Shown here in pieces: positions 1 through 64,000 of a stretch of DNA of 64,000 nt. The stretch comes from Aestuariibaculum sediminum. GTDB taxonomy: Bacteria > Bacteroidota > Bacteroidia > Flavobacteriales > Flavobacteriaceae. Each line of letters opens with the position of its first letter. Position 1 is the stretch's first letter. The stretch covers positions 248,001 through 312,000 of the forward strand of contig NZ_JACVXB010000003.1 in NCBI RefSeq assembly GCF_014596945.1, in the 5' to 3' direction. The notes beneath the pieces are model-generated. The model saw only the letters and a list, made by a program, of their open reading frames with translations, was not told the origin of the DNA and ran no database searches. The position numbers were made by a program, and so were the translations under genes.

Positions 1-586
1 TTTTATCGAGCTGTTGTAATTGCCCCATAATATTTTCACAAGGTCCTAAAATTGTGTTTAAATTAAATAATATTGCAGGTTGCTGATCTTCTTTAAATGT
101 ATACTTATGAAACCCCACACGCTTAGTACTGGTTAACTCTACCGAAATCCCATATCGATCCAGACTTAATTGATGGTATCCTGGTTTTACAACTTCTTTA
201 TCATGACTAAATTTCGAGTAATAATCTACAAATAAATTACTAGGAGAGCTTTTAGGAACACCTATTGGCATTACCGACACACCAGACATCTGCCATGCAT
301 GAATATGACTAAACCCCTTTATAGTATCTGTTGTATATCTATAACCACTTCCCCATGCACCCCCTATTTGCGTATCTGGACTCAAATTTACCATTCCAAA
401 TGGTCTACTGGCCGAAGAGAAAAAAAACCACCTTGAATTTTCAGTGTCTAATAAAGGATAAACTTTGTCAATTAATGATTTACTTAGTACTTTTTGCTTC
501 TGTTCTTTTTTACAAGCCATGGCCAGAGATAGCAGCGCCACTGTAAATAGCAGGATTTTATTTCGTAATAAATTAGAAATTGACAT
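1..586 (-). CDS. GH92 family alpha-mannosidase-like lipoprotein, N-terminal part
   Basis: This is the N-terminal 195 residues of a glycoside hydrolase family 92 protein that runs off the left edge. GH92 enzymes are calcium-dependent exo-alpha-mannosidases, often surface or periplasmic lipoproteins in Bacteroidetes. The translation starts MSISNLLRNKILLF and has a signal peptide ending in AMAC, so Cys25 or so should be lipidated. The GH92 N-domain signature follows: a SRPFGMVNLSPDT segment, then GSGYRYTTDTIKGFSHIHAW. The catalytic C-terminal domain lies outside the window. It begins about 40 bp after the GH28-type gene and is probably co-transcribed with it as part of a polysaccharide-utilisation locus. 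The family call is firm. The exact linkage cleaved cannot be seen. Confidence 0.85.
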   Translation of the reverse strand, partial: MSISNLLRNKILLFTVALLSLAMACKKEQKQKVLSKSLIDKVYPLLDTENSRWFFFSSASRPFGMVNLSPDTQIGGAWGSGYRYTTDTIKGFSHIHAWQMSGVSVMPIGVPKSSPSNLFVDYYSKFSHDKEVVKPGYHQLSLDRYGISVELTSTKRVGFHKYTFKEDQQPAILFNLNTILGPCENIMGQLQQLDK

Positions 587-626
587 TTTGTATTGCTTAT
601 TTAATTTTGAATAACAACTTTTATAA

Positions 627-2204
627 TTACATTGATCTTACCAAGTCCTTTAATTCTGGGCTTATATCAACATTTTCAGTTGTTTTCAAAAGGATTTGCT
701 TATGTTTTATTTTAGGAATAGTTATTTGCTCCATTTTAATTCCATACACCTCATCAAAAACAAATGCTGGTCTAAAATCTTTATCTTTTAGTTCTAAAAT
801 CACATTTTTAAAGAGTACACCTCTGACATGACGTATATAAAACCCCCAGGCTGGTAGTTCGCCAAACATTGTAAATTCAGGATAATCTTTAATTTTTTCA
901 GGCACTTGTTCTAAACGGCTTAAAGGGACATAGGCCATTCCTTTTGACGCTCTACCAGGGTAAGAAATTTTAATATTTTCTAATATTACATTCTCTATAT
1001 GGCATTCAGGAATACCAACAATTGAAGAAGGAATCGGGTTATGAAAAAAGTTTACAGCGGGGCCTCTCAGGTCATAATCTGTATCTGGTCTACCAAATGG
1101 AATTTGAACTTCTATATCATGTATAATTATATTTTTAATTATACCAGGTGTCTCTCCATCTCGGTGCCCTAATCTAATAAATATGGCATTACCCGTGTTC
1201 ACCGCATTTATACGAGAGACATTAATATTTTCAATAATACCCCCATCAACACTTTCTATAGCTATTGCTGATCGAAATGTATCAAATACCTCAATATTTT
1301 CAATGGTTACATTTTTAAATCCACCATAAGAAGCTGTACCAAACTTAATAGCGCTTGCACTTGACCTTATCTTACAATTAGCAATGTAAATACTATCATT
1401 TAAATGGCTAGGATAATAAGACTTTAAGCATATTCCATCATCAGCAGAATTTACGTCACAATTGGTAATTTGTACATTTTTACAATCAGTGACATCTATA
1501 CCATCATTATTCCAGTAAGCTCGATTTACGATTTTTAAATTATTTAATCTAAGCTTTTCACATAACTCAAAGGACGCCCCCCAACAAGCACTACTATGCA
1601 AGTTCAAATCAGTAATTGATACATTTTTACAACTAGAAAATCGCAATAATTTTGGTCGAGCTGTTTCATTTGGTCGCATCCTACGATAATTATACAGAGG
1701 ATCTATTTTAACCCCGGCGTGATGAAGGCTATCTACATTTAAGGCTAATTTTCGCCCTTGACCGTCAATTTTACCTTCGCCATAAATTTTAAAATTATGC
1801 GCTTTAAACGCTACTAAAAACGCCATTTGAGAATTATCATCTTGTTTAGGAGTATTTGGTCTTCCAGACATTTCCAAACTAACGTAATCGTATGGATTCG
1901 TACTTCCAAGAAGCGTAGCTCCATTTTTTAAGTACAAATTTACATTGGACTTCATTTCCAAGCTTCCTGACAAATAAACTCCCCTTGGAAAAACTAAAGT
2001 TCCTCCACCTTTTTCATGTACTTTTTGAATTAGCTCTTGAATAGCTTTTGTATTCATTACTTCCCCATTTCCTACAATATTATATTTAGTAACTTCGTAA
2101 AACTTGTCCTTTTCAATGGTCCAGGCGTTTATATTCAAACAAAATACACAAGACATAAGCCCAGTAATTAATAATATTTTTGATATTTTAATTTTTAACA
2201 TCAC
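627..2204 (-). CDS. GH28-type (polygalacturonase-like) secreted glycoside hydrolase
   Basis: This 525-residue protein has a signal peptide (about residues 1-28) followed by a right-handed beta-helix with many short repeats of the type 'NVxIxNxxI'. GH28 enzymes hydrolyse galacturonan or related pectin backbones. The motif NNDGIDVTDC, corresponding to the GH28 NTD motif, and the ADDGICLKS motif carrying the paired catalytic aspartates are both visible. The usual Gly-His-Gly motif appears as FGTASYGG, without its histidine, so substrate or mechanism may differ from classical polygalacturonases. It starts with two consecutive Met codons. The GH92 gene follows closely on the same strand. The fold and family call are good. 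The substrate is an inference. Confidence 0.8.
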   Translation of the reverse strand: MMLKIKISKILLITGLMSCVFCLNINAWTIEKDKFYEVTKYNIVGNGEVMNTKAIQELIQKVHEKGGGTLVFPRGVYLSGSLEMKSNVNLYLKNGATLLGSTNPYDYVSLEMSGRPNTPKQDDNSQMAFLVAFKAHNFKIYGEGKIDGQGRKLALNVDSLHHAGVKIDPLYNYRRMRPNETARPKLLRFSSCKNVSITDLNLHSSACWGASFELCEKLRLNNLKIVNRAYWNNDGIDVTDCKNVQITNCDVNSADDGICLKSYYPSHLNDSIYIANCKIRSSASAIKFGTASYGGFKNVTIENIEVFDTFRSAIAIESVDGGIIENINVSRINAVNTGNAIFIRLGHRDGETPGIIKNIIIHDIEVQIPFGRPDTDYDLRGPAVNFFHNPIPSSIVGIPECHIENVILENIKISYPGRASKGMAYVPLSRLEQVPEKIKDYPEFTMFGELPAWGFYIRHVRGVLFKNVILELKDKDFRPAFVFDEVYGIKMEQITIPKIKHKQILLKTTENVDISPELKDLVRSM

Positions 2205-2545
2205 TTGATTACATATTATTTTCCCAATTTAAATTTGGATTTTTCAAATATTTAAACTGTAAGCATTCATCTTTATGCAAATACTATTTTTAGAATTATT
2301 AAAAATTCTAATATTAAAACTAGTAGCAATCTATTATCTTTTTAAACTTATTTAATGGATAAATCATCCAAAATCATGTAGAATTTATGCAGTGAGTAAA
2401 AGTGTATTATAAATTACAATACCATAAGGATTCACACTCTAAAAGATTTCTTTCCTTAAATCCTTAGTTAAAAGTTTTAATACCAAATATTTATCCCCAA
2501 ACTTAATTAGCTGGTTTTTGAATAAAAAATTATTAAAACACTTAA
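2205..2545. other. Intergenic region with no convincing gene
   Basis: An AT-rich stretch of about 340 bp between the start of the GH28-type gene and the manA remnant. I see no intact reading frame, RNA gene or clear TAnnTTTG promoter element. It must hold the promoter of the leftward GH28-GH92 pair. Its right part may contain further decayed sequence from the missing 5' part of manA. Confidence 0.4.
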
Positions 2546-2830
2546 GGTGATTTACAAAATCAGGTTGAACGTGTTTTTAAAAGTCCAGCCCCCGATTTTG
2601 AACTTAGCTCAATAAAAATTAATGCTAACCAAAATTACACCCACGCTTCAAATACTTTAGAAATTATTATTGCATTGGAAGGTTCGGTTGAAATCAAAGA
2701 TGACAAGAATACAATTAATTTAAGGAAAGGAGAAGTAATCGTAATAGTTGCTAACACCAATTATATAATAACTAATAACACAAACGACAGCGCTATTTTA
2801 TACAAAGCTAAATGTCCAGTTGTAGATTAA
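2546..2830 (+). pseudogene. manA: 3' remnant of a class I mannose-6-phosphate isomerase gene
   Basis: An open frame of 94 codons begins straight after an in-frame stop and has no ATG start. Its product (GDLQNQVERVFKSPAPDFEL, continuing to a C-terminal KCPVVD) matches the C-terminal cupin-like domain of type I phosphomannose isomerase, including the 'F.SPAPDFEL' stretch followed by an EGSVEI...LRKGEVIVI beta-roll. The catalytic N-terminal two thirds, which carry the zinc ligands, are absent upstream. ManA interconverts mannose-6-phosphate and fructose-6-phosphate, which fits the adjacent GH92 mannosidase gene. It ends just before a strong terminator and the island's distal repeat. I read it as a 5'-truncated relic, although a small expressed cupin protein is possible. 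Confidence 0.65.
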
Positions 2831-2852
2831 ATTAACTTACATAAAGAACAAT

Positions 2853-2885
2853 AAAAAAGCCTGATGAATATCATCAGGCTTTTTT
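2853..2885. terminator. Bidirectional rho-independent terminator at island edge
   Basis: A perfect 15-bp inverted repeat (AAAAAAGCCTGATGA and its complement) with a 3-nt ATA loop. It gives a GC-containing stem with T-runs in both directions. It abuts the 15-bp tRNA-Pro-like repeat with no gap, so before island insertion it would have been the terminator just past the 3' end of tRNA-Pro. It also terminates the manA remnant. Confidence 0.85.
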
Positions 2886-2900
2886 GTCGGGGTGGCAGGA
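2886..2900. repeat. Island distal attachment repeat (tRNA-Pro 3' end duplicate)
   Basis: The 15-bp word GTCGGGGTGGCAGGA is identical to the last 14 bases of the tRNA-Pro gene (acceptor 3' strand, discriminator and the end of the T stem) plus one flanking base. Similarity stops abruptly after it. There is no tRNA body here, so this is an attachment-site copy and not a second tRNA gene. Confidence 0.8.
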
Positions 2901-2959
2901 AGACCTTAAAACCCAACTTATGTAGTGAAATCAATAAGTTTCAAACTCTAATTAACTTT

Positions 2960-2971
2960 TGGTAACCGAAT
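2960..2971. repeat. Candidate integrase arm site, left end
   Basis: The word TGGTAACCGAAT occurs here, 60 bp inside the distal repeat. It occurs again in the same orientation near the integrase end, where a partial inverted copy is also present. Matched short repeats just inside both ends of an element are typical of arm-type binding sites of lambda- and CTnDOT-like integrases. The binding role is inferred. Confidence 0.5.
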
Positions 2972-3155
2972 GAGTAACTTATTTGATGAGAACTTTTGTT
3001 TGTATTTATACTAAAAATTCTACTTGCAATATTACAATTTTTAGATTTGAGTCTCAAACCTCATTCAAACATATATTTTTAAAACCAATATTGATAAATT
3101 GAAAAATTATCTATTCACTATAGCTTTCATTTATTTATTTTTGCGACTGATCATG

Positions 3156-3707
3156 TTAATATTTTTTTGATGGATACTCTCTATGCTTTGTTATATTATT
3201 AAAAGCCAAAGCAATTACAAATAATATTAATACCCCAGACAAAACGGGTGAAAACACATAATAATACCCTAAAGATTTTATTTTTTCAGTTCCAATAATT
3301 GCTATCAATGCTGTTGCTCCTCCCGGAGGATGTAAAGTCTTGGTAAATTGCATTAAAACAATAGAAATCGCAACTGCCAAAGGAGCAGTCAACCATATAA
3401 TTTCTGGAAATATTTTATAGATTGTAACACCGATAAGAGCAGGAATTAAATGACCTCCTATTAAATTCCTAGGTTGTGACAATGGGCTTCGAATAGCTCC
3501 AAAAATCAAAACACTTGTGGCCCCAAAAGAACCAATTAAAAAAACATTCTCCTCTTTCGATAAATAAAACGATTGAAAGAAAGCAATGACTCCTATACCA
3601 ATAAAAGCTCCCAAAAAAGACCAAAATTTTTCTGTATAATCGATAAGTGTTTCTCTATATAAAATATATCTGGATACTCTAATTCCTCTTTTTATCCTAG
3701 TTCTCAT
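3156..3707 (-). CDS. HPP family integral membrane protein, possible nitrite transporter
   Basis: A membrane protein of about 183 residues with four or five hydrophobic segments and the family signature LHPPGGATALIAIIGT. Plant and cyanobacterial HPP proteins have been implicated in nitrite transport. Here the gene is divergent from the copper nitrite reductase gene and shares its upstream region, which contains a 28-bp palindromic operator, so nitrite movement across the inner membrane is a reasonable guess. I take the ATG giving MRTRIKRGIRVSRYILYRET as the start. An in-frame TTG 30 bases upstream would add ten residues. The HPP family call is firm. The substrate is inferred from context. Confidence 0.75.
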   Translation of the reverse strand: MRTRIKRGIRVSRYILYRETLIDYTEKFWSFLGAFIGIGVIAFFQSFYLSKEENVFLIGSFGATSVLIFGAIRSPLSQPRNLIGGHLIPALIGVTIYKIFPEIIWLTAPLAVAISIVLMQFTKTLHPPGGATALIAIIGTEKIKSLGYYYVFSPVLSGVLILFVIALAFNNITKHREYPSKKY

Positions 3708-3831
3708 AGATGTATTAAGTGTGGTCTTTATTTTCAATTAAAAAGATGCAAAAATACTAAGTTTAAACTTTTAATAATTATTTTACTAATCAAATTCACC
3801 TAGAAAAGATTGAAATTTTAAACCTAAAAAA

Positions 3832-3859
3832 ACAATTAAGACAAATTTATCCTAATTAT
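3832..3859. promoter_or_regulatory. Candidate NsrR-like operator between HPP and nirK
   Basis: A 28-bp imperfect palindrome with arms ACAATTAAGACA and TATCCTAATTAT separated by 4 bp. It matches in spacing and core (AATTAAGA-N6-TATCYTAATT) the palindromes before the Rrf2 regulator gene and before norZ. It lies about 35 bp upstream of the nirK -7 element in the divergent HPP-nirK spacer, so it could serve both genes. Confidence 0.6.
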
Positions 3860-3893
3860 GATAAATATCATATTTTAAAAAAATAGTATATCA

Positions 3894-3901
3894 TAGTTTT
3901 G
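3894..3901 (+). promoter_or_regulatory. nirK promoter -7 element
   Basis: TAGTTTTG fits the Bacteroidetes -7 consensus TAnnTTTG and lies 20 bases before the nirK ATG. No good TTG -33 element sits at the normal spacing, which would fit a promoter needing an activator or subject to regulation by the operator just upstream. Confidence 0.5.
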
Positions 3902-3921
3902 AGAATACTAAATCACTAAAT

Positions 3922-5364
3922 ATGAAAACACAAATCAAATATTTACCCTTAATTATTACTTTATTTCTTTTTAGCTGCTTCAAAAATCAAGAAAAACATT
4001 ACGAAAACACTTCAAAAATTCCCGTAAGCAGAGAAATGGTTGCAGAATTAACCTCTCCTCCCAATGTACCTACACCTGTAGGACGGAGAAACGCAAAAAA
4101 GCTAATTGTTAAAATGGAAATTCTTGAAAAAGAAGGAGAAATAACCAATGATGTTCGTTATGTATACTGGACATTTGGAGGTACAGTTCCTGGTAGTTTT
4201 ATAAGAACTCGTGTTGGTGACGAAGTGGAATTTCATCTTCAAAATCATCCAGAGAACAAACTACCTCATAATATAGATTTGCATGCTGTTACAGGTCCCG
4301 GAGGAGGTGCTGAATCTTCTTTTGTAGCACCTGGACATGAGAAAGTATTTTCCTTTAAAACTTTAAATCCGGGTTTATATGTATATCACTGTGCAACAGC
4401 TCCTGTAGGTATGCACATAGCCAATGGTATGTATGGTTTAATTTTAGTTGAACCTGAAGGAGGTTTACCTGCTGTTGATAAAGAATATTATATTATGCAG
4501 GGTGATTTCTATACAAAAGGCGCTAATGGTGAACGCGGCTTACAACCTTTCGACATGCAGAAGGCAGTCGATGAAAAAGCTGATTATGTTGTATTTAACG
4601 GTAAAGTAGGCGCGCTAACCGGAGATAATGCAATAACAGCGAAAGTTGGTGAAACAGTGAGGCTTTTCGTAGGAAACGGAGGCCCTGGTTTGGTTTCCTC
4701 ATTCCATGTTATAGGAGAAATATTTGACAAAGTACATATTGAAGGAGGAAAACAAACCAATGAAAATGTACAAACAACTCTTATTCCCGCTGGTGGTGCA
4801 GCTATTGTTGAATTTAAAGTAGATGTTCCCGGAACATTTATTTTGGTAGATCACTCGATCTTCAGAGCATTTAATAAAGGCGCGTTAGGTATGCTTAAAG
4901 TAGAAGGCGAAAAAAATAAAAAAATATATTCTGGAGAAATTAGAGATGATATTTACCTTCCTGAGGGGCCGGGTATTCAGTCTATGCCGACAACCGATGA
5001 AATTGTAGAATCTGAGATTCCAGCCAAATCCTTTGATGAACAAATGAAATTTGGTAAACAAACCTATATGCAAACCTGTTTTGCTTGTCACCAATCAGAA
5101 GGACAAGGAATACCAAATGCCTTCCCTCCTTTAGCTAAATCTGATTACCTAAATGCCGATATTAATCGCGCAATAGATATTGTATTGCATGGAAAATCTG
5201 GGGAAATAACCGTTAATGGTGAAAAATACAATAGTGTTATGACCAAACAAATGCTCTCTTCAGAAGAAATTGCAAATGTATTAACTTATGTATACAACAG
5301 TTGGGGCAATTCTAAAAAAGTGGTAACGACATCTATGGTCGAAAATGTAAAAAACAAAAAATAG
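3922..5364 (+). CDS. nirK: Copper nitrite reductase with C-terminal cytochrome c domain
   Basis: Reduces nitrite to NO in the periplasm. The 480-residue product has a lipoprotein signal ending in LFSC (Cys19), two cupredoxin domains (about 60-330) and a c-type cytochrome domain (about 372-470). All copper ligands can be placed: type 1 His116, Cys157, His165 and Met170; type 2 His121, His156 and His311; and the catalytic pair Asp119 and His262. The haem motif is CFACH at 386-390, with Met in NSVMTKQ as a likely sixth ligand. Haem-tethered NirK proteins accept electrons through their own cytochrome domain. nirV, a SCO gene and a barrel gene follow with gaps of 7-12 bp or overlap, indicating one operon. 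The cytochrome domain closely resembles the small cytochrome c encoded outside the island after the sugar dehydrogenase gene. Confidence 0.96.
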
Positions 5365-5371
5365 CCAAGTC

Positions 5372-6151
5372 ATGAAAGATCATGTTTTCAGATTATTAAT
5401 TTTTATAATTATCAGTCAAACTAAATTGTTTGGGCAGTCTGAAAACATGGTCTTTATACAAGGTAGTCGATATATCCCACTTTACGGAAGAGATTCTACC
5501 GTTGTAGAAGTTAAAGATTTTGAAATGGACATTTTCCCTGTCACTAATGTCCAATTTTTAGAATTTGTTAAACAATATCCTAAATGGCAAAAATCGAAAG
5601 CCTTAAAATTATTTACTGATCAAAGCTATTTATTAAATTGGAAAAATGATTTTGAACTTAATGATACAGAAAAACAAAATAGCCCAGTAACTTATGTTTC
5701 CTGGTTTGCAGCTAAAGATTATTGTGAGTGCCAAGGCAAACGATTACCTACTATTGATGAATGGGAATACGCCGCTATGGCAGACCAAACCTCTCGTGAT
5801 GCTAGGCTTAAACCTGAGTATAACAAACAAATTCTAGCTTGGTACGAAACCCCTAAGACCAATGAAAATCTTATAGGTAAAAATCAAAAAAATGTTTGGG
5901 GAGTATATGATTTGCATGGTCTAGTTTGGGAATGGACACTTGATTTTAATTCTGTGCTCATTACTGGTGAATCGAGAAAAGATGTCGATAAAGACAATAA
6001 TCTATTCTGCGGAAGTGCAGCCGTTAACGCCACCGATTTAATGAACTATGCGGCCTTTATGCGTTATGCCATCAGGGGAAGCCTAAAAGCTAAATACGCT
6101 ATGAAAAACTTAGGGTTTAGATGTGTAAAAGATACAAAACCACAACCATGA
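5372..6151 (+). CDS. nirV: NirV-like formylglycine-generating-enzyme (SUMF1) family protein
   Basis: A secreted SUMF1/FGE-sulfatase-domain protein of 259 residues. A signal peptide is followed by the family landmarks: 'F.MD.FPVTN.QF.EFV', 'PVTYVSWFAAKDYCECQGKRLPTIDEWEYAA', 'NVWGVYDLHGLVWEWTLDF' and a C-terminal 'YAMKNLGFRCVKD'. NirV homologues are found directly after nirK in several denitrifiers. Their precise role in nitrite reductase maturation or function is unsettled. The gene starts 8 bp after nirK and its stop overlaps the start of the SCO gene by four bases (ATGA), which supports translational coupling. The family is certain. The nirV label rests on position. Confidence 0.85.
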   Translation: MKDHVFRLLIFIIISQTKLFGQSENMVFIQGSRYIPLYGRDSTVVEVKDFEMDIFPVTNVQFLEFVKQYPKWQKSKALKLFTDQSYLLNWKNDFELNDTEKQNSPVTYVSWFAAKDYCECQGKRLPTIDEWEYAAMADQTSRDARLKPEYNKQILAWYETPKTNENLIGKNQKNVWGVYDLHGLVWEWTLDFNSVLITGESRKDVDKDNNLFCGSAAVNATDLMNYAAFMRYAIRGSLKAKYAMKNLGFRCVKDTKPQP

Positions 6152-6858
6152 AAATTTTAAAAATAATTACAATTTTTGCGCTGCTCACATTCACTTTCAG
6201 CTCATGTAACTCAAATAAGTCAAAACAGGGTACGATACTTTACTTATGCCCAATGCAATGCGAAGGTAATAAAACATATAACCAACCTTTTAATTGTCCA
6301 ATATGTAAAATGGATTTACAACCATTGGAAACAAGTGCTTCAAAAATTGAAAATACTGATGGTATTTCAGAAGAATCAATTTTCAATTTAACTTCTAATT
6401 GGAACACCGAAGAAGGTGAGCAGATTCTTTTGAAGGATTTAAAAGGAAAAACGCTGGTTATGGTCATGATTTATACTTCATGTAAAGCCGCCTGCCCGCG
6501 TTTAGTTGCAGATATGCGGAATATTGAGGCACAAATTCCTGATAACAAAATAGACCAGCTCAACTTTGTATTAATTAGTATAGATTCAAAAACAGATACG
6601 CCCGAACGTCTGAAATCCTTTGCCATTGAAAATTATATGGATGACCCGCAATGGACATTCCTTCAAGGTACTGAAACTGGGGTTAGGGAATTCGCAAATG
6701 TATTAGCCGTTAAATACAAACAAATATCTCCAATAGACTTTTCGCATTCTAATATTATAAGTATTTTTAATCCTAAAGGCGAATTAATACATCAACAGGA
6801 AGGCTTAGGAGTGGATAACACTGAAACAATCGATGCCATCCTTAGACTAACCAATTAA
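6148..6858 (+). CDS. SCO1/SenC copper chaperone with heavy-metal-binding domain, lipoprotein
   Basis: A lipoprotein of about 236 residues (lipobox ending FSSC, Cys20). Residues 31-60 form a small heavy-metal-binding domain with CPMQC and CPICKMDLQP motifs. The rest is a thioredoxin-fold SCO domain with the copper-binding TSCKAAC pair (Cys112 and Cys116) and a conserved histidine in DFSHSN near residue 203. SCO proteins deliver copper to, or act as thiol reductants for, copper enzymes. Inside a nirK operon the likely client is NirK. I chose the ATG overlapping the nirV stop, because an upstream in-frame start would bury the signal peptide behind nine charged residues. The combination of the two metal-binding domains in one protein is notable. 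Confidence 0.88.
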   Translation: MKILKIITIFALLTFTFSSCNSNKSKQGTILYLCPMQCEGNKTYNQPFNCPICKMDLQPLETSASKIENTDGISEESIFNLTSNWNTEEGEQILLKDLKGKTLVMVMIYTSCKAACPRLVADMRNIEAQIPDNKIDQLNFVLISIDSKTDTPERLKSFAIENYMDDPQWTFLQGTETGVREFANVLAVKYKQISPIDFSHSNIISIFNPKGELIHQQEGLGVDNTETIDAILRLTN

Positions 6859-6870
6859 ACCATCTTAAAA

Positions 6871-8130
6871 ATGAAAAACTTTATAGCAATTCTATTTACA
6901 GGAGTTGTAATGACCTGTTACGCTCAGGAATTTGAAATTTCGGCAGAATTAAGACCTCGTTATGAATATAGGCATGGCTATAAAACGTTAATTCCAAACG
7001 ATGCTGAAGCTGCAAATTTTATATCCCAACGAACACGTTTAAATTTAAAATTTACTTCTGAAAAAATTCAGGCCTTTGCTGCCCTCCAAAACATAAGGGT
7101 TTGGGGAGACATTGCTACCTTATCTGCTTCTGACAAGAACGGAACAGCTGTTCATGAAGCCTGGGCTAAACTCTACCTGACATCTAACTTTTTTTTAAAA
7201 TTAGGGAGGCAAGAAATTGTTTATGATGACCAAAGGATTTTTGGAAATGTGGACTGGGCACAACAAGCCAGAAGTCATGATGCCCTTATAGCATCTTTTA
7301 AAGGAACTAATAACGGACATTTAGATTTTGGATTCGCATTAAGTTCTGAGGAAGAAAGTCTGTTTAAAACAAATTATGAAGTAAACAATTATAAAAACTT
7401 TCAATATTTATGGTATCATAATCAACTTAAAAACACAAGTATAAGTTTATTATTTTTAAACCAAGGACTTAATTACACTGATAATCTTGAGCAAAAAATA
7501 AGTTATAACCAAACCATAGGAGCCAGACTAACTTATAATAAAGATTCATTTGGTACTGATGCTTCCGCATACTTGCAAACTGGTAAAATTGCTAGCTCTC
7601 ATTTAAACGCATACAATATTGCTGCAAATGTATATTATGATTTTACAAATCATTTTAATCTGGCAATAGGTTTTGAATATCTTTCAGGAACAAACAACAA
7701 TTCTAATGCTTCAAAAATAAGCTCATTCAATCCTTGGTATGGAACCAATCATAAATTTAATGGTTTAATGGACTATTTTTATGTTGGAAATCATATAAAT
7801 TCTGTTGGTTTGACAGATATCAATGCCTGTTTATTTTTTCATAAAAATAAATTCAGTGGTAAACTTATGCCTCATATTTTTTCTGCTGCTGCCAAAGTGT
7901 TTGATGACTCTGGAAATGAAATGAACCAATCTTTAGGTACAGAATTGGATTTGGTTTTCACTTATAATTGGATTAAGGATGTTAATTTTCAGTTTGGATA
8001 CTCTCAGTTATTTGCTACTAATACGATGTCAATCCTAAAGGGAGGTAATAATAATGCTACTAATAACTGGGCTTGGTTTATGATAACCATAAAACCTACC
8101 CTATTCAAAAATTCAATTTTCAGTAATTAA
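6871..8130 (+). CDS. Alginate-export-like outer-membrane beta-barrel protein
   Basis: A 419-residue protein with a signal peptide (cut after CYAQ) and a predicted beta-barrel rich in alternating aromatic and polar strands. The N-terminal part (SAELRPRYEYRHGY, then SQRTRLNLKF and KLGRQEIVYDDQRIFGNVDW) matches the alginate-export (AlgE-like) barrel family, which is widely used in Bacteroidetes for unrelated solutes. It is the last gene of the nirK-nirV-SCO operon, 12 bp after SCO. A role as an outer-membrane channel for nitrate, nitrite or copper is inferred from context only. It converges on the next gene across a spacer of about 105 bp with no obvious hairpin. Confidence 0.75.
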   Translation: MKNFIAILFTGVVMTCYAQEFEISAELRPRYEYRHGYKTLIPNDAEAANFISQRTRLNLKFTSEKIQAFAALQNIRVWGDIATLSASDKNGTAVHEAWAKLYLTSNFFLKLGRQEIVYDDQRIFGNVDWAQQARSHDALIASFKGTNNGHLDFGFALSSEEESLFKTNYEVNNYKNFQYLWYHNQLKNTSISLLFLNQGLNYTDNLEQKISYNQTIGARLTYNKDSFGTDASAYLQTGKIASSHLNAYNIAANVYYDFTNHFNLAIGFEYLSGTNNNSNASKISSFNPWYGTNHKFNGLMDYFYVGNHINSVGLTDINACLFFHKNKFSGKLMPHIFSAAAKVFDDSGNEMNQSLGTELDLVFTYNWIKDVNFQFGYSQLFATNTMSILKGGNNNATNNWAWFMITIKPTLFKNSIFSN

Positions 8131-8235
8131 CTATAATATTAACCCTTCACCAATGTTATTTTAAAGTCATTTATAACGTTTATTTTCTATTTAAACATAT
8201 TTTAAACCACCTATAATCTAATCAACTTAAAGACT

Positions 8236-9420
8236 TTAATTTACTGCCGTAGACTTAATATAATGTATTAGAATGAAAAGAATACCTAAAGGTAATAAGC
8301 CACTAAACAAAAATAATAATAAATAATAGTTTGAAATTACCCCTATACCAAGGTAAAACCTAACACCTTGAATTAATAAAATTATTTCAGTCAGTACAAA
8401 TCCTGAAAGAAAACTATACAGACCTAATTTTAATGACGCTGAGGGTTTCTGATTACTATAAAGAAACGCAAAAAGAAAACCTGTGATCACTCCCAGCATC
8501 ACTAAATGAATAAAACCAATAACAAAGTTACGATGCATGAAAACAACTTCGGAAAATTCAGGATTCAGCGTTACTCCTTGGAAAAGAATTTTCAGTGCAA
8601 AACAAAAGACGCTAAAATAATACAGCGTGACAATGAGTTTAGATTGTCCCTTTAAGGCTTTTTTCATCTTGAATTTTATCAGTTTTATAAACAAATACAG
8701 GGTTAGTAATTGAAGTAGAACCCCTAATATATTTATATAAATTAAAATCGGATGCGGAGCAAACCATTGCACAGGTAAGGCAAAAGTAAGTATTGTTGAT
8801 ATAATCAATAATTTAAAAAAGTTTTGAAATAGTATAGAATCTTCAATTCTAACTAAATAAAATAACAAAGCTAAAACTGCAATTAAAAACCATCCATTAA
8901 ATTGAAAGTGTAAAAAGAATTGAATAGCAATCTGGTAAAACGCCGAAGCCTGGCCTAATACCCCTACAGCTGGCCCCAAACACCACACTCCTATAGTAGA
9001 AATCAGCATAAACACTAAGGCTATTTTTAGCAATAATAGAGTCGTTACAGATGTTACCTTATGATATTTCCATACTAAATGCACAAAGTAATATGAACAA
9101 AAAATGTGTAGGGTTGAAAAAGTAATGGAAATAGCTGCATAACCCTGAAAAGGAAAACTAACCATCATACCAATAACAGCAATTTCAGTCACCCAGAATA
9201 GTCTATTATATATCGGCCGTTTATCGGGAATAAAATAATAAACAATAAAAGCATATAGTATTAAATACACCCAACCTAACATGGCCACATGTGAATGGGC
9301 ATGCGTTAAAAACCGATAATTTAATCCTATGGGGTCTAAAAACGAATAACGAAGCGCCACCCCCATTAAGGCAGCAATCAGAAAATTTATCAGACAAACG
9401 ATAATTAGTTTTTTTTGCAT
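8236..9420 (-). CDS. Polytopic membrane protein, haem-copper-oxidase/NnrS-like
   Basis: A 394-residue protein that is almost entirely hydrophobic, with about 12 membrane segments. Histidines at positions 40, 42 and 44 (LTHAHSHVAMLGWVYL) and further His residues within membrane segments resemble the haem-binding helices of cytochrome oxidase subunit I and NnrS-like proteins. Such proteins are often encoded in bacterial nitric-oxide clusters. NnrS relatives are linked to NO stress resistance, with unknown chemistry. It lies downstream of ric and norZ on the same strand, separated by a hairpin. I cannot assign a reaction. The placement in an NO-reduction cluster is the main clue. Confidence 0.6.
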   Translation of the reverse strand: MQKKLIIVCLINFLIAALMGVALRYSFLDPIGLNYRFLTHAHSHVAMLGWVYLILYAFIVYYFIPDKRPIYNRLFWVTEIAVIGMMVSFPFQGYAAISITFSTLHIFCSYYFVHLVWKYHKVTSVTTLLLLKIALVFMLISTIGVWCLGPAVGVLGQASAFYQIAIQFFLHFQFNGWFLIAVLALLFYLVRIEDSILFQNFFKLLIISTILTFALPVQWFAPHPILIYINILGVLLQLLTLYLFIKLIKFKMKKALKGQSKLIVTLYYFSVFCFALKILFQGVTLNPEFSEVVFMHRNFVIGFIHLVMLGVITGFLFAFLYSNQKPSASLKLGLYSFLSGFVLTEIILLIQGVRFYLGIGVISNYYLLLFLFSGLLPLGILFILIHYIKSTAVN

Positions 9421-9448
9421 AAAAATGTGTAAAAGACTTAAAATTAAG

Positions 9449-9486
9449 AAATCCTATATTGTTTTAAGACAAACAACATAGGATTT
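9449..9486 (-). terminator. Hairpin between ric and the NnrS-like gene
   Basis: An inverted repeat with 16-bp arms (AAATCCTATATTGTTT and AAACAACATAGGATTT, one non-Watson-Crick pair) and a 6-nt loop. It follows the ric stop and precedes the next gene on the same strand. It lacks a long T-run, so it may be an attenuating or RNA-stabilising hairpin that lets some transcripts read through. Confidence 0.55.
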
Positions 9487-9510
9487 CTATTCGACAATTA
9501 AAAATCAATA

Positions 9511-10233
9511 TTAACAAAATCTATTTTCTAGTCTCTCGGCTGCTGGAAATAAAATATTGTTCTCTAAATGGATATGTAAATGCAAATCTTCCTCAAATTC
9601 CTGGAGCATCGCAAATGTCACTCGATACGTATTACAAGCATCGGTTGGTGGCGTGTAATTATCTGTAATCTCAGCAATTTTTCTAAATCTCCCCCCTTCA
9701 TTGTCGTGCTCCTGCATCATCATGGCAATTGGGTTCTTTACTGTACCAAATCCGGGAGCCTCTATTGCGGTATTGCCTAATTCAGCTTTAACTAATTTCT
9801 TTACAAAAGGGAATAATACCAATTCTTCTTTTTTCATGTGCTGAGATAATTCTCCTGCCGATGCTGTGAACAACTCATTTATTTCAAAAAGTTCTGGATG
9901 CCTTTCGCCATGTACCCGGCATAGTTTATCTAAAAACTGCTTTAAAATTGGAGTTTTCTCTTCAACATAACGATGATGTTTTTTTTCAATATAATCTACA
10001 AGCAAATCTAAAGGCCAGGATTTATAATCGATGGTTTGGTTGCCTTGTGTATTTAAAACCTGCTCCAAACGATGCACTAATTCATTGGTTTCAATGCCAT
10101 TTTTTTCACATACATCTTCCAGAGTTCTATTACCTCTGCAGCAAAAATCAATGCCATATTGTGTAAAAACTGCAGCTGTTCTAAAATCTTCAGCAACAAA
10201 CTCTCCTACTTGTTTTTGTGTTATCGTACTCAT
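9511..10233 (-). CDS. ric: RIC/ScdA/YtfE-type iron-sulfur cluster repair di-iron protein
   Basis: Repairs iron-sulfur clusters damaged by NO or oxidative stress in the cytoplasm. The 240-residue product has the N-terminal DUF542/ScdA domain (residues 1-60, YGIDFCCRGNRTLEDVC with the Cys-Cys pair) and a C-terminal hemerythrin-like four-helix domain. The latter carries spaced His and Glu ligands (KKHHRYVEE, RVHGERHPELF, HMKKEELVLFPF, MMQEHDNEGGRFR, LHIHLENNILFP). The length is normal for the family. It starts 11 bp after norZ and should be co-transcribed with it, which fits protection during NO turnover. Confidence 0.92.
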   Translation of the reverse strand: MSTITQKQVGEFVAEDFRTAAVFTQYGIDFCCRGNRTLEDVCEKNGIETNELVHRLEQVLNTQGNQTIDYKSWPLDLLVDYIEKKHHRYVEEKTPILKQFLDKLCRVHGERHPELFEINELFTASAGELSQHMKKEELVLFPFVKKLVKAELGNTAIEAPGFGTVKNPIAMMMQEHDNEGGRFRKIAEITDNYTPPTDACNTYRVTFAMLQEFEEDLHLHIHLENNILFPAAERLENRFC

Positions 10234-10244
10234 AATACCTATTT

Positions 10245-12491
10245 TTAATTTTTCTGTGTTATTTTATTTTTTAAAGTTAAATCGAATACAAACCAACAGG
10301 TTGAAACAATACCTACAGCAAAAATGATATCCCCAATGGTTCTTAACCACTTTAATGTAATCATCGTTGGGTCTTGCATTAATTCTGATGAACGAGCATA
10401 CCACATACCGTGTTCAATACTTTCTATAGCTTGCCATATCCCCATAGGTAGTAAACTAAGTAAAGCCATTCCTAATAATCCCAGATTTAACGACCAGAAT
10501 GTGATTTTTAGCAACTTATTATTCCAGCTTACATTTCTATATAAACTACGGAGCACAAACAGCATTAAACCAATGCCTAGCATACCGTAAACACCAAATA
10601 AAGCAGTGTGCCCATGTAATGGTGTGGTGTTTAATCCTTGAACATAGTATAATGCAATAGGTGGGTTAATGATGAATCCGAAGATACCGGCTCCTAAAAA
10701 ATTCCAAAAGGCAACGGCAATCATAAAGTAAATAGGCCATTTATAATCTTCCAACCATTTTGTAGCTTTTGATAATTTATAATTGTGATATGCCTCGTAA
10801 CCAATTAAGGTTAATGGAACAACTTCTAAAGCACTAAATGTAGCACCTAAAGCCATTACAGCTTTTGGCGTTCCGGTAAAATACAAGTGATGGAAGGTTC
10901 CTAAAATACCACCTGACATGAAAATGATGGTCGCTAACAGAACGTTTAATGTTGCTGTTTTGGTCTTTAATAATCCCAAACGAACAAATAAAAAGGCAAT
11001 AACCACGGTTGCAAATACTTCGAAGAAGCCTTCCACCCAAAGGTGCACAACCCACCATCTCCAATATTCTGCCATTGCCAAATTGGTATGTCTGCCCCAC
11101 ATTAAACCCGAAGCATAAAAAAGTGCGATGGCTGAGCAGGATACCAAGAACATGATAATTAAGTTCTTTTCTTCAGTTTTACGCTTTAAAACAGGTAGTA
11201 ACGGTCTTACCATTAAAGTCAGCCACAAGAACAAGCCAATTAATAAAAATATTTGCCAAAATCTTCCTAGATCTACATATTCGTAACCTTGATGACCAAA
11301 CCAAAAATTATTAACCAGATTTAGCTTTTGCATTACCCCAAACCATTGTCCGACCATTGAGCCCAGAACTATTATTAAAAGAGCTATAAACAAAAAGTTA
11401 ACTCCGAATTTCTGAAACTTAGGATCTTTACCGGAAACCGCCGGAGCAATGTACAGTCCTGTAGCTAACCATGCTGTAGCAATCCAGAAAATAGCTAATT
11501 GGGTGTGCCACGTTCGGGTTACGGAATATGGTAGTATTTTATCTAAAGCAAAACCATAGAAACCATCCCCTTCAACACCATAATGGGCAGTTACAATTCC
11601 TAAAAGCATTTGCAATACCATTAACAAGGTGACTATCCAGAAGTATTTTTTAACTAAATGCATGCTGGGAGTCATACCTTGTTTTAATAATGGGTCTTCT
11701 GCTGGTGGGGGCAATGATTCATCTTCCCCAGATTTTACATGATAAAACACCAAGACTCCAATACATAGTATCAATAATATAATACTAACCCCTGACCAAA
11801 CCATCAAATCCATGGTAGGTACATTTCCTACCAATTCATCTGCCGGCCAATTATGAGTATAACTTATGCTACTGTCTGGGCGCTCGGTTACAGTAGCCCA
11901 GGTGGCCCAGAAGAAAAAGGCATTCATTTTATGCATTCTAGACTCATCCTTAATGGTGTTTTCAGGAATAGCATAATCGGCACGAAGCTTAGCGAATTTT
12001 GAATCGTTGGTGAATAATCCTCTATAATAATCACTCAAATAAGTTATAGCCTTAACTCTATTCTCTGAAATAGTAATAGTGTTAGTTGCTTCATTGTAGG
12101 TGTTAGTTCTTAAATCGTTTTGTAATCTTACTTTTAAAGCAGCTTGTTCTTCTTTGGTTACATCATCATAATTTGTTCCGAAATTCTCCTTGGCATAAAT
12201 ATTTAAAATATAAGTCGCTTCTCTGTGTAACCAATCTGCTGTCCAATCTGGTGCAACATAAGCACCATGTCCCCAAACAGAACCAACTTCCTGTCCTCCA
12301 ATACTCTGCCAAATATTCTGACCATCCTTAATTTCAGATTCTGTAAAAATAATGTCACCATTTATAGATATGATGGATTTAGGAATTGGCGGTGATTGTT
12401 GGTGAATTTCAAATCCATAATAACCTAATACGCTAAATGAACTGATAATAACTGCAGCAAATAGCAACCATAATTTTCTCTCTTTTTTCAT
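10245..12491 (-). CDS. norZ: Quinol-dependent nitric oxide reductase (qNOR)
   Basis: Reduces two NO to N2O at the inner membrane with electrons taken directly from quinol. The 748-residue single-chain form has an N-terminal helix, a large periplasmic domain (about 30-220) equivalent to NorC but without a CxxCH haem motif, and a 12-helix NorB-like part. Likely metal ligands fall at family spacing: His329 in TRTWHTQLAIFW for low-spin haem; His483, Glu487 (HLWVEGFFE), His534 and His535 (GTFHHLYFTG) for the non-haem iron site; and an HGH near 640 for the haem axial position. A candidate operator lies about 90-120 bp upstream. The ric gene follows after 11 bp. Confidence 0.95.
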   Translation of the reverse strand: MKKERKLWLLFAAVIISSFSVLGYYGFEIHQQSPPIPKSIISINGDIIFTESEIKDGQNIWQSIGGQEVGSVWGHGAYVAPDWTADWLHREATYILNIYAKENFGTNYDDVTKEEQAALKVRLQNDLRTNTYNEATNTITISENRVKAITYLSDYYRGLFTNDSKFAKLRADYAIPENTIKDESRMHKMNAFFFWATWATVTERPDSSISYTHNWPADELVGNVPTMDLMVWSGVSIILLILCIGVLVFYHVKSGEDESLPPPAEDPLLKQGMTPSMHLVKKYFWIVTLLMVLQMLLGIVTAHYGVEGDGFYGFALDKILPYSVTRTWHTQLAIFWIATAWLATGLYIAPAVSGKDPKFQKFGVNFLFIALLIIVLGSMVGQWFGVMQKLNLVNNFWFGHQGYEYVDLGRFWQIFLLIGLFLWLTLMVRPLLPVLKRKTEEKNLIIMFLVSCSAIALFYASGLMWGRHTNLAMAEYWRWWVVHLWVEGFFEVFATVVIAFLFVRLGLLKTKTATLNVLLATIIFMSGGILGTFHHLYFTGTPKAVMALGATFSALEVVPLTLIGYEAYHNYKLSKATKWLEDYKWPIYFMIAVAFWNFLGAGIFGFIINPPIALYYVQGLNTTPLHGHTALFGVYGMLGIGLMLFVLRSLYRNVSWNNKLLKITFWSLNLGLLGMALLSLLPMGIWQAIESIEHGMWYARSSELMQDPTMITLKWLRTIGDIIFAVGIVSTCWFVFDLTLKNKITQKN

Positions 12492-12582
12492 GAATGATTT
12501 GTTTGATTAATTTTATTTCGGACAATTTTATCCTATTTTATATTAAAATTTTTTTCATATTTATATTAAACAAAAACTCAGT

Positions 12583-12610
12583 TTAATTAAGATATTTTTA
12601 TCCTAATTGA
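12583..12610. promoter_or_regulatory. Candidate NsrR-like operator upstream of norZ
   Basis: A 28-bp palindrome with arms TTAATTAAGATA and TATCCTAATTGA around a 4-bp TTTT centre and two arm mismatches. Spacing and core are identical to the site before the Rrf2 gene. It lies between the Rrf2 stop and the norZ start, in line with repression or derepression of norZ-ric by the regulator encoded next door. Confidence 0.65.
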
Positions 12611-12621
12611 AAACAAATTTT

Positions 12622-13056
12622 TTAACGTCGTAAAAAGGTATCTCCTTGTTTAATATCTAAAGCCAAATCTTCTAAATTTGTTGATTCTAACATTGTCTTA
12701 AGTTCATCTCTAACGACTTTAAATTTATCATGCATTGGACATGGACGATCTTCGTCACAAGCATGTAAACCAAGTCCACAACCTTTATAGATACTGTCTC
12801 CATCAATAGCATCAACTATATCAGCTAATTTAATTTCTTTTATTCGATGTTTGTCCATTTCAAAACCTCCATAGGCTCCCTTTACAGAACTTACAATATT
12901 ATTTCTTACCAAAGCCTGTAAAATCTTAGCTGTAAATGCTGTTGGAGAATCAATTTCTTCCGCAATTTCTTTAGGACTCACTCTTCTTCCCTCAAAAGAA
13001 TTAAGTGCTATAAAAATGGATGCCCTAATGCCGTATTCGCAAGCTTTTGAAAACAT
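12622..13056 (-). CDS. Rrf2-family transcriptional regulator, NsrR-like
   Basis: A 144-residue winged-helix Rrf2 protein. The N-terminal half holds the DNA-binding wing (SSVKGAYGGFEM). The C-terminal half has three cysteines at 93, 100 and 106 (CGLGLHACDEDRPC), placed almost as in the [4Fe-4S]-binding NsrR proteins that sense NO. It sits between the nap operon and norZ-ric, has palindromes immediately upstream, and resembles a classical NO-responsive regulator. Autoregulation is likely, since two overlapping palindromes lie within 65 bp of its ATG and a TATATTTG -7-like element lies between them and the start. An IscR- or RsrR-like role cannot be excluded from sequence, but the context favours NO sensing. 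Confidence 0.88.
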   Translation of the reverse strand: MFSKACEYGIRASIFIALNSFEGRRVSPKEIAEEIDSPTAFTAKILQALVRNNIVSSVKGAYGGFEMDKHRIKEIKLADIVDAIDGDSIYKGCGLGLHACDEDRPCPMHDKFKVVRDELKTMLESTNLEDLALDIKQGDTFLRR

Positions 13057-13080
13057 ATTTTAAATTTACGGTGCAAATAT

Positions 13081-13120
13081 AATTAAGATGCCTTAATTAA
13101 GATAAAAATATCTTAATTAA
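13081..13120. promoter_or_regulatory. Double palindromic operator upstream of the Rrf2 regulator gene
   Basis: The right-hand site is a perfect 28-bp palindrome, TTAATTAAGATA-AAAA-TATCTTAATTAA (13093-13120). The left-hand site, AATTAAG-ATGC-CTTAATT (13081-13098), overlaps it. The half-site AAGATA resembles the AAGATG half of proteobacterial NsrR boxes. The pair lies just upstream of a TATATTTG element (13074-13081, minus strand) before the regulator gene, so feedback control is likely. It overlaps the last codons of the NrfD-like gene. Confidence 0.7.
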
Positions 13121-14343
13121 TTTTTATTATTTTTAAATCGAAGTTCACCCAACTCAATTCCAATAGCTGTTTTAGCCAATACTGTAAAAACAAAAGCGCC
13201 AAGTGCCCAAATCCCAAGAGTTACCCCTATTTCTACTCCCGTAGGGGTGTATTCTGCAATCTTTCCGTAGGGTCCTGGAATAAATCCAGGAACGATTAAC
13301 CCAAACCCTTTTTCTATCCAAATAGCGACAAACAAAATAAAACACGAAAAATATAGTATTTTAGGATTATTACGTAGCTTATGAAACGTTAGCAATACGG
13401 TTGCTAATACATTTAATGGTATAGCCGTCCAAATCCATGGCAATAAAGCATCTTTTCCGTGTAATCCAAAAAACAAATAATAAGCACTCTCGCTATGATG
13501 CGTTGGTGCATAAAATTCTTTAAATAACTCTGAAATTAGCATAATAAGATTTATCTGTGCCGCAACGGTAACAACCATTGCAATCTTTTTCAAAGTCTTA
13601 TCCTCTATTTTAAAAGCTGTAAAATTTCGAATTATAGCCAACACAAGAATAATTAATGCTGGCCCCGCAGCAAAGGCCGAAGCTAAGAACCGAGGCCCTA
13701 ACAAGGCATTATTCCAAAAAGGACGCGCTTGTAGTCCTTGATACAAAAAGGCCGTTACCAAATGTATTCCTACAGCCCAAAAAACCGATAAAATAGCCCC
13801 AGGAACATACACCTTAGACTTCGCTTCTTTACCCTGATAATGTCTGAATAAAATATAAAAAGGAATAGTGATATTTAAAAACAAATACCCATTTAACACA
13901 ATAACATCCCATGTAAGCATAGAATTAGGAAAATTAAAAACCCCGAGACCCGGTATCATATGCCAAAGCACCGAAGGTCCTCCCATATCAGCTATTACAA
14001 ATGCTAAACACATAATTAAGGCGGCCACAGCCAATCCCTCTCCTATAAGAACCGCTTGTTTAAAATCGACATCGTGTAAAACATATGTTGGCATTACCAA
14101 CATAACAGCCGCTGCTGCCACACCAACCAAAAAAGTGAAATTAGAAATATACAAACCCCAACTTACGCGGTCTGTCATTCCTGTAACACTTAACCCTTCA
14201 TTAAGTTGTATGGAATAGCAATACATGCCAACAAGCATCATAAACGTTAAGAATCCCATCCAGATATGATACTTAACAGTGCCATGTGTTACAACATCAA
14301 AGCTATCTTTTACTAAACTTCTAAAGACCTTTAATTGTTTCAT
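13117..14343 (-). CDS. NrfD/PsrC/HybB-family membrane quinol oxidoreductase subunit
   Basis: A 408-residue inner-membrane protein with about ten hydrophobic helices and the family-typical opening 'HIWMGFLTFMMLVGMYCY...TDRVSWGLYISNFTFLVGVAAAAVM'. NrfD-type subunits take electrons from menaquinol and pass them to a partner ferredoxin-like subunit. Here that partner is encoded 45 bp upstream. The pair lies at the distal end of the nap operon and would replace NapC or NapGH as the quinol entry point. It carries no haem motif itself. The family call is firm. The electron route is inferred. Confidence 0.88.
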   Translation of the reverse strand: MKQLKVFRSLVKDSFDVVTHGTVKYHIWMGFLTFMMLVGMYCYSIQLNEGLSVTGMTDRVSWGLYISNFTFLVGVAAAAVMLVMPTYVLHDVDFKQAVLIGEGLAVAALIMCLAFVIADMGGPSVLWHMIPGLGVFNFPNSMLTWDVIVLNGYLFLNITIPFYILFRHYQGKEAKSKVYVPGAILSVFWAVGIHLVTAFLYQGLQARPFWNNALLGPRFLASAFAAGPALIILVLAIIRNFTAFKIEDKTLKKIAMVVTVAAQINLIMLISELFKEFYAPTHHSESAYYLFFGLHGKDALLPWIWTAIPLNVLATVLLTFHKLRNNPKILYFSCFILFVAIWIEKGFGLIVPGFIPGPYGKIAEYTPTGVEIGVTLGIWALGAFVFTVLAKTAIGIELGELRFKNNKN

Positions 14344-14388
14344 TTTTCAATTATATTTTAGTCATTTGCGGATTTCCTTCATTTTTAA

Positions 14389-15516
14389 TTAATCCATAAA
14401 ATACCAGAACTTAGGTTCGGTACCCAAATCTTCTTTTAGTCTGAATACTTTTTTATTTTCAAGCACCCATCGAATGGTACTATTAGGATCTAATAAATTC
14501 CCAAATATGCGGGCGCCCGTTGGACAGGCCTCTACACAAGCTGGATTTTTTCCTTCTCTTGAGCGCTGCACACAAAAGGTACATTTTTCCATTACCCCTT
14601 TTTTACGCATTCTATTTCCTAAATAATGCTGATTATGATTTACCTCTTCTTCTGGCACTTCGGGTTTACTCCAATTAAATCGGCGACCATCATACGGGCA
14701 AGCAGCCATACAATAACGACACCCCACACACCAGTCGTAATCGACAACCACTAAACCATCATCTTCTCGCCAGGTGGCTTGTACAGGACATACCTCAACA
14801 CAAGGCGGATTATCGCAATGAAAACACTGCGTTCCCAAATAAAAATGACCTTCAGCCGGAACTTCATGATAATAGTTATCATCAGCTTCATCAAATTTTA
14901 ATCCTTCTCCGTCTTTCATTTCATGAATACGGATATATTGCATTTGAGAATTTCTATCTTGATTATTTTCTTTTACACAGGCGCTCACGCAATCCATATA
15001 CCCCTGACATTTAGAAATATTAAAGGCGTACCCAAACAATACATCTTCTTCAGCATTTTTAGAAGACATACTAATTGTTTTTCCTGTACGCAGTTGATAA
15101 GAACGCACCAATCTATCTACAGTATTCTTTTTCTCATCATCGGTCATTAATTTATAATTCCCTTTAAACTGCTCCTCCCAATCAATTTGTGCTTTTTCTT
15201 TACTTTCATCGCTACTTAACATACTACAGGAGGTATTAACAGCTCCTGCCCCAATCAATAAACTTGCTGCCAACTTTCTAAAAGCAGTACGGCGATCCAT
15301 TTTTACATCGAAAACCTGATCAAATCCATCCTTTTCTCTTTCATCTCCAATAGAAGCATTCACGGCAGCATGATAAAATTCTTCTTCAGACATTTCTGCA
15401 TCATTTGAATGAGAACCACAACCACCCGAGGTTTTACCGCAACCGCAAGTACCCGAATCATCATTTTGTTTTCTGCTCAGATTTAATGAAAACCATTTTT
15501 TGTTACTTCTACTCAT
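14389..15516 (-). CDS. NrfC/PsrB-like 4x[4Fe-4S] ferredoxin subunit with Cys-rich N-terminus
   Basis: A 375-residue electron-transfer subunit that should pair with the NrfD-like protein. Sixteen cluster cysteines are visible in four groups: CQGYMDCVSACVKEN, CFHCDNPPCVEVCP, CVGCRYCMAACPYD, and CTFC followed by CVEACP. Two unusual parts come first: a glycine-cysteine-rich stretch at residues 22-36 (CGCGKTSGGCGSH) and, 40 residues later, a twin-arginine-type signal (MDRRTAFRK, residues 73-81) ending in a lipobox-like NTSC at Cys97. So the mature protein may be a Tat-exported lipoprotein with a cytoplasmic or cleaved 96-residue leader. The assigned ATG gives the full leader. A start at Met73 would give a conventional Tat precursor. 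Confidence 0.87.
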   Translation of the reverse strand: MSRSNKKWFSLNLSRKQNDDSGTCGCGKTSGGCGSHSNDAEMSEEEFYHAAVNASIGDEREKDGFDQVFDVKMDRRTAFRKLAASLLIGAGAVNTSCSMLSSDESKEKAQIDWEEQFKGNYKLMTDDEKKNTVDRLVRSYQLRTGKTISMSSKNAEEDVLFGYAFNISKCQGYMDCVSACVKENNQDRNSQMQYIRIHEMKDGEGLKFDEADDNYYHEVPAEGHFYLGTQCFHCDNPPCVEVCPVQATWREDDGLVVVDYDWCVGCRYCMAACPYDGRRFNWSKPEVPEEEVNHNQHYLGNRMRKKGVMEKCTFCVQRSREGKNPACVEACPTGARIFGNLLDPNSTIRWVLENKKVFRLKEDLGTEPKFWYFMD

Positions 15517-15545
15517 ACCTTAACTATTTTAAACTTCTAATGCAG

Positions 15546-16172
15546 CTACTCTCTTTCTTTTACTTTTTGTGTATTGAAACGCGCCGGCCATCTACTTTCA
15601 AAATGTGGCTGATGCGGATTATGACAATTCACACACGTCATAGATGCTCGTGGTGGTGCCCAGCCTCCAATTCGTTTACCATGCGCTCCGCCTTTCCAAT
15701 CTTCAAATTGTTTTGAATGGCACTGGCTACATAGATTATAACTATTATCAAAATCGATGCTCATTCCTGTTACACTGCGCAACTCATCCATATTGGACGG
15801 ATTATGACATGTTACACAATTCATAGCTTTCTCGTTTGCATGTACTATCTTAATATCCCAATGCGCCTTTTTAATATCGCCTTCTTGCATCTCTGCCAAT
15901 GGTTTTGAATGACATTCGGTACAAGCATATAATTTAATCTGATTTTTTCTTTCTGGTATTAAGAAGGTATGTCCACCTTCTGAAATCAGAATCGTATCTA
16001 CCCCTTCCAAATAGTTCTCTGATGATAAAGATACTCCTTGATAATGCTCTCCTTCAGCCTCAATTTTCTCCATAACACCATGGTATTTATCTTCATGTTT
16101 ACATGAAAAAAACACCATGCAAAAAACAATAAGACATAAGCTTCTATTTACAAAAAGGCTACTACTCATCAT
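15546..16172 (-). CDS. Tetraheme c-type cytochrome lipoprotein
   Basis: A 208-residue protein with a lipobox ending FFSC (Cys24) and four haem motifs: CTECH (84-88), CVTCH (119-123), CSQCH (148-152) and CVNCH (180-184). The spacing and the APPRASMTCVNCHNPHQPHF ending suggest a multihaem electron carrier, unlike NrfA, which needs a CxxCK. It overlaps the NapB-like gene by 11 bp and precedes the NrfC-like gene, so it probably carries electrons from the NrfCD-like module to the NapB-like protein at the periplasmic face of the inner membrane. I do not know a named family for it. The cytochrome nature is certain. Confidence 0.85.
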   Translation of the reverse strand: MMSSSLFVNRSLCLIVFCMVFFSCKHEDKYHGVMEKIEAEGEHYQGVSLSSENYLEGVDTILISEGGHTFLIPERKNQIKLYACTECHSKPLAEMQEGDIKKAHWDIKIVHANEKAMNCVTCHNPSNMDELRSVTGMSIDFDNSYNLCSQCHSKQFEDWKGGAHGKRIGGWAPPRASMTCVNCHNPHQPHFESRWPARFNTQKVKERE

Positions 16173-16854
16173 AATTACTTATTCTTTTAAATTCCCCAAT
16201 ATCTCTCGTTTCTTTATTATTAGGCACATGACATTGTCTGCAATTTACACGTTCTGGATGTGTAACACGAATCTCTTTTGGAGCTGCTGGCCCTGCATGA
16301 CAAGCCAGACAATTTTCATGCATTTGAATTTGATGCGGAATAACTGGAGGACTACCATCTAAAGCATTATTTACACCCACTTCGGGAGCTTTTATTTTAT
16401 GAAAATTAGTTTCTTCAAACAAAGATTCTGTTACCTGCGCTACATGACATTGACGACAATTCACCATTTCAGGATGTGGCGTTACTGGAGCATAAGCATT
16501 AAATTTATCGACAAAACCTCCATTTTGATGGCATTTTAAACAGATATTTTCACCCATACCACGCTCACTGGCCACCGGATGCGGAATACTGGGTGGTGCA
16601 CCGTGAAATGCTCTGTTGTTATAAAATGTTTCTAATGTACGCTGATGATTTTCATCGACTGGCATATTGACGTAATCTAAAGCAAATTTTGAACGCTCAA
16701 AAACCCCAATCTCTGAAGGGATTATTGGCATTGGATTTTCATTTTCAATTGGAATGTAAGCTTCCTCCTGCCCTTCACGATAACTAATATTCCAGACCGC
16801 AACAAATGCCAGAAATAATATTAGAAACAAAGATATTATACCTATTCGCTTCAT
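16162..16854 (-). CDS. napB: NapB-like tetraheme cytochrome with internal duplication
   Basis: A 230-residue periplasmic or membrane-anchored cytochrome with one N-terminal hydrophobic segment (6-22). Two NapB-like dihaem modules occur in tandem. The first (about 84-138) reads 'HGAPPSIPHP', CLKCH (105-109), 'TPHPEMVNCRQCHV' (haem at 133-137). The second (about 167-210) reads 'GSPPVIPHQ', CLACH (182-186), 'THPERVNCRQCHV' (haem at 205-209). Standard NapB has only one such dihaem module and delivers electrons to NapA. Its ATG overlaps the napA stop by four bases, which supports tight coupling with NapA. I call it napB on this basis, noting the doubled haem count. Confidence 0.8.
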   Translation of the reverse strand: MKRIGIISLFLILFLAFVAVWNISYREGQEEAYIPIENENPMPIIPSEIGVFERSKFALDYVNMPVDENHQRTLETFYNNRAFHGAPPSIPHPVASERGMGENICLKCHQNGGFVDKFNAYAPVTPHPEMVNCRQCHVAQVTESLFEETNFHKIKAPEVGVNNALDGSPPVIPHQIQMHENCLACHAGPAAPKEIRVTHPERVNCRQCHVPNNKETRDIGEFKRISNYDE

Positions 16855-19178
16855 ACTTTTTCTACTTTAACGGCACATTTTTTATAATCGGGTTGCTTTG
16901 AAATCGGACAAAAAGCATCGAGTGTTACATCGTTTATTAACATATTTTCATCAAAGAAAGGCACAAATACCTGATTGCGCTCCGGAACGCCACGCTCATT
17001 AACCGATGCTGGTAAAATAATTTCACCGCGTCGCGTCGTTAATTTAATTCGATCACCCGTTTGTATCTGCATTTCTTTGGCTTGCTCCGGATTCAACTCC
17101 ACATACGCATGTGGCATGGCTTTATGCAACACTGGAATTCTTCTCGTCATAGATCCTGTATGCCAATGCTCTACAACACGTCCGGTGCATAACCAGAACG
17201 GGTAATCATCATCAGGAATTTCAGGAGCCGGTTCGTATGGTCGTTGCCATATAATAGCCTTTCCATCCGGGTTTCCATAAAAATGAAATTGCTCACCATT
17301 ACTACAAGCCGGATCGTAATCGGCATTAAATCGCCATTTTGTAGATTTCCCATTCACATAAGGCCATTGTGCTCCAGGTTCGGCTTTTAAAACTTCTAAA
17401 GGCGCCATAGCGTGCTTATTACCTTCATGATGCCTTCTATACTCATTGTAAATTTCTTCTATATGAGTATCTTCATTATAATAGAATTGTTTTTCGTAAC
17501 CTAAACGTTTAGCCACCTCAACAATTTGCCAGGTATCACTCATAGCTTCACCTGAAGGTTCTATCATTTTTTCAAAATATTGAGTACGACGCTCCGAATT
17601 TCCATACATCCCCTCCCGTTCTATCCACATGGCAGAAGGCAAAATTACATCTGCAATATCGGTTGTTGGTGTTGGGTAAATATCTGAAACCACAATAAAT
17701 CGACCTTCTTTTTCACAAGCATCGCGATAACGCTTCAGTTTTGGCATAGTCACCATAGGATTCGTTACCTGAATCCACATAAACTTAATATCTCCCCTAT
17801 CTAAAGCTCGAAACATCTCTACGGTATGGTAAGATGGTTTTGCTGGAATATTTTCTGCTGGAACATCCCAAATTTTTGCGGCAAACTCTCTATGTTCTTT
17901 ATTTGTTACAACGCCGTGAGGTAATTTGTGTGTTAGCGTCCCAACTTCTCGAACTGTACCGCAGGCACTGGGTTGTCCTGTTAACGAAAACGGACTATTA
18001 CCCGGTTCTGAAATTTTCCCTGTAAGTAAATGGATATTATAAACTAAGTTATTAATCCAAGTCCCTCTGGTATGCTGATTCATTCCCATACACCACAGAG
18101 ACATAACCTTCTTATTAGGATCTCCATAATAAGAAGCCATGTATTTTATATCTTTAGCTGAAACCCCTGAAATTTTTGCTACTTTTTCAGGCGTATAATC
18201 TTGTAAAAAAGTTTTAAAGGCTTCAAAAGTGATTCCCTCTGGCTTATCGTCAAAGCTGTAATGATCTTCTAAGCCATAGCCCATATTGGTAAGTCCCTTT
18301 TTAAAATTACAATGCTTTTCAACAAAAGACTTATTCACCCAGCCATTATTAATAATTTCATAGCAAATCGCATTAGCCACTGCTAAATCTGTTTGTGGCT
18401 GAAAAATAATAGACCTATCTGCCGCCATACTGGTACGCGTTGTACGCGTTGCAAAATCGATAATCTTAACTCCGCGTTTTAATCGCTGATCTAACAACCT
18501 AGAGAATAATACCGGATGCATTTCTGCCATATTATTACCCCAAAGCACAAAAACATCAGCATGATCTATATCATCATAGCAGCCCATGGGCTCATCAATA
18601 CCAAAAGAAGTCATAAACCCGGTAACCGCACTCGCCATACACAAGCGCGCATTAGCTTCTACATTATTTGTACCAATACACCCTTTAAATAGCTTAGAGG
18701 CTACATATCCATCAGGAATAGTCCACTGTCCCGAACCGTAAATAGATACTGCATCTTTTCCATGGTTACTTATAGTCTCTTTCATTTTAGAAGCAATTAA
18801 ATCAAGTGCTTCTTTCATAGAGGTTTCTACATACTTCCCGTTTTTCTTAATCAAGGGTTTTGTTAATCGATCTTTACCATAAATAGATATCACAGAATGG
18901 TAGCCTTTAACACAACACAAGCCTTTGTTAACAGGAGATTTAGGGTCTCCTTTTACCGCAACTGCTTTGCCGTTATCAATACCAATTAAAACACCACAAC
19001 CTACACCGCAAAATCTACAGGGTGCCTTTTTCCAATCTAAATTTGCATTTTCAGGAAGATTCCTTTCTTGTTCTTCCGCAAATAAAATCCCTGGAAACAT
19101 AGTGGCTGCAGCCGTCATAGCCGACATAACGGCCATTTTTTTTATAAATTCACGTCGGTTGGTTAAGGAGGTATACAT
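16851..19178 (-). CDS. napA: Periplasmic nitrate reductase catalytic subunit
   Basis: Reduces nitrate to nitrite in the periplasm with a bis-MGD molybdenum centre. The 775-residue product has a twin-arginine signal (NRREFIKK at 7-14, followed by a hydrophobic run to about 34), a [4Fe-4S] motif with Cys54, Cys57, Cys61 and Cys88 or Cys89, and the molybdenum-ligating Cys180 in ANARLCMASAV. Downstream come the expected molybdopterin-binding segments (for example DIYPTPTTDIADVILPSAMWIEREGMYGNSERR, and the C-terminal GRVVEHWHTGSMTRR). Length and landmarks match NapA rather than assimilatory NasA or NarG. napD lies 2 bp upstream. Confidence 0.95.
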   Translation of the reverse strand: MYTSLTNRREFIKKMAVMSAMTAAATMFPGILFAEEQERNLPENANLDWKKAPCRFCGVGCGVLIGIDNGKAVAVKGDPKSPVNKGLCCVKGYHSVISIYGKDRLTKPLIKKNGKYVETSMKEALDLIASKMKETISNHGKDAVSIYGSGQWTIPDGYVASKLFKGCIGTNNVEANARLCMASAVTGFMTSFGIDEPMGCYDDIDHADVFVLWGNNMAEMHPVLFSRLLDQRLKRGVKIIDFATRTTRTSMAADRSIIFQPQTDLAVANAICYEIINNGWVNKSFVEKHCNFKKGLTNMGYGLEDHYSFDDKPEGITFEAFKTFLQDYTPEKVAKISGVSAKDIKYMASYYGDPNKKVMSLWCMGMNQHTRGTWINNLVYNIHLLTGKISEPGNSPFSLTGQPSACGTVREVGTLTHKLPHGVVTNKEHREFAAKIWDVPAENIPAKPSYHTVEMFRALDRGDIKFMWIQVTNPMVTMPKLKRYRDACEKEGRFIVVSDIYPTPTTDIADVILPSAMWIEREGMYGNSERRTQYFEKMIEPSGEAMSDTWQIVEVAKRLGYEKQFYYNEDTHIEEIYNEYRRHHEGNKHAMAPLEVLKAEPGAQWPYVNGKSTKWRFNADYDPACSNGEQFHFYGNPDGKAIIWQRPYEPAPEIPDDDYPFWLCTGRVVEHWHTGSMTRRIPVLHKAMPHAYVELNPEQAKEMQIQTGDRIKLTTRRGEIILPASVNERGVPERNQVFVPFFDENMLINDVTLDAFCPISKQPDYKKCAVKVEKV

Positions 19179-19180
19179 AC

Positions 19181-19444
19181 TTAATTACTTTTAGGTGTAT
19201 CGAATCCTGAAACCATTGCTAAAAGCTTTAAGCTTTCAATGGCCTCGATTTTTTCTTTTAATATATCGTCTTCGGTATTGTTATTTGTTTCAGTAACTAC
19301 GATTACCAAATCATTATTTTCAGCAGGAATGACTTCGCAACTACTAATAGAACTAAGTTCATGAACTAGCTCTTGTTTTTTTCCTTGGTGCGGATGAGCG
19401 AGGTAACTTTTAATTGGCATAATGCATCTATTTAAATAGGACAT
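19181..19444 (-). CDS. napD: NapD-like maturation chaperone
   Basis: A small protein (87 residues) ending 2 bp before napA. NapD binds the NapA Tat signal and guides cofactor loading. The product has the ferredoxin-like alternation expected for NapD: 'MPIKSYLAHP', then 'LVHELSSISSCEVIPAENNDLVIVVTE', and 'EAIESLKLLAMVSGFD'. An internal ATG at residue 9 (MPIKSYLAHPHQGKK) would align better with NapD proteins and may be the true start. Sequence similarity is modest, and position is strong support. As first gene of the operon it follows a non-coding region that must hold the nap promoter. Confidence 0.8.
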   Translation of the reverse strand: MSYLNRCIMPIKSYLAHPHQGKKQELVHELSSISSCEVIPAENNDLVIVVTETNNNTEDDILKEKIEAIESLKLLAMVSGFDTPKSN

Positions 19445-20020
19445 AAAAGTCCTCTAAGTTAATCTAAAAAAATTAATTTTCATCATCTATTTTCAATTTA
19501 CAATCAATATAAATAAATATAAATCAACTCTTTAAATAAAACACATATAAACTTAAACAAAAATATGTGAAGTAATTACTAATCCATTTTAGACAATTTA
19601 GTTATAAGGCAACCTTTGATTTACCATAAAACACATTTATTTTCAGTAATTTTAATCGAGAGTTTTAAAACGGGTATTTAGAAAATTAAAAGAATAAACC
19701 TCATCATATATTTAATCTAAAAAATTCTCTATATAAGCGTGATTGTAAAACTAAGGGGGGTAAAGCAAGAGGGTAACACGCTAAAGCGATGTTACGGTTT
19801 TCATTCCTCTCGGAAGTCCTATAAATACTAAGATTTTAAAATTTGCTTTATTTTATAGTCTCTCATTATTTCGTAAAAAATGCGCTCAGACCAGTAAAAT
19901 CAACGATTTTTTTACTAAAAAATGAGTTTTATGAGCTCATTTATGCTTTGATTAATAATTCTTCTTTATTTTCATAAGCATCCTTTTTTAATTTATAAAG
20001 ATGTATTTTATATAAAAAAC
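19445..20020. other. Non-coding island interior between napD and the integrase
   Basis: About 575 bp with no supported gene. It must contain the leftward nap promoter. A CAAAAATA at 19558-19565 reads TATTTTTG on the minus strand and could be its -7 element, but no -33 TTG lies at normal spacing. A G-rich patch (aaggggggtaaagc) and several short inverted repeats lie near 19735-19810. I see no 28-bp NsrR-like palindrome here. Confidence 0.4.
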
Positions 20021-20075
20021 AATTTCCTTTCAATACACTCCCGTGACCTTTCGAGGAGCGCATTGAAAGGAAATT
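20021..20075 (-). terminator. Rho-independent terminator of the integrase gene
   Basis: A perfect 14-bp inverted repeat (AATTTCCTTTCAAT and its complement) encloses a 27-nt arm that can pair further (CTCC with GGAG). On the minus strand it is followed by GTTTTTTATA. It lies 36 bp after the integrase stop. Confidence 0.75.
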
Positions 20076-20111
20076 CATTCTAAGACTAAAAAATATTGTT
20101 TGAGGCAATTT

Positions 20112-21332
20112 CTAAATCTCAGCTGTTCGTTTTTCCAGCTTTTGATGTAGACTTCCCATATCTTCACTAATTTTACTCTCTACTACTCTTGCATAAATCT
20201 GAGTCGTTGATAATTTAGTATGTCCTAATAATTTTGATACCGTTTCAATCGGCACTCCGTTAGAAAGCGTTACAGTTGTAGCAAAGGTGTGCCTAGCTAC
20301 ATGAAAAGTTAAATTCTTTCTAATTCTACATACATCAGCAATCTCTTTTAAATAAGAATTCAATTTCTGATTAGAAATACCTGGAAAAATGGTTTTCTTC
20401 GAGACAGATTCAGGATGACTTTCATACTTTTTAATAAGTGCTAAAGCTTTTTGTAATAAAGGTATTTTAATAGGAACATTGGTTTTCTCTCTTTGTGAGT
20501 GTATCCAAAGCTTACCATCAATACCTAAACACAAATCATTAGGAGTTAATTGCATTACATCTCCGTACGACAGCCCCGTATAGCAGGCAAACACAAAAAG
20601 ATCCTTTATCAATTGAAGTCTGGCAATATCAAAAGATTTATTTTCTAAAACTTCTAATTCTTCAGCCGTTAAAAAGCAACGCTCCTTTTTATCATATTTG
20701 GCTTCAAACTTCATAAAAGGGTCTTTGACTATCCATTCCATTTTAAAAGCTAAACTTACCAGTTTTCTTAAGCGTTCGATATGCTTCATAACTGTATTAT
20801 TGCCCATATTATCCTGAGCTTTTAAAAACCGCTCAAAATCAATAATGAATTGATAATTTAACTCAGATAGATACATATCGGTTGTACCATATTTCAATTT
20901 TAAGAACTTAAAAATGTATTTGTGTGTTGTAAAATAGTTCTTTTGGGTACCCCACCGCAAAGTGGACTTCATATGGATATTATGATAATCAATAATATCC
21001 GTTAATGCCTGACGAGAGTCATCCTCTCCAAAGTATTGGGATTTAATAATACTGGAAGTAATGAGTTTACCATCTCTTTTTAATTTTTGATAAACCTCGA
21101 AGAGATCGACATTAACCTGCTTTAGAAATTCATTGAGTAATTTAGCTTCATCACCTAAGCCTTTTAGTCGACTTTTATTAGAATCCCATTCCGAAACAAG
21201 GACTTTTCGTTTTAAGGATAGTTCGGCTCGTTTACCATTAACTGTAATACGAGCATAAAGGGGTGCTTTTCCGTTTTTGATACTGGATTGTTTCAGCCAA
21301 AACAGAACACTGAAAGTTTGTGTGGTTTTCAT
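20112..21332 (-). CDS. int: Tyrosine recombinase/integrase, IntDOT-like
   Basis: Catalyses site-specific integration and excision of the island. The 406-residue protein has an arm-binding domain (about 5-90), a SAM-like core-binding domain (about 105-205) and a catalytic domain (about 215-390). Active-site residues seen are Lys283, His344 and Arg347 (FHVARHTFATT), His371 (LLGHTKLSTTQ) and the nucleophile Tyr380 (TQIYARV). The first catalytic Arg is missing: the motif reads YTGLSYGDV with Ser255, as described for the CTnDOT integrase. Downstream comes its terminator. Upstream are the arm-site-like repeats and the tRNA-Pro target. Length is normal and the frame is intact, so it may be functional. 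Confidence 0.93.
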   Translation of the reverse strand: MKTTQTFSVLFWLKQSSIKNGKAPLYARITVNGKRAELSLKRKVLVSEWDSNKSRLKGLGDEAKLLNEFLKQVNVDLFEVYQKLKRDGKLITSSIIKSQYFGEDDSRQALTDIIDYHNIHMKSTLRWGTQKNYFTTHKYIFKFLKLKYGTTDMYLSELNYQFIIDFERFLKAQDNMGNNTVMKHIERLRKLVSLAFKMEWIVKDPFMKFEAKYDKKERCFLTAEELEVLENKSFDIARLQLIKDLFVFACYTGLSYGDVMQLTPNDLCLGIDGKLWIHSQREKTNVPIKIPLLQKALALIKKYESHPESVSKKTIFPGISNQKLNSYLKEIADVCRIRKNLTFHVARHTFATTVTLSNGVPIETVSKLLGHTKLSTTQIYARVVESKISEDMGSLHQKLEKRTAEI

Positions 21333-21385
21333 ACACTTTTGTTTTTAAAATTGAACATTAGAAACAAAAGCCAAATCAAATTGCT

Positions 21386-21424
21386 CGGTTACCTTTTTGA
21401 CGTTTTTAAATGTGGTAACCGAAT
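21386..21424. repeat. Candidate integrase arm sites, right end
   Basis: CGGTTACC at 21386-21393 and TGGTAACCGAAT at 21413-21424 form an inverted pair, 54 bp upstream of the integrase ATG. The second copy is identical over 12 bp, and in the same direction, to the site near the island's left end. Confidence 0.5.
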
Positions 21425-21476
21425 AGGTCAATTTTTATTTAAATGAATTCAAATAATATGAATCCCTAAAAACGAC

Positions 21477-21510
21477 AAAACCTTGATAATCATTAAATTA
21501 CCAAGGTTTT
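21477..21510. terminator. Hairpin downstream of tRNA-Pro, island-borne
   Basis: An inverted repeat with 14-bp arms (AAAACCTTGATAAT and ATTACCAAGGTTTT, one mismatch) and a CATTAA loop. It has A/T runs on both sides, so it can act bidirectionally. It lies inside the island, 24 bp past the 3' end of tRNA-Pro, and probably replaces the original tRNA terminator now found at the far end of the island. Confidence 0.65.
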
Positions 21511-21533
21511 ATTACTTATTGATCTCTGATCTA

Positions 21534-21548
21534 GTCGGGGTGGCAGGA
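21534..21548. repeat. Island proximal attachment repeat within tRNA-Pro
   Basis: GTCGGGGTGGCAGGA covers the 3' terminus of the minus-strand tRNA-Pro gene and is identical to the copy at the left edge of the island. Integration at the 3' end of a tRNA keeps the tRNA intact, which is seen here. Confidence 0.8.
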
Positions 21549-21609
21549 TTCGAACCTGCGACCTCCTGCTCCCAAAGCAGGCGCGATAACCGGGCTACGC
21601 TACACCCCG
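21535..21609 (-). tRNA. tRNA-Pro (anticodon TGG)
   Basis: The minus strand folds into a cloverleaf: acceptor CGGGGTG with CACCCCG, T8-A9, a D arm starting GCGTAGCC, an anticodon arm CTGCT-TTGGGAG-AGCAG exposing TGG, and a T arm GCAGG-TTCGAAT-CCTGC. The discriminator base is A. CCA is not encoded (CTA follows), as is common in Bacteroidetes. Its 3' end is the integration site of the island. Confidence 0.96.
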
Positions 21610-21733
21610 AGTATAATGGTTATCACATTACGGGCTGCAAAGATACTCGTTTATATGAAATACACAACCATTTTTTTAAAATTATTTCACCTTTATAAAA
21701 ACCTAATTTAACTACCTTAGCATTTCCCTAATT

Positions 21734-24028
21734 TTGACTAAAATTTTGCAATCTTACAAATACTTCATAACGACTTTATTTTTAATTACTAACCTATTTT
21801 CAATGGGGCAATCAGTAGGTGTTATTAAGGTTATCGATGGAGATTCTGGTTCTCCCATTTATGATGCCGAAATAAAACATGTTAACAGTAACGATAAACT
21901 CTACACAAACCATCAAGGTTTTGTAGAATTACAAAAGTTTGGCCATTATCATATTATAAAATCAGGCTATATCGAGCAGGTTTTTAATATTCAAAAAAAC
22001 ACTACTATAGTTCAGATATTTGCAAACCCCTCCGAATTAAACGAAGTTGTTATAAATGCGAATCAAATTTCTAAACCTTATAAATCTAATTATGCCGCAA
22101 CCCAAATAATAACTTCTAAGGATATAAAAAGAGGCAATACTATTGAATTTGCTTCTGTACTAAATAGAAGCCCTGGTATTTTCATGCAAAGTGGAGCACT
22201 AAATACCAATCGTATAATCATTAGAGGTATCGGATCAAGAAACTTATATGGCACATCAAAAATCCGGGCTTATTTTGGCGACATACCACTTACCACTGGT
22301 AATGGCGAAACTACAATTGAAGATTTTGAACTTGGCACCATGGCGCGAATGGAAATTATAAAAGGTTCTGGTTCCAGCATTCATGGTGCAGGTTTAGGCG
22401 GTACGATTAATTTAATTCCTAAATCAGCTTTATTAAACGAAACTCGCATCGAAAACCAATTTACAATCGGTTCATTTGGATTGTTTAAAGATTTAATAAA
22501 TTTAAATTTTGGAACCAGCAAAACCAGTTTCAACACAACGTACAGCTATACATCAAGTCAGGGTTATAGACAAAATAATAAGTATAAAAGACAAAGCCTT
22601 ACCTTAAATATAAACCACTATTTTAATAAAAAAAACGACATAACTATACTTGGCAGTTTCTCCGATGTTTTAGGTTATATTCCTAGCTCGATAAATGAAG
22701 ATACTTTTAACAATTACCCAACCCAAGCGGCTCAAAACTGGTTGGATGCTAAAGGTTATGAAGACACCAATCGTGGCATTTTAGGGTTATCGTGGAATCA
22801 TCAATATAGCGAAAAGCTAACGCATAAAACCAGCTTATATACTACAGCACTAAAAGCTTTCGAACCTAGACCTTTTAATATTCTTTCTGAAGAAGCCATA
22901 GCCATTGGTATACGTTCGCGATTTCTTGGAAATTACAAAAATTTTAACTGGACTCTTGGAGGTGAATTTTTCAACGATTTTTACACATGGAAAACTTTTG
23001 AAAATAATTATCAAGACTTTCCAGAGGGATATGGCAGCGTTAAAGGCAACTTACAATCGAATTATAAAGAAAAACGATATTATTACAACTTTTTTTTTGA
23101 GGCTAATGTCAACATCACCCAGCAAACAGAACTTGCTTTTGGCTTAAATTTTAACGAAACATCGTATCATCTTATTGACCGATTTCATGCTGGCTCAGAA
23201 AATAACCAATCGGGCAGATATTCTTTTAAACCTATATGGTCTCCTACTTTTGGAATTACCCATAAACTATCAAAAAATAGTAATTTGTTCGCTAACGTAA
23301 GCCACGGATTTTCTCCTCCAACCACAACAGAAACATTGCTACCTAGTGGATTAATTAATCAGCAAATTAAACCAGAAACGGGATGGAATTATGAAATTGG
23401 CACTAGAACAATCCTATTAAACAATAAATTAAATGGCGAAATTTCGGTCTACCGAATGGCTATAAGCAACTTACTAGTGGCTCGAAGAACAGGTAATGAC
23501 GAATACATTGGAGTAAATGCAGGCAAAACTACGCACGACGGTTTAGAATTACAGATCAATTTTAAAGCCGTGAATTCTGAATCCTTAAATGTATCCGTTT
23601 TCTCGAATTACAGCTTAAATCATTATAAATTCAAAGAATTTATAGACGGCAATAATAACTTTTCGGGAAATGATTTAACAGGAGTTCCTGATGAAGTTAT
23701 AAATTTAGGAATAGATATAAATTCGCATCATGGCATTTATGGAAACATTAATTTTCAGCATGTTGGACAAATACCTATGAATGACGATAACAGCCTTTTT
23801 ACAAAATCATATAATTTAGTTAATTGTAAATTGGGTTGGTTAAAAAACCTTAATAAAAAATTAAATATAGATGTTTATTTAGGCATAAATAATATATTTG
23901 ATAAAGCCTATGCATCCCAAATTCTAATTAATGCAACAGGTTTTAATGGGAGTCAACCCAGATATTATTACCCTGGATATCCTATAAATTTCTATTCAGG
24001 TTTTAATTTAAATTACAAAATCAATTAA
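21734..24028 (+). CDS. TonB-dependent outer-membrane receptor, FecA-like
   Basis: A 764-residue receptor. A signal peptide and a short carboxypeptidase-regulatory-like domain (about 30-95, with IKVIDGDSGSPIYDAEI) precede a plug (about 110-230, LNRSPGIFMQSGALNTNRIIIRGIGSR) and a 22-strand barrel ending in NLNYKIN. Such receptors import siderophores, cofactors or glycans across the outer membrane using TonB energy. It leads what looks like an operon with a sugar dehydrogenase and a cytochrome c. The start is a TTG: the first in-frame ATG would remove most of the signal peptide. The substrate is unknown. Import of PQQ or of a metal chelate would suit the neighbours. Confidence 0.88.
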   Translation: MTKILQSYKYFITTLFLITNLFSMGQSVGVIKVIDGDSGSPIYDAEIKHVNSNDKLYTNHQGFVELQKFGHYHIIKSGYIEQVFNIQKNTTIVQIFANPSELNEVVINANQISKPYKSNYAATQIITSKDIKRGNTIEFASVLNRSPGIFMQSGALNTNRIIIRGIGSRNLYGTSKIRAYFGDIPLTTGNGETTIEDFELGTMARMEIIKGSGSSIHGAGLGGTINLIPKSALLNETRIENQFTIGSFGLFKDLINLNFGTSKTSFNTTYSYTSSQGYRQNNKYKRQSLTLNINHYFNKKNDITILGSFSDVLGYIPSSINEDTFNNYPTQAAQNWLDAKGYEDTNRGILGLSWNHQYSEKLTHKTSLYTTALKAFEPRPFNILSEEAIAIGIRSRFLGNYKNFNWTLGGEFFNDFYTWKTFENNYQDFPEGYGSVKGNLQSNYKEKRYYYNFFFEANVNITQQTELAFGLNFNETSYHLIDRFHAGSENNQSGRYSFKPIWSPTFGITHKLSKNSNLFANVSHGFSPPTTTETLLPSGLINQQIKPETGWNYEIGTRTILLNNKLNGEISVYRMAISNLLVARRTGNDEYIGVNAGKTTHDGLELQINFKAVNSESLNVSVFSNYSLNHYKFKEFIDGNNNFSGNDLTGVPDEVINLGIDINSHHGIYGNINFQHVGQIPMNDDNSLFTKSYNLVNCKLGWLKNLNKKLNIDVYLGINNIFDKAYASQILINATGFNGSQPRYYYPGYPINFYSGFNLNYKIN

Positions 24029-24040
24029 AACGGAAACCAA

Positions 24041-25162
24041 ATGAAACTTTTTAACATCTTAATAATTTTAGTCATTACTTATACCTCTTGTGCGCAGCAA
24101 GCAGAATCTGAGGTAAAAGCTGAAACATCAACCGATGTCAATTATACAGCAGAACTCATTGTTCCTGATTTAAATATAGCCTGGGGTATGGATTTCCTTC
24201 CTGACAACAGCATTCTTATTACAGAAAAAACAGGCGAACTCATACACTTCAAAAATGGTAAAAAAATCACAATAAATGGGATTCCTGATGTTTATGTACG
24301 TGGACAAGGTGGGTTTATGGATATTAAATTACATCCAGATTATAAAAACAATGGATGGATCTATTTTTCATATGCTTCCTCAGAGGGTGAAGGTGAAGGT
24401 GGAAATACGGCCATTATGCGCGCCAAATTAAATGGCACAAGTTTAACCAATGTGGAGCAACTTTATAAAGCAACACCAAATACAAAAAAAGGACAACATT
24501 TTGGTTCGCGAATTGAATTCGATAACGATGGTTATTTATATTTTTCCATTGGAGAACGCGGTCAACGCGATGTTAACCCCCAAGATATTACCCGAGATGG
24601 TGGAAAAATTTATAGATTGAACGATGATGGTTCTGTTCCAAACGACAATCCGTTTATTGATACAGCCAATGCGAAAACAGCAATTTTTAGTTTTGGTCAC
24701 CGAAATCCGCAAGGCATGATAAAACATCCTGAAACAGGAGCTATCTGGACACATGAACACGGCCCGAAAGGTGGCGACGAAATTAATATTATTGGCAAGG
24801 CTAAAAATTATGGCTGGCCGGTAATTTCATATGGTCTTAACTATAGCGGTACTAGTTTTACAGACATCACAGAAAAAGAGGGCATGGAGCAACCTGTATT
24901 TTACTGGGTACCCTCTATCGCCCCAAGTGGTATGACATTTGTTTACTCTGGTAATTACCCAGACTGGGAAGGTAATTTATTGGTTGGCGCCTTAAAATTT
25001 CAATATTTAGAGCGCTTAGTTCTGAAAAATAATCAAGTTATTAAACGCGAAAAACTTTTCGAAAACATCGGTCGGGTTCGTAATGTTAAATCTGCACCAG
25101 ATGGCTATATATACCTAAGTGTAGAAGGCAAAGGCATTTATAAAATCGTACCTAAAATCTAA
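24041..25162 (+). CDS. PQQ-dependent aldose/sorbosone dehydrogenase-like lipoprotein
   Basis: A 373-residue protein with a lipobox-type leader (VITYTSCAQQ). It folds as the six-bladed propeller of soluble PQQ sugar dehydrogenases, with the typical segments IAWGMDFLPDNSILITEKTG, QGGFMDIKLHPDYKNNGW and GHRNPQGMIKHPETGAIWTHEHGPKGGDE. These enzymes oxidise aldoses and donate electrons to cytochromes. The next gene encodes a small cytochrome c, a natural acceptor, and a TonB receptor precedes. Spacings of 12 and 17 bp support one operon. The exact sugar is not evident. Confidence 0.87.
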   Translation: MKLFNILIILVITYTSCAQQAESEVKAETSTDVNYTAELIVPDLNIAWGMDFLPDNSILITEKTGELIHFKNGKKITINGIPDVYVRGQGGFMDIKLHPDYKNNGWIYFSYASSEGEGEGGNTAIMRAKLNGTSLTNVEQLYKATPNTKKGQHFGSRIEFDNDGYLYFSIGERGQRDVNPQDITRDGGKIYRLNDDGSVPNDNPFIDTANAKTAIFSFGHRNPQGMIKHPETGAIWTHEHGPKGGDEINIIGKAKNYGWPVISYGLNYSGTSFTDITEKEGMEQPVFYWVPSIAPSGMTFVYSGNYPDWEGNLLVGALKFQYLERLVLKNNQVIKREKLFENIGRVRNVKSAPDGYIYLSVEGKGIYKIVPKI

Positions 25163-25179
25163 ATACCTATCAATATAAC

Positions 25180-25581
25180 ATGAAATTCACCCTACTTTGC
25201 ATCATTTTTACAGCAGTATCATTTACGTCATATTTTAATCAAAAATCCCCATTGGAAGAAAGCATGGAGCGTGGTAATGAAATTTACATGGACTTTTGCA
25301 TTAATTGTCACCTACCCAATGGTGAGGGTGTAAAAAATGTATATCCTCCATTGGCAAAATCAGACTTTTTAATAAAAAACCAAGATGCCAGTATTAAAGC
25401 CGTAAAATATGGCATGAATGGAGAAACTAAGGTCAATGGTGTGGTTTATAAAAACATTATGGCTCCACTAGGCTTGTCCGACGATGAAGTTGCCGATGTC
25501 ATGAACTACATTAATAATTCCTGGGGCAATGCCGTAAAAAAAATGGTTACAGTAGAGGCTGTTGAAAAAATTAAAAAATAA
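25180..25581 (+). CDS. Small class I cytochrome c
   Basis: A 133-residue exported cytochrome with one haem motif, CINCH, preceded by a signal peptide (about 1-20). A Met in KNIMAPLGLSDDE is the likely sixth ligand. It probably takes electrons from the sugar dehydrogenase encoded just before. It is strikingly like the C-terminal haem domain of NirK in the island: 'GEG...PPLAKSD.L', 'G..GE..VNG..Y...M', 'NSWGN..K..V' are shared, with nearly no gaps. Confidence 0.9.
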   Translation: MKFTLLCIIFTAVSFTSYFNQKSPLEESMERGNEIYMDFCINCHLPNGEGVKNVYPPLAKSDFLIKNQDASIKAVKYGMNGETKVNGVVYKNIMAPLGLSDDEVADVMNYINNSWGNAVKKMVTVEAVEKIKK

Positions 25582-25646
25582 ATATATCACTTTAATTGTG
25601 TTTGATTTCTTTAAATTTGTAAAAGGCTAATCAAACATAATTACAC

Positions 25647-26252
25647 ATGCTTATTATAGGAATTGCTGGCGGAACTGGATGTGGAAAAACAACCGTTGTA
25701 AACCAAATAATTAACGAGCTACCAAAAGGTGAAATAGGTGTAATTTCTCAAGATTCTTACTATCAGGACACGACGCATTTAAGTTACGATGAGCGCATTA
25801 AAATAAATTTTGATCATCCGAGGTCGATAGATTTTGATTTACTGGAAAGTCATCTTAAAGATCTTAAAAACGATAAACCAATTCATCAACCAGTCTATTC
25901 GTTTGTAGAACACAACCGTACGGGTGACACTATTTTAACACACCCCAGAAAAGTTATGATTGTTGAGGGCATACTCATTTTAACTAGTCCTGAAATCAGA
26001 AACATGTGCGACATAAAAATTTTTGTTCATGCCGATTCCGACGAACGACTAATACGCCGATTAAAACGCGATATTTCTGAAAGAGGTCGAGATTTAGACG
26101 AAGTGCTAAGTCGTTACCAAAACACTTTAAAACCGATGCACGACCAATTTATTGAACCCATGAAAGAATTTGCAGACATCATAATTCCAAATAACAAGTA
26201 CAATACGGTGGCCGTTGATATTGTGCGAACTATTATAAATAACCGACTATAA
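25647..26252 (+). CDS. udk: Uridine kinase
   Basis: Phosphorylates uridine and cytidine to the monophosphates in pyrimidine salvage. The 201-residue protein has a Walker A motif GGTGCGKTT at residues 8-16, ISQDSYYQD, FDHPRSIDFDLL, the PVYSFVEHNR substrate segment, and a lid RLKRDISERGRD. Length and order are typical of the family. A TAAATTTG element lies 28 bp upstream. The coiled-coil division gene follows after 2 bp. Confidence 0.95.
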   Translation: MLIIGIAGGTGCGKTTVVNQIINELPKGEIGVISQDSYYQDTTHLSYDERIKINFDHPRSIDFDLLESHLKDLKNDKPIHQPVYSFVEHNRTGDTILTHPRKVMIVEGILILTSPEIRNMCDIKIFVHADSDERLIRRLKRDISERGRDLDEVLSRYQNTLKPMHDQFIEPMKEFADIIIPNNKYNTVAVDIVRTIINNRL

Positions 26253-26254
26253 AT

Positions 26255-26578
26255 ATGGCGTTTTTTAAACATAAGATATTTAAACCGTTTAAAAATATTT
26301 TTGTTCTTATCATCACGCTTTTCGTGGTGTGGATGCTTTTTTTCGATGCCAATTCTTGGTTAATTCACCACGAATTAAACTCTGACATTAAAGATTTAGA
26401 GGCAGAAAAAGAATACTATTTAAAAGAAATTGAAAAAGATAAAAAAGCCTTAAAAAAACTAAGCAACGAAGATGGTTTAGAAAAATTTGCACGTGAAGAA
26501 TATTACATGAAGCGTGACAGTGAAGAAATATTTATCATCGAATATGAAGACAGCTTAAAAACTAAAAACAATGAGTAA
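26255..26578 (+). CDS. DivIC/FtsB-like septum formation protein
   Basis: A 107-residue bitopic protein: a short cytoplasmic N-terminus, one membrane helix (about 15-33) and an extracytoplasmic coiled coil (LNSDIKDLEAEKEYYLKEIEKDKKALKKL) ending in the FtsB/DivIC-type 'EKFAREEYYMKRDSEEIFIIE' segment. These proteins form the FtsQ-FtsL-FtsB divisome subcomplex. The gene is packed between udk and mutA, and its stop overlaps the mutA start (ATGAGTAA), the conserved flavobacterial order. Confidence 0.85.
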   Translation: MAFFKHKIFKPFKNIFVLIITLFVVWMLFFDANSWLIHHELNSDIKDLEAEKEYYLKEIEKDKKALKKLSNEDGLEKFAREEYYMKRDSEEIFIIEYEDSLKTKNNE

Positions 26579-27941
26579 CGCATTATTTAGCGAATTTGAT
26601 CCTGTTTCCGATAAGCAATGGAAACAAAAAATTCAATTCGAGCTAGATGGCGCCGATTATCAATCTCTTGTCTGGCATTCTAACGACGATATTTCAGTTA
26701 AACCCTTTTATACGGCGAACGACATAAATGACCGAATGGTAATTCCAAAAACCAGGTCAACCAAATGGCGCATTTGTGAAACTGTTTTTGTAAATGACGT
26801 CGTAAAGGCAAACCGAAAAGCTTTAAAAAGTATTAAACAAGGCGCTGAAAGTTTGCTATTTATTATTCCAAACAAAGAACATGACATTAATCGATTATTA
26901 GAAAACTTAGATAATGAGGGACTAGAGCTACATTTCGATTTGCATTTTTTAAATGAAGATTTCGTAAAAACGCTTTTAAATTCTGCTACTAAAAGCAAAA
27001 TATATGTACATACCGATTGCGTTGGTAAGCTAGCCAAAACAGGCAATTGGTTTAACAATATGAATTCAGACATCGATAATTTCAAATCGATAGTTAAAAA
27101 CACTAAAACTATTAGTGTAAACTGTTCGCTATACCAAAATGCTGGCGCAAATATGGTTCAACAGTTAGCCTATTCTCTTGCCCATGCAACAGAATATTTA
27201 AATTTTTTAGATGCAGAAATATCTAAAGAAAGTAAACAGAACATTCAAATAATTTTTAATATTTCTATAGGTAGCAATTACTTTTTCGAGATAGCAAAAC
27301 TCAGAGCACTTAGAATACTTTACGCGTCTTTGGCTTCAGAATTTCAAATGAATGCTACCTGTAAAATTGTAGCAATACCATCAAAGCGAAATAAAACGGT
27401 TTACGATTATAATACTAACCTACTTCGTACTACAACCGAATGCATGAGCGCCATTATAGGTGGCAGTGATACCATTTGTAACCTTCCTTTTGATACCGTT
27501 TTTCATAAAACCAATGCTTTTAGCCAACGTATTAGTAAAAATCAGTTACTCATTCTAAAACACGAAAGTTATTTTGATAAAGTAGATAATCCAGCTGATG
27601 GCGCTTACTATATTGAATCCTTAACCCAGCAATTAGCAGAAAAAGCCTTAAATCTATTTAAGGATATCGAAACTAATGGTGGCTTTTTAAAACAATTAAA
27701 AGCAGGAACCATTCAACGGAAAATAAAAGAAAGTGCCCAAAAAGAACAATCACAATTTGATACAGGCGACGAAATTCTGATAGGGATAAATAAATATCCA
27801 AATCTTGAAGAACGCGTAAAATCAGAAATTGAGTTGTTTCCGTTTGTAAAAAAACAACAAAGAAAAACATTAGTAGAACCCATTATAGAAAAAAGATTAG
27901 CCGAAAAACTAGAACAAAAACGCCTTAACAATGAAAATTAA
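26571..27941 (+). CDS. mutA: Methylmalonyl-CoA mutase small subunit
   Basis: Non-catalytic partner of the B12-dependent mutase that interconverts methylmalonyl-CoA and succinyl-CoA. The 456-residue product corresponds to the TIM-barrel part (LFSEFDPVSDKQWKQKIQFELDGADYQSLVWH, later NLLRTTTECMSAIIGGSDTI and DNPADGAYYIESLTQQLAEKAL). It ends without a cobalamin-binding-like C-terminal domain, so it is shorter than the roughly 600-residue small subunits of actinobacteria. It overlaps the next gene by 11 bp, and the large subunit follows that gene. Confidence 0.9.
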   Translation: MSNALFSEFDPVSDKQWKQKIQFELDGADYQSLVWHSNDDISVKPFYTANDINDRMVIPKTRSTKWRICETVFVNDVVKANRKALKSIKQGAESLLFIIPNKEHDINRLLENLDNEGLELHFDLHFLNEDFVKTLLNSATKSKIYVHTDCVGKLAKTGNWFNNMNSDIDNFKSIVKNTKTISVNCSLYQNAGANMVQQLAYSLAHATEYLNFLDAEISKESKQNIQIIFNISIGSNYFFEIAKLRALRILYASLASEFQMNATCKIVAIPSKRNKTVYDYNTNLLRTTTECMSAIIGGSDTICNLPFDTVFHKTNAFSQRISKNQLLILKHESYFDKVDNPADGAYYIESLTQQLAEKALNLFKDIETNGGFLKQLKAGTIQRKIKESAQKEQSQFDTGDEILIGINKYPNLEERVKSEIELFPFVKKQQRKTLVEPIIEKRLAEKLEQKRLNNEN

Positions 27942-28524
27942 AAAAACCTATACGTCAATTGCCATTTTATTAATCGCTCTTATTGTAAGTTGTAAACAAA
28001 ACACAACATTCTCTGATTTCAAATACACCGAAAAACCTGAAACAATTACTTGCGATAATTTAAATTCAGCACTTTACAAAGAAGCCTTGTATGCTTTTGA
28101 AGAGGATATTTTAGCGTTCTACGGAAAAAACGAGGCCAATCCTACCCTAATGCAATCCTATTATAAATTTATTAGAGAAGCCAATGGAAAACGTGCTAGG
28201 TATTCAGAAATTGCTTCAGAACACACTTTAAAAGTTTTTGAAGCTCTTAAAGATGTAAACGATTTATGGGATGCCAAAAATCCGAACAGCCATTTAAATT
28301 ATCATAGTGCTTTAATGAATTGTGTGGCAAATAACATTGAAGACGAGCATTTAAAAACAACATTAAATGCATTAATTTCAACCGACTTCATGAGTCCAAA
28401 ATTATTTGCTACTCCTCTTATAAACAATTATCGTCGTGTGCTTTCGGACAAACATCTATCAACCTACGTGGCATTCGATTTGTATTATTCAAATCTATTT
28501 AACCTGAATAAAACCGCTCACTAA
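27931..28524 (+). CDS. Uncharacterised lipoprotein between mutA and mutB
   Basis: A 197-residue predicted lipoprotein (leader ending LIVSC, Cys21) with a mostly helical mature part and no motif I recognise. Phrases such as 'LYKEALYAFEEDILAFYGK' and 'YSEIASEHTLKVFEALKDVNDLW' suggest a four-helix-type domain. The gene overlaps mutA by 11 bp and ends 6 bp before mutB, so it is surely co-expressed with a cytoplasmic B12 enzyme, although it should be exported. No function can be offered. Confidence 0.75.
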   Translation: MKIKKTYTSIAILLIALIVSCKQNTTFSDFKYTEKPETITCDNLNSALYKEALYAFEEDILAFYGKNEANPTLMQSYYKFIREANGKRARYSEIASEHTLKVFEALKDVNDLWDAKNPNSHLNYHSALMNCVANNIEDEHLKTTLNALISTDFMSPKLFATPLINNYRRVLSDKHLSTYVAFDLYYSNLFNLNKTAH

Positions 28525-28530
28525 CCGGAT

Positions 28531-30714
28531 ATGTCTAGAAAAAATCTTCAACATATAACTTTAAAAACAGCACCCAAGGCGCAAAACACTGAAGCTAATC
28601 ACTTTGAAACTGCCGAAGGTATTGCCGTAAAATCAATTTACACAAAAGCTGATATTGAAGATTTAGAACACCTACATTTTGCGGCGGGTTTCACCCCAAA
28701 TCTTCGTGGGCCATATACCACTATGTATGTTAGAAAACCATGGACCATCAGGCAGTATGCAGGGTTTTCAACAGCCGAAGAAAGTAATGCATTTTACAAA
28801 AACAATTTAGCCGCAGGACAAAAAGGCTTATCTGTGGCGTTCGATTTAGCGACGCATCGCGGTTACGATTCCGACCATGAACGCGTTGTTGGCGATGTGG
28901 GAAAAGCAGGTGTAGCTATCGACTCGGTTGAGGATATGATTCGTTTATTCGATGAAATTCCATTGGATAAAATGAGTGTTTCCATGACAATGAATGGTGC
29001 CGTTTTACCTATTATGGCGTTTTATATTGTTGCTGCTGAAGAACAAGGTGTGAATCTTAATAAACTTTCAGGAACCATTCAAAATGACATTCTGAAAGAA
29101 TTTATGGTTCGTAATACTTACATATATCCCCCTGAAGCTTCAATGAAAATTATTTCTGATATTTTCGAATACACCAGCAAATTCATGCCTAAATTTAATA
29201 GCATCAGCATTTCTGGGTATCATATTCAGGAAGCTGGTGGGACAGCAGAAATAGAACTGGCATTCACACTCGCGGATGGATTAGAATATGTAAGAGCCGG
29301 GCTTAATACTGGACTTAAAATAGATGATTTTGCACCTCGCCTATCTTTCTTTTGGGGTATTGGCATGAACCACTTTATGGAAATAGCCAAAATGCGTGCT
29401 GCACGCATGCTTTGGGCCAAATTAATTAAACCTTTTAAACCGAAAAATGAAAAATCCTTAAGTTTAAGAGCACATTGTCAAACCAGTGGCTGGAGTTTAA
29501 CAGAGCAAGACCCTTTTAACAATGTCGCCAGAACTTCTATTGAAGCAACAGCGGCCGTTTTTGGAGGCACACAAAGTTTGCACACCAATGCTTTAGACGA
29601 GGCTATTGCCTTGCCTACAAATTTTTCAGCGCGCATTGCACGAAATACCCAATTGCACCTTCAAAGAGAAACAAAAATCACAAAAACGGTAGACCCTTGG
29701 GCGGGCAGTTATTACGTTGAAAAACTTACGCACGACATTGCCGAAAAAGCCTGGAGTCTAATTCAGGAAATTGAAGACTTGGGTGGTATGACAAAAGCCA
29801 TACAGGCAGGTATTCCTAAGATAAAAATTGAAGAAGCGGCAGCAAGAAAACAAGCCCGAATAGATTCTGATCAGGATATTATAATTGGAGTTAATCAATA
29901 CCAATTAAAACAGGAGGTTCCGATTTCAACCCTCGAGGTAGACAATCAGGCTGTTAGAGAAACACAACTGGAACGATTAAAAAGGTTAAAAGAACATCGA
30001 AACACTCGAGAAGTCATCGAAAAACTATCAAAATTAACCGAGGCAGCTAAATTTTGGTTAAATTCAACTCATATTAATGCCAAAAAGGAAAATGATAATT
30101 TAAGCTCCGATTTTGATGAGAAGCCAAATCTATTAAACTTAGCTGTTGAAGCCGCTAGAGCGCGTGCCACTTTAGGTGAAATTAGTGAGGCATTGGAAAT
30201 CGTCTTTGGAAGACATAAAGCACAAACAAAATCTTTTACCGGTGTGTATAGCAAAGAAATACATAATGACGATGCTTTTAATAAAGCAAAAAAACTAGCC
30301 GATGTTTTTGCAAAACAAGATGGCAGGCGCCCACGTATTATGATTGCTAAAATGGGACAGGATGGCCATGATCGTGGAGCTAAAGTAGTCGCAACGGCCT
30401 ATGCGGATTTGGGCTTTGATGTAGATATAGCTCCTTTATTTCAAACCCCGCAGGAAGTTGCAAAACAAGCTGTTGAAAACGATGTTCATATCGTTGGTGT
30501 ATCTTCTCTTGCAGGTGGTCATAAAACCTTAGTTCCGCAGGTTATTGAGCAATTAAAAACCTATGATCGGGAAGATATTATGGTAATTGTTGGGGGTATA
30601 ATTCCTAAACAAGATTACAAGTATTTGTTTGACAACGGAGTTACAGCAGTTTTTGGACCAGGAACCAAAATAAGTGAGGCAGCTATTAAAATTTTAGAAA
30701 TTCTAATCGATTAA
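28531..30714 (+). CDS. mutB: Methylmalonyl-CoA mutase large (catalytic) subunit
   Basis: Catalytic subunit of the adenosylcobalamin-dependent mutase in propionate and odd-chain or branched-chain carbon metabolism. The 727-residue product has the N-terminal TIM-barrel domain ([21 protein letters not shown], then [12 protein letters not shown] and the substrate-binding RARMLWAKL region) and the C-terminal B12-binding domain. The latter has the base-off signature DGHDRG followed by SSLAGGH and GGIIPKQD. Full length for the family. Confidence 0.96.
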
Positions 30715-30832
30715 CAGCTTATTTCCAATTAAAATTAACCATATTTTTTTATTAAAAGCTTCTGTTAACAATTTCCATTTTTATTCCTAATAAATAGTTG
30801 TATTTTTACCCCTAATTAAACCAAATCAATTA

Positions 30833-31597
30833 ATGGGTAAAATAATTGCAATTGCTAATCAAAAAGGAGGTGTTGGCAAGACTACAACATCAATTAATTT
30901 AGCAGCTTCTCTTGGAGTTTTAGAAAAAAAAGTATTACTTATTGACGCTGATCCTCAGGCAAATGCAACTTCTGGAATTGGAATGGATGTTGAAAGCGTT
31001 GAAGTGGGAACCTACCAACTTTTAGAACATTCGCATGCCCCTAAGGATGCCATTGTTAAAACAGACACGCCTAATCTGGATATTATTCCGGCGCATATCG
31101 ATTTAGTAGCTATCGAAATAGAACTTGTTGATAAAGACCAACGGGAGTACATGCTTAAAAAGGCATTGGTAAACATAAAGGATGATTACGATTATATTAT
31201 CATAGACTGTGCCCCCTCATTAGGCCTACTTACCTTAAACGCATTAACTGCTGCCGACGCTGTTATTATTCCCATACAGTGTGAGTATTTTGCATTAGAA
31301 GGATTGGGTAAACTATTAAACACGATAAAAAGTGTTCAGAAAATACATAATAAAGAATTAGACATTGAAGGTCTTTTGCTTACCATGTACGATTCGCGCT
31401 TAAGACTGTCGAACCAAGTTGTTGAAGAGGTTCAAAAACACTTTAACGATATGGTTTTTCAAACTATAATACAACGAAATGTACGTTTAAGTGAAGCGCC
31501 GAGTTATGGCGAAAGCATAATTAATTACGATGCGGCTAGTAAGGGTGCGACAAATTATTTAAGTTTAGCTAAAGAAATTATCAATAAAAACGTGTAA
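30833..31597 (+). CDS. parA: Chromosome-partitioning ATPase ParA (Soj)
   Basis: A 254-residue deviant Walker ATPase (KGGVGKTTTSINLA at about 11-24) with DADPQANAT and IIDCAPSLGLLTLNAL motifs, typical of chromosomal ParA/Soj. It drives segregation of ParB-parS complexes. It is followed after 3 bp by parB, then DUF5683, dapB and lepB genes, a conserved flavobacterial order. I did not find a parS palindrome nearby. Confidence 0.95.
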   Translation: MGKIIAIANQKGGVGKTTTSINLAASLGVLEKKVLLIDADPQANATSGIGMDVESVEVGTYQLLEHSHAPKDAIVKTDTPNLDIIPAHIDLVAIEIELVDKDQREYMLKKALVNIKDDYDYIIIDCAPSLGLLTLNALTAADAVIIPIQCEYFALEGLGKLLNTIKSVQKIHNKELDIEGLLLTMYDSRLRLSNQVVEEVQKHFNDMVFQTIIQRNVRLSEAPSYGESIINYDAASKGATNYLSLAKEIINKNV

Positions 31598-31600
31598 AAT

Positions 31601-32509
31601 ATGGCTAAGGCAACAAAAAAACAAGCTTTAGGAAGAGGATTATCAGCACTTTTAAAAGATCCTGACAACGATATACAATCGGTTCAGGATAAAGATGCGG
31701 ATAAAGTGATAGGAAATATTGTTGAATTAGATATAGATTTTATTGAAGTTAACCCCTTTCAGCCACGTACCAATTTTAGTGAAGAGTCTCTTCGTGAATT
31801 AGCCTCTTCTGTTAAAGAATTAGGAATTATTCAGCCTATAACCGTTAGAAAATTAGGTTTTAATCAATACCAATTGGTTTCTGGTGAGCGTCGTTACAGA
31901 GCTTCAAAACTTATTGGTTTAGAAACTATTCCTGCTTACATAAGAATAGCTAACGATCAAGAGTCGTTAGAAATGGCTCTAGTAGAAAATATTCAACGTC
32001 AGGACTTAGACCCGATAGAAATAGCCCTATCTTACCAGCGCCTAATTGATGAAATTAATTTAACCCAAGAACAAATGAGTGATCGTGTGGGCAAAAAACG
32101 CTCTACTATCGCTAATTATCTGCGTCTTTTAAAGTTAGATCCAATTATTCAAACAGGGATGCGAGATGGCTTCATTTCTATGGGACATGGACGTGCTCTG
32201 ATTACTGTTGAAGACCAAACTGCACAACTGGATATTTACGAAAAAATTCTTTCAAATCAACTTTCCGTAAGAAATACAGAAGAACTTGTTAGAAATTACG
32301 GTGAAACAAAATCGGTAGAACCTAAACCGAAAAAACAATCTGAAACTGTACCTACATACATAAAAGAAGGCATTGGCGCTTTTTCTGAATACTTTGGTCA
32401 TAAAATTGACGTTAAAGTATCTAAAAATGGAAAAGGAAAAATTACGATTCCGTTTCATTCAGAAGAAGATTTCAATCGAATAACAAAATTAGTTAAGGGT
32501 GCCAAATAA
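31601..32509 (+). CDS. parB: Chromosome-partitioning protein ParB
   Basis: A 302-residue ParB. The N-terminal CTPase/ParB fold (about 40-130) includes VNPFQPRTNFSEESLRELA, the GERRYRASKLIG segment and ENIQRQDLDPIE. A central helix-turn-helix follows (LTQEQMSDRVGKKRSTIANYLRLLKL), then a C-terminal dimerisation domain. It binds parS and spreads along DNA using CTP. Its end overlaps the GTG start of the next gene by 11 bp. Confidence 0.95.
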   Translation: MAKATKKQALGRGLSALLKDPDNDIQSVQDKDADKVIGNIVELDIDFIEVNPFQPRTNFSEESLRELASSVKELGIIQPITVRKLGFNQYQLVSGERRYRASKLIGLETIPAYIRIANDQESLEMALVENIQRQDLDPIEIALSYQRLIDEINLTQEQMSDRVGKKRSTIANYLRLLKLDPIIQTGMRDGFISMGHGRALITVEDQTAQLDIYEKILSNQLSVRNTEELVRNYGETKSVEPKPKKQSETVPTYIKEGIGAFSEYFGHKIDVKVSKNGKGKITIPFHSEEDFNRITKLVKGAK

Positions 32510-33113
32510 ACTTTTAATAATTAGTGCTTTAGCACTTTTGTTTAGTTTGTGTATTTCAGCACAAGATAAAAAGAGCATAGAAAAGGAACTTCCACCTGAA
32601 GTTGTTGTTGATACCATAGTGCAAATGCCAGATGAATTTAACCCGTTGTCTCCTGCGCAAGCCGCCTTTTATTCTGCCGTACTACCTGGCTTAGGACAAG
32701 CCTACAATAAAAAATACTGGAAAATTCCACTGGTTTATATTGGCTTAGGAACTGGTGTTTATTTTTACATTAATAACAACAAAGAATATAATAGATATCG
32801 AGATGCCTATAAAAGTCGCTTAGCTGGTTTTGCGAACGATGAGTTTTATTACGATTCTGAAGGCAACTATCTTGAAACACCAAGAGTTACAACCGAAGGT
32901 TTAGAGCGTGGACAAAAATTCTACAGGAAAAACAAAGAAATCTCGCTTTTTGTTATACTTGGAATATACGCTTTAAATATTATTGATGCTAATGTTGATG
33001 CACACCTAATGCAATACAATATTGATGAAAATTTATCATTAGCACCACATTATGAATTTAATGAGATTAATGCAACAAATAATCTCGGACTAACATTTAA
33101 TTTTAAATTTTAA
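32499..33113 (+). CDS. DUF5683 family membrane protein
   Basis: A 204-residue protein with a signal peptide and the DUF5683 core: 'SPAQAAFYSAVLPGLGQAYNKKYWKIPLVYIGLGTGVYFY' gives two membrane segments, and a third comes at 'FVILGIYALNIIDANVDAHL'. The function is unknown. The family is frequent in Bacteroidetes next to parAB and dapB, as here. I take the GTG that overlaps parB as the start, because the next ATG would delete the signal sequence. Confidence 0.8.
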   Translation: MPNKLLIISALALLFSLCISAQDKKSIEKELPPEVVVDTIVQMPDEFNPLSPAQAAFYSAVLPGLGQAYNKKYWKIPLVYIGLGTGVYFYINNNKEYNRYRDAYKSRLAGFANDEFYYDSEGNYLETPRVTTEGLERGQKFYRKNKEISLFVILGIYALNIIDANVDAHLMQYNIDENLSLAPHYEFNEINATNNLGLTFNFKF

Positions 33114-33115
33114 TT

Positions 33116-33820
33116 ATGAAAATAGCTTTACTAGGATACGGAAAAATGGGTAAAACCATTGAACAGATTGCTATTAAACGCGGACACGAAATTGTCTTAA
33201 AAGTAGACAAGAATGATGACAATTACGATATTACTCAAGCCGATGTTGCTATAGATTTTAGTATCCCAACGGTGGCTTTCAATAATATAACCAACTGTTT
33301 AAATAATGGAGTACCTGTTATTTCTGGTACAACAGGATGGTTACAGGATTATGACAAAGCTGTAGCGTTATGTGAAGAAAAAAATGGCGCATTTATTTAT
33401 GCATCCAACTTTAGCTTGGGGGTTAACATCTTTTTTGAACTAAATAAAACCTTAGCTAAAATGATGAATACATTAAAGCAGTATAATGTTTCGATGGAAG
33501 AAATTCATCATACCCAAAAACTAGACGCACCAAGCGGAACAGCTATTACATTAGCTGAAGGTATTATTGAAAACCATAGTGGTTACGATAACTGGAAACT
33601 AGATGAGGCAGCTGAAAAGAGCCTTCCGATTGTAGCTAAACGTATAGAAGATGTACCAGGTACACACACGGTTAATTACGAAAGTGAGGTAGACACCATT
33701 ACCATAGAACATACGGCACACAACAGAAAAGGATTTGCTCTGGGTGCTGTAATTGCCTCAGAATGGATTATTGGCAAAACAGGAATATTTAACATGAACG
33801 ATGTGTTAAATATTGGTTAA
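33116..33820 (+). CDS. dapB: 4-hydroxy-tetrahydrodipicolinate reductase
   Basis: NAD(P)H-dependent step of lysine and diaminopimelate synthesis. The 234-residue protein has a Rossmann start (MKIALLGYGKMGKTIEQIA), a short nucleotide-binding half and the family signature EIHHTQKLDAPSGTAITLAE containing the catalytic His-His and Lys, then 'HTVNYESEVDTITIEHTAHNRKGFALGAV'. It is slightly shorter than the E. coli enzyme (273), as usual in Bacteroidetes. It starts 2 bp after DUF5683. Confidence 0.95.
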   Translation: MKIALLGYGKMGKTIEQIAIKRGHEIVLKVDKNDDNYDITQADVAIDFSIPTVAFNNITNCLNNGVPVISGTTGWLQDYDKAVALCEEKNGAFIYASNFSLGVNIFFELNKTLAKMMNTLKQYNVSMEEIHHTQKLDAPSGTAITLAEGIIENHSGYDNWKLDEAAEKSLPIVAKRIEDVPGTHTVNYESEVDTITIEHTAHNRKGFALGAVIASEWIIGKTGIFNMNDVLNIG

Positions 33821-33887
33821 CACCTAATAAACAAGTAACAATCAACGAAGGTTTAAATACTAACCTAACAAACAAAACAATTTTGGT

Positions 33888-35471
33888 ATGACATTAATGC
33901 AGTGGTTTATTTTTATTCTGATTATTCAGGTAATTCATGGATTAGGAACTTGGAAACTCTACATAAAAGCAGGAAAACAAGCCTGGCAAGCTTTTATACC
34001 TGTGTATAATGCTGTAGTTTTAATGCAAATCATAAATCGTCCTTGGTGGTGGACCATTTTATTATTTCTACCTATTGTAAACCTCATAATGTTTCCGGTA
34101 GTTTGGGTTGAAACAGCCAGAAGTTTTGGTAAAAACTCAAATATTGATACGCTTTTAGCTATTGTTACTTTAGGCTTTTACACTTATTATTTAAATTATG
34201 TTGCACAAATAGAATATATTGAAAATCGTAGTTTAAAGCCAAAAACAGGCACAGGTGATTGGGTCAGCTCTATATTATTTGCTATTGTAGCAGCTACTAT
34301 AGTTCACACCTATTTTATTCAACCTTTTACCATACCATCTTCGTCTCTTGAAAAATCGTTGTTAGTTGGAGACTTTTTATTTGTTAGTAAATTTCATTAC
34401 GGAGCCAGAGTTCCGATGACCACCGTGGGCGCTCCTATGGTTCATGATACTATTCCTTTCTTAAATAAGAAATCTTATCTATTCGACGATCATTTTGAGG
34501 AAAGAAACACCTCGCTAATTAATAAATTACAACTTCCATATTTACGAATCCCTGGATTTGAAGATATTGAAAGAAACGATATTGTTGTTTTCAATCAGCC
34601 TGCCGATACGTTATTGGATATGAACAATTTCCGACCAGATAGAAATTATTATAAACCTATCGACAAAAAAACCAATCTGGTAAAGCGTTGTGTTGGTGTT
34701 GCTGGTGATACTTTAGAGATTCGAGATGGTTATGTTTATATCAATGGGGTTAAAAACGTTCTACCAGACCGTGCTCATTTGCAATTTAGTTATTTGGTAG
34801 AACCTAAAAATTCGCGCTTTAACCCATTGGTTATGAAAGAGCGTTATGATATAACCGATGGTTTCGGATTTAATGCACCAGGTTCTAACACCTATTATTT
34901 TTCAGCCATTTCTGATGAAGCATTAGCGAAGTTTAAAAACCATCCGAATGTACTTAGTATAACCCCTGTAAAAAGACCTAAAGGTGAACCTGATCCTGCC
35001 ATTTTTCCTCATGATCCTAACTACAATTGGAATGTTGATAATTTTGGCCCTATAGTTATTCCTGAAAAAGGAAAAAGTATCTCTATTAATATTGAAAATT
35101 TACCACTTTATAAACGTGCTATAAGTGAATACGAAGGCAACGTGGTAAAGGTTAAAGGAAATCAAATTTTAATTAATGGGAAGCCTAGCACATCGTATAC
35201 CTTTAAACAAAACTATTACTGGATGATGGGTGATAATCGACACAATTCAATTGATTCGAGATTCTGGGGATTTGTACCTTTCGATCACGTTGTTGGTAAA
35301 CCTGTATTTATATGGATGAGTTGGGACGGTAAATCACCAAGGTGGGAACGTTTCTTTACTACGGTTAGCGGAGAAGGAAAAGCTACGTCATACCTCATTC
35401 CATTTTTAATATTACTAGTAGGTTATTTCGTTTACAGTCAATGGAGAGCTCGTAAAAAACAAAATGGTTAA
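33888..35471 (+). CDS. lepB: Signal peptidase I, enlarged form with N-terminal membrane domain
   Basis: Cleaves signal peptides at the periplasmic face. The 527-residue protein begins with a DUF5684-like membrane domain (residues 1-110; 'KAGKQAWQAFIPVYNAVVLMQIINRPWWW' and two or three helices). Next come a further helix and the S26 catalytic parts: Ser in FTIPSSSLEKSLLVGDFLFVSK and Lys in LVKRCVGVAGDTLEI. A large insert of about 150 residues precedes 'YYWMMGDNRHNSIDSRFWGFVP'. A C-terminal helix ends the protein. It is about twice the length of many LepB proteins but typical for flavobacteria. Confidence 0.92.
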   Translation: MTLMQWFIFILIIQVIHGLGTWKLYIKAGKQAWQAFIPVYNAVVLMQIINRPWWWTILLFLPIVNLIMFPVVWVETARSFGKNSNIDTLLAIVTLGFYTYYLNYVAQIEYIENRSLKPKTGTGDWVSSILFAIVAATIVHTYFIQPFTIPSSSLEKSLLVGDFLFVSKFHYGARVPMTTVGAPMVHDTIPFLNKKSYLFDDHFEERNTSLINKLQLPYLRIPGFEDIERNDIVVFNQPADTLLDMNNFRPDRNYYKPIDKKTNLVKRCVGVAGDTLEIRDGYVYINGVKNVLPDRAHLQFSYLVEPKNSRFNPLVMKERYDITDGFGFNAPGSNTYYFSAISDEALAKFKNHPNVLSITPVKRPKGEPDPAIFPHDPNYNWNVDNFGPIVIPEKGKSISINIENLPLYKRAISEYEGNVVKVKGNQILINGKPSTSYTFKQNYYWMMGDNRHNSIDSRFWGFVPFDHVVGKPVFIWMSWDGKSPRWERFFTTVSGEGKATSYLIPFLILLVGYFVYSQWRARKKQNG

Positions 35472-35542
35472 TTACTTAGTTTTTTGTTAATCGGACTATT
35501 TGTAATTTGTCCTTAGCAAATATTCCATACACCATAGAACTT

Positions 35543-36172
35543 ATGGAAAACATCATTATACATCCAACCTACTTCCCAAGTATTGCCCATTTTGTAGCTA
35601 TAACCAAGGCAGAATCGGTAACGTTTGAGGTGGAAGATAATTTTATCAAGCAAACCTACCGTAACAGAGCTTATATTTACGGTGCTAATGGAAAACAAAC
35701 TTTAAATATCCCTGTAATTCACAGCCAGAAAAACCGTCAGAAATATAAAAATGTAGCTATTTTTAACGAAGAAAACTGGCAGAGTAATCATTGGAAATCG
35801 CTAATTTCAGCATATCGAACATCTCCATTTTTTGAATATTATGAAGATGAGTTGAAACCACTTTTTGAAGCAAAAGCGGAACATATATTAGATTTTAATT
35901 TAAAAAGCTTTTACTCTATTTGCGAATGCTTACAATTAGATCTTGAAGTAAAACAAACAACAACTTTTGAAAAAGAATTGGATTCAAGGACGAAAGATTT
36001 CCGATATCTTGTTCATGCCAAAAAAGAACAAATACAGTCATTTGAACCCTACACTCAGGTGTTCGGAGGAAAACATGGGTTCATCTCAAATTTGAGTATT
36101 TTGGATTTACTTTTTAATGAAGGACCGAACGCTTTAAATTATCTCGAAAATCAAACTTTAACTACTCTTTAA
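35543..36172 (+). CDS. WbqC-like family protein
   Basis: A protein of about 209 residues that begins MENIIIHPTYFPSIAHFVAI and continues with TYRNRAYIYGANGKQTLNIPVIH, matching the WbqC family. WbqC-like proteins occur in polysaccharide biosynthesis clusters and are of uncertain enzymatic role. The ATG at the MENII residue is preferred, since a TTG 36 bases upstream would add a non-conserved MSLANIPYTIEL. Its last base is shared with the ATG of the next gene (TAATG), so they are translationally coupled. Confidence 0.75.
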   Translation: MENIIIHPTYFPSIAHFVAITKAESVTFEVEDNFIKQTYRNRAYIYGANGKQTLNIPVIHSQKNRQKYKNVAIFNEENWQSNHWKSLISAYRTSPFFEYYEDELKPLFEAKAEHILDFNLKSFYSICECLQLDLEVKQTTTFEKELDSRTKDFRYLVHAKKEQIQSFEPYTQVFGGKHGFISNLSILDLLFNEGPNALNYLENQTLTTL

Positions 36173-36480
36173 TGTTACAGCTTTTAGCGCATTATGGTTG
36201 TCATATTATCTTACCTCTTGTCGTTGCATTATTAAGCTACAAGTCCAATTGGATGTACGCCTATTTTATAATGTTAGCATGCTTTTTAATAGATTTAGAC
36301 CACCTATTAGCCACCCCAATATTTAGCCCTAATAGATGTAGTATTAATTTTCATCCGTTACATAGTTATTATGCAATTGGTGTTTATTTTTTATTGCTAT
36401 TTCCCAAAAAAACAAGACTTTTAGGTTTAGGATTGATAATTCATATTTTTTCCGACTTCGTAGACTGTTCTTTTATGTAA
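36172..36480 (+). CDS. DUF6122-like small membrane protein
   Basis: A 102-residue protein with three to four hydrophobic segments and conserved-looking polar clusters (HYGCHIILP, FLIDLDHLLATPIF, NFHPLHSYYAIG, IIHIFSDFVDC). The spaced His and Asp residues recall membrane metal-dependent hydrolase-like DUF families of Bacteroidetes. It is co-transcribed with the WbqC-like gene and converges on the endonuclease-family gene with no spacer. The function is unknown. Confidence 0.6.
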   Translation: MLQLLAHYGCHIILPLVVALLSYKSNWMYAYFIMLACFLIDLDHLLATPIFSPNRCSINFHPLHSYYAIGVYFLLLFPKKTRLLGLGLIIHIFSDFVDCSFM

Positions 36481-37506
36481 TTAATTTTGAAGAGCCAAAG
36501 TCGCCATAATCGGGTAATGATCGGAATAATGCTCGTTATAAGATTTAAAGCCGTTTACTGCAAATGCATCATCTGCAAAAACATAATCAATTCGAACAGG
36601 GAAAAATTTAAAATCGTAAGTACGACCAAAACCATTGCCAGCCTCCTCAAATGCATCGTTTAATTCTCCTTTAATTTTTCGGTAAACATACGAATAGGCT
36701 GTATTGTTAAAATCCCCACATATAATCATCTTATATTTACACTGTTTTTTGTGCTTTAAAAACAATTCGGTTTGAAATTGTTGCATTTTAAAAGTTGATC
36801 CTACCCTATTAATTAATCGTTCGGAATCTTCTTTTTTTAAACTCTCTATTTCTGTACTTATTCTAAGCGACTCTAAATGAACATTATAAACACGAAACGT
36901 ATCCTTATGCCTTACAATATCGGCGAAAACAGCATTATTAGAAGTATTAGGAAAAGCAACAGAACCCGAATTAATTATTGGAAATTTTGAAAATATAGCT
37001 TGACCATGTTTTAATTTCTTTCCTGATATATTTTCAAACTTATATCTATAATTGGAAAAATCGACTTTTGGATGTGGATGAAACTCTTGAATACATAATA
37101 TATCGGGAGCCTGTTCATTTATAAACTTAAGCATATTCGATTGCACATGCGAATCATTAATCCAATCATATACGTTAAACAACCTGACATTATAATTCAT
37201 AACTTTTATATTGTTTTCATCTTCAATCATTTTAGATGATGAAAACTTGTAAAGCGAACCAAAAAACACGTAACCTATTAATAAAACTATTAAGGATAAC
37301 ATAAGTTGTTTTTTAACCTTAACCAACCAATATATTAGGAATAATACATTACAAATGATTAAAAAAGGCACTCCCAAATTAAGCACCGATAACACAGAAA
37401 ATGTTTTAGGAGGCAAAAAAGGTAAGGCATAAGAAATAAGTAACACTACAGCTAGTATCGCATTTATAAAATAAATAAATTTATTTATAGTGCTAAGGTT
37501 TTTCAT
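36481..37506 (-). CDS. Endonuclease/exonuclease/phosphatase-family membrane protein
   Basis: A 341-residue protein with three N-terminal membrane helices (about 10-85) and an exonuclease III-like fold. Motifs are NYNVRLFNVYDW, DILCIQEF, NVHLES, ICGDFNNTAYS and the C-terminal SDHYPIMATL, which carry the metal-binding Asn, Glu, Asp and His residues. Membrane-tethered EEP proteins act on DNA, phospholipids or phosphoinositides, and the substrate here is unknown. It is the last gene of the leftward mutL-rhomboid-rhomboid run, 29 bp after the preceding rhomboid gene. Confidence 0.82.
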   Translation of the reverse strand: MKNLSTINKFIYFINAILAVVLLISYALPFLPPKTFSVLSVLNLGVPFLIICNVLFLIYWLVKVKKQLMLSLIVLLIGYVFFGSLYKFSSSKMIEDENNIKVMNYNVRLFNVYDWINDSHVQSNMLKFINEQAPDILCIQEFHPHPKVDFSNYRYKFENISGKKLKHGQAIFSKFPIINSGSVAFPNTSNNAVFADIVRHKDTFRVYNVHLESLRISTEIESLKKEDSERLINRVGSTFKMQQFQTELFLKHKKQCKYKMIICGDFNNTAYSYVYRKIKGELNDAFEEAGNGFGRTYDFKFFPVRIDYVFADDAFAVNGFKSYNEHYSDHYPIMATLALQN

Positions 37507-37535
37507 AGGTATTATAACGTCTTGTAAAGTTTTAG

Positions 37536-38387
37536 TTATTTACCTGCTCGAAATAAAAACTCTTTTTCTTCTGCTGTAAGACTATCGTAACCACTTTTAC
37601 TAATTTTATCAAGAATAACATCTATTTTCTTTTGAGTATTAAACTCATTAAAATCGGCTTTAGTATAACCTCCTACTTTACTTTTATTTTTATGTACGGT
37701 TTTAAGTGGTCCCTTTCTCGAAAATTTAATATTCGAAAATATATTAACTATACTTTCAAACCCACGTCCAATATCATTTCCTTTTATAAGTTGCTTGGCA
37801 TAAAAATATCCTAATACTGCACCACCTAAATGAGCCAAATTGCCTCCCGCATTCCATCCAAATAAACCGAAAACATCTAACACCACTATTGCCAAACCAA
37901 TGTACATGAGCTTAATTGAGAACGTGAAAAATCGCACCTCTTGATTAGGTATATACACACACATAAATATCAATAAGGCTCTAATTGCTGCCGATGCACC
38001 TACCAATGACGAATTAGTTCCAAAAAAACTAGGAAACAAACTATACCCTAATAAAAATAATAAGCCACCACTTATAGCTCCCAAAAAATAGATGTTAATA
38101 GCCATTTTTGAACTAAATAAATTTAAAAACATTAAACCTATTACGTACAACCAGAGCATATTGAATAGCATATGCAAAAAGTCATAATGTAAAAACGAAT
38201 ATGTCACAATCGACCAAGGTCTTGTAATAAGATGATTAAAGTCACTAGGCAATTCAAACCAAACCAAGTACCTTCTAATTATTATTCCAAGAATAAAAAC
38301 AACCAGGTTTGTGGCTATTATTTTTTCGAGCACATTAAGGCGTGCTAATTTATATTTTACATCGTTGTATAGATTCATTAATACCAC
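37536..38387 (-). CDS. Rhomboid-family intramembrane serine protease (long form)
   Basis: A 283-residue polytopic protein. Rhomboid landmarks are 'HMLFNMLWLYVIG', the catalytic serine region 'SSLVGASAAIRALL' and the catalytic histidine region 'NLAHLGGAVLGYFYAK'. A soluble C-terminal tail (about 200-283) ends with a conserved-looking 'KIDVILDKISKSGYDSLTAEEKEFLFRAGK'. Its start overlaps the preceding rhomboid gene by 10 bp. The substrate is unknown. Confidence 0.85.
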   Translation of the reverse strand: MVLMNLYNDVKYKLARLNVLEKIIATNLVVFILGIIIRRYLVWFELPSDFNHLITRPWSIVTYSFLHYDFLHMLFNMLWLYVIGLMFLNLFSSKMAINIYFLGAISGGLLFLLGYSLFPSFFGTNSSLVGASAAIRALLIFMCVYIPNQEVRFFTFSIKLMYIGLAIVVLDVFGLFGWNAGGNLAHLGGAVLGYFYAKQLIKGNDIGRGFESIVNIFSNIKFSRKGPLKTVHKNKSKVGGYTKADFNEFNTQKKIDVILDKISKSGYDSLTAEEKEFLFRAGK

Positions 38388-39103
38388 CGATTTTGGTTAA
38401 ACTGATTCCTTTTCCAGTACCACATTATGATAAAGCCAATAACCGCACCACCAACATGCGCAAAGTGAGCAACATTTCCTTGGCCAAAAATGGAACTACC
38501 AGACAAGCCTGATATTAAATCTAAGATAATAATTCCCGGAATAAAATACTTAGCTTTAATTGGAATCGGTAAAAATATCATCATCAGTTCGGCATTAGGA
38601 TTCATCATTCCAAAGGCAGCCAATATACCCATAATACAACCTGAAGCTCCAACCATAGTAGATAGATAAATTTCATTGAACAAGGGGCCAATATCGGTAA
38701 AGACTTTGTTATCCTTAAAAACCTGAACAATTTGTTCGTGCGTAAATCCCATGTTTAAAGCTTGTTGTTCCATAGGAATGTATTGTAGATAACTGTAGCC
38801 TACTTGTAAAGCAACAGCTCCCAAACCAGCCGAAAAATAGATAAATAAAAACCGTTTACTTCCTAAAACCTGCTCTACGGGTGTACCAAACATCCAAAGT
38901 GCAAACATATTGAAGAATATGTGTGAAATACCTCCATGCATAAACATATGAGTAATTATTTGCCATGGACGAAAAGCTTCATTTTTAGGAAAAAACATAG
39001 CAAACCATTCATAGAACACGCCATTACCTATCGTCATTGTACCGATAAACATAATTACATTAATAATTATTAAATGTTTAACGGTTTCAGAAATTCTAAT
39101 CAT
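38378..39103 (-). CDS. Rhomboid-family intramembrane serine protease (short form)
   Basis: A 241-residue six- or seven-helix rhomboid with 'MHGGISHIFFNMFALWMFG', the GASG nucleophile motif (MVGASGCIMGILAAFG) and 'HFAHVGGAVIGFIIMWYW' containing the catalytic His. It carries a loop insertion (about 110-145) before the catalytic serine helix. It lies 5 bp after mutL and overlaps the second rhomboid, so the two proteases are made together. Tandem rhomboids in this place are common in flavobacteria. Confidence 0.9.
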   Translation of the reverse strand: MIRISETVKHLIIINVIMFIGTMTIGNGVFYEWFAMFFPKNEAFRPWQIITHMFMHGGISHIFFNMFALWMFGTPVEQVLGSKRFLFIYFSAGLGAVALQVGYSYLQYIPMEQQALNMGFTHEQIVQVFKDNKVFTDIGPLFNEIYLSTMVGASGCIMGILAAFGMMNPNAELMMIFLPIPIKAKYFIPGIIILDLISGLSGSSIFGQGNVAHFAHVGGAVIGFIIMWYWKRNQFNQNRWY

Positions 39104-39108
39104 AATTT

Positions 39109-41103
39109 TTATATAAATTTTTTATCAAGCTCGTCTACACTCATCGTAATAAACGTCGTTCTGTTTGCTGGCGATACGCTTGGCTCTTTACAGGCGAATA
39201 ATTGATTAACCAAATGTTCCTGTTCGGCTTTTTCTAAAAGCTGACCTGTTTTTATTGCTAAACTTTTCGCCATAGATTTAGCCATCAAATCGGTTGCACT
39301 AAAACTTGTATCTGGCACTTCATTTTCAACATCACTAATAAGTTGCTCTAAAATGATAGACACCTCACTTTCAGGTATGCTCACAGGAACACCAGTAATT
39401 TCAACTAATCCAGACTGAACTTTTGAGAAAATAAATCCGGTATGTTCTAAATCACTTTTTAAATCGCGAATCACTTGTAACTCCTGATTGGAAAAATGCA
39501 GTTGTAACGGAAACAACAATTGTTGACTTACCGCTTCCTTTACAGTCATATTTCTAAGAAACTTTTCATATAAAATACGTTGATGTGCCTTATTTTGATC
39601 AATAAGAAGCATGCCAGATTTTATGGTACTAACTATATATTTATTATGAAGCTGATACGTGGTTTGCTTTTGTTCAACCTTATTATCATCTGTAAATGCC
39701 GATAAGGTAGTTTCTTCAGCTTCAAAATTAAAGTTTTGATTTCTACTTGGGCTAATTACCTGTTGTTGGCTTTCATCGGCTTCATAATCTTCATTATCAT
39801 AGTCATCTTCAGTTTCCTGCTCCTCATTATAAAACTTATTTAATTCTTCTTCAGGAGAGGGAATAAATTCAGAATTAGCTTTGGCGTAAATTTCCTTTTC
39901 ATCAATGCCAACACCTAAGTCTCTGGAAAAACTTTCCCATGTAACCGCACCATCGCCTTTGTTTGCAATTGTTCTAACAATATTATTTACTTCTTCTTTA
40001 AATGGATTAAATTCACGGTCAACCTCAATGGTTGGGTTCTTTACGGGTTGTTTTTCTAATTCGTAAGGCGTATCGAGGCTTGCATCCCTATCGAAATCTA
40101 ATACCGGTGCTATATTAAATTGTCCTAAACTATGTTTTACCGCCGAACGCAACAACGCGTATAACGTATGCTCGTCGTCGAATTTAATTTCGGTTTTGGT
40201 AGGGTGTATATTTATGTCGATTGACTGTGGATCGACTGTTAATTTTAAAAAATAAATTGGATGTGTTCCTGATTTTAATAACCCATCAAAGGCTGCATTT
40301 ATAGCATGATTTAAATAGGCACTTTTAATGAACCGATCATTTACAAAAAAATACTGTTCGTTTCTAGCCTTTTTTGCAAATTCAGGCTTACCTACAAAAC
40401 CACTAATTTTCAATACCTCGGTATCCTCTTCAACAGGAACTAATTTTTCATTGGTTCGGGTTCCAAAAATATTTACAATACGTTGCCTGTAATTACTTGA
40501 AGGTAAATTAAACGTTTCACTGCCATTATTGTACATAGCGAAAGTTAAACCGGGATGCGCTAAAGCAACACGATGAAATTCATCTAAAACATGACGCAAT
40601 TCCACATTATTCGACTTTAAAAAGTTACGTCGGGCTGGAATATTGAAAAATAGATTTTTTACAGAAATAGATGTTCCTGTTGGGGTTACAATAACCTCCT
40701 GGTTAACCACCTTGCTCCCTTCAATTTCAATAACGGTACCTATATCGTCGCCGTCCTGTTTTGTTTTAAGTTCTACATGAGCAATCGCAGCTATACTAGC
40801 TAAAGCTTCTCCGCGAAACCCTTTGGTTTGCAGTTGAAATAAATCTTCGGCGTTACGAATTTTTGACGTAGCATGACGTTCAAAACTCAATCGAGCATCG
40901 GTTGCACTCATACCTTTACCGTCGTCTATAACTTGTACAAGCGTTTTACCGGCGTCTTTTATTATAAGTTTAATGGTTGTTGCTCCAGCATCAATAGCAT
41001 TTTCGAGCAACTCTTTTACAACAGAGGCGGGGCGTTGTACAACTTCTCCTGCGGCTATTTGGTTTGCAACATGATCGGGTAAAAGCTGTATAATATCTGC
41101 CAT
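39109..41103 (-). CDS. mutL: DNA mismatch repair protein MutL
   Basis: Couples mismatch recognition by MutS to repair. The 664-residue protein has the GHKL ATPase N-domain (VVKELLENAIDAGAT, DDGKGM, TKGFRGEALASIA, and HPTKTEIKF), an acidic linker (about 400-470) and a C-terminal dimerisation domain. The C-terminal endonuclease motif DQHA(X)2E(X)4E appears here as DQNKAHQRILYE, with the first His and the middle Glu replaced, so nicking activity is doubtful. The gene is followed by two rhomboids and preceded by two small tail-anchored genes. Confidence 0.95.
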   Translation of the reverse strand: MADIIQLLPDHVANQIAAGEVVQRPASVVKELLENAIDAGATTIKLIIKDAGKTLVQVIDDGKGMSATDARLSFERHATSKIRNAEDLFQLQTKGFRGEALASIAAIAHVELKTKQDGDDIGTVIEIEGSKVVNQEVIVTPTGTSISVKNLFFNIPARRNFLKSNNVELRHVLDEFHRVALAHPGLTFAMYNNGSETFNLPSSNYRQRIVNIFGTRTNEKLVPVEEDTEVLKISGFVGKPEFAKKARNEQYFFVNDRFIKSAYLNHAINAAFDGLLKSGTHPIYFLKLTVDPQSIDINIHPTKTEIKFDDEHTLYALLRSAVKHSLGQFNIAPVLDFDRDASLDTPYELEKQPVKNPTIEVDREFNPFKEEVNNIVRTIANKGDGAVTWESFSRDLGVGIDEKEIYAKANSEFIPSPEEELNKFYNEEQETEDDYDNEDYEADESQQQVISPSRNQNFNFEAEETTLSAFTDDNKVEQKQTTYQLHNKYIVSTIKSGMLLIDQNKAHQRILYEKFLRNMTVKEAVSQQLLFPLQLHFSNQELQVIRDLKSDLEHTGFIFSKVQSGLVEITGVPVSIPESEVSIILEQLISDVENEVPDTSFSATDLMAKSMAKSLAIKTGQLLEKAEQEHLVNQLFACKEPSVSPANRTTFITMSVDELDKKFI

Positions 41104-41106
41104 AAA

Positions 41107-41391
41107 TTATTTAAAAAATATAGATAAATCGAAATCAATGATGAATAAAAATATGAATACCAAAATGGCAACAATAATTAAAATACGTCTGTTAGCTTCT
41201 TGGTCTTGGTTATTTTTTAAATCATCTAAAGCATTAATAAATTTTGTTTTTAAGCTGGTATTTCCACCAACCGTTTTTCTGTAATCATCAAATTTATGCT
41301 TAATTTCAAAAGGATTACCTTCTCCCTTATCATCAAAATAACGTGGCGTATAACTAAATTTTTTGTTTTTTCGTGTTTTAAAAATGCCCAT
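41107..41391 (-). CDS. Small C-tail-anchored protein, paralogue 1
   Basis: A 94-residue protein: a basic N-terminus (FKTRKNKKFSYTPRYFDDKGEG), a soluble middle and a C-terminal membrane helix (about 70-90). A similar but shorter protein is encoded immediately upstream. The shared N-terminal pattern is 'RKNK.F.Y.PR.'. Homologues in this position are sometimes labelled as riboflavin synthase subunits only because ribH is near; I see no such similarity. The gene lies 3 bp before mutL. Function unknown. Confidence 0.7.
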   Translation of the reverse strand: MGIFKTRKNKKFSYTPRYFDDKGEGNPFEIKHKFDDYRKTVGGNTSLKTKFINALDDLKNNQDQEANRRILIIVAILVFIFLFIIDFDLSIFFK

Positions 41392-41408
41392 AATGTCTAA
41401 AAGTTAAG

Positions 41409-41639
41409 TTAATTGAATTTTGACTCTAACAGGTACATACAAATCAATAACAATACCAAAATTAATAGTAAGGTACGAATAGACATGGCGCCCTTTACTT
41501 TTCGCTTGGTGGTTCGAGCACGCTCCCACTTTGAAATAAATTCGTGCTTCTCTGATTTATCAGAATACATTCCCACCTCGCTTTCCTGTGAAAATCGAGG
41601 TTGATAATTAAAGCTTTTATTTTTCCGTTGATTAAACAA
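41409..41639 (-). CDS. Small C-tail-anchored protein, paralogue 2
   Basis: A 76-residue protein with the same layout as its neighbour: FNQRKNKSFNYQPRF at the N-terminus, a charged middle (KWERARTTKRKVKGAM) and a C-terminal membrane helix (LLLILVLLLICMYLL). It precedes paralogue 1 by 17 bp and is read in the same direction. The function is unknown. Conservation of the N-terminal motif in both suggests a binding site rather than chance. Confidence 0.65.
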   Translation of the reverse strand: MFNQRKNKSFNYQPRFSQESEVGMYSDKSEKHEFISKWERARTTKRKVKGAMSIRTLLLILVLLLICMYLLESKFN

Positions 41640-41747
41640 AATAGATGAATACTTATCTTCAAAAGTACTTAAAAATAGGCAGAATTAAGAAATAGTATTG
41701 GCAAAAATTGTTAACAGTTAAGGGAGTTAAATGTTCATTAAACAATA

Positions 41748-41779
41748 AGCTGCTTAGCAATGTACATCACTAAGCAGCT
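41748..41779 (-). terminator. Terminator-like hairpin after ribH
   Basis: A perfect 10-bp inverted repeat (AGCTGCTTAG and CTAAGCAGCT) around a 12-nt loop, 31 bp after the ribH stop. The following minus-strand sequence is T-rich but interrupted, so termination may be partial. Confidence 0.5.
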
Positions 41780-41810
41780 CATATTTTATATACAAGAAAA
41801 TAACTAAATA

Positions 41811-42296
41811 TTAGCTGTTATTTCGTAGTTCTGCCATTTTTATTGCAGCAATTGCCGCTTCAGTTCCCTTATTACCATGCTTTCCTCCCGATCGGTCGAT
41901 AGCCTGTTGCATGGTGTTATCGGTAAGCACACAGAAAATTACTGGTGTTTCATGAAGTACATTTAAATCCTTTATGCCTTGTGTTACACCTTCACATACA
42001 AAATCGAAATGCTTTGTTTCTCCTTGAATCACACTACCAATAGCAATAACAGCACTTACCATTTGTTCCTGCATCTTCTTGGCTCCATAAATAAGCTCGA
42101 AACTTCCAGGTACATCCCAACGGATAATATTTTCTGGCAAGGCTCCATTTTCTACCAGAGCATCATACGCTCCTTGATACAAACCTTCTGTGATAGTATC
42201 ATTCCATTCTGAAACAACAATCCCAAACCGAAATTTCTTCGCATTTGGGATTGTTGTCTTATCGTAATTTGATAAATTTTTATTTGCCGTAGCCAT
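41811..42296 (-). CDS. ribH: 6,7-dimethyl-8-ribityllumazine synthase
   Basis: Penultimate step of riboflavin synthesis, condensing the pyrimidinedione with 3,4-dihydroxy-2-butanone 4-phosphate. The 161-residue protein shows the family segments FRFGIVVSEWNDTITEGLYQGA, WDVPGSFELIYGAKKM, AVIAIGSVIQGETKHFDFVCEGV (with the catalytic His) and GKHGNKGTEAAIAAIKM. Length is typical. It lies 3 bp after the TPR protein gene on the same strand. Confidence 0.95.
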   Translation of the reverse strand: MATANKNLSNYDKTTIPNAKKFRFGIVVSEWNDTITEGLYQGAYDALVENGALPENIIRWDVPGSFELIYGAKKMQEQMVSAVIAIGSVIQGETKHFDFVCEGVTQGIKDLNVLHETPVIFCVLTDNTMQQAIDRSGGKHGNKGTEAAIAAIKMAELRNNS

Positions 42297-42299
42297 ATA

Positions 42300-43070
42300 T
42301 TATTTACTTGCCAATACCTGAGCTTTACCTATAAACACATCAATAGTTGAAGCTTCGGTAGAGTTTGGGTATTCTTCTTTAATTCTGTTAAAGTAATCTA
42401 AAGCTTTATCTGCTTTTCCTAATTCTAAAGCAATTGCTCCTGCTTTATATAAGTACATTGGCGTAGTATACGCATTATCGCGTAATTTTATTGCCTGCTC
42501 ATAATAATCTAAAGCATCCTCTGGTTGATTTAACTGAACAAATGCATCGCCAATATTACCTTTAGCTAATGGTGCTAAAATTTCATCATCACTGCTAAAA
42601 TCACTTAAATACTCAATAGCATTTTTGTAATCTTTCATTCTTAAGTAGGCTGTACCTGCATAGTAGAGTGCTAAATTTGCCGAGGGCGTACCGCTATACT
42701 CTTCAATAATATCGAGCATACCATATTTACCTTCTCCTCCATTAAGTGCTAATTTAAATAGCGAATCTTTTTCAACACCATTTACTGCTTCATTAAAGAA
42801 TTTTTGCGCCTGGAACATATCATTCATTGCACTTTCCTGCTTAGGCTTGGCAACAAACTCCTGATATCCTAAGTATCCTAAAACTACAACTGCAACAACC
42901 CCAATAAACATCAGGATGTACTTTTGATTCTTCTCAACAAATTCTTCTGTTTTTGAAGCCGACTCATCTAGGGTGTTAAACACCTCTGCTGTTGTCGATT
43001 CCACTTCTTCTACAACTTCTTTCTCTACCTTTGTTTTAGGCTTGTAACCTCTTTTATTATATGTTGCCAT
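42300..43070 (-). CDS. Membrane-anchored tetratricopeptide-repeat protein
   Basis: A 256-residue protein with an acidic N-terminus, one membrane helix (about 51-70, YILMFIGVVAVVVLGYLGY) and four to five TPR units (for example 'LALYYAGTAYLRMKDYKNAIEYLSDF' and 'GNIGDAFVQLNQPEDALDYYEQAI'). The topology resembles YfgM-like ancillary proteins of the Sec translocon, though that is only a structural analogy. It is the first gene of a pair with ribH and diverges from recF. Confidence 0.8.
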   Translation of the reverse strand: MATYNKRGYKPKTKVEKEVVEEVESTTAEVFNTLDESASKTEEFVEKNQKYILMFIGVVAVVVLGYLGYQEFVAKPKQESAMNDMFQAQKFFNEAVNGVEKDSLFKLALNGGEGKYGMLDIIEEYSGTPSANLALYYAGTAYLRMKDYKNAIEYLSDFSSDDEILAPLAKGNIGDAFVQLNQPEDALDYYEQAIKLRDNAYTTPMYLYKAGAIALELGKADKALDYFNRIKEEYPNSTEASTIDVFIGKAQVLASK

Positions 43071-43210
43071 CTAATTAATCTATATTTAATGCCTCGCAAA
43101 AATAAAATTTTTATCCATATCTAAAAGGTTATTTATTTGTATTTTTTCAATAATTTGCACATCCTTTTTACAAGTAGCAACTCCTAAACATGCTTTAAGC
43201 TTCTTTTTGT

Positions 43211-44290
43211 ATGATTTTAAAATCACTTTCATTATTAAATTACAAGAATTTCGAAAGTAAATCCTTCATTTTCAGCGATAAAATAAATTGCATTGTTGGA
43301 AACAATGGCATAGGCAAAACCAATGTGCTCGATGCTATTTATCATTTATCCTTTGGAAAAAGTTATTTTAATCCTGTTGCGACCCAAAATATTAAACACG
43401 GTGAAGACTTTTTTGTGGTTAATGGCGACTATTTGATTCGTGAAAAGACAGAAAAAATAATAGTAAGTTTAAAACGTGGACAAAAAAAAATAATAAAGCG
43501 TAACAATAAAATTTACGATAAATTTAGCGATCATATAGGATTTTTGCCATTGGTAATTATATCACCAGCCGATAGGGATTTAATTATTGAAGGAAGCGAT
43601 ACCAGACGAAAATTTATAGATGGCGTTATTTCGCAAAGTGACAAAACGTATTTAAGCAACCTTATTAATTACAACAAAATACTAGCTCAACGTAATGCCC
43701 TTCTTAAATATTTTGCTTTAAATCATACCTTCAACAAAGAAACACTCAACATTTATAACCTACAACTAAATGATTATGGATCTCAAATATTCGAAAAGCG
43801 TCAAGCATTTTTAGAGGCATTTATTCCCATTTTTAAAGAACGGTATCAAGCCATTAGCAATGGACATGAATCAGTTGAACTACAATACCAAAGTGGATTA
43901 TTTGAAGATGACCTAACCACATTACTAAACAAAAACGTTAATAAAGACAAGGCCTTACAATACACAAGCGTAGGCATCCATAAAGATGACTTAAATTTTA
44001 ATATTGAAAGCCATCCCATTAAAAAATTTGGAAGCCAAGGACAGCAAAAATCATTTTTAATAGCTTTAAAGCTAGCTCAATTTGATTTTATAAAAGCACA
44101 AAGTGGCGTGACTCCTATATTATTATTAGATGATATTTTTGATAAATTGGATGAAAATCGGGTAACACAAATAATAAAACTCGTAGATGATGAAAACTTC
44201 GGACAAATATTTATTAGCGATACCCACGCCGAACGCACCGAAAAAGCAGTTAAGCAGGCCCATCAATCGTATGAAATATTCAATCTTTAA
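43211..44290 (+). CDS. recF: DNA replication and repair protein RecF
   Basis: An SMC-like ATPase that loads RecA at gaps. The 359-residue protein has a Walker A ([24 protein letters not shown]), the RecF-specific '[21 protein letters not shown]', a signature '[19 protein letters not shown]' and a Walker B '[16 protein letters not shown]'. Complete. It opens a rightward series with a DUF721 gene and cold-shock genes. Confidence 0.95.
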
Positions 44291-44362
44291 AGTCGGTTAG
44301 TCATTTTACAGAAGACTAATCTATTTATTAATAGTAGTAAACACACCGCTGTTGAAAAGTAA

Positions 44363-44395
44363 TTTGAGTTTACATAACAAAACATAGTACCTTTG
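44363..44395 (+). promoter_or_regulatory. Promoter of the DUF721 gene
   Basis: A TTTG at 44363-44366 and a TACCTTTG at 44388-44395, with 21 bp between, match the Bacteroidetes -33/-7 pattern. The -7 element ends 19 bp before the ATG. Confidence 0.65.
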
Positions 44396-44414
44396 CCTCA
44401 AGACTCAAAACATT

Positions 44415-44711
44415 ATGGCCAAACGCAACAACGAACATATTAGTATTTCTGACGCTCTTAAAGAATTTGTTGAAACTAACAAGTTAGAAAAAGGCCTGGA
44501 TAAAGTTAATGTAGCCGACGCCTGGGCTGAGCTAATGGGAAATGGCGTAAACAACTATACGCGTTCTGTTAATCTAGAGCGAGATACCCTTTATGTACAA
44601 TTAAATTCAAGTGTTTTACGTGAAGAACTTAGTTATGGTAAAGAAAAAATAATTACCATGATTAATGAAACCTTAGGTAAAAACGTAGTAAAGAAACTAA
44701 TTTTAAGGTAA
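44415..44711 (+). CDS. DUF721 (DciA-like) protein
   Basis: A 98-residue protein with the DUF721 pattern 'ISISDALKEFVETNKLEKGLDKVNVADAWAELMGNGVNNYTRSVNL...LYVQLNSSVLREELSYGKEKIITMINE'. The family includes the DciA helicase-loading operators of bacteria lacking DnaC. Its position after recF agrees with a link to replication. Complete, and with its own promoter. Confidence 0.82.
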   Translation: MAKRNNEHISISDALKEFVETNKLEKGLDKVNVADAWAELMGNGVNNYTRSVNLERDTLYVQLNSSVLREELSYGKEKIITMINETLGKNVVKKLILR

Positions 44712-44899
44712 TCGTCTAAAACAGTTTTTGTACTAGCAAGACTAAAGTAATTACAACAAACAAGTGGGTTAGTTGTGTATGTTAATTAACAGCATTCTAA
44801 TGCCCCCTTCGCTTTAAGCTTAATGACTCTTATTTCTTTAATATTAGAAAGAAATAAAATAAAAGTCTCCAATTTCTAACAACCTGTACTTATTTAACC

Positions 44900-44907
44900 T
44901 ACCTTTG
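44900..44907 (+). promoter_or_regulatory. Promoter -7 element of the first cold-shock gene
   Basis: TACCTTTG matches TAnnTTTG and lies 29 bp before the ATG. There is no clear -33 TTG at regular spacing. Confidence 0.5.
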
Positions 44908-44936
44908 ACCTTTAAAATTTTTTATACACAAATACA

Positions 44937-45128
44937 ATGAGTAAAGGTACAGTAAAATTCTTCAACGACTCTAAAGGTTTTGGATTCATCGTTGAAGATG
45001 ACAACAACAAAGAACATTTCGTACACATTTCTGGACTAGTCGATGAAATTCGTGAAGGTGATGTAGTTGAATTCGATCTACAAGAAGGTAGAAAAGGATT
45101 AAACGCCGTAAACGTAAAAGTAATCTAA
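44937..45128 (+). CDS. Cold-shock protein, CspA family
   Basis: A 63-residue single cold-shock domain with RNP1 (KGFGFI) and RNP2 (HFVHIS), which bind single-stranded RNA or DNA and melt RNA structures. It is 52/63 identical to the next gene's product. Each has its own upstream region and terminator, so they are separate transcripts. Confidence 0.95.
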   Translation: MSKGTVKFFNDSKGFGFIVEDDNNKEHFVHISGLVDEIREGDVVEFDLQEGRKGLNAVNVKVI

Positions 45129-45152
45129 TACATATACTTTAACAATTACATG

Positions 45153-45186
45153 AAAAAGGCTATCGAAAATTATCGATAGCCTTTTT
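45153..45186 (+). terminator. Terminator of the first cold-shock gene
   Basis: A perfect 14-bp stem (AAAAAGGCTATCGA) with a 6-nt loop and a T7 tail, 25 bp after the stop codon. Confidence 0.9.
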
Positions 45187-45283
45187 TTGTGCCAAAAATT
45201 TTATTAAAAATATTCGATAAAATACATTTAGGTACTGATTTTTTACTGTACATTTATAATATTAATAACAAACAATTTCAATT

Positions 45284-45475
45284 ATGAGTACAGGAACAGT
45301 AAAATTCTTCAACGATTCAAAAGGATTTGGATTTATTATCGAAGAAGGTTCAAAAAAAGAACATTTTGTTCACATTTCAGGATTAGTAGACGAGATTCGC
45401 GAAGGTGATGAAGTTGAATTCGAACTGAAAGAAGGTAAAAAAGGATTAAACGCAGTAAATGTAAGAGTAATTTAA
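45284..45475 (+). CDS. Cold-shock protein, CspA family, second copy
   Basis: A 63-residue paralogue of the preceding gene with the same RNP motifs. Differences cluster in the 20-24 loop (IEEGSKK against VEDDNNK) and in charged surface positions. It has a TACATTTA-like element about 35 bp upstream and a terminator after it. Probably a recent tandem duplication with separate regulation. Confidence 0.95.
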   Translation: MSTGTVKFFNDSKGFGFIIEEGSKKEHFVHISGLVDEIREGDEVEFELKEGKKGLNAVNVRVI

Positions 45476-45505
45476 TATATACTATTTAATTTTTTTAAGA
45501 CAAAA

Positions 45506-45529
45506 AAAATCCCGCTGCCGCGGGATTTT
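45506..45529. terminator. Bidirectional terminator between csp and ndk
   Basis: A perfect 10-bp stem (AAAATCCCGC and its complement) with a TGCC loop, flanked by A and T runs. It serves the convergent cold-shock and ndk genes. Confidence 0.85.
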
Positions 45530-45554
45530 CTGTTTTTATATAGTCTAGCTATGA

Positions 45555-45974
45555 TTAAAACTGTTCTCTTCCAGCAAAATGGAAAGCACTTTCAATAGCA
45601 GCATTCTCATCACTATCACTACCGTGAACTGCATTTTCTCCTATAGAAGCAGCGTATAATTTACGAATAGTACCTTCGGCTGCGTCAGCTGGATTTGTTG
45701 CTCCAATTAACGTTCTGAAATCCTCAACCGCGTTTTCCTTTTCTAAAACAGCAGCTACTATTGGTCCGCGAGTCATATACTCAACTAACTCACCAAAAAA
45801 TGGACGCTCACTGTGAATCGCATAAAATGCTTCAGCATCAGCTTTCGTCATTTGCGTTAATTTCATTGCTACAATTCTAAATCCTGAAGCTGAAATTTTT
45901 TCTAGTATTGCGCCAATGTGTCCTTTTTCAACTGCATCTGGCTTTAGCATTGTAAATGTTCTATTTGTTGCCAT
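45555..45974 (-). CDS. ndk: Nucleoside diphosphate kinase
   Basis: Transfers the gamma phosphate between nucleoside triphosphates and diphosphates. The 139-residue enzyme has the opening '[22 protein letters not shown]' and the phosphohistidine motif '[20 protein letters not shown]'. Length is typical. Single-gene transcript. Confidence 0.96.
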
Positions 45975-46149
45975 TTTTAAATTTTAATGTTATTCTCGAT
46001 TTTTTATTACCGTAATCCATTATTAATCCAGTAGTTACTTTTATTAACACAGCGAACGATAATAGTCTTTTAATTTTGCTGCAAAAGTACGCTATTTATC
46101 CTTAAAAACAAGCCTATCTAATTTTAAAAAAATTGTATCTTCGTCTCCT

Positions 46150-47169
46150 ATGAAAAAGCAAGACATTACAGACCTAAAACTATTATTATCTACTGAAAAA
46201 AAGATAGTTATTGTTCCACATAAAAACCCCGATGGCGACGCCATTGGATCAAGCTTAGGTCTTTACCATTTTTTAATTAAAAATAAGCATCAGGTCAATA
46301 TCATTGTTCCCAACGATTACCCACATTTTTTAAAATGGATGCCAGGTGAAAACTCTATTCTTAAATACGACGCGCAAACCGAAATATCTCAATCCTTAAT
46401 TAGTGATGCCGATATTATTTTTACACTAGATTTTAATGCTTTAAGTAGAAGCGGCCAAATGGAAACAGCGCTAAGCGAAAGCAAGGCTATTAAAATCATG
46501 ATCGATCATCATCAAGCACCAGATGATTACGCAAAATACACCTACAGTGATGTAAGCATGAGTTCTACCTGTGAAATGGTATATAATTTTATTATTATGC
46601 TGAATCAAGAATCCTATATAGATGCCAATATTGCATCGTGTATTTACACAGGTATCATGACCGATACCGGATCGTTTAGGTTTTCTTGTACAACCAGCCA
46701 GACACACAGGGTGGTGGCAGATTTAATAGATAAGGGCGCCCAAAATGCCCAAATACACAATAATGTTTACGACACCAATAGTTTTGAACGCCTCCAATTA
46801 TTAGGTTGCGCTTTAAGCAATTTAAAAGTTTTCCCAGAGCATAGAGCAGCATTTATCACTCTTTCACAAGAAGAATTAAATAAATTCAACTATAAAAAAG
46901 GAGATACCGAAGGCATTGTTAATTACGGTCTTTCATTAAATAATATTGTTTTGGCTGCTATTTTTATTGAAGACAAACAGGAAGGCATAATAAAAATTTC
47001 ATTACGTTCTAAAGGTCATTTTTCGGTAAATGAAATGTCGAGAGCACATTTTAACGGTGGCGGACATATAAATGCCGCAGGGGGCCGCAGTGAGTTAACA
47101 TTAAAAGATACCGTTGAAAAATTTATTAGTATATTGCCTAGTTATAATAAAGCCCTAAACAATGAATAA
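46150..47169 (+). CDS. nrnA: DHH-family nanoRNase/pAp phosphatase
   Basis: A 339-residue DHH/DHHA1 phosphoesterase that degrades short RNAs and 3'-phosphoadenosine 5'-phosphate. Motifs are KIVIVPHKNPDGDAIGSSLGL (motif I), DFNALSRSGQM, the DHH motif IDHHQAPDDYAKY, TGIMTDTGSF and the DHHA1 glycine-rich 'HFNGGGHINAAGGR'. Its last codons overlap the gldI start (ATGAATAA), linking it to gldI, a common arrangement in flavobacteria. Confidence 0.93.
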   Translation: MKKQDITDLKLLLSTEKKIVIVPHKNPDGDAIGSSLGLYHFLIKNKHQVNIIVPNDYPHFLKWMPGENSILKYDAQTEISQSLISDADIIFTLDFNALSRSGQMETALSESKAIKIMIDHHQAPDDYAKYTYSDVSMSSTCEMVYNFIIMLNQESYIDANIASCIYTGIMTDTGSFRFSCTTSQTHRVVADLIDKGAQNAQIHNNVYDTNSFERLQLLGCALSNLKVFPEHRAAFITLSQEELNKFNYKKGDTEGIVNYGLSLNNIVLAAIFIEDKQEGIIKISLRSKGHFSVNEMSRAHFNGGGHINAAGGRSELTLKDTVEKFISILPSYNKALNNE

Positions 47170-47704
47170 ATTTTTAACTCTAGCATTACTATTGCTTACG
47201 CTTGCTTGTAAATCGCCAGACGCTAGACGCCCTATTTCTGTTAAATCTGGTTCATTCATTGACGCTTCTGTGGAGCGGAATAAAAAATTAAACGCTAAAG
47301 AACAAGCACTTATAGAAAGTTTCATGAACCAAAAACATGAAAACGAATACATCGCTTCCGAAAGTGGTTTTTGGTATTTTTACAATACTAAAGTAGAAAT
47401 CGATTCTTTACAATCGCCTGTGTTTGGAGATATTGTAAATTACAATTATGATGTAAAAACCTTAAATGGTCAAACTATATATTCTACTGAAGAATTAAAA
47501 ACACGCACCTATGCCATTGATAAAGAAGAACTTTTTACAGGATTAAGAGAGGGGTTAAAACTAATGAAAACAGGAGAAACTGTAACCTTTTTATTTCCAT
47601 CGCAAAAGGCTTACGGTTACTACGGCGACGAAAATAAAATTGGAACAAACACTCCTATAATGTGTAAAGTAACTTTAAATTCTATTACCAAAACTACTAA
47701 CTAA
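47162..47704 (+). CDS. gldI: Gliding motility-associated FKBP-type peptidyl-prolyl isomerase GldI
   Basis: A 180-residue lipoprotein (LTLACKSP, Cys at about 17). The second half is an FKBP-type isomerase domain ('GDIVNYNYDVKTLNGQTIYST', 'FTGLREGLKLMKTGETVTFLFPSQKAYGYYGDENKIG'). GldI is needed for gliding in Flavobacterium johnsoniae. It overlaps nrnA and precedes another isomerase gene. Confidence 0.9.
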   Translation: MNKFLTLALLLLTLACKSPDARRPISVKSGSFIDASVERNKKLNAKEQALIESFMNQKHENEYIASESGFWYFYNTKVEIDSLQSPVFGDIVNYNYDVKTLNGQTIYSTEELKTRTYAIDKEELFTGLREGLKLMKTGETVTFLFPSQKAYGYYGDENKIGTNTPIMCKVTLNSITKTTN

Positions 47705-47748
47705 ATTAAGCGTCCTAAATCAATTACACTTCAAACGATTATTAGTAT

Positions 47749-48873
47749 ATGAAATCAATTCATTATTCGGTCAAAATTCTTTTAATTGTCATTATAAGTA
47801 ATTTAACTTCTTGTAAAGCACAATATCCAGATCTTGAAGATGGTCTTTATGCTGAATTTGTAACTAGCAAAGGTACTATGGTCGCTAAACTGACCTACGA
47901 TAAAACTCCAGTTACTGTTGCTAACTTTGTATCCCTAGCCGAAGGCACCAACACAATGGTAGACGATGTATATAAAAAGAAAAAGTATTATAACGGAACC
48001 ACCTTTCATCGTGTTATCGATGATTTTATGATTCAAGGAGGCGATCCTCTTGGAAATGGAACTGGTGGCCCCGGGTATAAATTCATGGATGAATTCTCCC
48101 CAGAACTTAAACACGATAAAAAAGGGATACTTTCTATGGCCAACTCTGGCCCAAACACTAATGGAAGTCAATTTTTTATCACTGAAAAACCGACACCTTT
48201 TTTAGATAATAAACACGCTGTTTTTGGTGAATTAGTTTTAGGTTTAGATGTTGAAGACAGTATTTCAAATGTTGAAACAGGTCCACAAGATGCCCCTTTG
48301 GAAAAAGTATATATTAAAGAACTTAATATAATAAGAAAAGGTAAAGAAGCTAAACATTTCGATGCCCCAGACATATTCAATAATCACTTTATTGAAGCCG
48401 AACGAATAGCTAAAGAAAAGGCCGAAAAACAAAACGCTTTATTAAAAAGTACTTTAGCTAAATTTGAAAAACAAAAAGCGCAGGCTACTACCCTGCCTTC
48501 AGGTTTAAAGTATTTCGTAAGCCATAAAGGCGACGGTGAAAAATTACCAACCACAGCGACCATATTAACCGACTATAGTTTATATCTGGAAGATGGTAAA
48601 TTATTTGACACAAGCAAACAAGAAGTAGCTGAAACTCACGATAAAATTGTTCCAGGGAAACGAGATGCTGGCATGTATCGCCCAATTGAAGCTCAAATTA
48701 GTCCCGATGCACAAATGATTCCAGGATTTAAAGAAGGATTACAACAATTGCACGTTGGCGATAAAGCAACTATTTTTATACCCTATCACTTAGGCTATGG
48801 AGAAACCGGACATCGCGGCATTCCGCCAAGGGCGAATTTAATTTTTGAAGTTGAGATACTTGAAGCGCAATAA
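47749..48873 (+). CDS. Cyclophilin-FKBP fusion (dual-family immunophilin), lipoprotein
   Basis: A 374-residue exported protein joining two unrelated proline isomerase folds. A lipobox-like leader (NLTSCKAQ) is followed by a cyclophilin domain (about 30-190; '[33 protein letters not shown]', '[15 protein letters not shown]'), a helical linker (about 200-240) and an FKBP domain (about 245-374; '[11 protein letters not shown]', '[30 protein letters not shown]'). Such cyclophilin-FKBP proteins have been described from Flavobacterium. It lies directly after gldI, so envelope protein folding is the likely role. Confidence 0.93.
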
Positions 48874-48903
48874 AAACAATACACATTAAGAAAAACAGAA
48901 CTT

Positions 48904-49833
48904 ATGTACTTATTAAAATTTGATTGGAATCCTGTAACCGGTATTGATATCATTGGAAATTTTAAACTTCATTTTTACAGCTTAATGTGGGTAACAGCAT
49001 TTGTTATTGGCTGGTTTTTAATGAAACGTATTTTTACCAAAGAAAAAGTATCACTAGACTATTTAGACCCATTATTCATTTATACCGTTTTAGCTACCAT
49101 GATTGGTGCTCGCTTAGGTCATGTTCTATTCTATCAATCTGAATTAATTTCTGAAGATTTTTTTAGCATATTTCTTCCTTTTCGATTTAAAGGAGGTATT
49201 GAATTTACAGGCTTTCAAGGGTTAGCAAGCCATGGTGCTGCCATAGGCATTATTGTTGGCATGTACTTATATCGCAAAAAATACAAGTACAAATCGCTCT
49301 TATGGATACTTGATCGTGTTGTAATATCAGTAGCTTCTGGTGCTGTATTTATTAGAATTGGAAACTTTATTAACTCTGAAATTATTGGAAAAGTAACTGA
49401 TTCTGCTTTTGGAGTTCGTTTCATTCAAGATCAATATTACAAAAGCCAGATTACCCAACTAACCGGAATTAAAGATGTGCAGGAAGCCTATAATGCTGTT
49501 ACCAGCAATCCGCAGTTTCAAAATTTATTAGACGCTGTGCCATACAGACACCCGGCTCAATTATACGAATCGTTCTGTTACGTTTTTGTATTTTTAATTT
49601 TGTGGTTTTTCTACTCTAAAACCACCAAGAAAGATCAAACTGGGTTTTTATTCGGCTTATTCTTAATCCTATTATGGACAATCCGTTTCTTTGTCGAGTT
49701 TGTAAAAGAACCTCAAGGTGATGAATATATTAATTGGTTTGGGTTAAACACTGGGCAATGGCTAAGTATTCCTTTTATTTTAATTGGGCTATATTTTATG
49801 TTTGTATACAAACCTAAACAATCTGTAAATTAG
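48904..49833 (+). CDS. lgt: Prolipoprotein diacylglyceryl transferase
   Basis: Adds diacylglycerol to the lipobox Cys of prelipoproteins at the inner membrane. The 309-residue, seven-helix protein has the conserved 'LATMIGARLGHVLFYQ', 'GFQGLASHGAAIGIIVGMYLY', 'RIGNFINSEIIG' and 'RHPAQLYES' segments. Complete. The next gene starts 1 bp later. Confidence 0.95.
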   Translation: MYLLKFDWNPVTGIDIIGNFKLHFYSLMWVTAFVIGWFLMKRIFTKEKVSLDYLDPLFIYTVLATMIGARLGHVLFYQSELISEDFFSIFLPFRFKGGIEFTGFQGLASHGAAIGIIVGMYLYRKKYKYKSLLWILDRVVISVASGAVFIRIGNFINSEIIGKVTDSAFGVRFIQDQYYKSQITQLTGIKDVQEAYNAVTSNPQFQNLLDAVPYRHPAQLYESFCYVFVFLILWFFYSKTTKKDQTGFLFGLFLILLWTIRFFVEFVKEPQGDEYINWFGLNTGQWLSIPFILIGLYFMFVYKPKQSVN

Positions 49834-49834
49834 T

Positions 49835-50326
49835 ATGATTACTAAGGTGTTTAAACTTTCATATGGTGTCTTTGTTTTAATCTTTTGTTGTGCCTTTGTT
49901 AGCTGTAAATCGGATTATAAAAAAGAAGTAAAACAAACCGAAATTAAATTTACAAAAGAAGGGGAACTTACCATTTTTAAAGGCGATTCCACAAAAGTAA
50001 ATTTAGATATTGAAATCGCTGATACGGAATACGACACTCAAACAGGCTTAATGTACAGAAATAGCATGGCTCCAAATCAAGGGATGCTCTTTATTTTTGA
50101 GGATGTTTCTGAACGGTTTTTCTATATGAAGAATACCAGAATACCCTTAGATATTATTTATATCGATGACCAAATGAAAATTGTTAGTTTTCAAAAACAA
50201 GCACAACCTTTTAATGAAAACTCATTACCTTCAAATGCCCCTGCCAAATATGTGTTAGAAATTAACGCAGGGCTATCAGACCAATGGCAACTAGCGGTTA
50301 ATGATAGTATTTCGTTTGAAAGGTAA
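49835..50326 (+). CDS. DUF192 family lipoprotein
   Basis: A 163-residue lipoprotein (leader ending AFVSC) with a DUF192 domain: 'ADTEYDTQTGLMYRNSMAPNQGMLFIFEDVSERFFYMKNTRIPLDIIYID' and 'APAKYVLEINAGLSDQWQL'. DUF192 has a beta fold of unknown function and is widespread next to membrane-protein genes. It is coupled to lgt and converges on a TonB receptor gene. Confidence 0.88.
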   Translation: MITKVFKLSYGVFVLIFCCAFVSCKSDYKKEVKQTEIKFTKEGELTIFKGDSTKVNLDIEIADTEYDTQTGLMYRNSMAPNQGMLFIFEDVSERFFYMKNTRIPLDIIYIDDQMKIVSFQKQAQPFNENSLPSNAPAKYVLEINAGLSDQWQLAVNDSISFER

Positions 50327-50374
50327 CAAAATTTCGCGTCTTTCATAGACCACTCAGTTTTGCTGACTTTTCTA

Positions 50375-52750
50375 TTAATATCGCCTTCCCCCAGAATATT
50401 CCATAGCCTCGCCTTTTCCAAAACCATAGCTAAAGCCAAAGGTTATAAAGCGTCCCCTATTTCTATAACTATAAGCTAAAAACGTATCTTGGGTTGTATA
50501 GCTCTCATTAATTCTTGAAGCAAACACGTCTCTAACACTCATATTTAATACCCCCTTACCATTTAATATTTTTTTTCGCAATCCTAAATCCAGAAAAGCA
50601 ATATCACTTACCTCACTTTGTACTGTTCTATATTCTGATTCATAATTACCTGTAGCCTCAAAATCTATTTGAGCTGGTAACTTAAATTTAGCCAGAAGTT
50701 TTGAAGACCATTGGTCGCCTTTAAAATCGAATACTTGCGATTCAAAACTACCATCACGATTAAAACTGTTAAAATTAAAATCCGCATTAAGCGTTAACCA
50801 GTTGCTCGGACTATATTTTGTATTAAATTCAATACCATACGTTCTATTTACCCCGATATTTTCTGGTCGGGTTATATTAACATTTTCCTGAGAAGTTGTA
50901 ATTCTTTCAATTACATCGGTAGTGTAACGATGATATACCCCAAAATTAAGAGATGTTCTACCAATATCGAAAATGCTTGTGATTTCATAGGAATTTGTAA
51001 ACTCAGGCAATAAATTTGGATTACCTTGGCGAATGCTAAAGCTATTTCTAATATTAAAAAACGGATTTAAATCCCACAATCTTGGGCGGTAAATTCGCTT
51101 AGAATAGCCCGCTTGCAAAGAAATCATTTCCGAGAATTTGTAGGACGTATGAATACTGGGAAACAGGTTTGAATAATTCTGATTATTTGCTTCATTGGTA
51201 TTCGTTAGCAAAGTTTGTAAATTAGTATGTTCTAATCGCATTCCTGCTTTAACACCCCACCTTTCTCCTTCATATGCTCCTGTAGCATAAACACCTAATA
51301 CCTTTTGGTCGTAATTAAAAATATTGGTTAGTCCCTCATCAACTTCAAATGCATTATTTACTAAATTTTCAACCTGATAGTCGTTGCTTACATCGTTTAA
51401 AACATATTGCGCTCCAGTTTCCATGGTCCATTGCTCTGAAAACGGTTTGGTATAATCCAATTTAAACGTATAAGTATATTCGCTAAAATCAGACTGGGTA
51501 CGTTGTACGGCATCGTTATCATCTCCTGCAACCGTGACATCGTTGAATAAAGACGATAAGTCTTTAGCAAAAGAGCTTCCCAATGCACTAAACAATAAAT
51601 CATGATCTTCATGATCTTCATAATCTTTCTGGTATTGCAATTCGTATTGCCACTTTGGATTGGTCGCTTCAGTCACTTCTGTACGCTCCCATTCCGATGT
51701 TAAATTTTCATTTTCATCGTATAACTTAAATCGGTTTGATGATGGTTGATCTTCTATTTCGTAGGCAAAATTTCCCGAAAGCGTGATAACGTTGTTTGGG
51801 TTGATATAATAATCGGTTCCCAAGATAATGTTATAAAATTTTTCATTTCGGTACTCTTCACCAATATTATAAAGCTCAGTATTATTAATTAAATCGGTAT
51901 TAATATTTTCATTATCGGTAGGAATACTTCGTCGGCCAAGGCCCAATTGTGTAAAAAGATTAAATTTTTCAGAACGTCTATTTAAACTTAAACCTACGCT
52001 ATGGTTATCGGGAATTCCTGTATTTAAACTCACCGAACCATTTAAGCCTTTACGCTCTTCTTTTTTAATAATAATATTTATGATTCCAGATGTTCCTTCA
52101 GCATCATACTTAGCTGATGGATTGGTGATAACTTCAATGCTTTCAATCATATCGGCTGTTATACTCCCTAAGGCACCTCCATCGTCTGCTAAAATAGACG
52201 GCTTACCATTTATTAAAACCTGCACACCACTACTTCCTCTTAAACTAATAACACCTTCAATATTCACATTTACAGAAGGCACATTATTTAAAACTTCTAA
52301 GGCACTTGCTCCAGTACTGGCAATATCTCTACCTACATTAAAAACACGTTTATCCAGCTTAAATTCTGTTCTGGATGTTTCAGCCTGAACTACAACTTCA
52401 TCGAGTTGAGAGGCATCTTCTTCAAGAGCTATTGTACCAAGATTTATGGTGTTATTATTTAGGTTAAACTGATTAAATGTTTTTGTTATAAAACCTATGA
52501 AACTGATTTCGATATAAAAATTTGAAGCCTTTGTATTCATAACAAAAGTACCATCATCTGCAGTAGTTGTACCTGTTAAAGCTTTTTTTGTTTCACTATC
52601 GGCAACTACAACAGTAGCATAAGGTAATGGCTCTTTACTAGATTGATCGATGACAAGACCTTTAATTTTAATGGTTTGAGAAACGCCTTCTAAACTCGTA
52701 AAAAATACAATTGCAAATAAAATATAGCTTAATACTTTGTTATAAATCAT
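50375..52750 (-). CDS. TonB-dependent receptor, OMP_b-brl type
   Basis: A 791-residue outer-membrane receptor. A signal peptide is followed by a carboxypeptidase-regulatory-like domain (about 28-115, IKGLVIDQSSKEPLPYATVVV), a plug (about 120-230, ALEVLNNVPSVNVNIEGVISLRGSSGVQVLINGKPS) and a barrel of the 'outer membrane protein beta-barrel' type, which lacks the classical C-terminal aromatic. Receptors of this subclass are abundant in Bacteroidetes, and the ligand is rarely known. Nothing in the neighbourhood names a substrate. Confidence 0.87.
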   Translation of the reverse strand: MIYNKVLSYILFAIVFFTSLEGVSQTIKIKGLVIDQSSKEPLPYATVVVADSETKKALTGTTTADDGTFVMNTKASNFYIEISFIGFITKTFNQFNLNNNTINLGTIALEEDASQLDEVVVQAETSRTEFKLDKRVFNVGRDIASTGASALEVLNNVPSVNVNIEGVISLRGSSGVQVLINGKPSILADDGGALGSITADMIESIEVITNPSAKYDAEGTSGIINIIIKKEERKGLNGSVSLNTGIPDNHSVGLSLNRRSEKFNLFTQLGLGRRSIPTDNENINTDLINNTELYNIGEEYRNEKFYNIILGTDYYINPNNVITLSGNFAYEIEDQPSSNRFKLYDENENLTSEWERTEVTEATNPKWQYELQYQKDYEDHEDHDLLFSALGSSFAKDLSSLFNDVTVAGDDNDAVQRTQSDFSEYTYTFKLDYTKPFSEQWTMETGAQYVLNDVSNDYQVENLVNNAFEVDEGLTNIFNYDQKVLGVYATGAYEGERWGVKAGMRLEHTNLQTLLTNTNEANNQNYSNLFPSIHTSYKFSEMISLQAGYSKRIYRPRLWDLNPFFNIRNSFSIRQGNPNLLPEFTNSYEITSIFDIGRTSLNFGVYHRYTTDVIERITTSQENVNITRPENIGVNRTYGIEFNTKYSPSNWLTLNADFNFNSFNRDGSFESQVFDFKGDQWSSKLLAKFKLPAQIDFEATGNYESEYRTVQSEVSDIAFLDLGLRKKILNGKGVLNMSVRDVFASRINESYTTQDTFLAYSYRNRGRFITFGFSYGFGKGEAMEYSGGRRY

Positions 52751-52820
52751 TTTTGAAATTTAAAAAAGCAAAGATGGCTAATTTTAATGAAAAGCACGAA
52801 CATTTTAACGTATCGTGGTG

Positions 52821-53273
52821 TTACTTATTATAAGTATATAAACGTTCTACTTGAGAATTGTGATGCAAAGATTTCATGTAACGAAAGTGATTTTTAACAT
52901 AAAAATTGTGCAAGCCAATATCTTCTATCGTCAACCAAAATTTCCCTTGCGGAAACCTTAATTTTAATTCAGTTAACCAGATAGACCCGAGGTTTTGTCC
53001 GCGTTTGGCTTCTATCACGTAAATAAACCCCAGATATGCGAATCCCTGTTCAAACCAAAAATCAGCTTCGTTTTGTGCATATAGCATGTCTGGAGTGCAT
53101 TTTGTAAACATTAAACCACCTGCAACAATTTGTTTGTTTTCTTCTAAGACAAAACATAAAGTGGAACTTTTATAATCTTGCCAAAAGGGGCAAATCTGTT
53201 CCTGCCAATCTAACGGAAGTATTGCAAAAAACAGTTCAGCTTCAAGACATTGATAAAATTTCATGTGATACAT
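52821..53273 (-). CDS. GNAT-family N-acetyltransferase
   Basis: A protein of about 150 residues (three fewer if the second Met, MKFYQCLEAEL, is used). It has the GNAT acetyl-CoA binding segment 'AYLGFIYVIEAKRGQNLGSIWLTELKLRF' and the closing 'LHNFYVKNHFRYMKSLHH'. The acceptor substrate is unknown. It follows the PurD-like ATP-grasp gene by 6 bp and is surely co-transcribed, which suggests that the two act on the same molecule. Confidence 0.78.
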   Translation of the reverse strand: MYHMKFYQCLEAELFFAILPLDWQEQICPFWQDYKSSTLCFVLEENKQIVAGGLMFTKCTPDMLYAQNEADFWFEQGFAYLGFIYVIEAKRGQNLGSIWLTELKLRFPQGKFWLTIEDIGLHNFYVKNHFRYMKSLHHNSQVERLYTYNK

Positions 53274-53279
53274 TTTATA

Positions 53280-54575
53280 TTAGAGCAAGCCCCAAGACCA
53301 AAGTTTATCGGAGTCTTCGGCCCATCGATCGCCTATATCAGTACGATAATAACCATTATTAATAATAACATTTCCCATTCGGTTATACATCATTTTTTGA
53401 GCCTCTTTCATTGTTGTTCCCGTACCCGTAACTAAAACAGCAACTCCCGTATTTCCAGTAATTAACCATTCTTCGTTTACAGTTTTTAGGTGCATCGGGT
53501 GTACACCTTCCCTACCATTCTTTTTAAAAACCACTACTGCATCTTTAGAGAATAAGTTAAAGGTTTTTCTATCCTCGAAAGGAAACGGAGGCACGACGAT
53601 AAACGCCCCTACCTGAAATCCTTTTTTTGTATTTATTTTAAACTTTTGTTGAGTTACCAATTTATAAAACATCATACCTAACGGCTCATTTATTCCAGCG
53701 CGCTGAATAAGCACTTGAGGATACCCGAAACGAGACGTAAACTCTAAAGGATAAATACCATTACCATTAACAATACAATTAATATCGATATGACCAATAA
53801 AATGATGCTTAGCCAAAGTTTGTTGAAATTTCAATAGGGTGGCCTGAAAAATAGGCGATTGGTTTACCCAAAACATACTAGTCCCCATTTCACCTGTTGA
53901 AACGCCTAATTCTTTTGGGAATAATTTTTTATGCTCGAATGTCATATTTAAAGGGTAAATAAATTCGTTGCCATTAAAAAATGCCGCCACACCAATTTCT
54001 ACACCTTTTACTTTACGTTGAAGCTGAAAATTACCGAAGTTATCTCCCCAAGATTTTTCGTAGGCCTTCAATACGCGAATAACATCGAGACCCTCTTCAT
54101 CGCTACCTACAAAAAGCAATTGTTTTAGCTCCTGGGTTTCCCCACAAGGTTTTAAAACATAAGAACTAGGATGCGTTTCTATATACAGAATAGCGTCTTT
54201 AAAGGATGTAAATTCCTTTGAAGGAATAATTTTTATTTTATGCCTTTTCAATTCAGCCTGACCAAAATTTCGGTCTAACTCTAAGTTATCGGTATATTCT
54301 GTTCCTCCTAAAACATGCTTTCCTTGTGCTCGTAATGCGCTTGCTATTTTCCCATAGCCTGTATAATCGAACACAACAACATCAGCCCAATCGACATGTT
54401 TTTCCCAATGCGCGGCCTTAGGCACGAAACCATAACCAATTTCTTTTGAACCCTTATCTTCTATAAATAATTTTACGGCATGACCTTCTTGGTAAATGGT
54501 GTGAGCAATGTCCAAAGATTCGCCCCAACGCGAAACAAAAAGAAACTTCTTTCGCGATTGTACTTTAGTTTTCAA
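53280..54575 (-). CDS. PurD-like ATP-grasp ligase
   Basis: A 431-residue ATP-grasp protein related to phosphoribosylamine-glycine ligase. It shares 'KHVLGGTEYTDNLELDRNFGQAELKRHKIKIIPS', 'SYVLKPCGETQELKQLLFVG', and an ATP-grasp Mg2+ site 'GHIDINCIVNGNGIYPLEFTSRFGYPQ'. It lacks the standard PurD N-terminus 'VLVIGSGGREHAL', starting instead 'FLFVSRWGESLDIAHTIY'. It is therefore likely to be a divergent paralogue joining an amine to a carboxylate, rather than the purine enzyme itself. A GNAT gene follows after 6 bp. Confidence 0.75.
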   Translation of the reverse strand: MKTKVQSRKKFLFVSRWGESLDIAHTIYQEGHAVKLFIEDKGSKEIGYGFVPKAAHWEKHVDWADVVVFDYTGYGKIASALRAQGKHVLGGTEYTDNLELDRNFGQAELKRHKIKIIPSKEFTSFKDAILYIETHPSSYVLKPCGETQELKQLLFVGSDEEGLDVIRVLKAYEKSWGDNFGNFQLQRKVKGVEIGVAAFFNGNEFIYPLNMTFEHKKLFPKELGVSTGEMGTSMFWVNQSPIFQATLLKFQQTLAKHHFIGHIDINCIVNGNGIYPLEFTSRFGYPQVLIQRAGINEPLGMMFYKLVTQQKFKINTKKGFQVGAFIVVPPFPFEDRKTFNLFSKDAVVVFKKNGREGVHPMHLKTVNEEWLITGNTGVAVLVTGTGTTMKEAQKMMYNRMGNVIINNGYYRTDIGDRWAEDSDKLWSWGLL

Positions 54576-54697
54576 CTAAAGAAAAAGTAGTATTTCATTA
54601 TAATTCATCTGAGATAAATTTTGAGCAAATGTATACAAATATCTCATCCGTTGTATATTAAAAACCAACTCTATTTACGTTAAATTTTTGATATAAA

Positions 54698-54726
54698 AAA
54701 AGCCTGTCAGAAATTGACAGGCTTTT
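54698..54726 (-). terminator. Terminator of secDF
   Basis: A perfect 12-bp stem (AAAAGCCTGTCA) with a 5-nt loop. On the minus strand it runs into TTTTTTT. It lies 21 bp past the secDF stop and before the PurD-like gene. Confidence 0.9.
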
Positions 54727-54746
54727 GCTAAAACAAAGACTTTAAC

Positions 54747-57740
54747 TTAGTCTTTTTTCTTTTTATCTTCCAATCGTTTTACCGTATCATACATGACAGG
54801 TGTTGCGATAAATAAAGATGAATAAGTACCAACTACTACACCTACAATTAAAGCAAACATAAATCCTCTAATGGAATCACCTCCAAAAATGAAGATGGCC
54901 AATAACACCACTAACGTAGTTAACGAGGTATTTAATGTTCTACTTAATGTGCTGCTCAATGACACGTCTACCACCTTTTCGAAATTCCAAGAGGTATGCT
55001 CATTGAAAAATTCTCGAATTCTATCGAAAACTACCACGGTATCATTTAACGAATAACCAATAACCGTTAAAATAGCCGCGATAAAAGCTTGATCGATTTC
55101 CATACTAAATGGCATAAATCTGTAAGTAATAGAGAATACACCTAAAACAATTAATACGTCATGGAATACAGCAGCTACTGCTCCAAGAGAATATTGCCAT
55201 TTTTTGAAACGGAATAAGATATAAAGGAATACAACTATTAAGGAACCTAAGATTGCCCAGAATGACGCTTGTTTAATATCGTCGGCAATAGTAGGACTCA
55301 CTTTATATTGCTCCATTAAACCTATGGTTTTGTTTACATTATTATTATCTATAAACTCCTCATAAGTTAAATTACCTAGGTAAGGTTGTAAAGCAGTAAA
55401 CAGTTTCGATCTGATTTCTTCATCAACTTCTTTACCTGTTTCATCAACTTTATACTTCGTCGTAATTTTAAGGTTATTGCTCTCTCCTACCGTTTTTGCA
55501 TCGGCACTGTTAAACACATCTGGTTGCGATAAAACACTTTTAATTTCAGATGCACTTACATCTTGTGGGAAGTGCACTTGATATGTTCTACCTCCTACAA
55601 AATCAACACCTTGATCTAATCCGTTAGTAAATAATGACCCTAATCCTAAAACAATAATGGCTCCTGAAATGATGTAAGCTAACTTGCGTTTTCTTAGGAA
55701 TTCGATATCAATTCTTCTGAATAAATTCTTAGTTAATCCTGTTGAGAAATCTAAACTACCGCCTTTATTTGCATACCAGTCGATTAGTAATCGCGTGATG
55801 AAAATAGCAGTAAATAATGATGTACCAATACCGATTAATAAGGTTGTAGCAAAACCTTTAATTGGTCCTGTTCCAAAAATAAATAAGATTAAAGCTGTTA
55901 ATCCTGTTGTAATATTGGCATCTAAGATAGATGACAAAGCATTATTAAATCCATCCTGAATTGCTTCTTTCTGTCCCTTACCTTTGGCAATTTCCTCACG
56001 AATACGCTCAAAAATAAGCACGTTCGCATCTACCGACATACCAATGGTTAATACGATACCGGCAATACCAGGTAATGTTAAAACCGCTCCTAATCCAGAT
56101 AAGATACCGAAGATTAATAAGATGTTTAACAACATCGCTACATCCGAAAAAGCTCCTGCTTTACCATAGTAAACTACCATCCAGATTAATACTAATGCTA
56201 AGGCAATCATAAATGACATCGTACCGCTATCAATAGCTTCTTGACCTAAAGATGGCCCTACAACATCACTTTGAATAATATCAGCAGACGCAGGTAATTT
56301 ACCTGCTCGTAAAACGTTAGCTAAATCAATCGCTTCGTTTAACGTAAAGTTTCCTGAAATTTCTGAGTTACCCCCTGAAATTGGACCAGAAGTTACTCCA
56401 GGTGCTGAATACACGACATTATCTAATACAATAGCAATTTGACTTCCGTTTGTAAAGGCTTCACCCGTCATTTCTTCCCAAATCTTGGCTCCTTTAGCAT
56501 TCATTTGCATTGATACGGTCGGTTTTCCAGTTGGCCCGAAATTCTGACGTGCATCAGTAACAACAGCACCACTTAACTGAGGTTCGTTGTCTCTGTTTCC
56601 TGCCAATGCATATAATCCTACTACTTCACTATTTTTTTCTGGTTTACCAAAAGCAAACTTTACATAACGCATTTCTGCTGGCAATAAAGAACGTACTTGT
56701 GGCATATTTAAATATTCTAAAACCTGAGCTCTATCAGCAACTTCAAAATAAGCCACTATTGGGCCTCCTTGATATCCTGGACCACGAATTAAATCGAAAA
56801 TTGGGTTTACAGTATCTACTGCTGTAGAATCGGTAGTCGCATCACCTAATAAATCGTCGATAGCATCTTCTTGAGCATCCTCTTGGTCATTACTTTCAAC
56901 CTCGGCAGTCTCATCACCTGTATCAACAATATCCTTTAAAGTTTCGTTAGCTTGCGATAAGAAACCGAAAAATTGTTCACCTCTGTAAGCATCCCAAAAT
57001 TCTAATTGAGCAGTACTTTGTAATAAAGCTGTTGCTCTTTCAATATCTTTAACCCCTGGTAATTCAACTAAAATTCGACCAGACGTTCCTAAACGCTGAA
57101 TGTTTGGAGATGTTACACCAAACTCATCAATACGCTTACGTAATACTTCAAAAGCTGATACAATAGATTCATCTATTTTTCTTTCGATTACAACTTTAAC
57201 TTCATCATCAGTCATACTTCCATCAATCTCACCATCTAAAGTTTTAGTGTAGAAAATATCTGGAGATGCTAATTTTGTGTCGCCTTTAATTTTATCGAAA
57301 GCAATAAAGAAGTCTTCTAAATACGTATTCTGACTATCTTTTTGTAATTCTGAAGCATCATCTAAAGCCTTATTAAAAACCGGGTTTTTAGTATGATTTG
57401 CCAATCCTTTTAAGATATCTTTTACAGATACCTGAAGAATCACGTTAATACCTCCTTTTAAATCCAGACCAAGATTCATGGCCTTTTGTTTCACTTCGTT
57501 ATAAGTGAATTTTGCGATACCCATATTAAATACAGTATCGTTAGCTATAGCATCTAAATAACTTAATTCTTCAGCACTACGCTTCGCTCTGAAATCATCT
57601 TCTGTTTCAGAAATTTTGTTGATGGCAGCTGTTTCTGCCTCACGCTCTATTTGACTTGCTTTAAACGTAAAAGACAACTGGTAAATACTTACCAATCCGA
57701 ATAAAACAGCAAATAACTTTACTAATCCTTTATTTTGCAT
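54747..57740 (-). CDS. secDF: Fused SecDF protein translocase subunit
   Basis: Proton-driven accessory of the Sec translocon that helps pull proteins across the inner membrane. The 997-residue chain joins SecD (about 1-640) and SecF (about 650-997). The P1 domain of SecD includes 'AFEVLRKRIDEFGVTSPNIQRLG...ILVELPGVKDIERATALL', followed by the first six-helix bundle 'GIAGIVLTIGMSVDANVLIFERIREE'. The SecF half has 'GVDFVGGRTYQVHFP' and 'TVIGYSLNDTVVVFDRIREF'. A low-complexity acidic insert lies near residue 280-310. The fused form is normal for flavobacteria. Confidence 0.95.
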   Translation of the reverse strand: MQNKGLVKLFAVLFGLVSIYQLSFTFKASQIEREAETAAINKISETEDDFRAKRSAEELSYLDAIANDTVFNMGIAKFTYNEVKQKAMNLGLDLKGGINVILQVSVKDILKGLANHTKNPVFNKALDDASELQKDSQNTYLEDFFIAFDKIKGDTKLASPDIFYTKTLDGEIDGSMTDDEVKVVIERKIDESIVSAFEVLRKRIDEFGVTSPNIQRLGTSGRILVELPGVKDIERATALLQSTAQLEFWDAYRGEQFFGFLSQANETLKDIVDTGDETAEVESNDQEDAQEDAIDDLLGDATTDSTAVDTVNPIFDLIRGPGYQGGPIVAYFEVADRAQVLEYLNMPQVRSLLPAEMRYVKFAFGKPEKNSEVVGLYALAGNRDNEPQLSGAVVTDARQNFGPTGKPTVSMQMNAKGAKIWEEMTGEAFTNGSQIAIVLDNVVYSAPGVTSGPISGGNSEISGNFTLNEAIDLANVLRAGKLPASADIIQSDVVGPSLGQEAIDSGTMSFMIALALVLIWMVVYYGKAGAFSDVAMLLNILLIFGILSGLGAVLTLPGIAGIVLTIGMSVDANVLIFERIREEIAKGKGQKEAIQDGFNNALSSILDANITTGLTALILFIFGTGPIKGFATTLLIGIGTSLFTAIFITRLLIDWYANKGGSLDFSTGLTKNLFRRIDIEFLRKRKLAYIISGAIIVLGLGSLFTNGLDQGVDFVGGRTYQVHFPQDVSASEIKSVLSQPDVFNSADAKTVGESNNLKITTKYKVDETGKEVDEEIRSKLFTALQPYLGNLTYEEFIDNNNVNKTIGLMEQYKVSPTIADDIKQASFWAILGSLIVVFLYILFRFKKWQYSLGAVAAVFHDVLIVLGVFSITYRFMPFSMEIDQAFIAAILTVIGYSLNDTVVVFDRIREFFNEHTSWNFEKVVDVSLSSTLSRTLNTSLTTLVVLLAIFIFGGDSIRGFMFALIVGVVVGTYSSLFIATPVMYDTVKRLEDKKKKD

Positions 57741-57940
57741 GTTCTGTTGTTTTAGTGTATCACATACCCAAAGTCAATGTAATGACTTTAAAGCATAATA
57801 CGCCTTTTATTTAGTTAATTAAAAATGTAAGATTCTAAAAAAATCTTGAGTGTTATAAGTGAATAAATTGAATTATTGGGAAGCCTTTTGAAAAATTATT
57901 CTGAATCAAATTCAATAGATATATCTAGAATTCGTTTCAT

Positions 57941-58555
57941 TTAAGCCATCCCAGAAGTTTTAGGGCCTGCTCGTACTTCGGGAATATTACCTACCGAACT
58001 ATCGATAGTAATTGCTATGGTTTTAAATACTTTTAATGCAACTTCGGAAATAAGCGCTTCATGGTTATCACCTACTACCGAATTAAAAATATAAACGTTC
58101 GGATTAAAAAATCTATCGAAATCTTGCTTAACAGTTACCATGTGTTTTCCACCGAAACCCGATGAAGAATCAAGGGTTTTATTGATTTCAAACACATCAA
58201 ACTTGTAGTTTGTATTATTCTTGTTGGGTAATTTTTGGCTAGATGGGTTTTTAAAACCTAATTGTAGTTCAGAGTCGTCAGAAAGCTGATTTTTAATACT
58301 TGCCACATCGGTAGCGCTATAATAAGATATAAGCACTTTACCTTCGGGCGTTTCTTTAACCTGAAACGTGTTAACTCCAAGATCTTGAAGCTTACTTACA
58401 ACTTCATTTATAGCATTTTGCGCTTCATCAGATGTTACTGAAACATCTGTGAATTGAAGTACAATTTCCTGATTAGGTTCAGACGTTCGGTTCTGATAAA
58501 TCCCTAAAAAAGAAATTAATACGATTAAAGCACCAAAGTACCATTTTGCTCTCAT
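57941..58555 (-). CDS. SecD P1-like membrane-anchored protein upstream of secDF
   Basis: A 204-residue protein with one N-terminal membrane helix (about 5-22). The soluble part contains 'AQNAINEVVSKLQDLGVNTFQVKETPEGKVLISYYSATDVASIKNQL...ELQLGF'. In order and spacing this mirrors the SecD P1 stretch of secDF ('AFEVLRKRIDEFGV...', then 'ILVELPGV' and 'LLQSTAQLEF'). I infer a P1-type fold and an accessory role with SecDF, whose gene follows 200 bp downstream on the same strand. I know no named family for it. Confidence 0.6.
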   Translation of the reverse strand: MRAKWYFGALIVLISFLGIYQNRTSEPNQEIVLQFTDVSVTSDEAQNAINEVVSKLQDLGVNTFQVKETPEGKVLISYYSATDVASIKNQLSDDSELQLGFKNPSSQKLPNKNNTNYKFDVFEINKTLDSSSGFGGKHMVTVKQDFDRFFNPNVYIFNSVVGDNHEALISEVALKVFKTIAITIDSSVGNIPEVRAGPKTSGMA

Positions 58556-58571
58556 GCGCCAAATATAAAAA

Positions 58572-58595
58572 AAAGACTGTATTTCTACAGTCTTT
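58572..58595 (-). terminator. Terminator of mdh
   Basis: A 10-bp perfect stem (AAAGACTGTA) with a TTTC loop and a T8 run on the minus strand, 33 bp after the mdh stop. Confidence 0.85.
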
Positions 58596-58627
58596 ACTTA
58601 AAATATATAGATTTTTAAATGATATTA

Positions 58628-59554
58628 TTATACTTCTAATAAACCATTTGTTTTTCTAACGCCTTCTGCACTGGCTTGCATGTGCGCTTTTTCAGCATCA
58701 CTTAAAGGAATATTTACAATTTTTTCAATACCATTTTTCCCTAAAATTACTGGTACTCCAATACAAATATCAGATAATTCATATTCTCCTTCTAATAAAG
58801 TAGAACATGGGAACATTTTCTTTTGATCGCATGCAATAGCCTGAACTAAACCACTAACAGCAGCTCCAGGAGCATACCAGGCCGACGTTCCTAATAATTT
58901 TGTTAGTGTTGCACCTCCAACTTTGGTATCGGCTGCCACTTGCTCTAATCGTTCTTCAGATAAAAACTCTGAAACTTTCACACTATTTCTTGTGGCGTGC
59001 GATGTCAATGGTACCATTCCTGTATCACTATGTCCACCTATTACCATACCATCAATATCACTAATTGGTGCTTCTAAGGCTTCAGCTAAGCGATATTTAA
59101 AACGTGCTGAGTCTAAAGCTCCACCCATTCCAATAATACGATTTTTAGGTAAATTTGTTGATTTATGCACTAAATACGTCATGGTATCCATAGGGTTACT
59201 TACCACAATAATGATGGTGTTTGGCGAGTGTTCGATTAAACTAGCTGAAACCGTTTTTACAATGCCTGCGTTTATACCTATTAATTCCTCGCGAGTCATT
59301 CCTGGTTTTCTTGGAATACCCGATGTAATAACACAAATATCGCTACCTGCGGTTTTCGAGTAATCACCTGTTACTCCTGTAATTTTTGTATCGAAACCAT
59401 TTAATGAAGCGGTTTGCATTAAATCCATGGCTTTACCTTCGGCGAAACCTTCTTTAATATCTACTAATACCACTTCTGAAGCGAAATTTTTAATAGCAAT
59501 ATACTCTGCGCAGCTAGCTCCAACAGCTCCTGCACCTACTACTGTAACTTTCAT
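58628..59554 (-). CDS. mdh: Malate dehydrogenase
   Basis: NAD-dependent oxidation of malate to oxaloacetate in the TCA cycle. The 308-residue LDH-like MDH has a Rossmann motif (MKVTVVGAGAVGASCAEYIA), 'GIPRKPGMTREELIGINAGIV', the 'VVSNPMDTMTYLV' segment and the catalytic 'GMVIGGHSDTGMVPL' His. Arg residues at the active-site loop (RKPGMTREE) indicate malate rather than lactate. Complete, monocistronic. Confidence 0.96.
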   Translation of the reverse strand: MKVTVVGAGAVGASCAEYIAIKNFASEVVLVDIKEGFAEGKAMDLMQTASLNGFDTKITGVTGDYSKTAGSDICVITSGIPRKPGMTREELIGINAGIVKTVSASLIEHSPNTIIIVVSNPMDTMTYLVHKSTNLPKNRIIGMGGALDSARFKYRLAEALEAPISDIDGMVIGGHSDTGMVPLTSHATRNSVKVSEFLSEERLEQVAADTKVGGATLTKLLGTSAWYAPGAAVSGLVQAIACDQKKMFPCSTLLEGEYELSDICIGVPVILGKNGIEKIVNIPLSDAEKAHMQASAEGVRKTNGLLEV

Positions 59555-59696
59555 ATTTTATATGTTTAATTGTTTTATTATTTTGTTCTTAATAATTCTA
59601 GATTATTTATGTATTTGGCCGAAGTAAATTTCCTGCTTTAGCAATAGAAACTAAGCCTTTACCTAACAAACTTACGAATTAAAATACTCTTAATAA

Positions 59697-59727
59697 AAAA
59701 AGTGCAAGATTAAATCTTGCACTTTTT
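59697..59727. terminator. Terminator of the DUF6588 gene
   Basis: A perfect 14-bp inverted repeat (AAAAAGTGCAAGAT) with a 3-nt loop and T-runs on both sides, 31 bp after the DUF6588 stop. Confidence 0.88.
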
Positions 59728-59757
59728 AATTTTATGTAAAACAAGAGGTATTTCGGC

Positions 59758-60789
59758 TTATCTGAAACCAAAATTTATCCCTACAGAAAAGGCATTAAAC
59801 TCCGCCAAATGATATTCGGCATTAAATCTAAAAAAGCCAATTTTTAACTTAGTCCCTAAAGTGCCGCGCATACCGGAAATCTCACTAGATACCGAAAATG
59901 GGTCGGTAATACTTTGCGACCCACTTAATGGTCCTGTAGTAACGGTATATGTTCCTAATAAATCTGATTCAGATTTTCCGCTAATATATCCTAAACCGCC
60001 GTAAAAATTAATTACCGGTAATTTGGTTGATGCGATAAACTGAAATAACCAGGTTGACGTATCGTTTTCCAACTTCTGATTTTCGCCATCAACACCAGAA
60101 GAGTCTGTTAAATCGTAAGCCGCTCCAAGATGCGTGTAAGCGACCAAACCAGAAAGTGCTATAGGCAATAATTTATCGGCAGGCAACCATTTCGTGGCTT
60201 CAAATTGTAACCCTGCACCATACATATTAAAGGCGACATCGTCAGTTTTAATTTCGGGCATGAATCGGGCTTTAACTTCAAGACCTTTAATTAAGCCCAC
60301 ACTTCCCTGAATGAATGCAGATGGTAATAAATTACCACTGGCATTGCCTATTCCAGACGGTAAAGTTATACGTTCGGAAGAAAGTGGATTTCCCTTTTCT
60401 GAGATAATCAAATCAATTTCGGGATTGTTTTCTCCCAAAGCAGTAGCTACTTGTTTTGAAGTTGCCCCATCGGCAAAAGCCACTGTAAAGTCGTAATCAG
60501 GACTATTATAATCTTCAATATTCATTAAAAATGATTTATCATCATCACTAACCAAAGACGCGTTCATTACTAACGAAATTTCAAAACCACCAAGTGGTTT
60601 AGCATGGGCTGTATTAAACCAATTGCCATTCATGCTGTACATTAAACCGTTGGTTCCTGGGGCTAAATAATCGTTTGTAAAACGTTGTGCATTTTCGGCT
60701 CCAGCAATTAAAAGCGCGTCAACGTCATTTTGTGCTTTCATAGTAAAAGCAGACAAACCAATAACAAAAATTAAACTAAGTTTCTTCAT
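59758..60789 (-). CDS. DUF6588 family outer-membrane-like protein
   Basis: A 343-residue exported protein (signal peptide cut after MKAQ) with a C-terminal aromatic-rich strand pattern (AEYHLAEFNAFSVGINFGFR) and many amphipathic strands, consistent with an outer-membrane barrel. The DUF6588 pattern 'LLIAGAENAQRFTNDYLAPGTNGLMYSMNGNWFNTA' is seen in many Bacteroidetes. Function unknown. No operon partners. Confidence 0.75.
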   Translation of the reverse strand: MKKLSLIFVIGLSAFTMKAQNDVDALLIAGAENAQRFTNDYLAPGTNGLMYSMNGNWFNTAHAKPLGGFEISLVMNASLVSDDDKSFLMNIEDYNSPDYDFTVAFADGATSKQVATALGENNPEIDLIISEKGNPLSSERITLPSGIGNASGNLLPSAFIQGSVGLIKGLEVKARFMPEIKTDDVAFNMYGAGLQFEATKWLPADKLLPIALSGLVAYTHLGAAYDLTDSSGVDGENQKLENDTSTWLFQFIASTKLPVINFYGGLGYISGKSESDLLGTYTVTTGPLSGSQSITDPFSVSSEISGMRGTLGTKLKIGFFRFNAEYHLAEFNAFSVGINFGFR

Positions 60790-60884
60790 GATAGATTTTT
60801 AGGTTATTTAAACAAAAATAATAAAAAGCACTATTAACATACAATACATCGGTAAAAAATGCCTTTTAACGAATTTATACAGTA

Positions 60885-63422
60885 TTAAAACATAACTCTC
60901 AAACTTAAATTTGGGGTCATTCTCAACGAAGTATTATTCACTTCAATAGTGGTACTGGTATCCTCTGGGTTAACTTTATAATAACGGTTTACAACATTTT
61001 GGGCATTCGTAAGGTTTAAAACACCCGCTTTCAATAATACGGCAACATTAGATGTTAATTTAACATTATAGCTAACTGACATATCAACGCGTTTAAAAGC
61101 TTCCAGATTCTCACGGTTCGGGGTATCATAATTCACATAAACGTTATTCCCCGATTGTATAGTTTCATTACCTTCAACTGGCTTTGTAAATGGTAAACCA
61201 GAGCGCAACGTACCACCTAGCGATACTTTTAAATTATTTAAAATATCATAATTGAGACCTACAGTTACAGAGTGTCTGATATCGATATTATTTGGAAATA
61301 CCGAAGGTGTAAATAACTCAAATTTATATTCGTTTACGGCATAAGTATAACTGAACCAAGTACTGTAATTTGCTTCCGTTTTGTTAAATAAAAACTCAAC
61401 ACCTCTCGCTGTATATTCTCCAATTGCCCTTAAAGATTGAAAGTTATTATAAAAACCCTGATTTCTTGCTGTAATCCCGTGTACATTTTTATAGAATCCT
61501 GCTAAACTAATATTAAGGTTCTTTTTATTTAATTCCCCTCCAAATGAAGCTTGCTGACTTTGAGAAATTGGAATAGAACTTTCGTTAGCTAAAATCCAAC
61601 GACGCTTTTCCACTCCGAGAAAATCATCAGTAAAATCAAAAATTTGCGTAGCAGACTGGTTTTTAAATTCTCCTTCCAACTTTAAACTAAAAAGCTTGGT
61701 TAAACTATACCTTATATTTAATCGTGGCTCTAATAAAAACCGATTAAATTTTTCGAAATAATTTAACCGCGCCCCTGCCCTTATAAAAGCGTTTTGACTT
61801 AGGAGTTCTATTTCGGAATATAAGGCATGATTTCGCAATACATCTTTATTAATCCTGTAATAAGATGGTATGGTAACTCTTGTTTCGTTTAATATTCCTG
61901 TTTCATTAAATTGATATCCATTCAGCCATTTAAAATTATCATTAAGACTCAAATTGGAGTTGAATTTAACTCCGGTATCTATAACTTCATTAGCTTGTGT
62001 TAAAAGTTGATTGGATTCTACGTTATAATCTTCTGCGTCTACATTGTATTTCGAATAATAAGCATTTAATTGGGTATTAAATCTACTGCTCCAAGCTGCC
62101 TGCCAAACCCCACCAATTCCAGTGTTGTATTGTGATAAATTACTTGTTTTGGTTTTAATATCGTCTGATTCTGTTTGGCTGCGCTCAGTATATTCTAAAT
62201 CATTGTTGATTTCTATGAAATTTATTCTAAACTTATGGCGCTCATTTAAATTATACAACACTTTGGCTGTATAATCGTAAAACTTAAAATTCGATGTTGT
62301 ACTTATATTATCTGATGATGCTTGTTTAGTTCGAATATCACTATCCTGAAAACTTCTTTCGAAATAATTATTATACGCAAAGGTTTTAAAGGCATCTGTG
62401 AACGAGCGTCTCCCTGAAATATGAAATTCTAAATTCTTAGCCACAGGAATTTCCAAAAAAGCATCTCCACTAATTAAATTAGCACCAACGCCTCCTGTAA
62501 ATTTTCGATTTAATTCATTTTTGGTTCGCATATCAATCGTACTAGAAACACCGTCACTATATTGGCTACTTGTACCATTTTTAGTGACATAAACTTTTTC
62601 GGTTAGGTTAGGGTTATATGCTGAAATTAATCCAAAAAAATGACCTGAATGATACATTTTAATACCATCCCAAAGTATTAAGTTTTGATCATTTGTGCCT
62701 CCTCTAACATTTATATTAGCTATACTTTCATTTGCACTTTCAATTCCTGGTAATGTTTGTATAGACTGCAACACATCAGGCTCAATTAAACCAGGCAATA
62801 ACCCGAAAGCTTTTGAGTTTAAAACCGTCCTGCCATCAATTAGTTTTTCGACACCTGTTGTTAAAAATTTAGTAAGCACTACTTCTGTTAAAGCCTCGTT
62901 ATTTATATCTAATACTATACGTTTACAGTCGTTTTTCTTACTAAACAAAAACTGCGATTTAATTACTTTCTTATGATATCCTAAAAATGAAAATAAGACA
63001 TCTGAACTAACCGGAATATCGTTTAATTCGAAATAACCATGTTCATTTGTTATTGTTCCAATCGAAGTATCTTTAATATAAACCGAAGCTCCAAGCAAAG
63101 GCGCTTCATCAACCTTAGTCAATACATATCCACAGATAGATATAGTCTTATCTGCTTTAGATACGGTTACGTATCGATTATCCAGCTGTCTAAATTTTAA
63201 AGGTGTATTCGCATTTAAATAGTCAATAACCTCCAAAAGTTCAAGATCTAATTTTGGTGATTCAATGCTTATTGGCAAAACGTCTTCGGGAGCATAAGAA
63301 AACTTGACTTGATACTGATTTTCTATAGATTCAAGAATTTCGACTAATGGCCTTTTCTCTATATTTTGACCATAACTTATCATTCCTATAACCAATAAAA
63401 AAAGACCAAGGTATGTTCTCAT
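60885..63422 (-). CDS. STN-domain TonB-dependent receptor partnered with FecR
   Basis: An 845-residue outer-membrane receptor with a signal peptide, an STN (secretin/TonB short N-terminal) signalling domain (about 22-90, LVEILESIENQYQVKFSYAPED), a carboxypeptidase-regulatory domain (about 95-170), a plug (about 195-320) and a barrel ending LRVMF. The STN domain passes ligand occupancy to FecR and an ECF sigma factor. It follows fecR by 4 bp. The sigma factor gene is likely to lie beyond the right edge. The ligand is unknown. Confidence 0.9.
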   Translation of the reverse strand: MRTYLGLFLLVIGMISYGQNIEKRPLVEILESIENQYQVKFSYAPEDVLPISIESPKLDLELLEVIDYLNANTPLKFRQLDNRYVTVSKADKTISICGYVLTKVDEAPLLGASVYIKDTSIGTITNEHGYFELNDIPVSSDVLFSFLGYHKKVIKSQFLFSKKNDCKRIVLDINNEALTEVVLTKFLTTGVEKLIDGRTVLNSKAFGLLPGLIEPDVLQSIQTLPGIESANESIANINVRGGTNDQNLILWDGIKMYHSGHFFGLISAYNPNLTEKVYVTKNGTSSQYSDGVSSTIDMRTKNELNRKFTGGVGANLISGDAFLEIPVAKNLEFHISGRRSFTDAFKTFAYNNYFERSFQDSDIRTKQASSDNISTTSNFKFYDYTAKVLYNLNERHKFRINFIEINNDLEYTERSQTESDDIKTKTSNLSQYNTGIGGVWQAAWSSRFNTQLNAYYSKYNVDAEDYNVESNQLLTQANEVIDTGVKFNSNLSLNDNFKWLNGYQFNETGILNETRVTIPSYYRINKDVLRNHALYSEIELLSQNAFIRAGARLNYFEKFNRFLLEPRLNIRYSLTKLFSLKLEGEFKNQSATQIFDFTDDFLGVEKRRWILANESSIPISQSQQASFGGELNKKNLNISLAGFYKNVHGITARNQGFYNNFQSLRAIGEYTARGVEFLFNKTEANYSTWFSYTYAVNEYKFELFTPSVFPNNIDIRHSVTVGLNYDILNNLKVSLGGTLRSGLPFTKPVEGNETIQSGNNVYVNYDTPNRENLEAFKRVDMSVSYNVKLTSNVAVLLKAGVLNLTNAQNVVNRYYKVNPEDTSTTIEVNNTSLRMTPNLSLRVMF

Positions 63423-63426
63423 TTAT

Positions 63427-64000
63427 TTACTTTTTAAAAAGCACCACATTATTTCCCTCAATGGAATAATTTAAATTTAAAGGAATGGTTACCGATTGTA
63501 ATGCTGTTTCAATATTACTATGGGTGAATGCGCCATTAAACAATACCTGATTATCAATATTTTGTAATTCAACATGGATATCGTACTGACGTTGTAATTC
63601 ATTAACGACCTCATATAATGGCACTTGTTTAAATGTAGATTCTTCATATAACCATGCAGGTGCGTTGGCATTAAAATCTTCTAAGGTCTGAATAATATTA
63701 TTAACCACTCTAAAAGATTTACCAGGTTTTAATTTTAAGGTTTTATGGTTATAAGTCACAGCTACCAAGCCCTCATAGCATTGTACTTCAAAATAATTTT
63801 TTCGTTTTTTTACGTTGAATTGTGTCCCTAAAACCTGTACTGTACCAACCGCTGTATTTACCGTAAACTGCTCTCCCTTTTGTACTTTAAAAAAGGCTTC
63901 TCCTTCTAAATCTAACATCCTTTTAGCTTCCCAGTCTTTTTTATCATAATGTAATTCCGAAGCTGCATTTAATACAACTTCCGAACCATCTGGTAAAGTG
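63427..64000 (-). CDS. FecR-like anti-sigma factor, C-terminal part
   Basis: The C-terminal 191 residues of a FecR protein whose start lies beyond the right edge. The FecR periplasmic domain is clear: 'TLPDGSEVVLNAASELHYDKKDWEAKRMLDLEGEAFFKVQKGEQFTVNTAVGTVQVLGTQFNVK', then the C-terminal DUF4974 domain (about the last 75 residues, 'VPLYEVVNELQRQYDIHVEL'). It controls an ECF sigma factor in response to the adjacent STN receptor. Confidence 0.9.
   Translation of the reverse strand, partial: TLPDGSEVVLNAASELHYDKKDWEAKRMLDLEGEAFFKVQKGEQFTVNTAVGTVQVLGTQFNVKKRKNYFEVQCYEGLVAVTYNHKTLKLKPGKSFRVVNNIIQTLEDFNANAPAWLYEESTFKQVPLYEVVNELQRQYDIHVELQNIDNQVLFNGAFTHSNIETALQSVTIPLNLNYSIEGNNVVLFKK

Follow-up and report, generated by a model that had tools for sequence, protein, structure and literature searches.

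A putative integrative island with nitrate, nitrite and NO reduction genes at a tRNA-Pro gene of Aestuariibaculum sediminum

Described islands with similar cargo or borders

In the NCE/nic system, horizontally acquired clusters hold the genes for respiratory reduction of nitrate, nitrite, and NO along with regulators of their own; NCE is an island of 30 kb within a variable region of a megaplasmid and encodes a nar-type reductase, and the nitrite and NO genes form a separate nic cluster (PMC6282519). The locus described here resembles that system in the horizontal acquisition of such genes with their own regulator, but differs from it in that a stretch of 18.6 kb beside a tRNA gene combines nap, nirK, qNOR, and a single integrase. 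A border tRNA, a tyrosine recombinase, and metabolic cargo are also features of tycheposons (PMC10872708); both the border tRNA and the recombinase are present in our locus and the likeness covers these two, while the cargo is a respiratory pathway, unlike in the tycheposons with nutrient cargo. Denitrification genes have been assigned to predicted genomic islands of Pseudomonas (PMC10494350), and in a Castellaniella MAG the nos operon is located in a predicted island, a copper-resistance island at tRNA-Arg being found in Castellaniella in the place of that operon (PMC11046850). As here, denitrification genes are thus assigned to islands, but those islands were called by island-prediction software, and the available parts of the two sources mention neither a core repeat nor an empty/filled pair for an island with nir, nor, and nap together (PMC10494350, PMC11046850). 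No tRNA-integrated denitrification island of flavobacteria was found among the titles and abstract openings listed by searches of the literature outside subscription journals and preprints. The assignment of the present locus as a variant, not previously known, of tRNA-integrated metabolic islands is well supported.

Borders, integrase, and cargo

The window, i.e., the whole stretch of 64,000 nucleotides analysed from this marine bacterium, contains a region (2886-21548, 18.6 kb; Table 1) regarded, with a probability of about 0.9, as an integrative genomic island at tRNA-Pro carrying denitrification cargo. As the initial annotation proposed, it is bounded by a 15-bp direct repeat, GTCGGGGTGGCAGGA, whose right copy is the 3' end of tRNA-Pro(TGG), the sole match of the Rfam scan. 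The two copies are the only matches with at most two mismatches in the window; shuffled sequences give an expectation of 0.03 and none of 100 shuffles reaches two, so a chance origin of the repeat is ruled out. The short matched repeats described just inside both ends are real, with TGGTAACCGAAT in direct orientation near each end and GGTAACCGA inverted near the right one. The G+C content gives no signal of foreignness (34.6% in the island vs. 34.0% rightward of it).

Table 1. Features of the island and its borders (positions in the window)
Feature	Position	Strand	Basis or remark
Duplicated phosphomannose isomerase 3' fragment with terminator hairpin (2853-2885)	2601..2885	+	End of 27-kb left segment
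Left att core	2886..2900	.	15 bp, GTCGGGGTGGCAGGA
Candidate left integrase arm site	2960..2971	+	TGGTAACCGAAT; putative role
HPP-family membrane protein	3156..3737	-	Pfam TM_HPP
NirK, copper nitrite reductase with C-terminal cytochrome c	3922..5364	+	TIGR02376, 356.7 bits (cut-off 296.3); best PDB match 2zoo
FGE-sulfatase-like protein adjoining nirK	5372..6151	+	Pfam
SCO1/SenC protein with heavy-metal-binding domain	6121..6858	+	Pfam
Outer-membrane alginate-export-like porin	6871..8130	+	Pfam
Membrane protein, no family match	8236..9420	-	No match in Pfam or NCBIfam
RIC/YtfE-type iron-sulfur repair protein	9511..10233	-	TIGR03652, 248.7 over 204.7
qNOR, single-chain nitric oxide reductase	10245..12491	-	Pfam NorB_cytochrome_c-like and COX1
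Rrf2-family regulator	12622..13056	-	TIGR00738, 86.5 over 73.3
NrfD/DsrP-type membrane subunit, putative quinol side	13117..14343	-	NF045798, 419 over 350; Pfam NrfD
4Fe-4S electron-transfer subunit, DsrO-like	14389..15516	-	NF045797, 197.2 bits, slightly below cut-off 200; Fer4_11
Multihaem cytochrome c	15546..16172	-	4 CxxCH
NapB-like multihaem cytochrome c	16162..16854	-	Pfam NapB, 41.6 bits over 25.1; 4 CxxCH
NapA, periplasmic nitrate reductase	16851..19178	-	TIGR01706, 957.2 over 930.55
NapD-like protein	19181..19444	-	Pfam NapD, 20.3 bits, under cut-off 28; adjoins napA
Strong hairpin beside integrase	20021..20077	.	dG -15.7, z -4.5 (for 20000-20100)
Tyrosine integrase	20112..21332	-	Intact ORF; Arm-DNA-bind_5, Phage_int_SAM_5, Phage_integrase
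Candidate right arm sites	21385..21424	.	GGTAACCGA inverted at 21385, TGGTAACCGAAT direct at 21413; putative role
Terminator-like hairpin, putatively island-supplied to tRNA-Pro	21477..21510	.	14-nt arms, 93% complementary
Right att core, 3' end of tRNA-Pro	21534..21548	.	GTCGGGGTGGCAGGA
tRNA-Pro(TGG), intact	21534..21609	-	Rfam tRNA, 69.2 bits

The intact tyrosine integrase said to adjoin the tRNA is indeed encoded there by an ORF with three integrase domains. Its phage and plasmid relatives show below 60% identity in all the records found (13 of 13 and 39 of 39, respectively). The same architecture of arm-binding, SAM-like, and catalytic domains is that of the Bacteroidota integrative elements with IntDOT-type integrases. 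Unlike in those elements, the 16 island genes scanned (ORFs of at least 70 aa) comprise neither relaxase nor conjugation genes. Copies of the hairpin next to the integrase occur in related islands and at the edge of the nirK block of one related genome (G002 below).

The cargo includes both a nitrite and an NO reductase. The nap, nir, and nor genes are confined between the repeats, as originally claimed, none lying outside among the ORFs listed for positions 1-26000, and NapA and NirK have one match each in the whole genome (thresholds 1e-200 and 1e-50). qNOR matches nitric oxide reductase chains in PDB with up to 824.5 bits; an NCBIfam search returned no match for it. An NnrS-like identity of the membrane protein lacking a family match has no support in the databases, and an NsrR identity of the Rrf2 protein is unsupported (30.3 bits for the NCBIfam NsrR equivalog vs. 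a cut-off of 182). No nosZ was identified among the island genes scanned, and none of the five genomes compared has a match exceeding the cut-off of the NosZ model TIGR04246; absence of nosZ from these genomes is not proven, since the second model, PF18793, matched in no control.

To the left of position 2886 lies not the plain ancestral chromosome, but a second, stacked segment, comprising 27 kb of polysaccharide-utilisation genes behind a third copy of the core. The intact phosphomannose isomerase gene (Pfam PMI_typeI_cat) is situated 27 kb further left, before this third copy, and its end with the terminator and core (G000:C15:223.5-223.8k) is 97% identical to 2601-2910 over 310 bp.

Empty and filled sites and the mosaic structure of the island

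In a comparison of five genomes, G000 being the one holding the window and G001-G004 the others, the sisters G002 and G004 differ at the tRNA-Pro site, which is empty in the former and filled by the island in the latter, their flanks being 95.9% identical over 15.0 kb and 98.0% over 2.06 kb. In G002 the terminator hairpin is joined directly to tRNA-Pro with an exact core, and in G004 the same hairpin is followed by the core and then by the island, again with exact core junctions. The initial annotation had suggested checking close relatives for an empty site and looking for the island at tRNA-Pro elsewhere; G002 provides the former and G004, another species, the latter, at the corresponding tRNA-Pro, which supports an island placed by an integrase at the 3' end of tRNA-Pro. 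An assembly artefact is unlikely, because G004, which has the same junctions, is a single contig. The islands of G000 and G004 are 95.9% identical over 18.9 kb and at least 99.4% identical in 21 of the 39 bins of 500 bp, despite only 77-80% identity over most of the right flank, which points to a recent move and supports a recent horizontal acquisition of the denitrification island. Since a related species has a near-identical copy while the site of its sister is empty, the ability to reduce nitrate to N2O can apparently be gained as one block.

Acquisition "in one step" is, nevertheless, too simple a wording, because the blocks of 99.4-100% identity between G000 and G004 are interrupted by one of 80.7-97.0% (bins 8000-13500, the NO-reductase region), and the integrases are only 88.6-94%, near 90%, identical. 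The island was therefore remodelled by recombination, either in the course of its transfer or later. By DNA identity, the RIC and qNOR genes of G004 are nearer those of G002 and G003 than of G000, and FGE, SCO, and Rrf2 each pair the genomes differently; in the qNOR protein tree G004 pairs with G000 and not with G002/G003. The donor of the G004 qNOR is left open, since DNA identity suggests a G002/G003 type and the protein tree does not. The histories of the nap operon and of the nirK-nor block are, as judged from distribution and relationships, separate: no nap genes were found alongside the nirK blocks of G002 and G003, and the island NapA groups, in a weak tree, with NapA of another genus and not with that of G001.

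nirK is found genus-wide: each of the five genomes has a single copy, located on an island or array at one of three tRNA genes, namely tRNA-Pro-1 (two genomes), tRNA-Pro-2 (two), and tRNA-Arg (one). The NirK proteins of the five genomes form one clade with a MAG, so the block circulates mostly within the genus. No core with at most two mismatches was found at the left edge in G001, and the core search in G003 found only the tRNA copy, so some arrays are decaying; a scattered repeat of ca. 150 bp is present at the left edge of the G003 nirK block. Among the 80 nearest NirK loci (up to 10 kb on each side, 65 of the 80 stretches being at least 19 kb long) only one has a related integrase (tblastn E ≤ 1e-15, at least 45% of the query) within the stretch fetched; for most of the family, therefore, no such island is visible around the cluster. 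The integrase of G002 itself lies slightly beyond the range fetched in this survey. A plasmid-borne close relative was rejected: of the 47 plasmid records with NirK matches, 44 are below 60% and three at 60-80% identity, one covers at least 80% of the query, and the best of the 15 matches listed is at 65.6%.

Mode of movement and significance

According to the preferred reading, the tyrosine integrase would carry out recombination between the 15-bp core and the identical tRNA-Pro(TGG) 3' end, so that the tRNA stays intact and receives a new terminator from the island. Nitrate would be reduced to nitrite by NapDA with the NapB-like and multihaem cytochromes and the DsrOP-like quinol module, nitrite to NO by the cytochrome-fused NirK, and NO to N2O by qNOR, these respiratory functions being predicted from the gene content, with the NO-damage repair protein and the Rrf2 regulator as accessory cargo. 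The island most likely excises as a circle and enters new cells via a helper or DNA uptake, a possible helper being the mobilisation-type genes of a related element in the same genome; after entry it would be reshaped by homologous recombination with resident islands. The integrase is presumably active at present. Both the mosaicism and the duplicated phosphomannose isomerase fragment count against this reading, as they show that the locus also owes its form to recombination of the homologous or illegitimate kind. The uniform G+C content, the decaying arrays in G001 and G003, the rarity of a related integrase near NirK in the family, and the circulation of the block mostly within the genus weigh against it as well.

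That the cluster is a vertically inherited part of the chromosome, beside the tRNA by chance, is highly improbable: the genus NirK clade, with its one MAG, and the FGE-sulfatase-like gene, which follows nirK at a distance of no more than 400 bp in all 80 fetched loci of the family, would fit such descent, but the empty site, the three tRNA locations, and a NirK identity of 99.7% between distant members vs. 82.3% between sisters G002 and G004, despite their near-identical flanks, do not. More weight, although we find it doubtful, may be given to a scenario in which the cargo moves mostly when imported DNA undergoes homologous recombination between resident tRNA arrays, the integrase having only founded these arrays and being rarely used now. 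The broken identity blocks, the conflicting DNA affinities of the single genes, and the isomerase duplication, 3% diverged, would be accounted for in this way, while the exact cores of filled G004 and empty G002, the integrase of intact length beside an intact core in both G000 and G004, and the qNOR protein tree speak against it.

It also seems rather unlikely that the island travels as part of a larger unit, in which stacked segments sharing the core co-excise and a mobilisable element transfers them in cis. Such stacking is seen in the three tandem cores spanning 45.7 kb in G000 and in two integrases (392 of 407 residues identical) located 38 kb apart at tRNA-Arg of G002; moreover, a G002 element with the same core and a 93% identical integrase carries mobilisation-type genes (DUF5712, coupling protein), present in G000 at 94-97%. 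However, the G000 genes are on a contig other than that of the island, and a tblastn search (E ≤ 1e-3) of the window and of C15:212000-250990 found none of the three mobilisation-type proteins, hence they are not stacked at the tRNA of the island.

For an integrative island, as preferred here, the comparison shows empty and filled sites, a recent transfer between species, reshuffling into a mosaic by recombination, and a sister element whose cargo is different, the last in G004, where a 93% identical integrase and matching ends accompany sugar-utilisation genes.

Why denitrification is so patchily distributed among bacteria has long been a puzzle. The nitrate-to-N2O unit described here is compact, its site is filled in one sister genome and empty in the other, and it recurs with few changes in a species further removed, so that its transfer can be tested directly. 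Judging from present evidence, it stops at N2O, and therefore its spread could raise N2O output. The related integrase and matching ends with the sugar-utilisation set tie the spread of respiration to carbon use. The chances seem even that a one-gene integration chassis at tRNA-Pro is a general carrier of metabolic programmes in the genus, for denitrification in one island and, with almost the same integrase and ends, polysaccharide use in another, these islands being ones that stack, swap modules gene by gene, and may move in cis via mobilisable relatives; with one nirK block per genome, on different islands, denitrification would then act as an interchangeable cargo and not as a lineage trait.

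The tRNA-Pro site and its neighbours

The denitrification island of Aestuariibaculum sediminum (genome G000) is bounded, as the initial annotation had it, by a 15-bp direct repeat equal to the 3' end of tRNA-Pro(TGG); the core GTCGGGGTGGCAGGA has only two matches in the window when up to 2 mismatches are allowed (0.03 expected), and the tRNA gene ending in the right copy is intact. The tyrosine integrase gene next to the tRNA was also correctly described as intact, being complete and coding for arm-binding, SAM-like, and catalytic domains, and the short matched repeats just inside both ends were recovered as TGGTAACCGAAT motifs, the right end having in addition an inverted partial copy; we take these motifs as candidate arm sites. 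Box I of the integrase reads TGLSYGDV and lacks the usual arginine, presumably as in IntDOT-type integrases.

Among five genomes of the genus (G000 and its relatives G001–G004), this tRNA-Pro carries the island in two (G000 and G004), is empty in one (G002), and is different in two (G001 and G003). G002 and G004 are sister genomes at this locus, with 95.9% identity over 15.0 kb of the left flank and 98.0% over 2.06 kb of the right one. In G002, which has the same right-hand TonB gene, a terminator hairpin is joined directly to tRNA-Pro, while G004 has the G002-type hairpin, next the core, and after that the island, so that both the empty site in a close relative and a further copy of the island at tRNA-Pro, which the initial annotation had proposed to look for, were found. 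G004 also holds 3.65 kb of extra sequence left of its left core. G003 has at the orthologous tRNA-Pro a different integrase (51%) with one internal stop codon, so other islands use this site as well, and G001 has other sequence there up to the contig end.

A whole-genome search places the window at G000:C15:248001-312000. Further left on that contig is a third core copy, immediately preceded by an intact phosphomannose isomerase gene and its terminator; the copy opens a polysaccharide-utilisation segment of ~27 kb, reaching C15:250886 (window 2886), with GH88, SusD, GH43, GH115, GH92, and GH28 genes and a gene for a hybrid two-component regulator. The array at this tRNA-Pro is therefore 45.7 kb long and takes in the left part of the window, which is cargo. 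No integrase relative was found in this segment by tblastn (E <= 1e-3, C15:212000-250990). At its end stands a second version of the isomerase 3' terminus and terminator, diverged by 3%, which hints that flanking DNA of a donor was imported. Since three cores are present, either part, or the two together, might in principle be released by the integrase.

Coordinates of the island features and of related loci
Feature	Position	Remark
Island	window 2886-21548	18.6 kb
Core, left copy	window 2886-2900	
Core, right copy	window 21534-21548	
tRNA-Pro(TGG)	window 21534-21609	minus strand
Integrase gene	window 20112-21332	adjoins tRNA-Pro
Conserved hairpin element	window 20006-20077; L201:8777-8847; L056:16674-16805	beside integrases and at nirK block edge
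Unassigned membrane protein	window 8236-9420	
Nap operon with DsrOP-like module and multihaem cytochromes	window 13117-19444	
Multihaem cytochrome c	window 15546-16172	
Third core copy	C15:223817	
Left segment	G000:C15:223817-250885 (L208, L062)	runs into window 1-2885
Different integrase, G003	L051:1446-2964 (G003:C118)	orthologous tRNA-Pro
Second tRNA-Arg integrase, G002	G002:C5:486391 (L204:3392-4615)	
nirK-FGE-SCO, Muricauda sp. CP2A	L097:10001-15273	
~150-bp repeat	L201:4541-4715	copies in L204, L056, L051, L066

Recent transfer and mosaic structure

Over the right flank (window 25600-45500) G000 and G004 are 77-80% identical for most of the length, a single stretch of 0.66 kb reaching 90%; the other three relatives give 77-82%, and 90-91% in the same stretch. 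The gene nearest the tRNA on the right is only 67% identical between G000 and G004. The island itself shows 95.9% identity over 18.9 kb, with 21 of its 39 500-bp bins at 99.4-100%, bins 8000-13500 at 80.7-97.0%, and the integrase bins at 88.6-94.0%. Ten genes (HPP, NirK, FGE, SCO, porin, FeS, two cytochromes, NapA, and NapD) are 99.6-100% identical, the less alike ones being NrfD (94.9%), the unassigned membrane protein (91.7%), Rrf2 (91.4%), integrase (90.1%), qNOR (89.7%), and RIC (86.8%). It is a real, recently moved integrase island, its current integrase activity and its route between cells being putative.

The RIC and qNOR DNA of G004 is nearer to G002 and G003 (91.5-94.9%) than to G000, and its Rrf2 and unassigned membrane protein are nearer to G000 than to G002 or G003. 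FGE pairs G000 with G002 (87.3%) and G001 with G003 (88.1%), SCO and Rrf2 pair G001 with G003 (92.7% and 92.6%), and NirK is only 82.3% identical between the sisters G002 and G004. The simplest reading is that islands have exchanged modules. A qNOR protein tree of 10 sequences pairs G004 with G000, which counts against a simple donor story; since identity along the qNOR gene differs from bin to bin, this gene may itself be a mosaic.

The nirK block and the integrase chassis elsewhere

Each of the five genomes has one nirK (E <= 1e-50). In G003 an HPP-nirK-FGE-SCO-RIC-qNOR-Rrf2 block lies at a second tRNA-Pro with a 93% integrase and no nap, and no NapA was found in the whole genome at 1e-200. 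G001 has the nirK-to-nap set at the left edge of a ~149-kb array, also at the second tRNA-Pro, with no core remaining at that edge when up to 2 mismatches are allowed. The G002 block lies within 38.3 kb flanked by exact 38-bp repeats including the 3' end of tRNA-Arg, with a different (53%) integrase and no nap in the vicinity of the block; G004 matches this locus at 99% as far as the tRNA-Arg end, and no match was found beyond it within the 18.5 kb fetched. A second integrase at the G002 tRNA-Arg, identical to the first in 392 of 407 residues, opens another stretch, where by appearance a SusC/SusD-like pair and a BNR-repeat (sialidase-like) protein are encoded. Outside the genus, nirK-FGE-SCO of Muricauda sp. 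CP2A stands in a row with a 48% integrase and a tRNA-Pro bearing the same 15-bp core, and the fetched stretch shows no second core. A ~150-bp repeat is scattered through the genus and also borders the G003 nirK block on the left, and a 3.2-kb module adjoining the conserved hairpin, by appearance coding for a TonB-receptor-like protein, has opposite orientations relative to the block in G002 and G003.

Of 397 evenly drawn family genomes, 99 have integrase relatives at E <= 1e-120. At its second tRNA-Pro, G004 carries an element of 26.2 kb that has matching ends and an integrase at 93%; its cargo comprises SusC- and SusD-type proteins, alpha-L-fucosidase, trehalase, an MFS transporter, and a LacI regulator. 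In G002, another element with the island core and an integrase at 93% encodes a type IV coupling protein and a DUF5712 protein, which we take to act in mobilisation. Both genes are present in G000 at 94-97% identity; they lie outside the array at the island tRNA, on a contig that also bears a tRNA-Pro with a 73% integrase.

Cargo and its origin

Sixteen listed genes make up 90% of the island interval. NapA, NirK, and RIC exceed curated cut-offs; NirK has a C-terminal cytochrome c, its closest solved structure being 2zoo, and for the NO reductase, solved structures of nitric oxide reductase chains match at up to 824.5 bits, while an NCBIfam scan gave no match. NapD is a weak match under the cut-off. 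No NapGH-type protein was identified in scans of the island genes, and a NapC/NirT domain gave a weak match only, in the multihaem cytochrome c (23.4 bits, below cut-off). As partners, napA has a DsrP-type membrane subunit (above cut-off), a DsrO-like iron-sulfur protein (just below), and two cytochromes with four CxxCH each, one of them NapB-like. NapA relatives at E <= 1e-200 occur in 68 of the 397 genomes; 18 regions were fetched, three of them array stretches without nap, and the other 15, napA neighbourhoods chosen from the 68 genomes, all hold the same six genes together, so the layout characterises the family and is not peculiar to the island.

A FastTree NirK tree covered 84 sequences, taken from the five genomes and from 79 of the 80 loci fetched (the one omitted being the record of G002 itself); all five genus sequences cluster with one MAG at a support of 0.83. 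A weak, midpoint-rooted NapA tree of 18 rows, with G001 entered twice, makes the NapA of G173, a genome of another genus, the sister of the island NapA and sets the latter apart from G001; the nap operon DNA is 85.4% identical to G173 and about 80% to G001. On these trees and identities, nir-nor circulates mostly within the genus, and the island nap operon probably came from another source.

A literature search found no description of a tRNA-integrated denitrification island in flavobacteria. As far as the accessible text of each source goes, Thermus is known to have mobile denitrification clusters (PMC5748679), islands with denitrification genes are predicted in Pseudomonas (PMC10494350), and in Flavobacterium columnare denitrification and genomic islands are reported separately and not linked (PMC5395568). 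What surprises here is that filled and empty sites form so clean a pair, that distant species share near-identical cargo, that the island is a mosaic, and that its chassis also serves a sugar-utilisation island.
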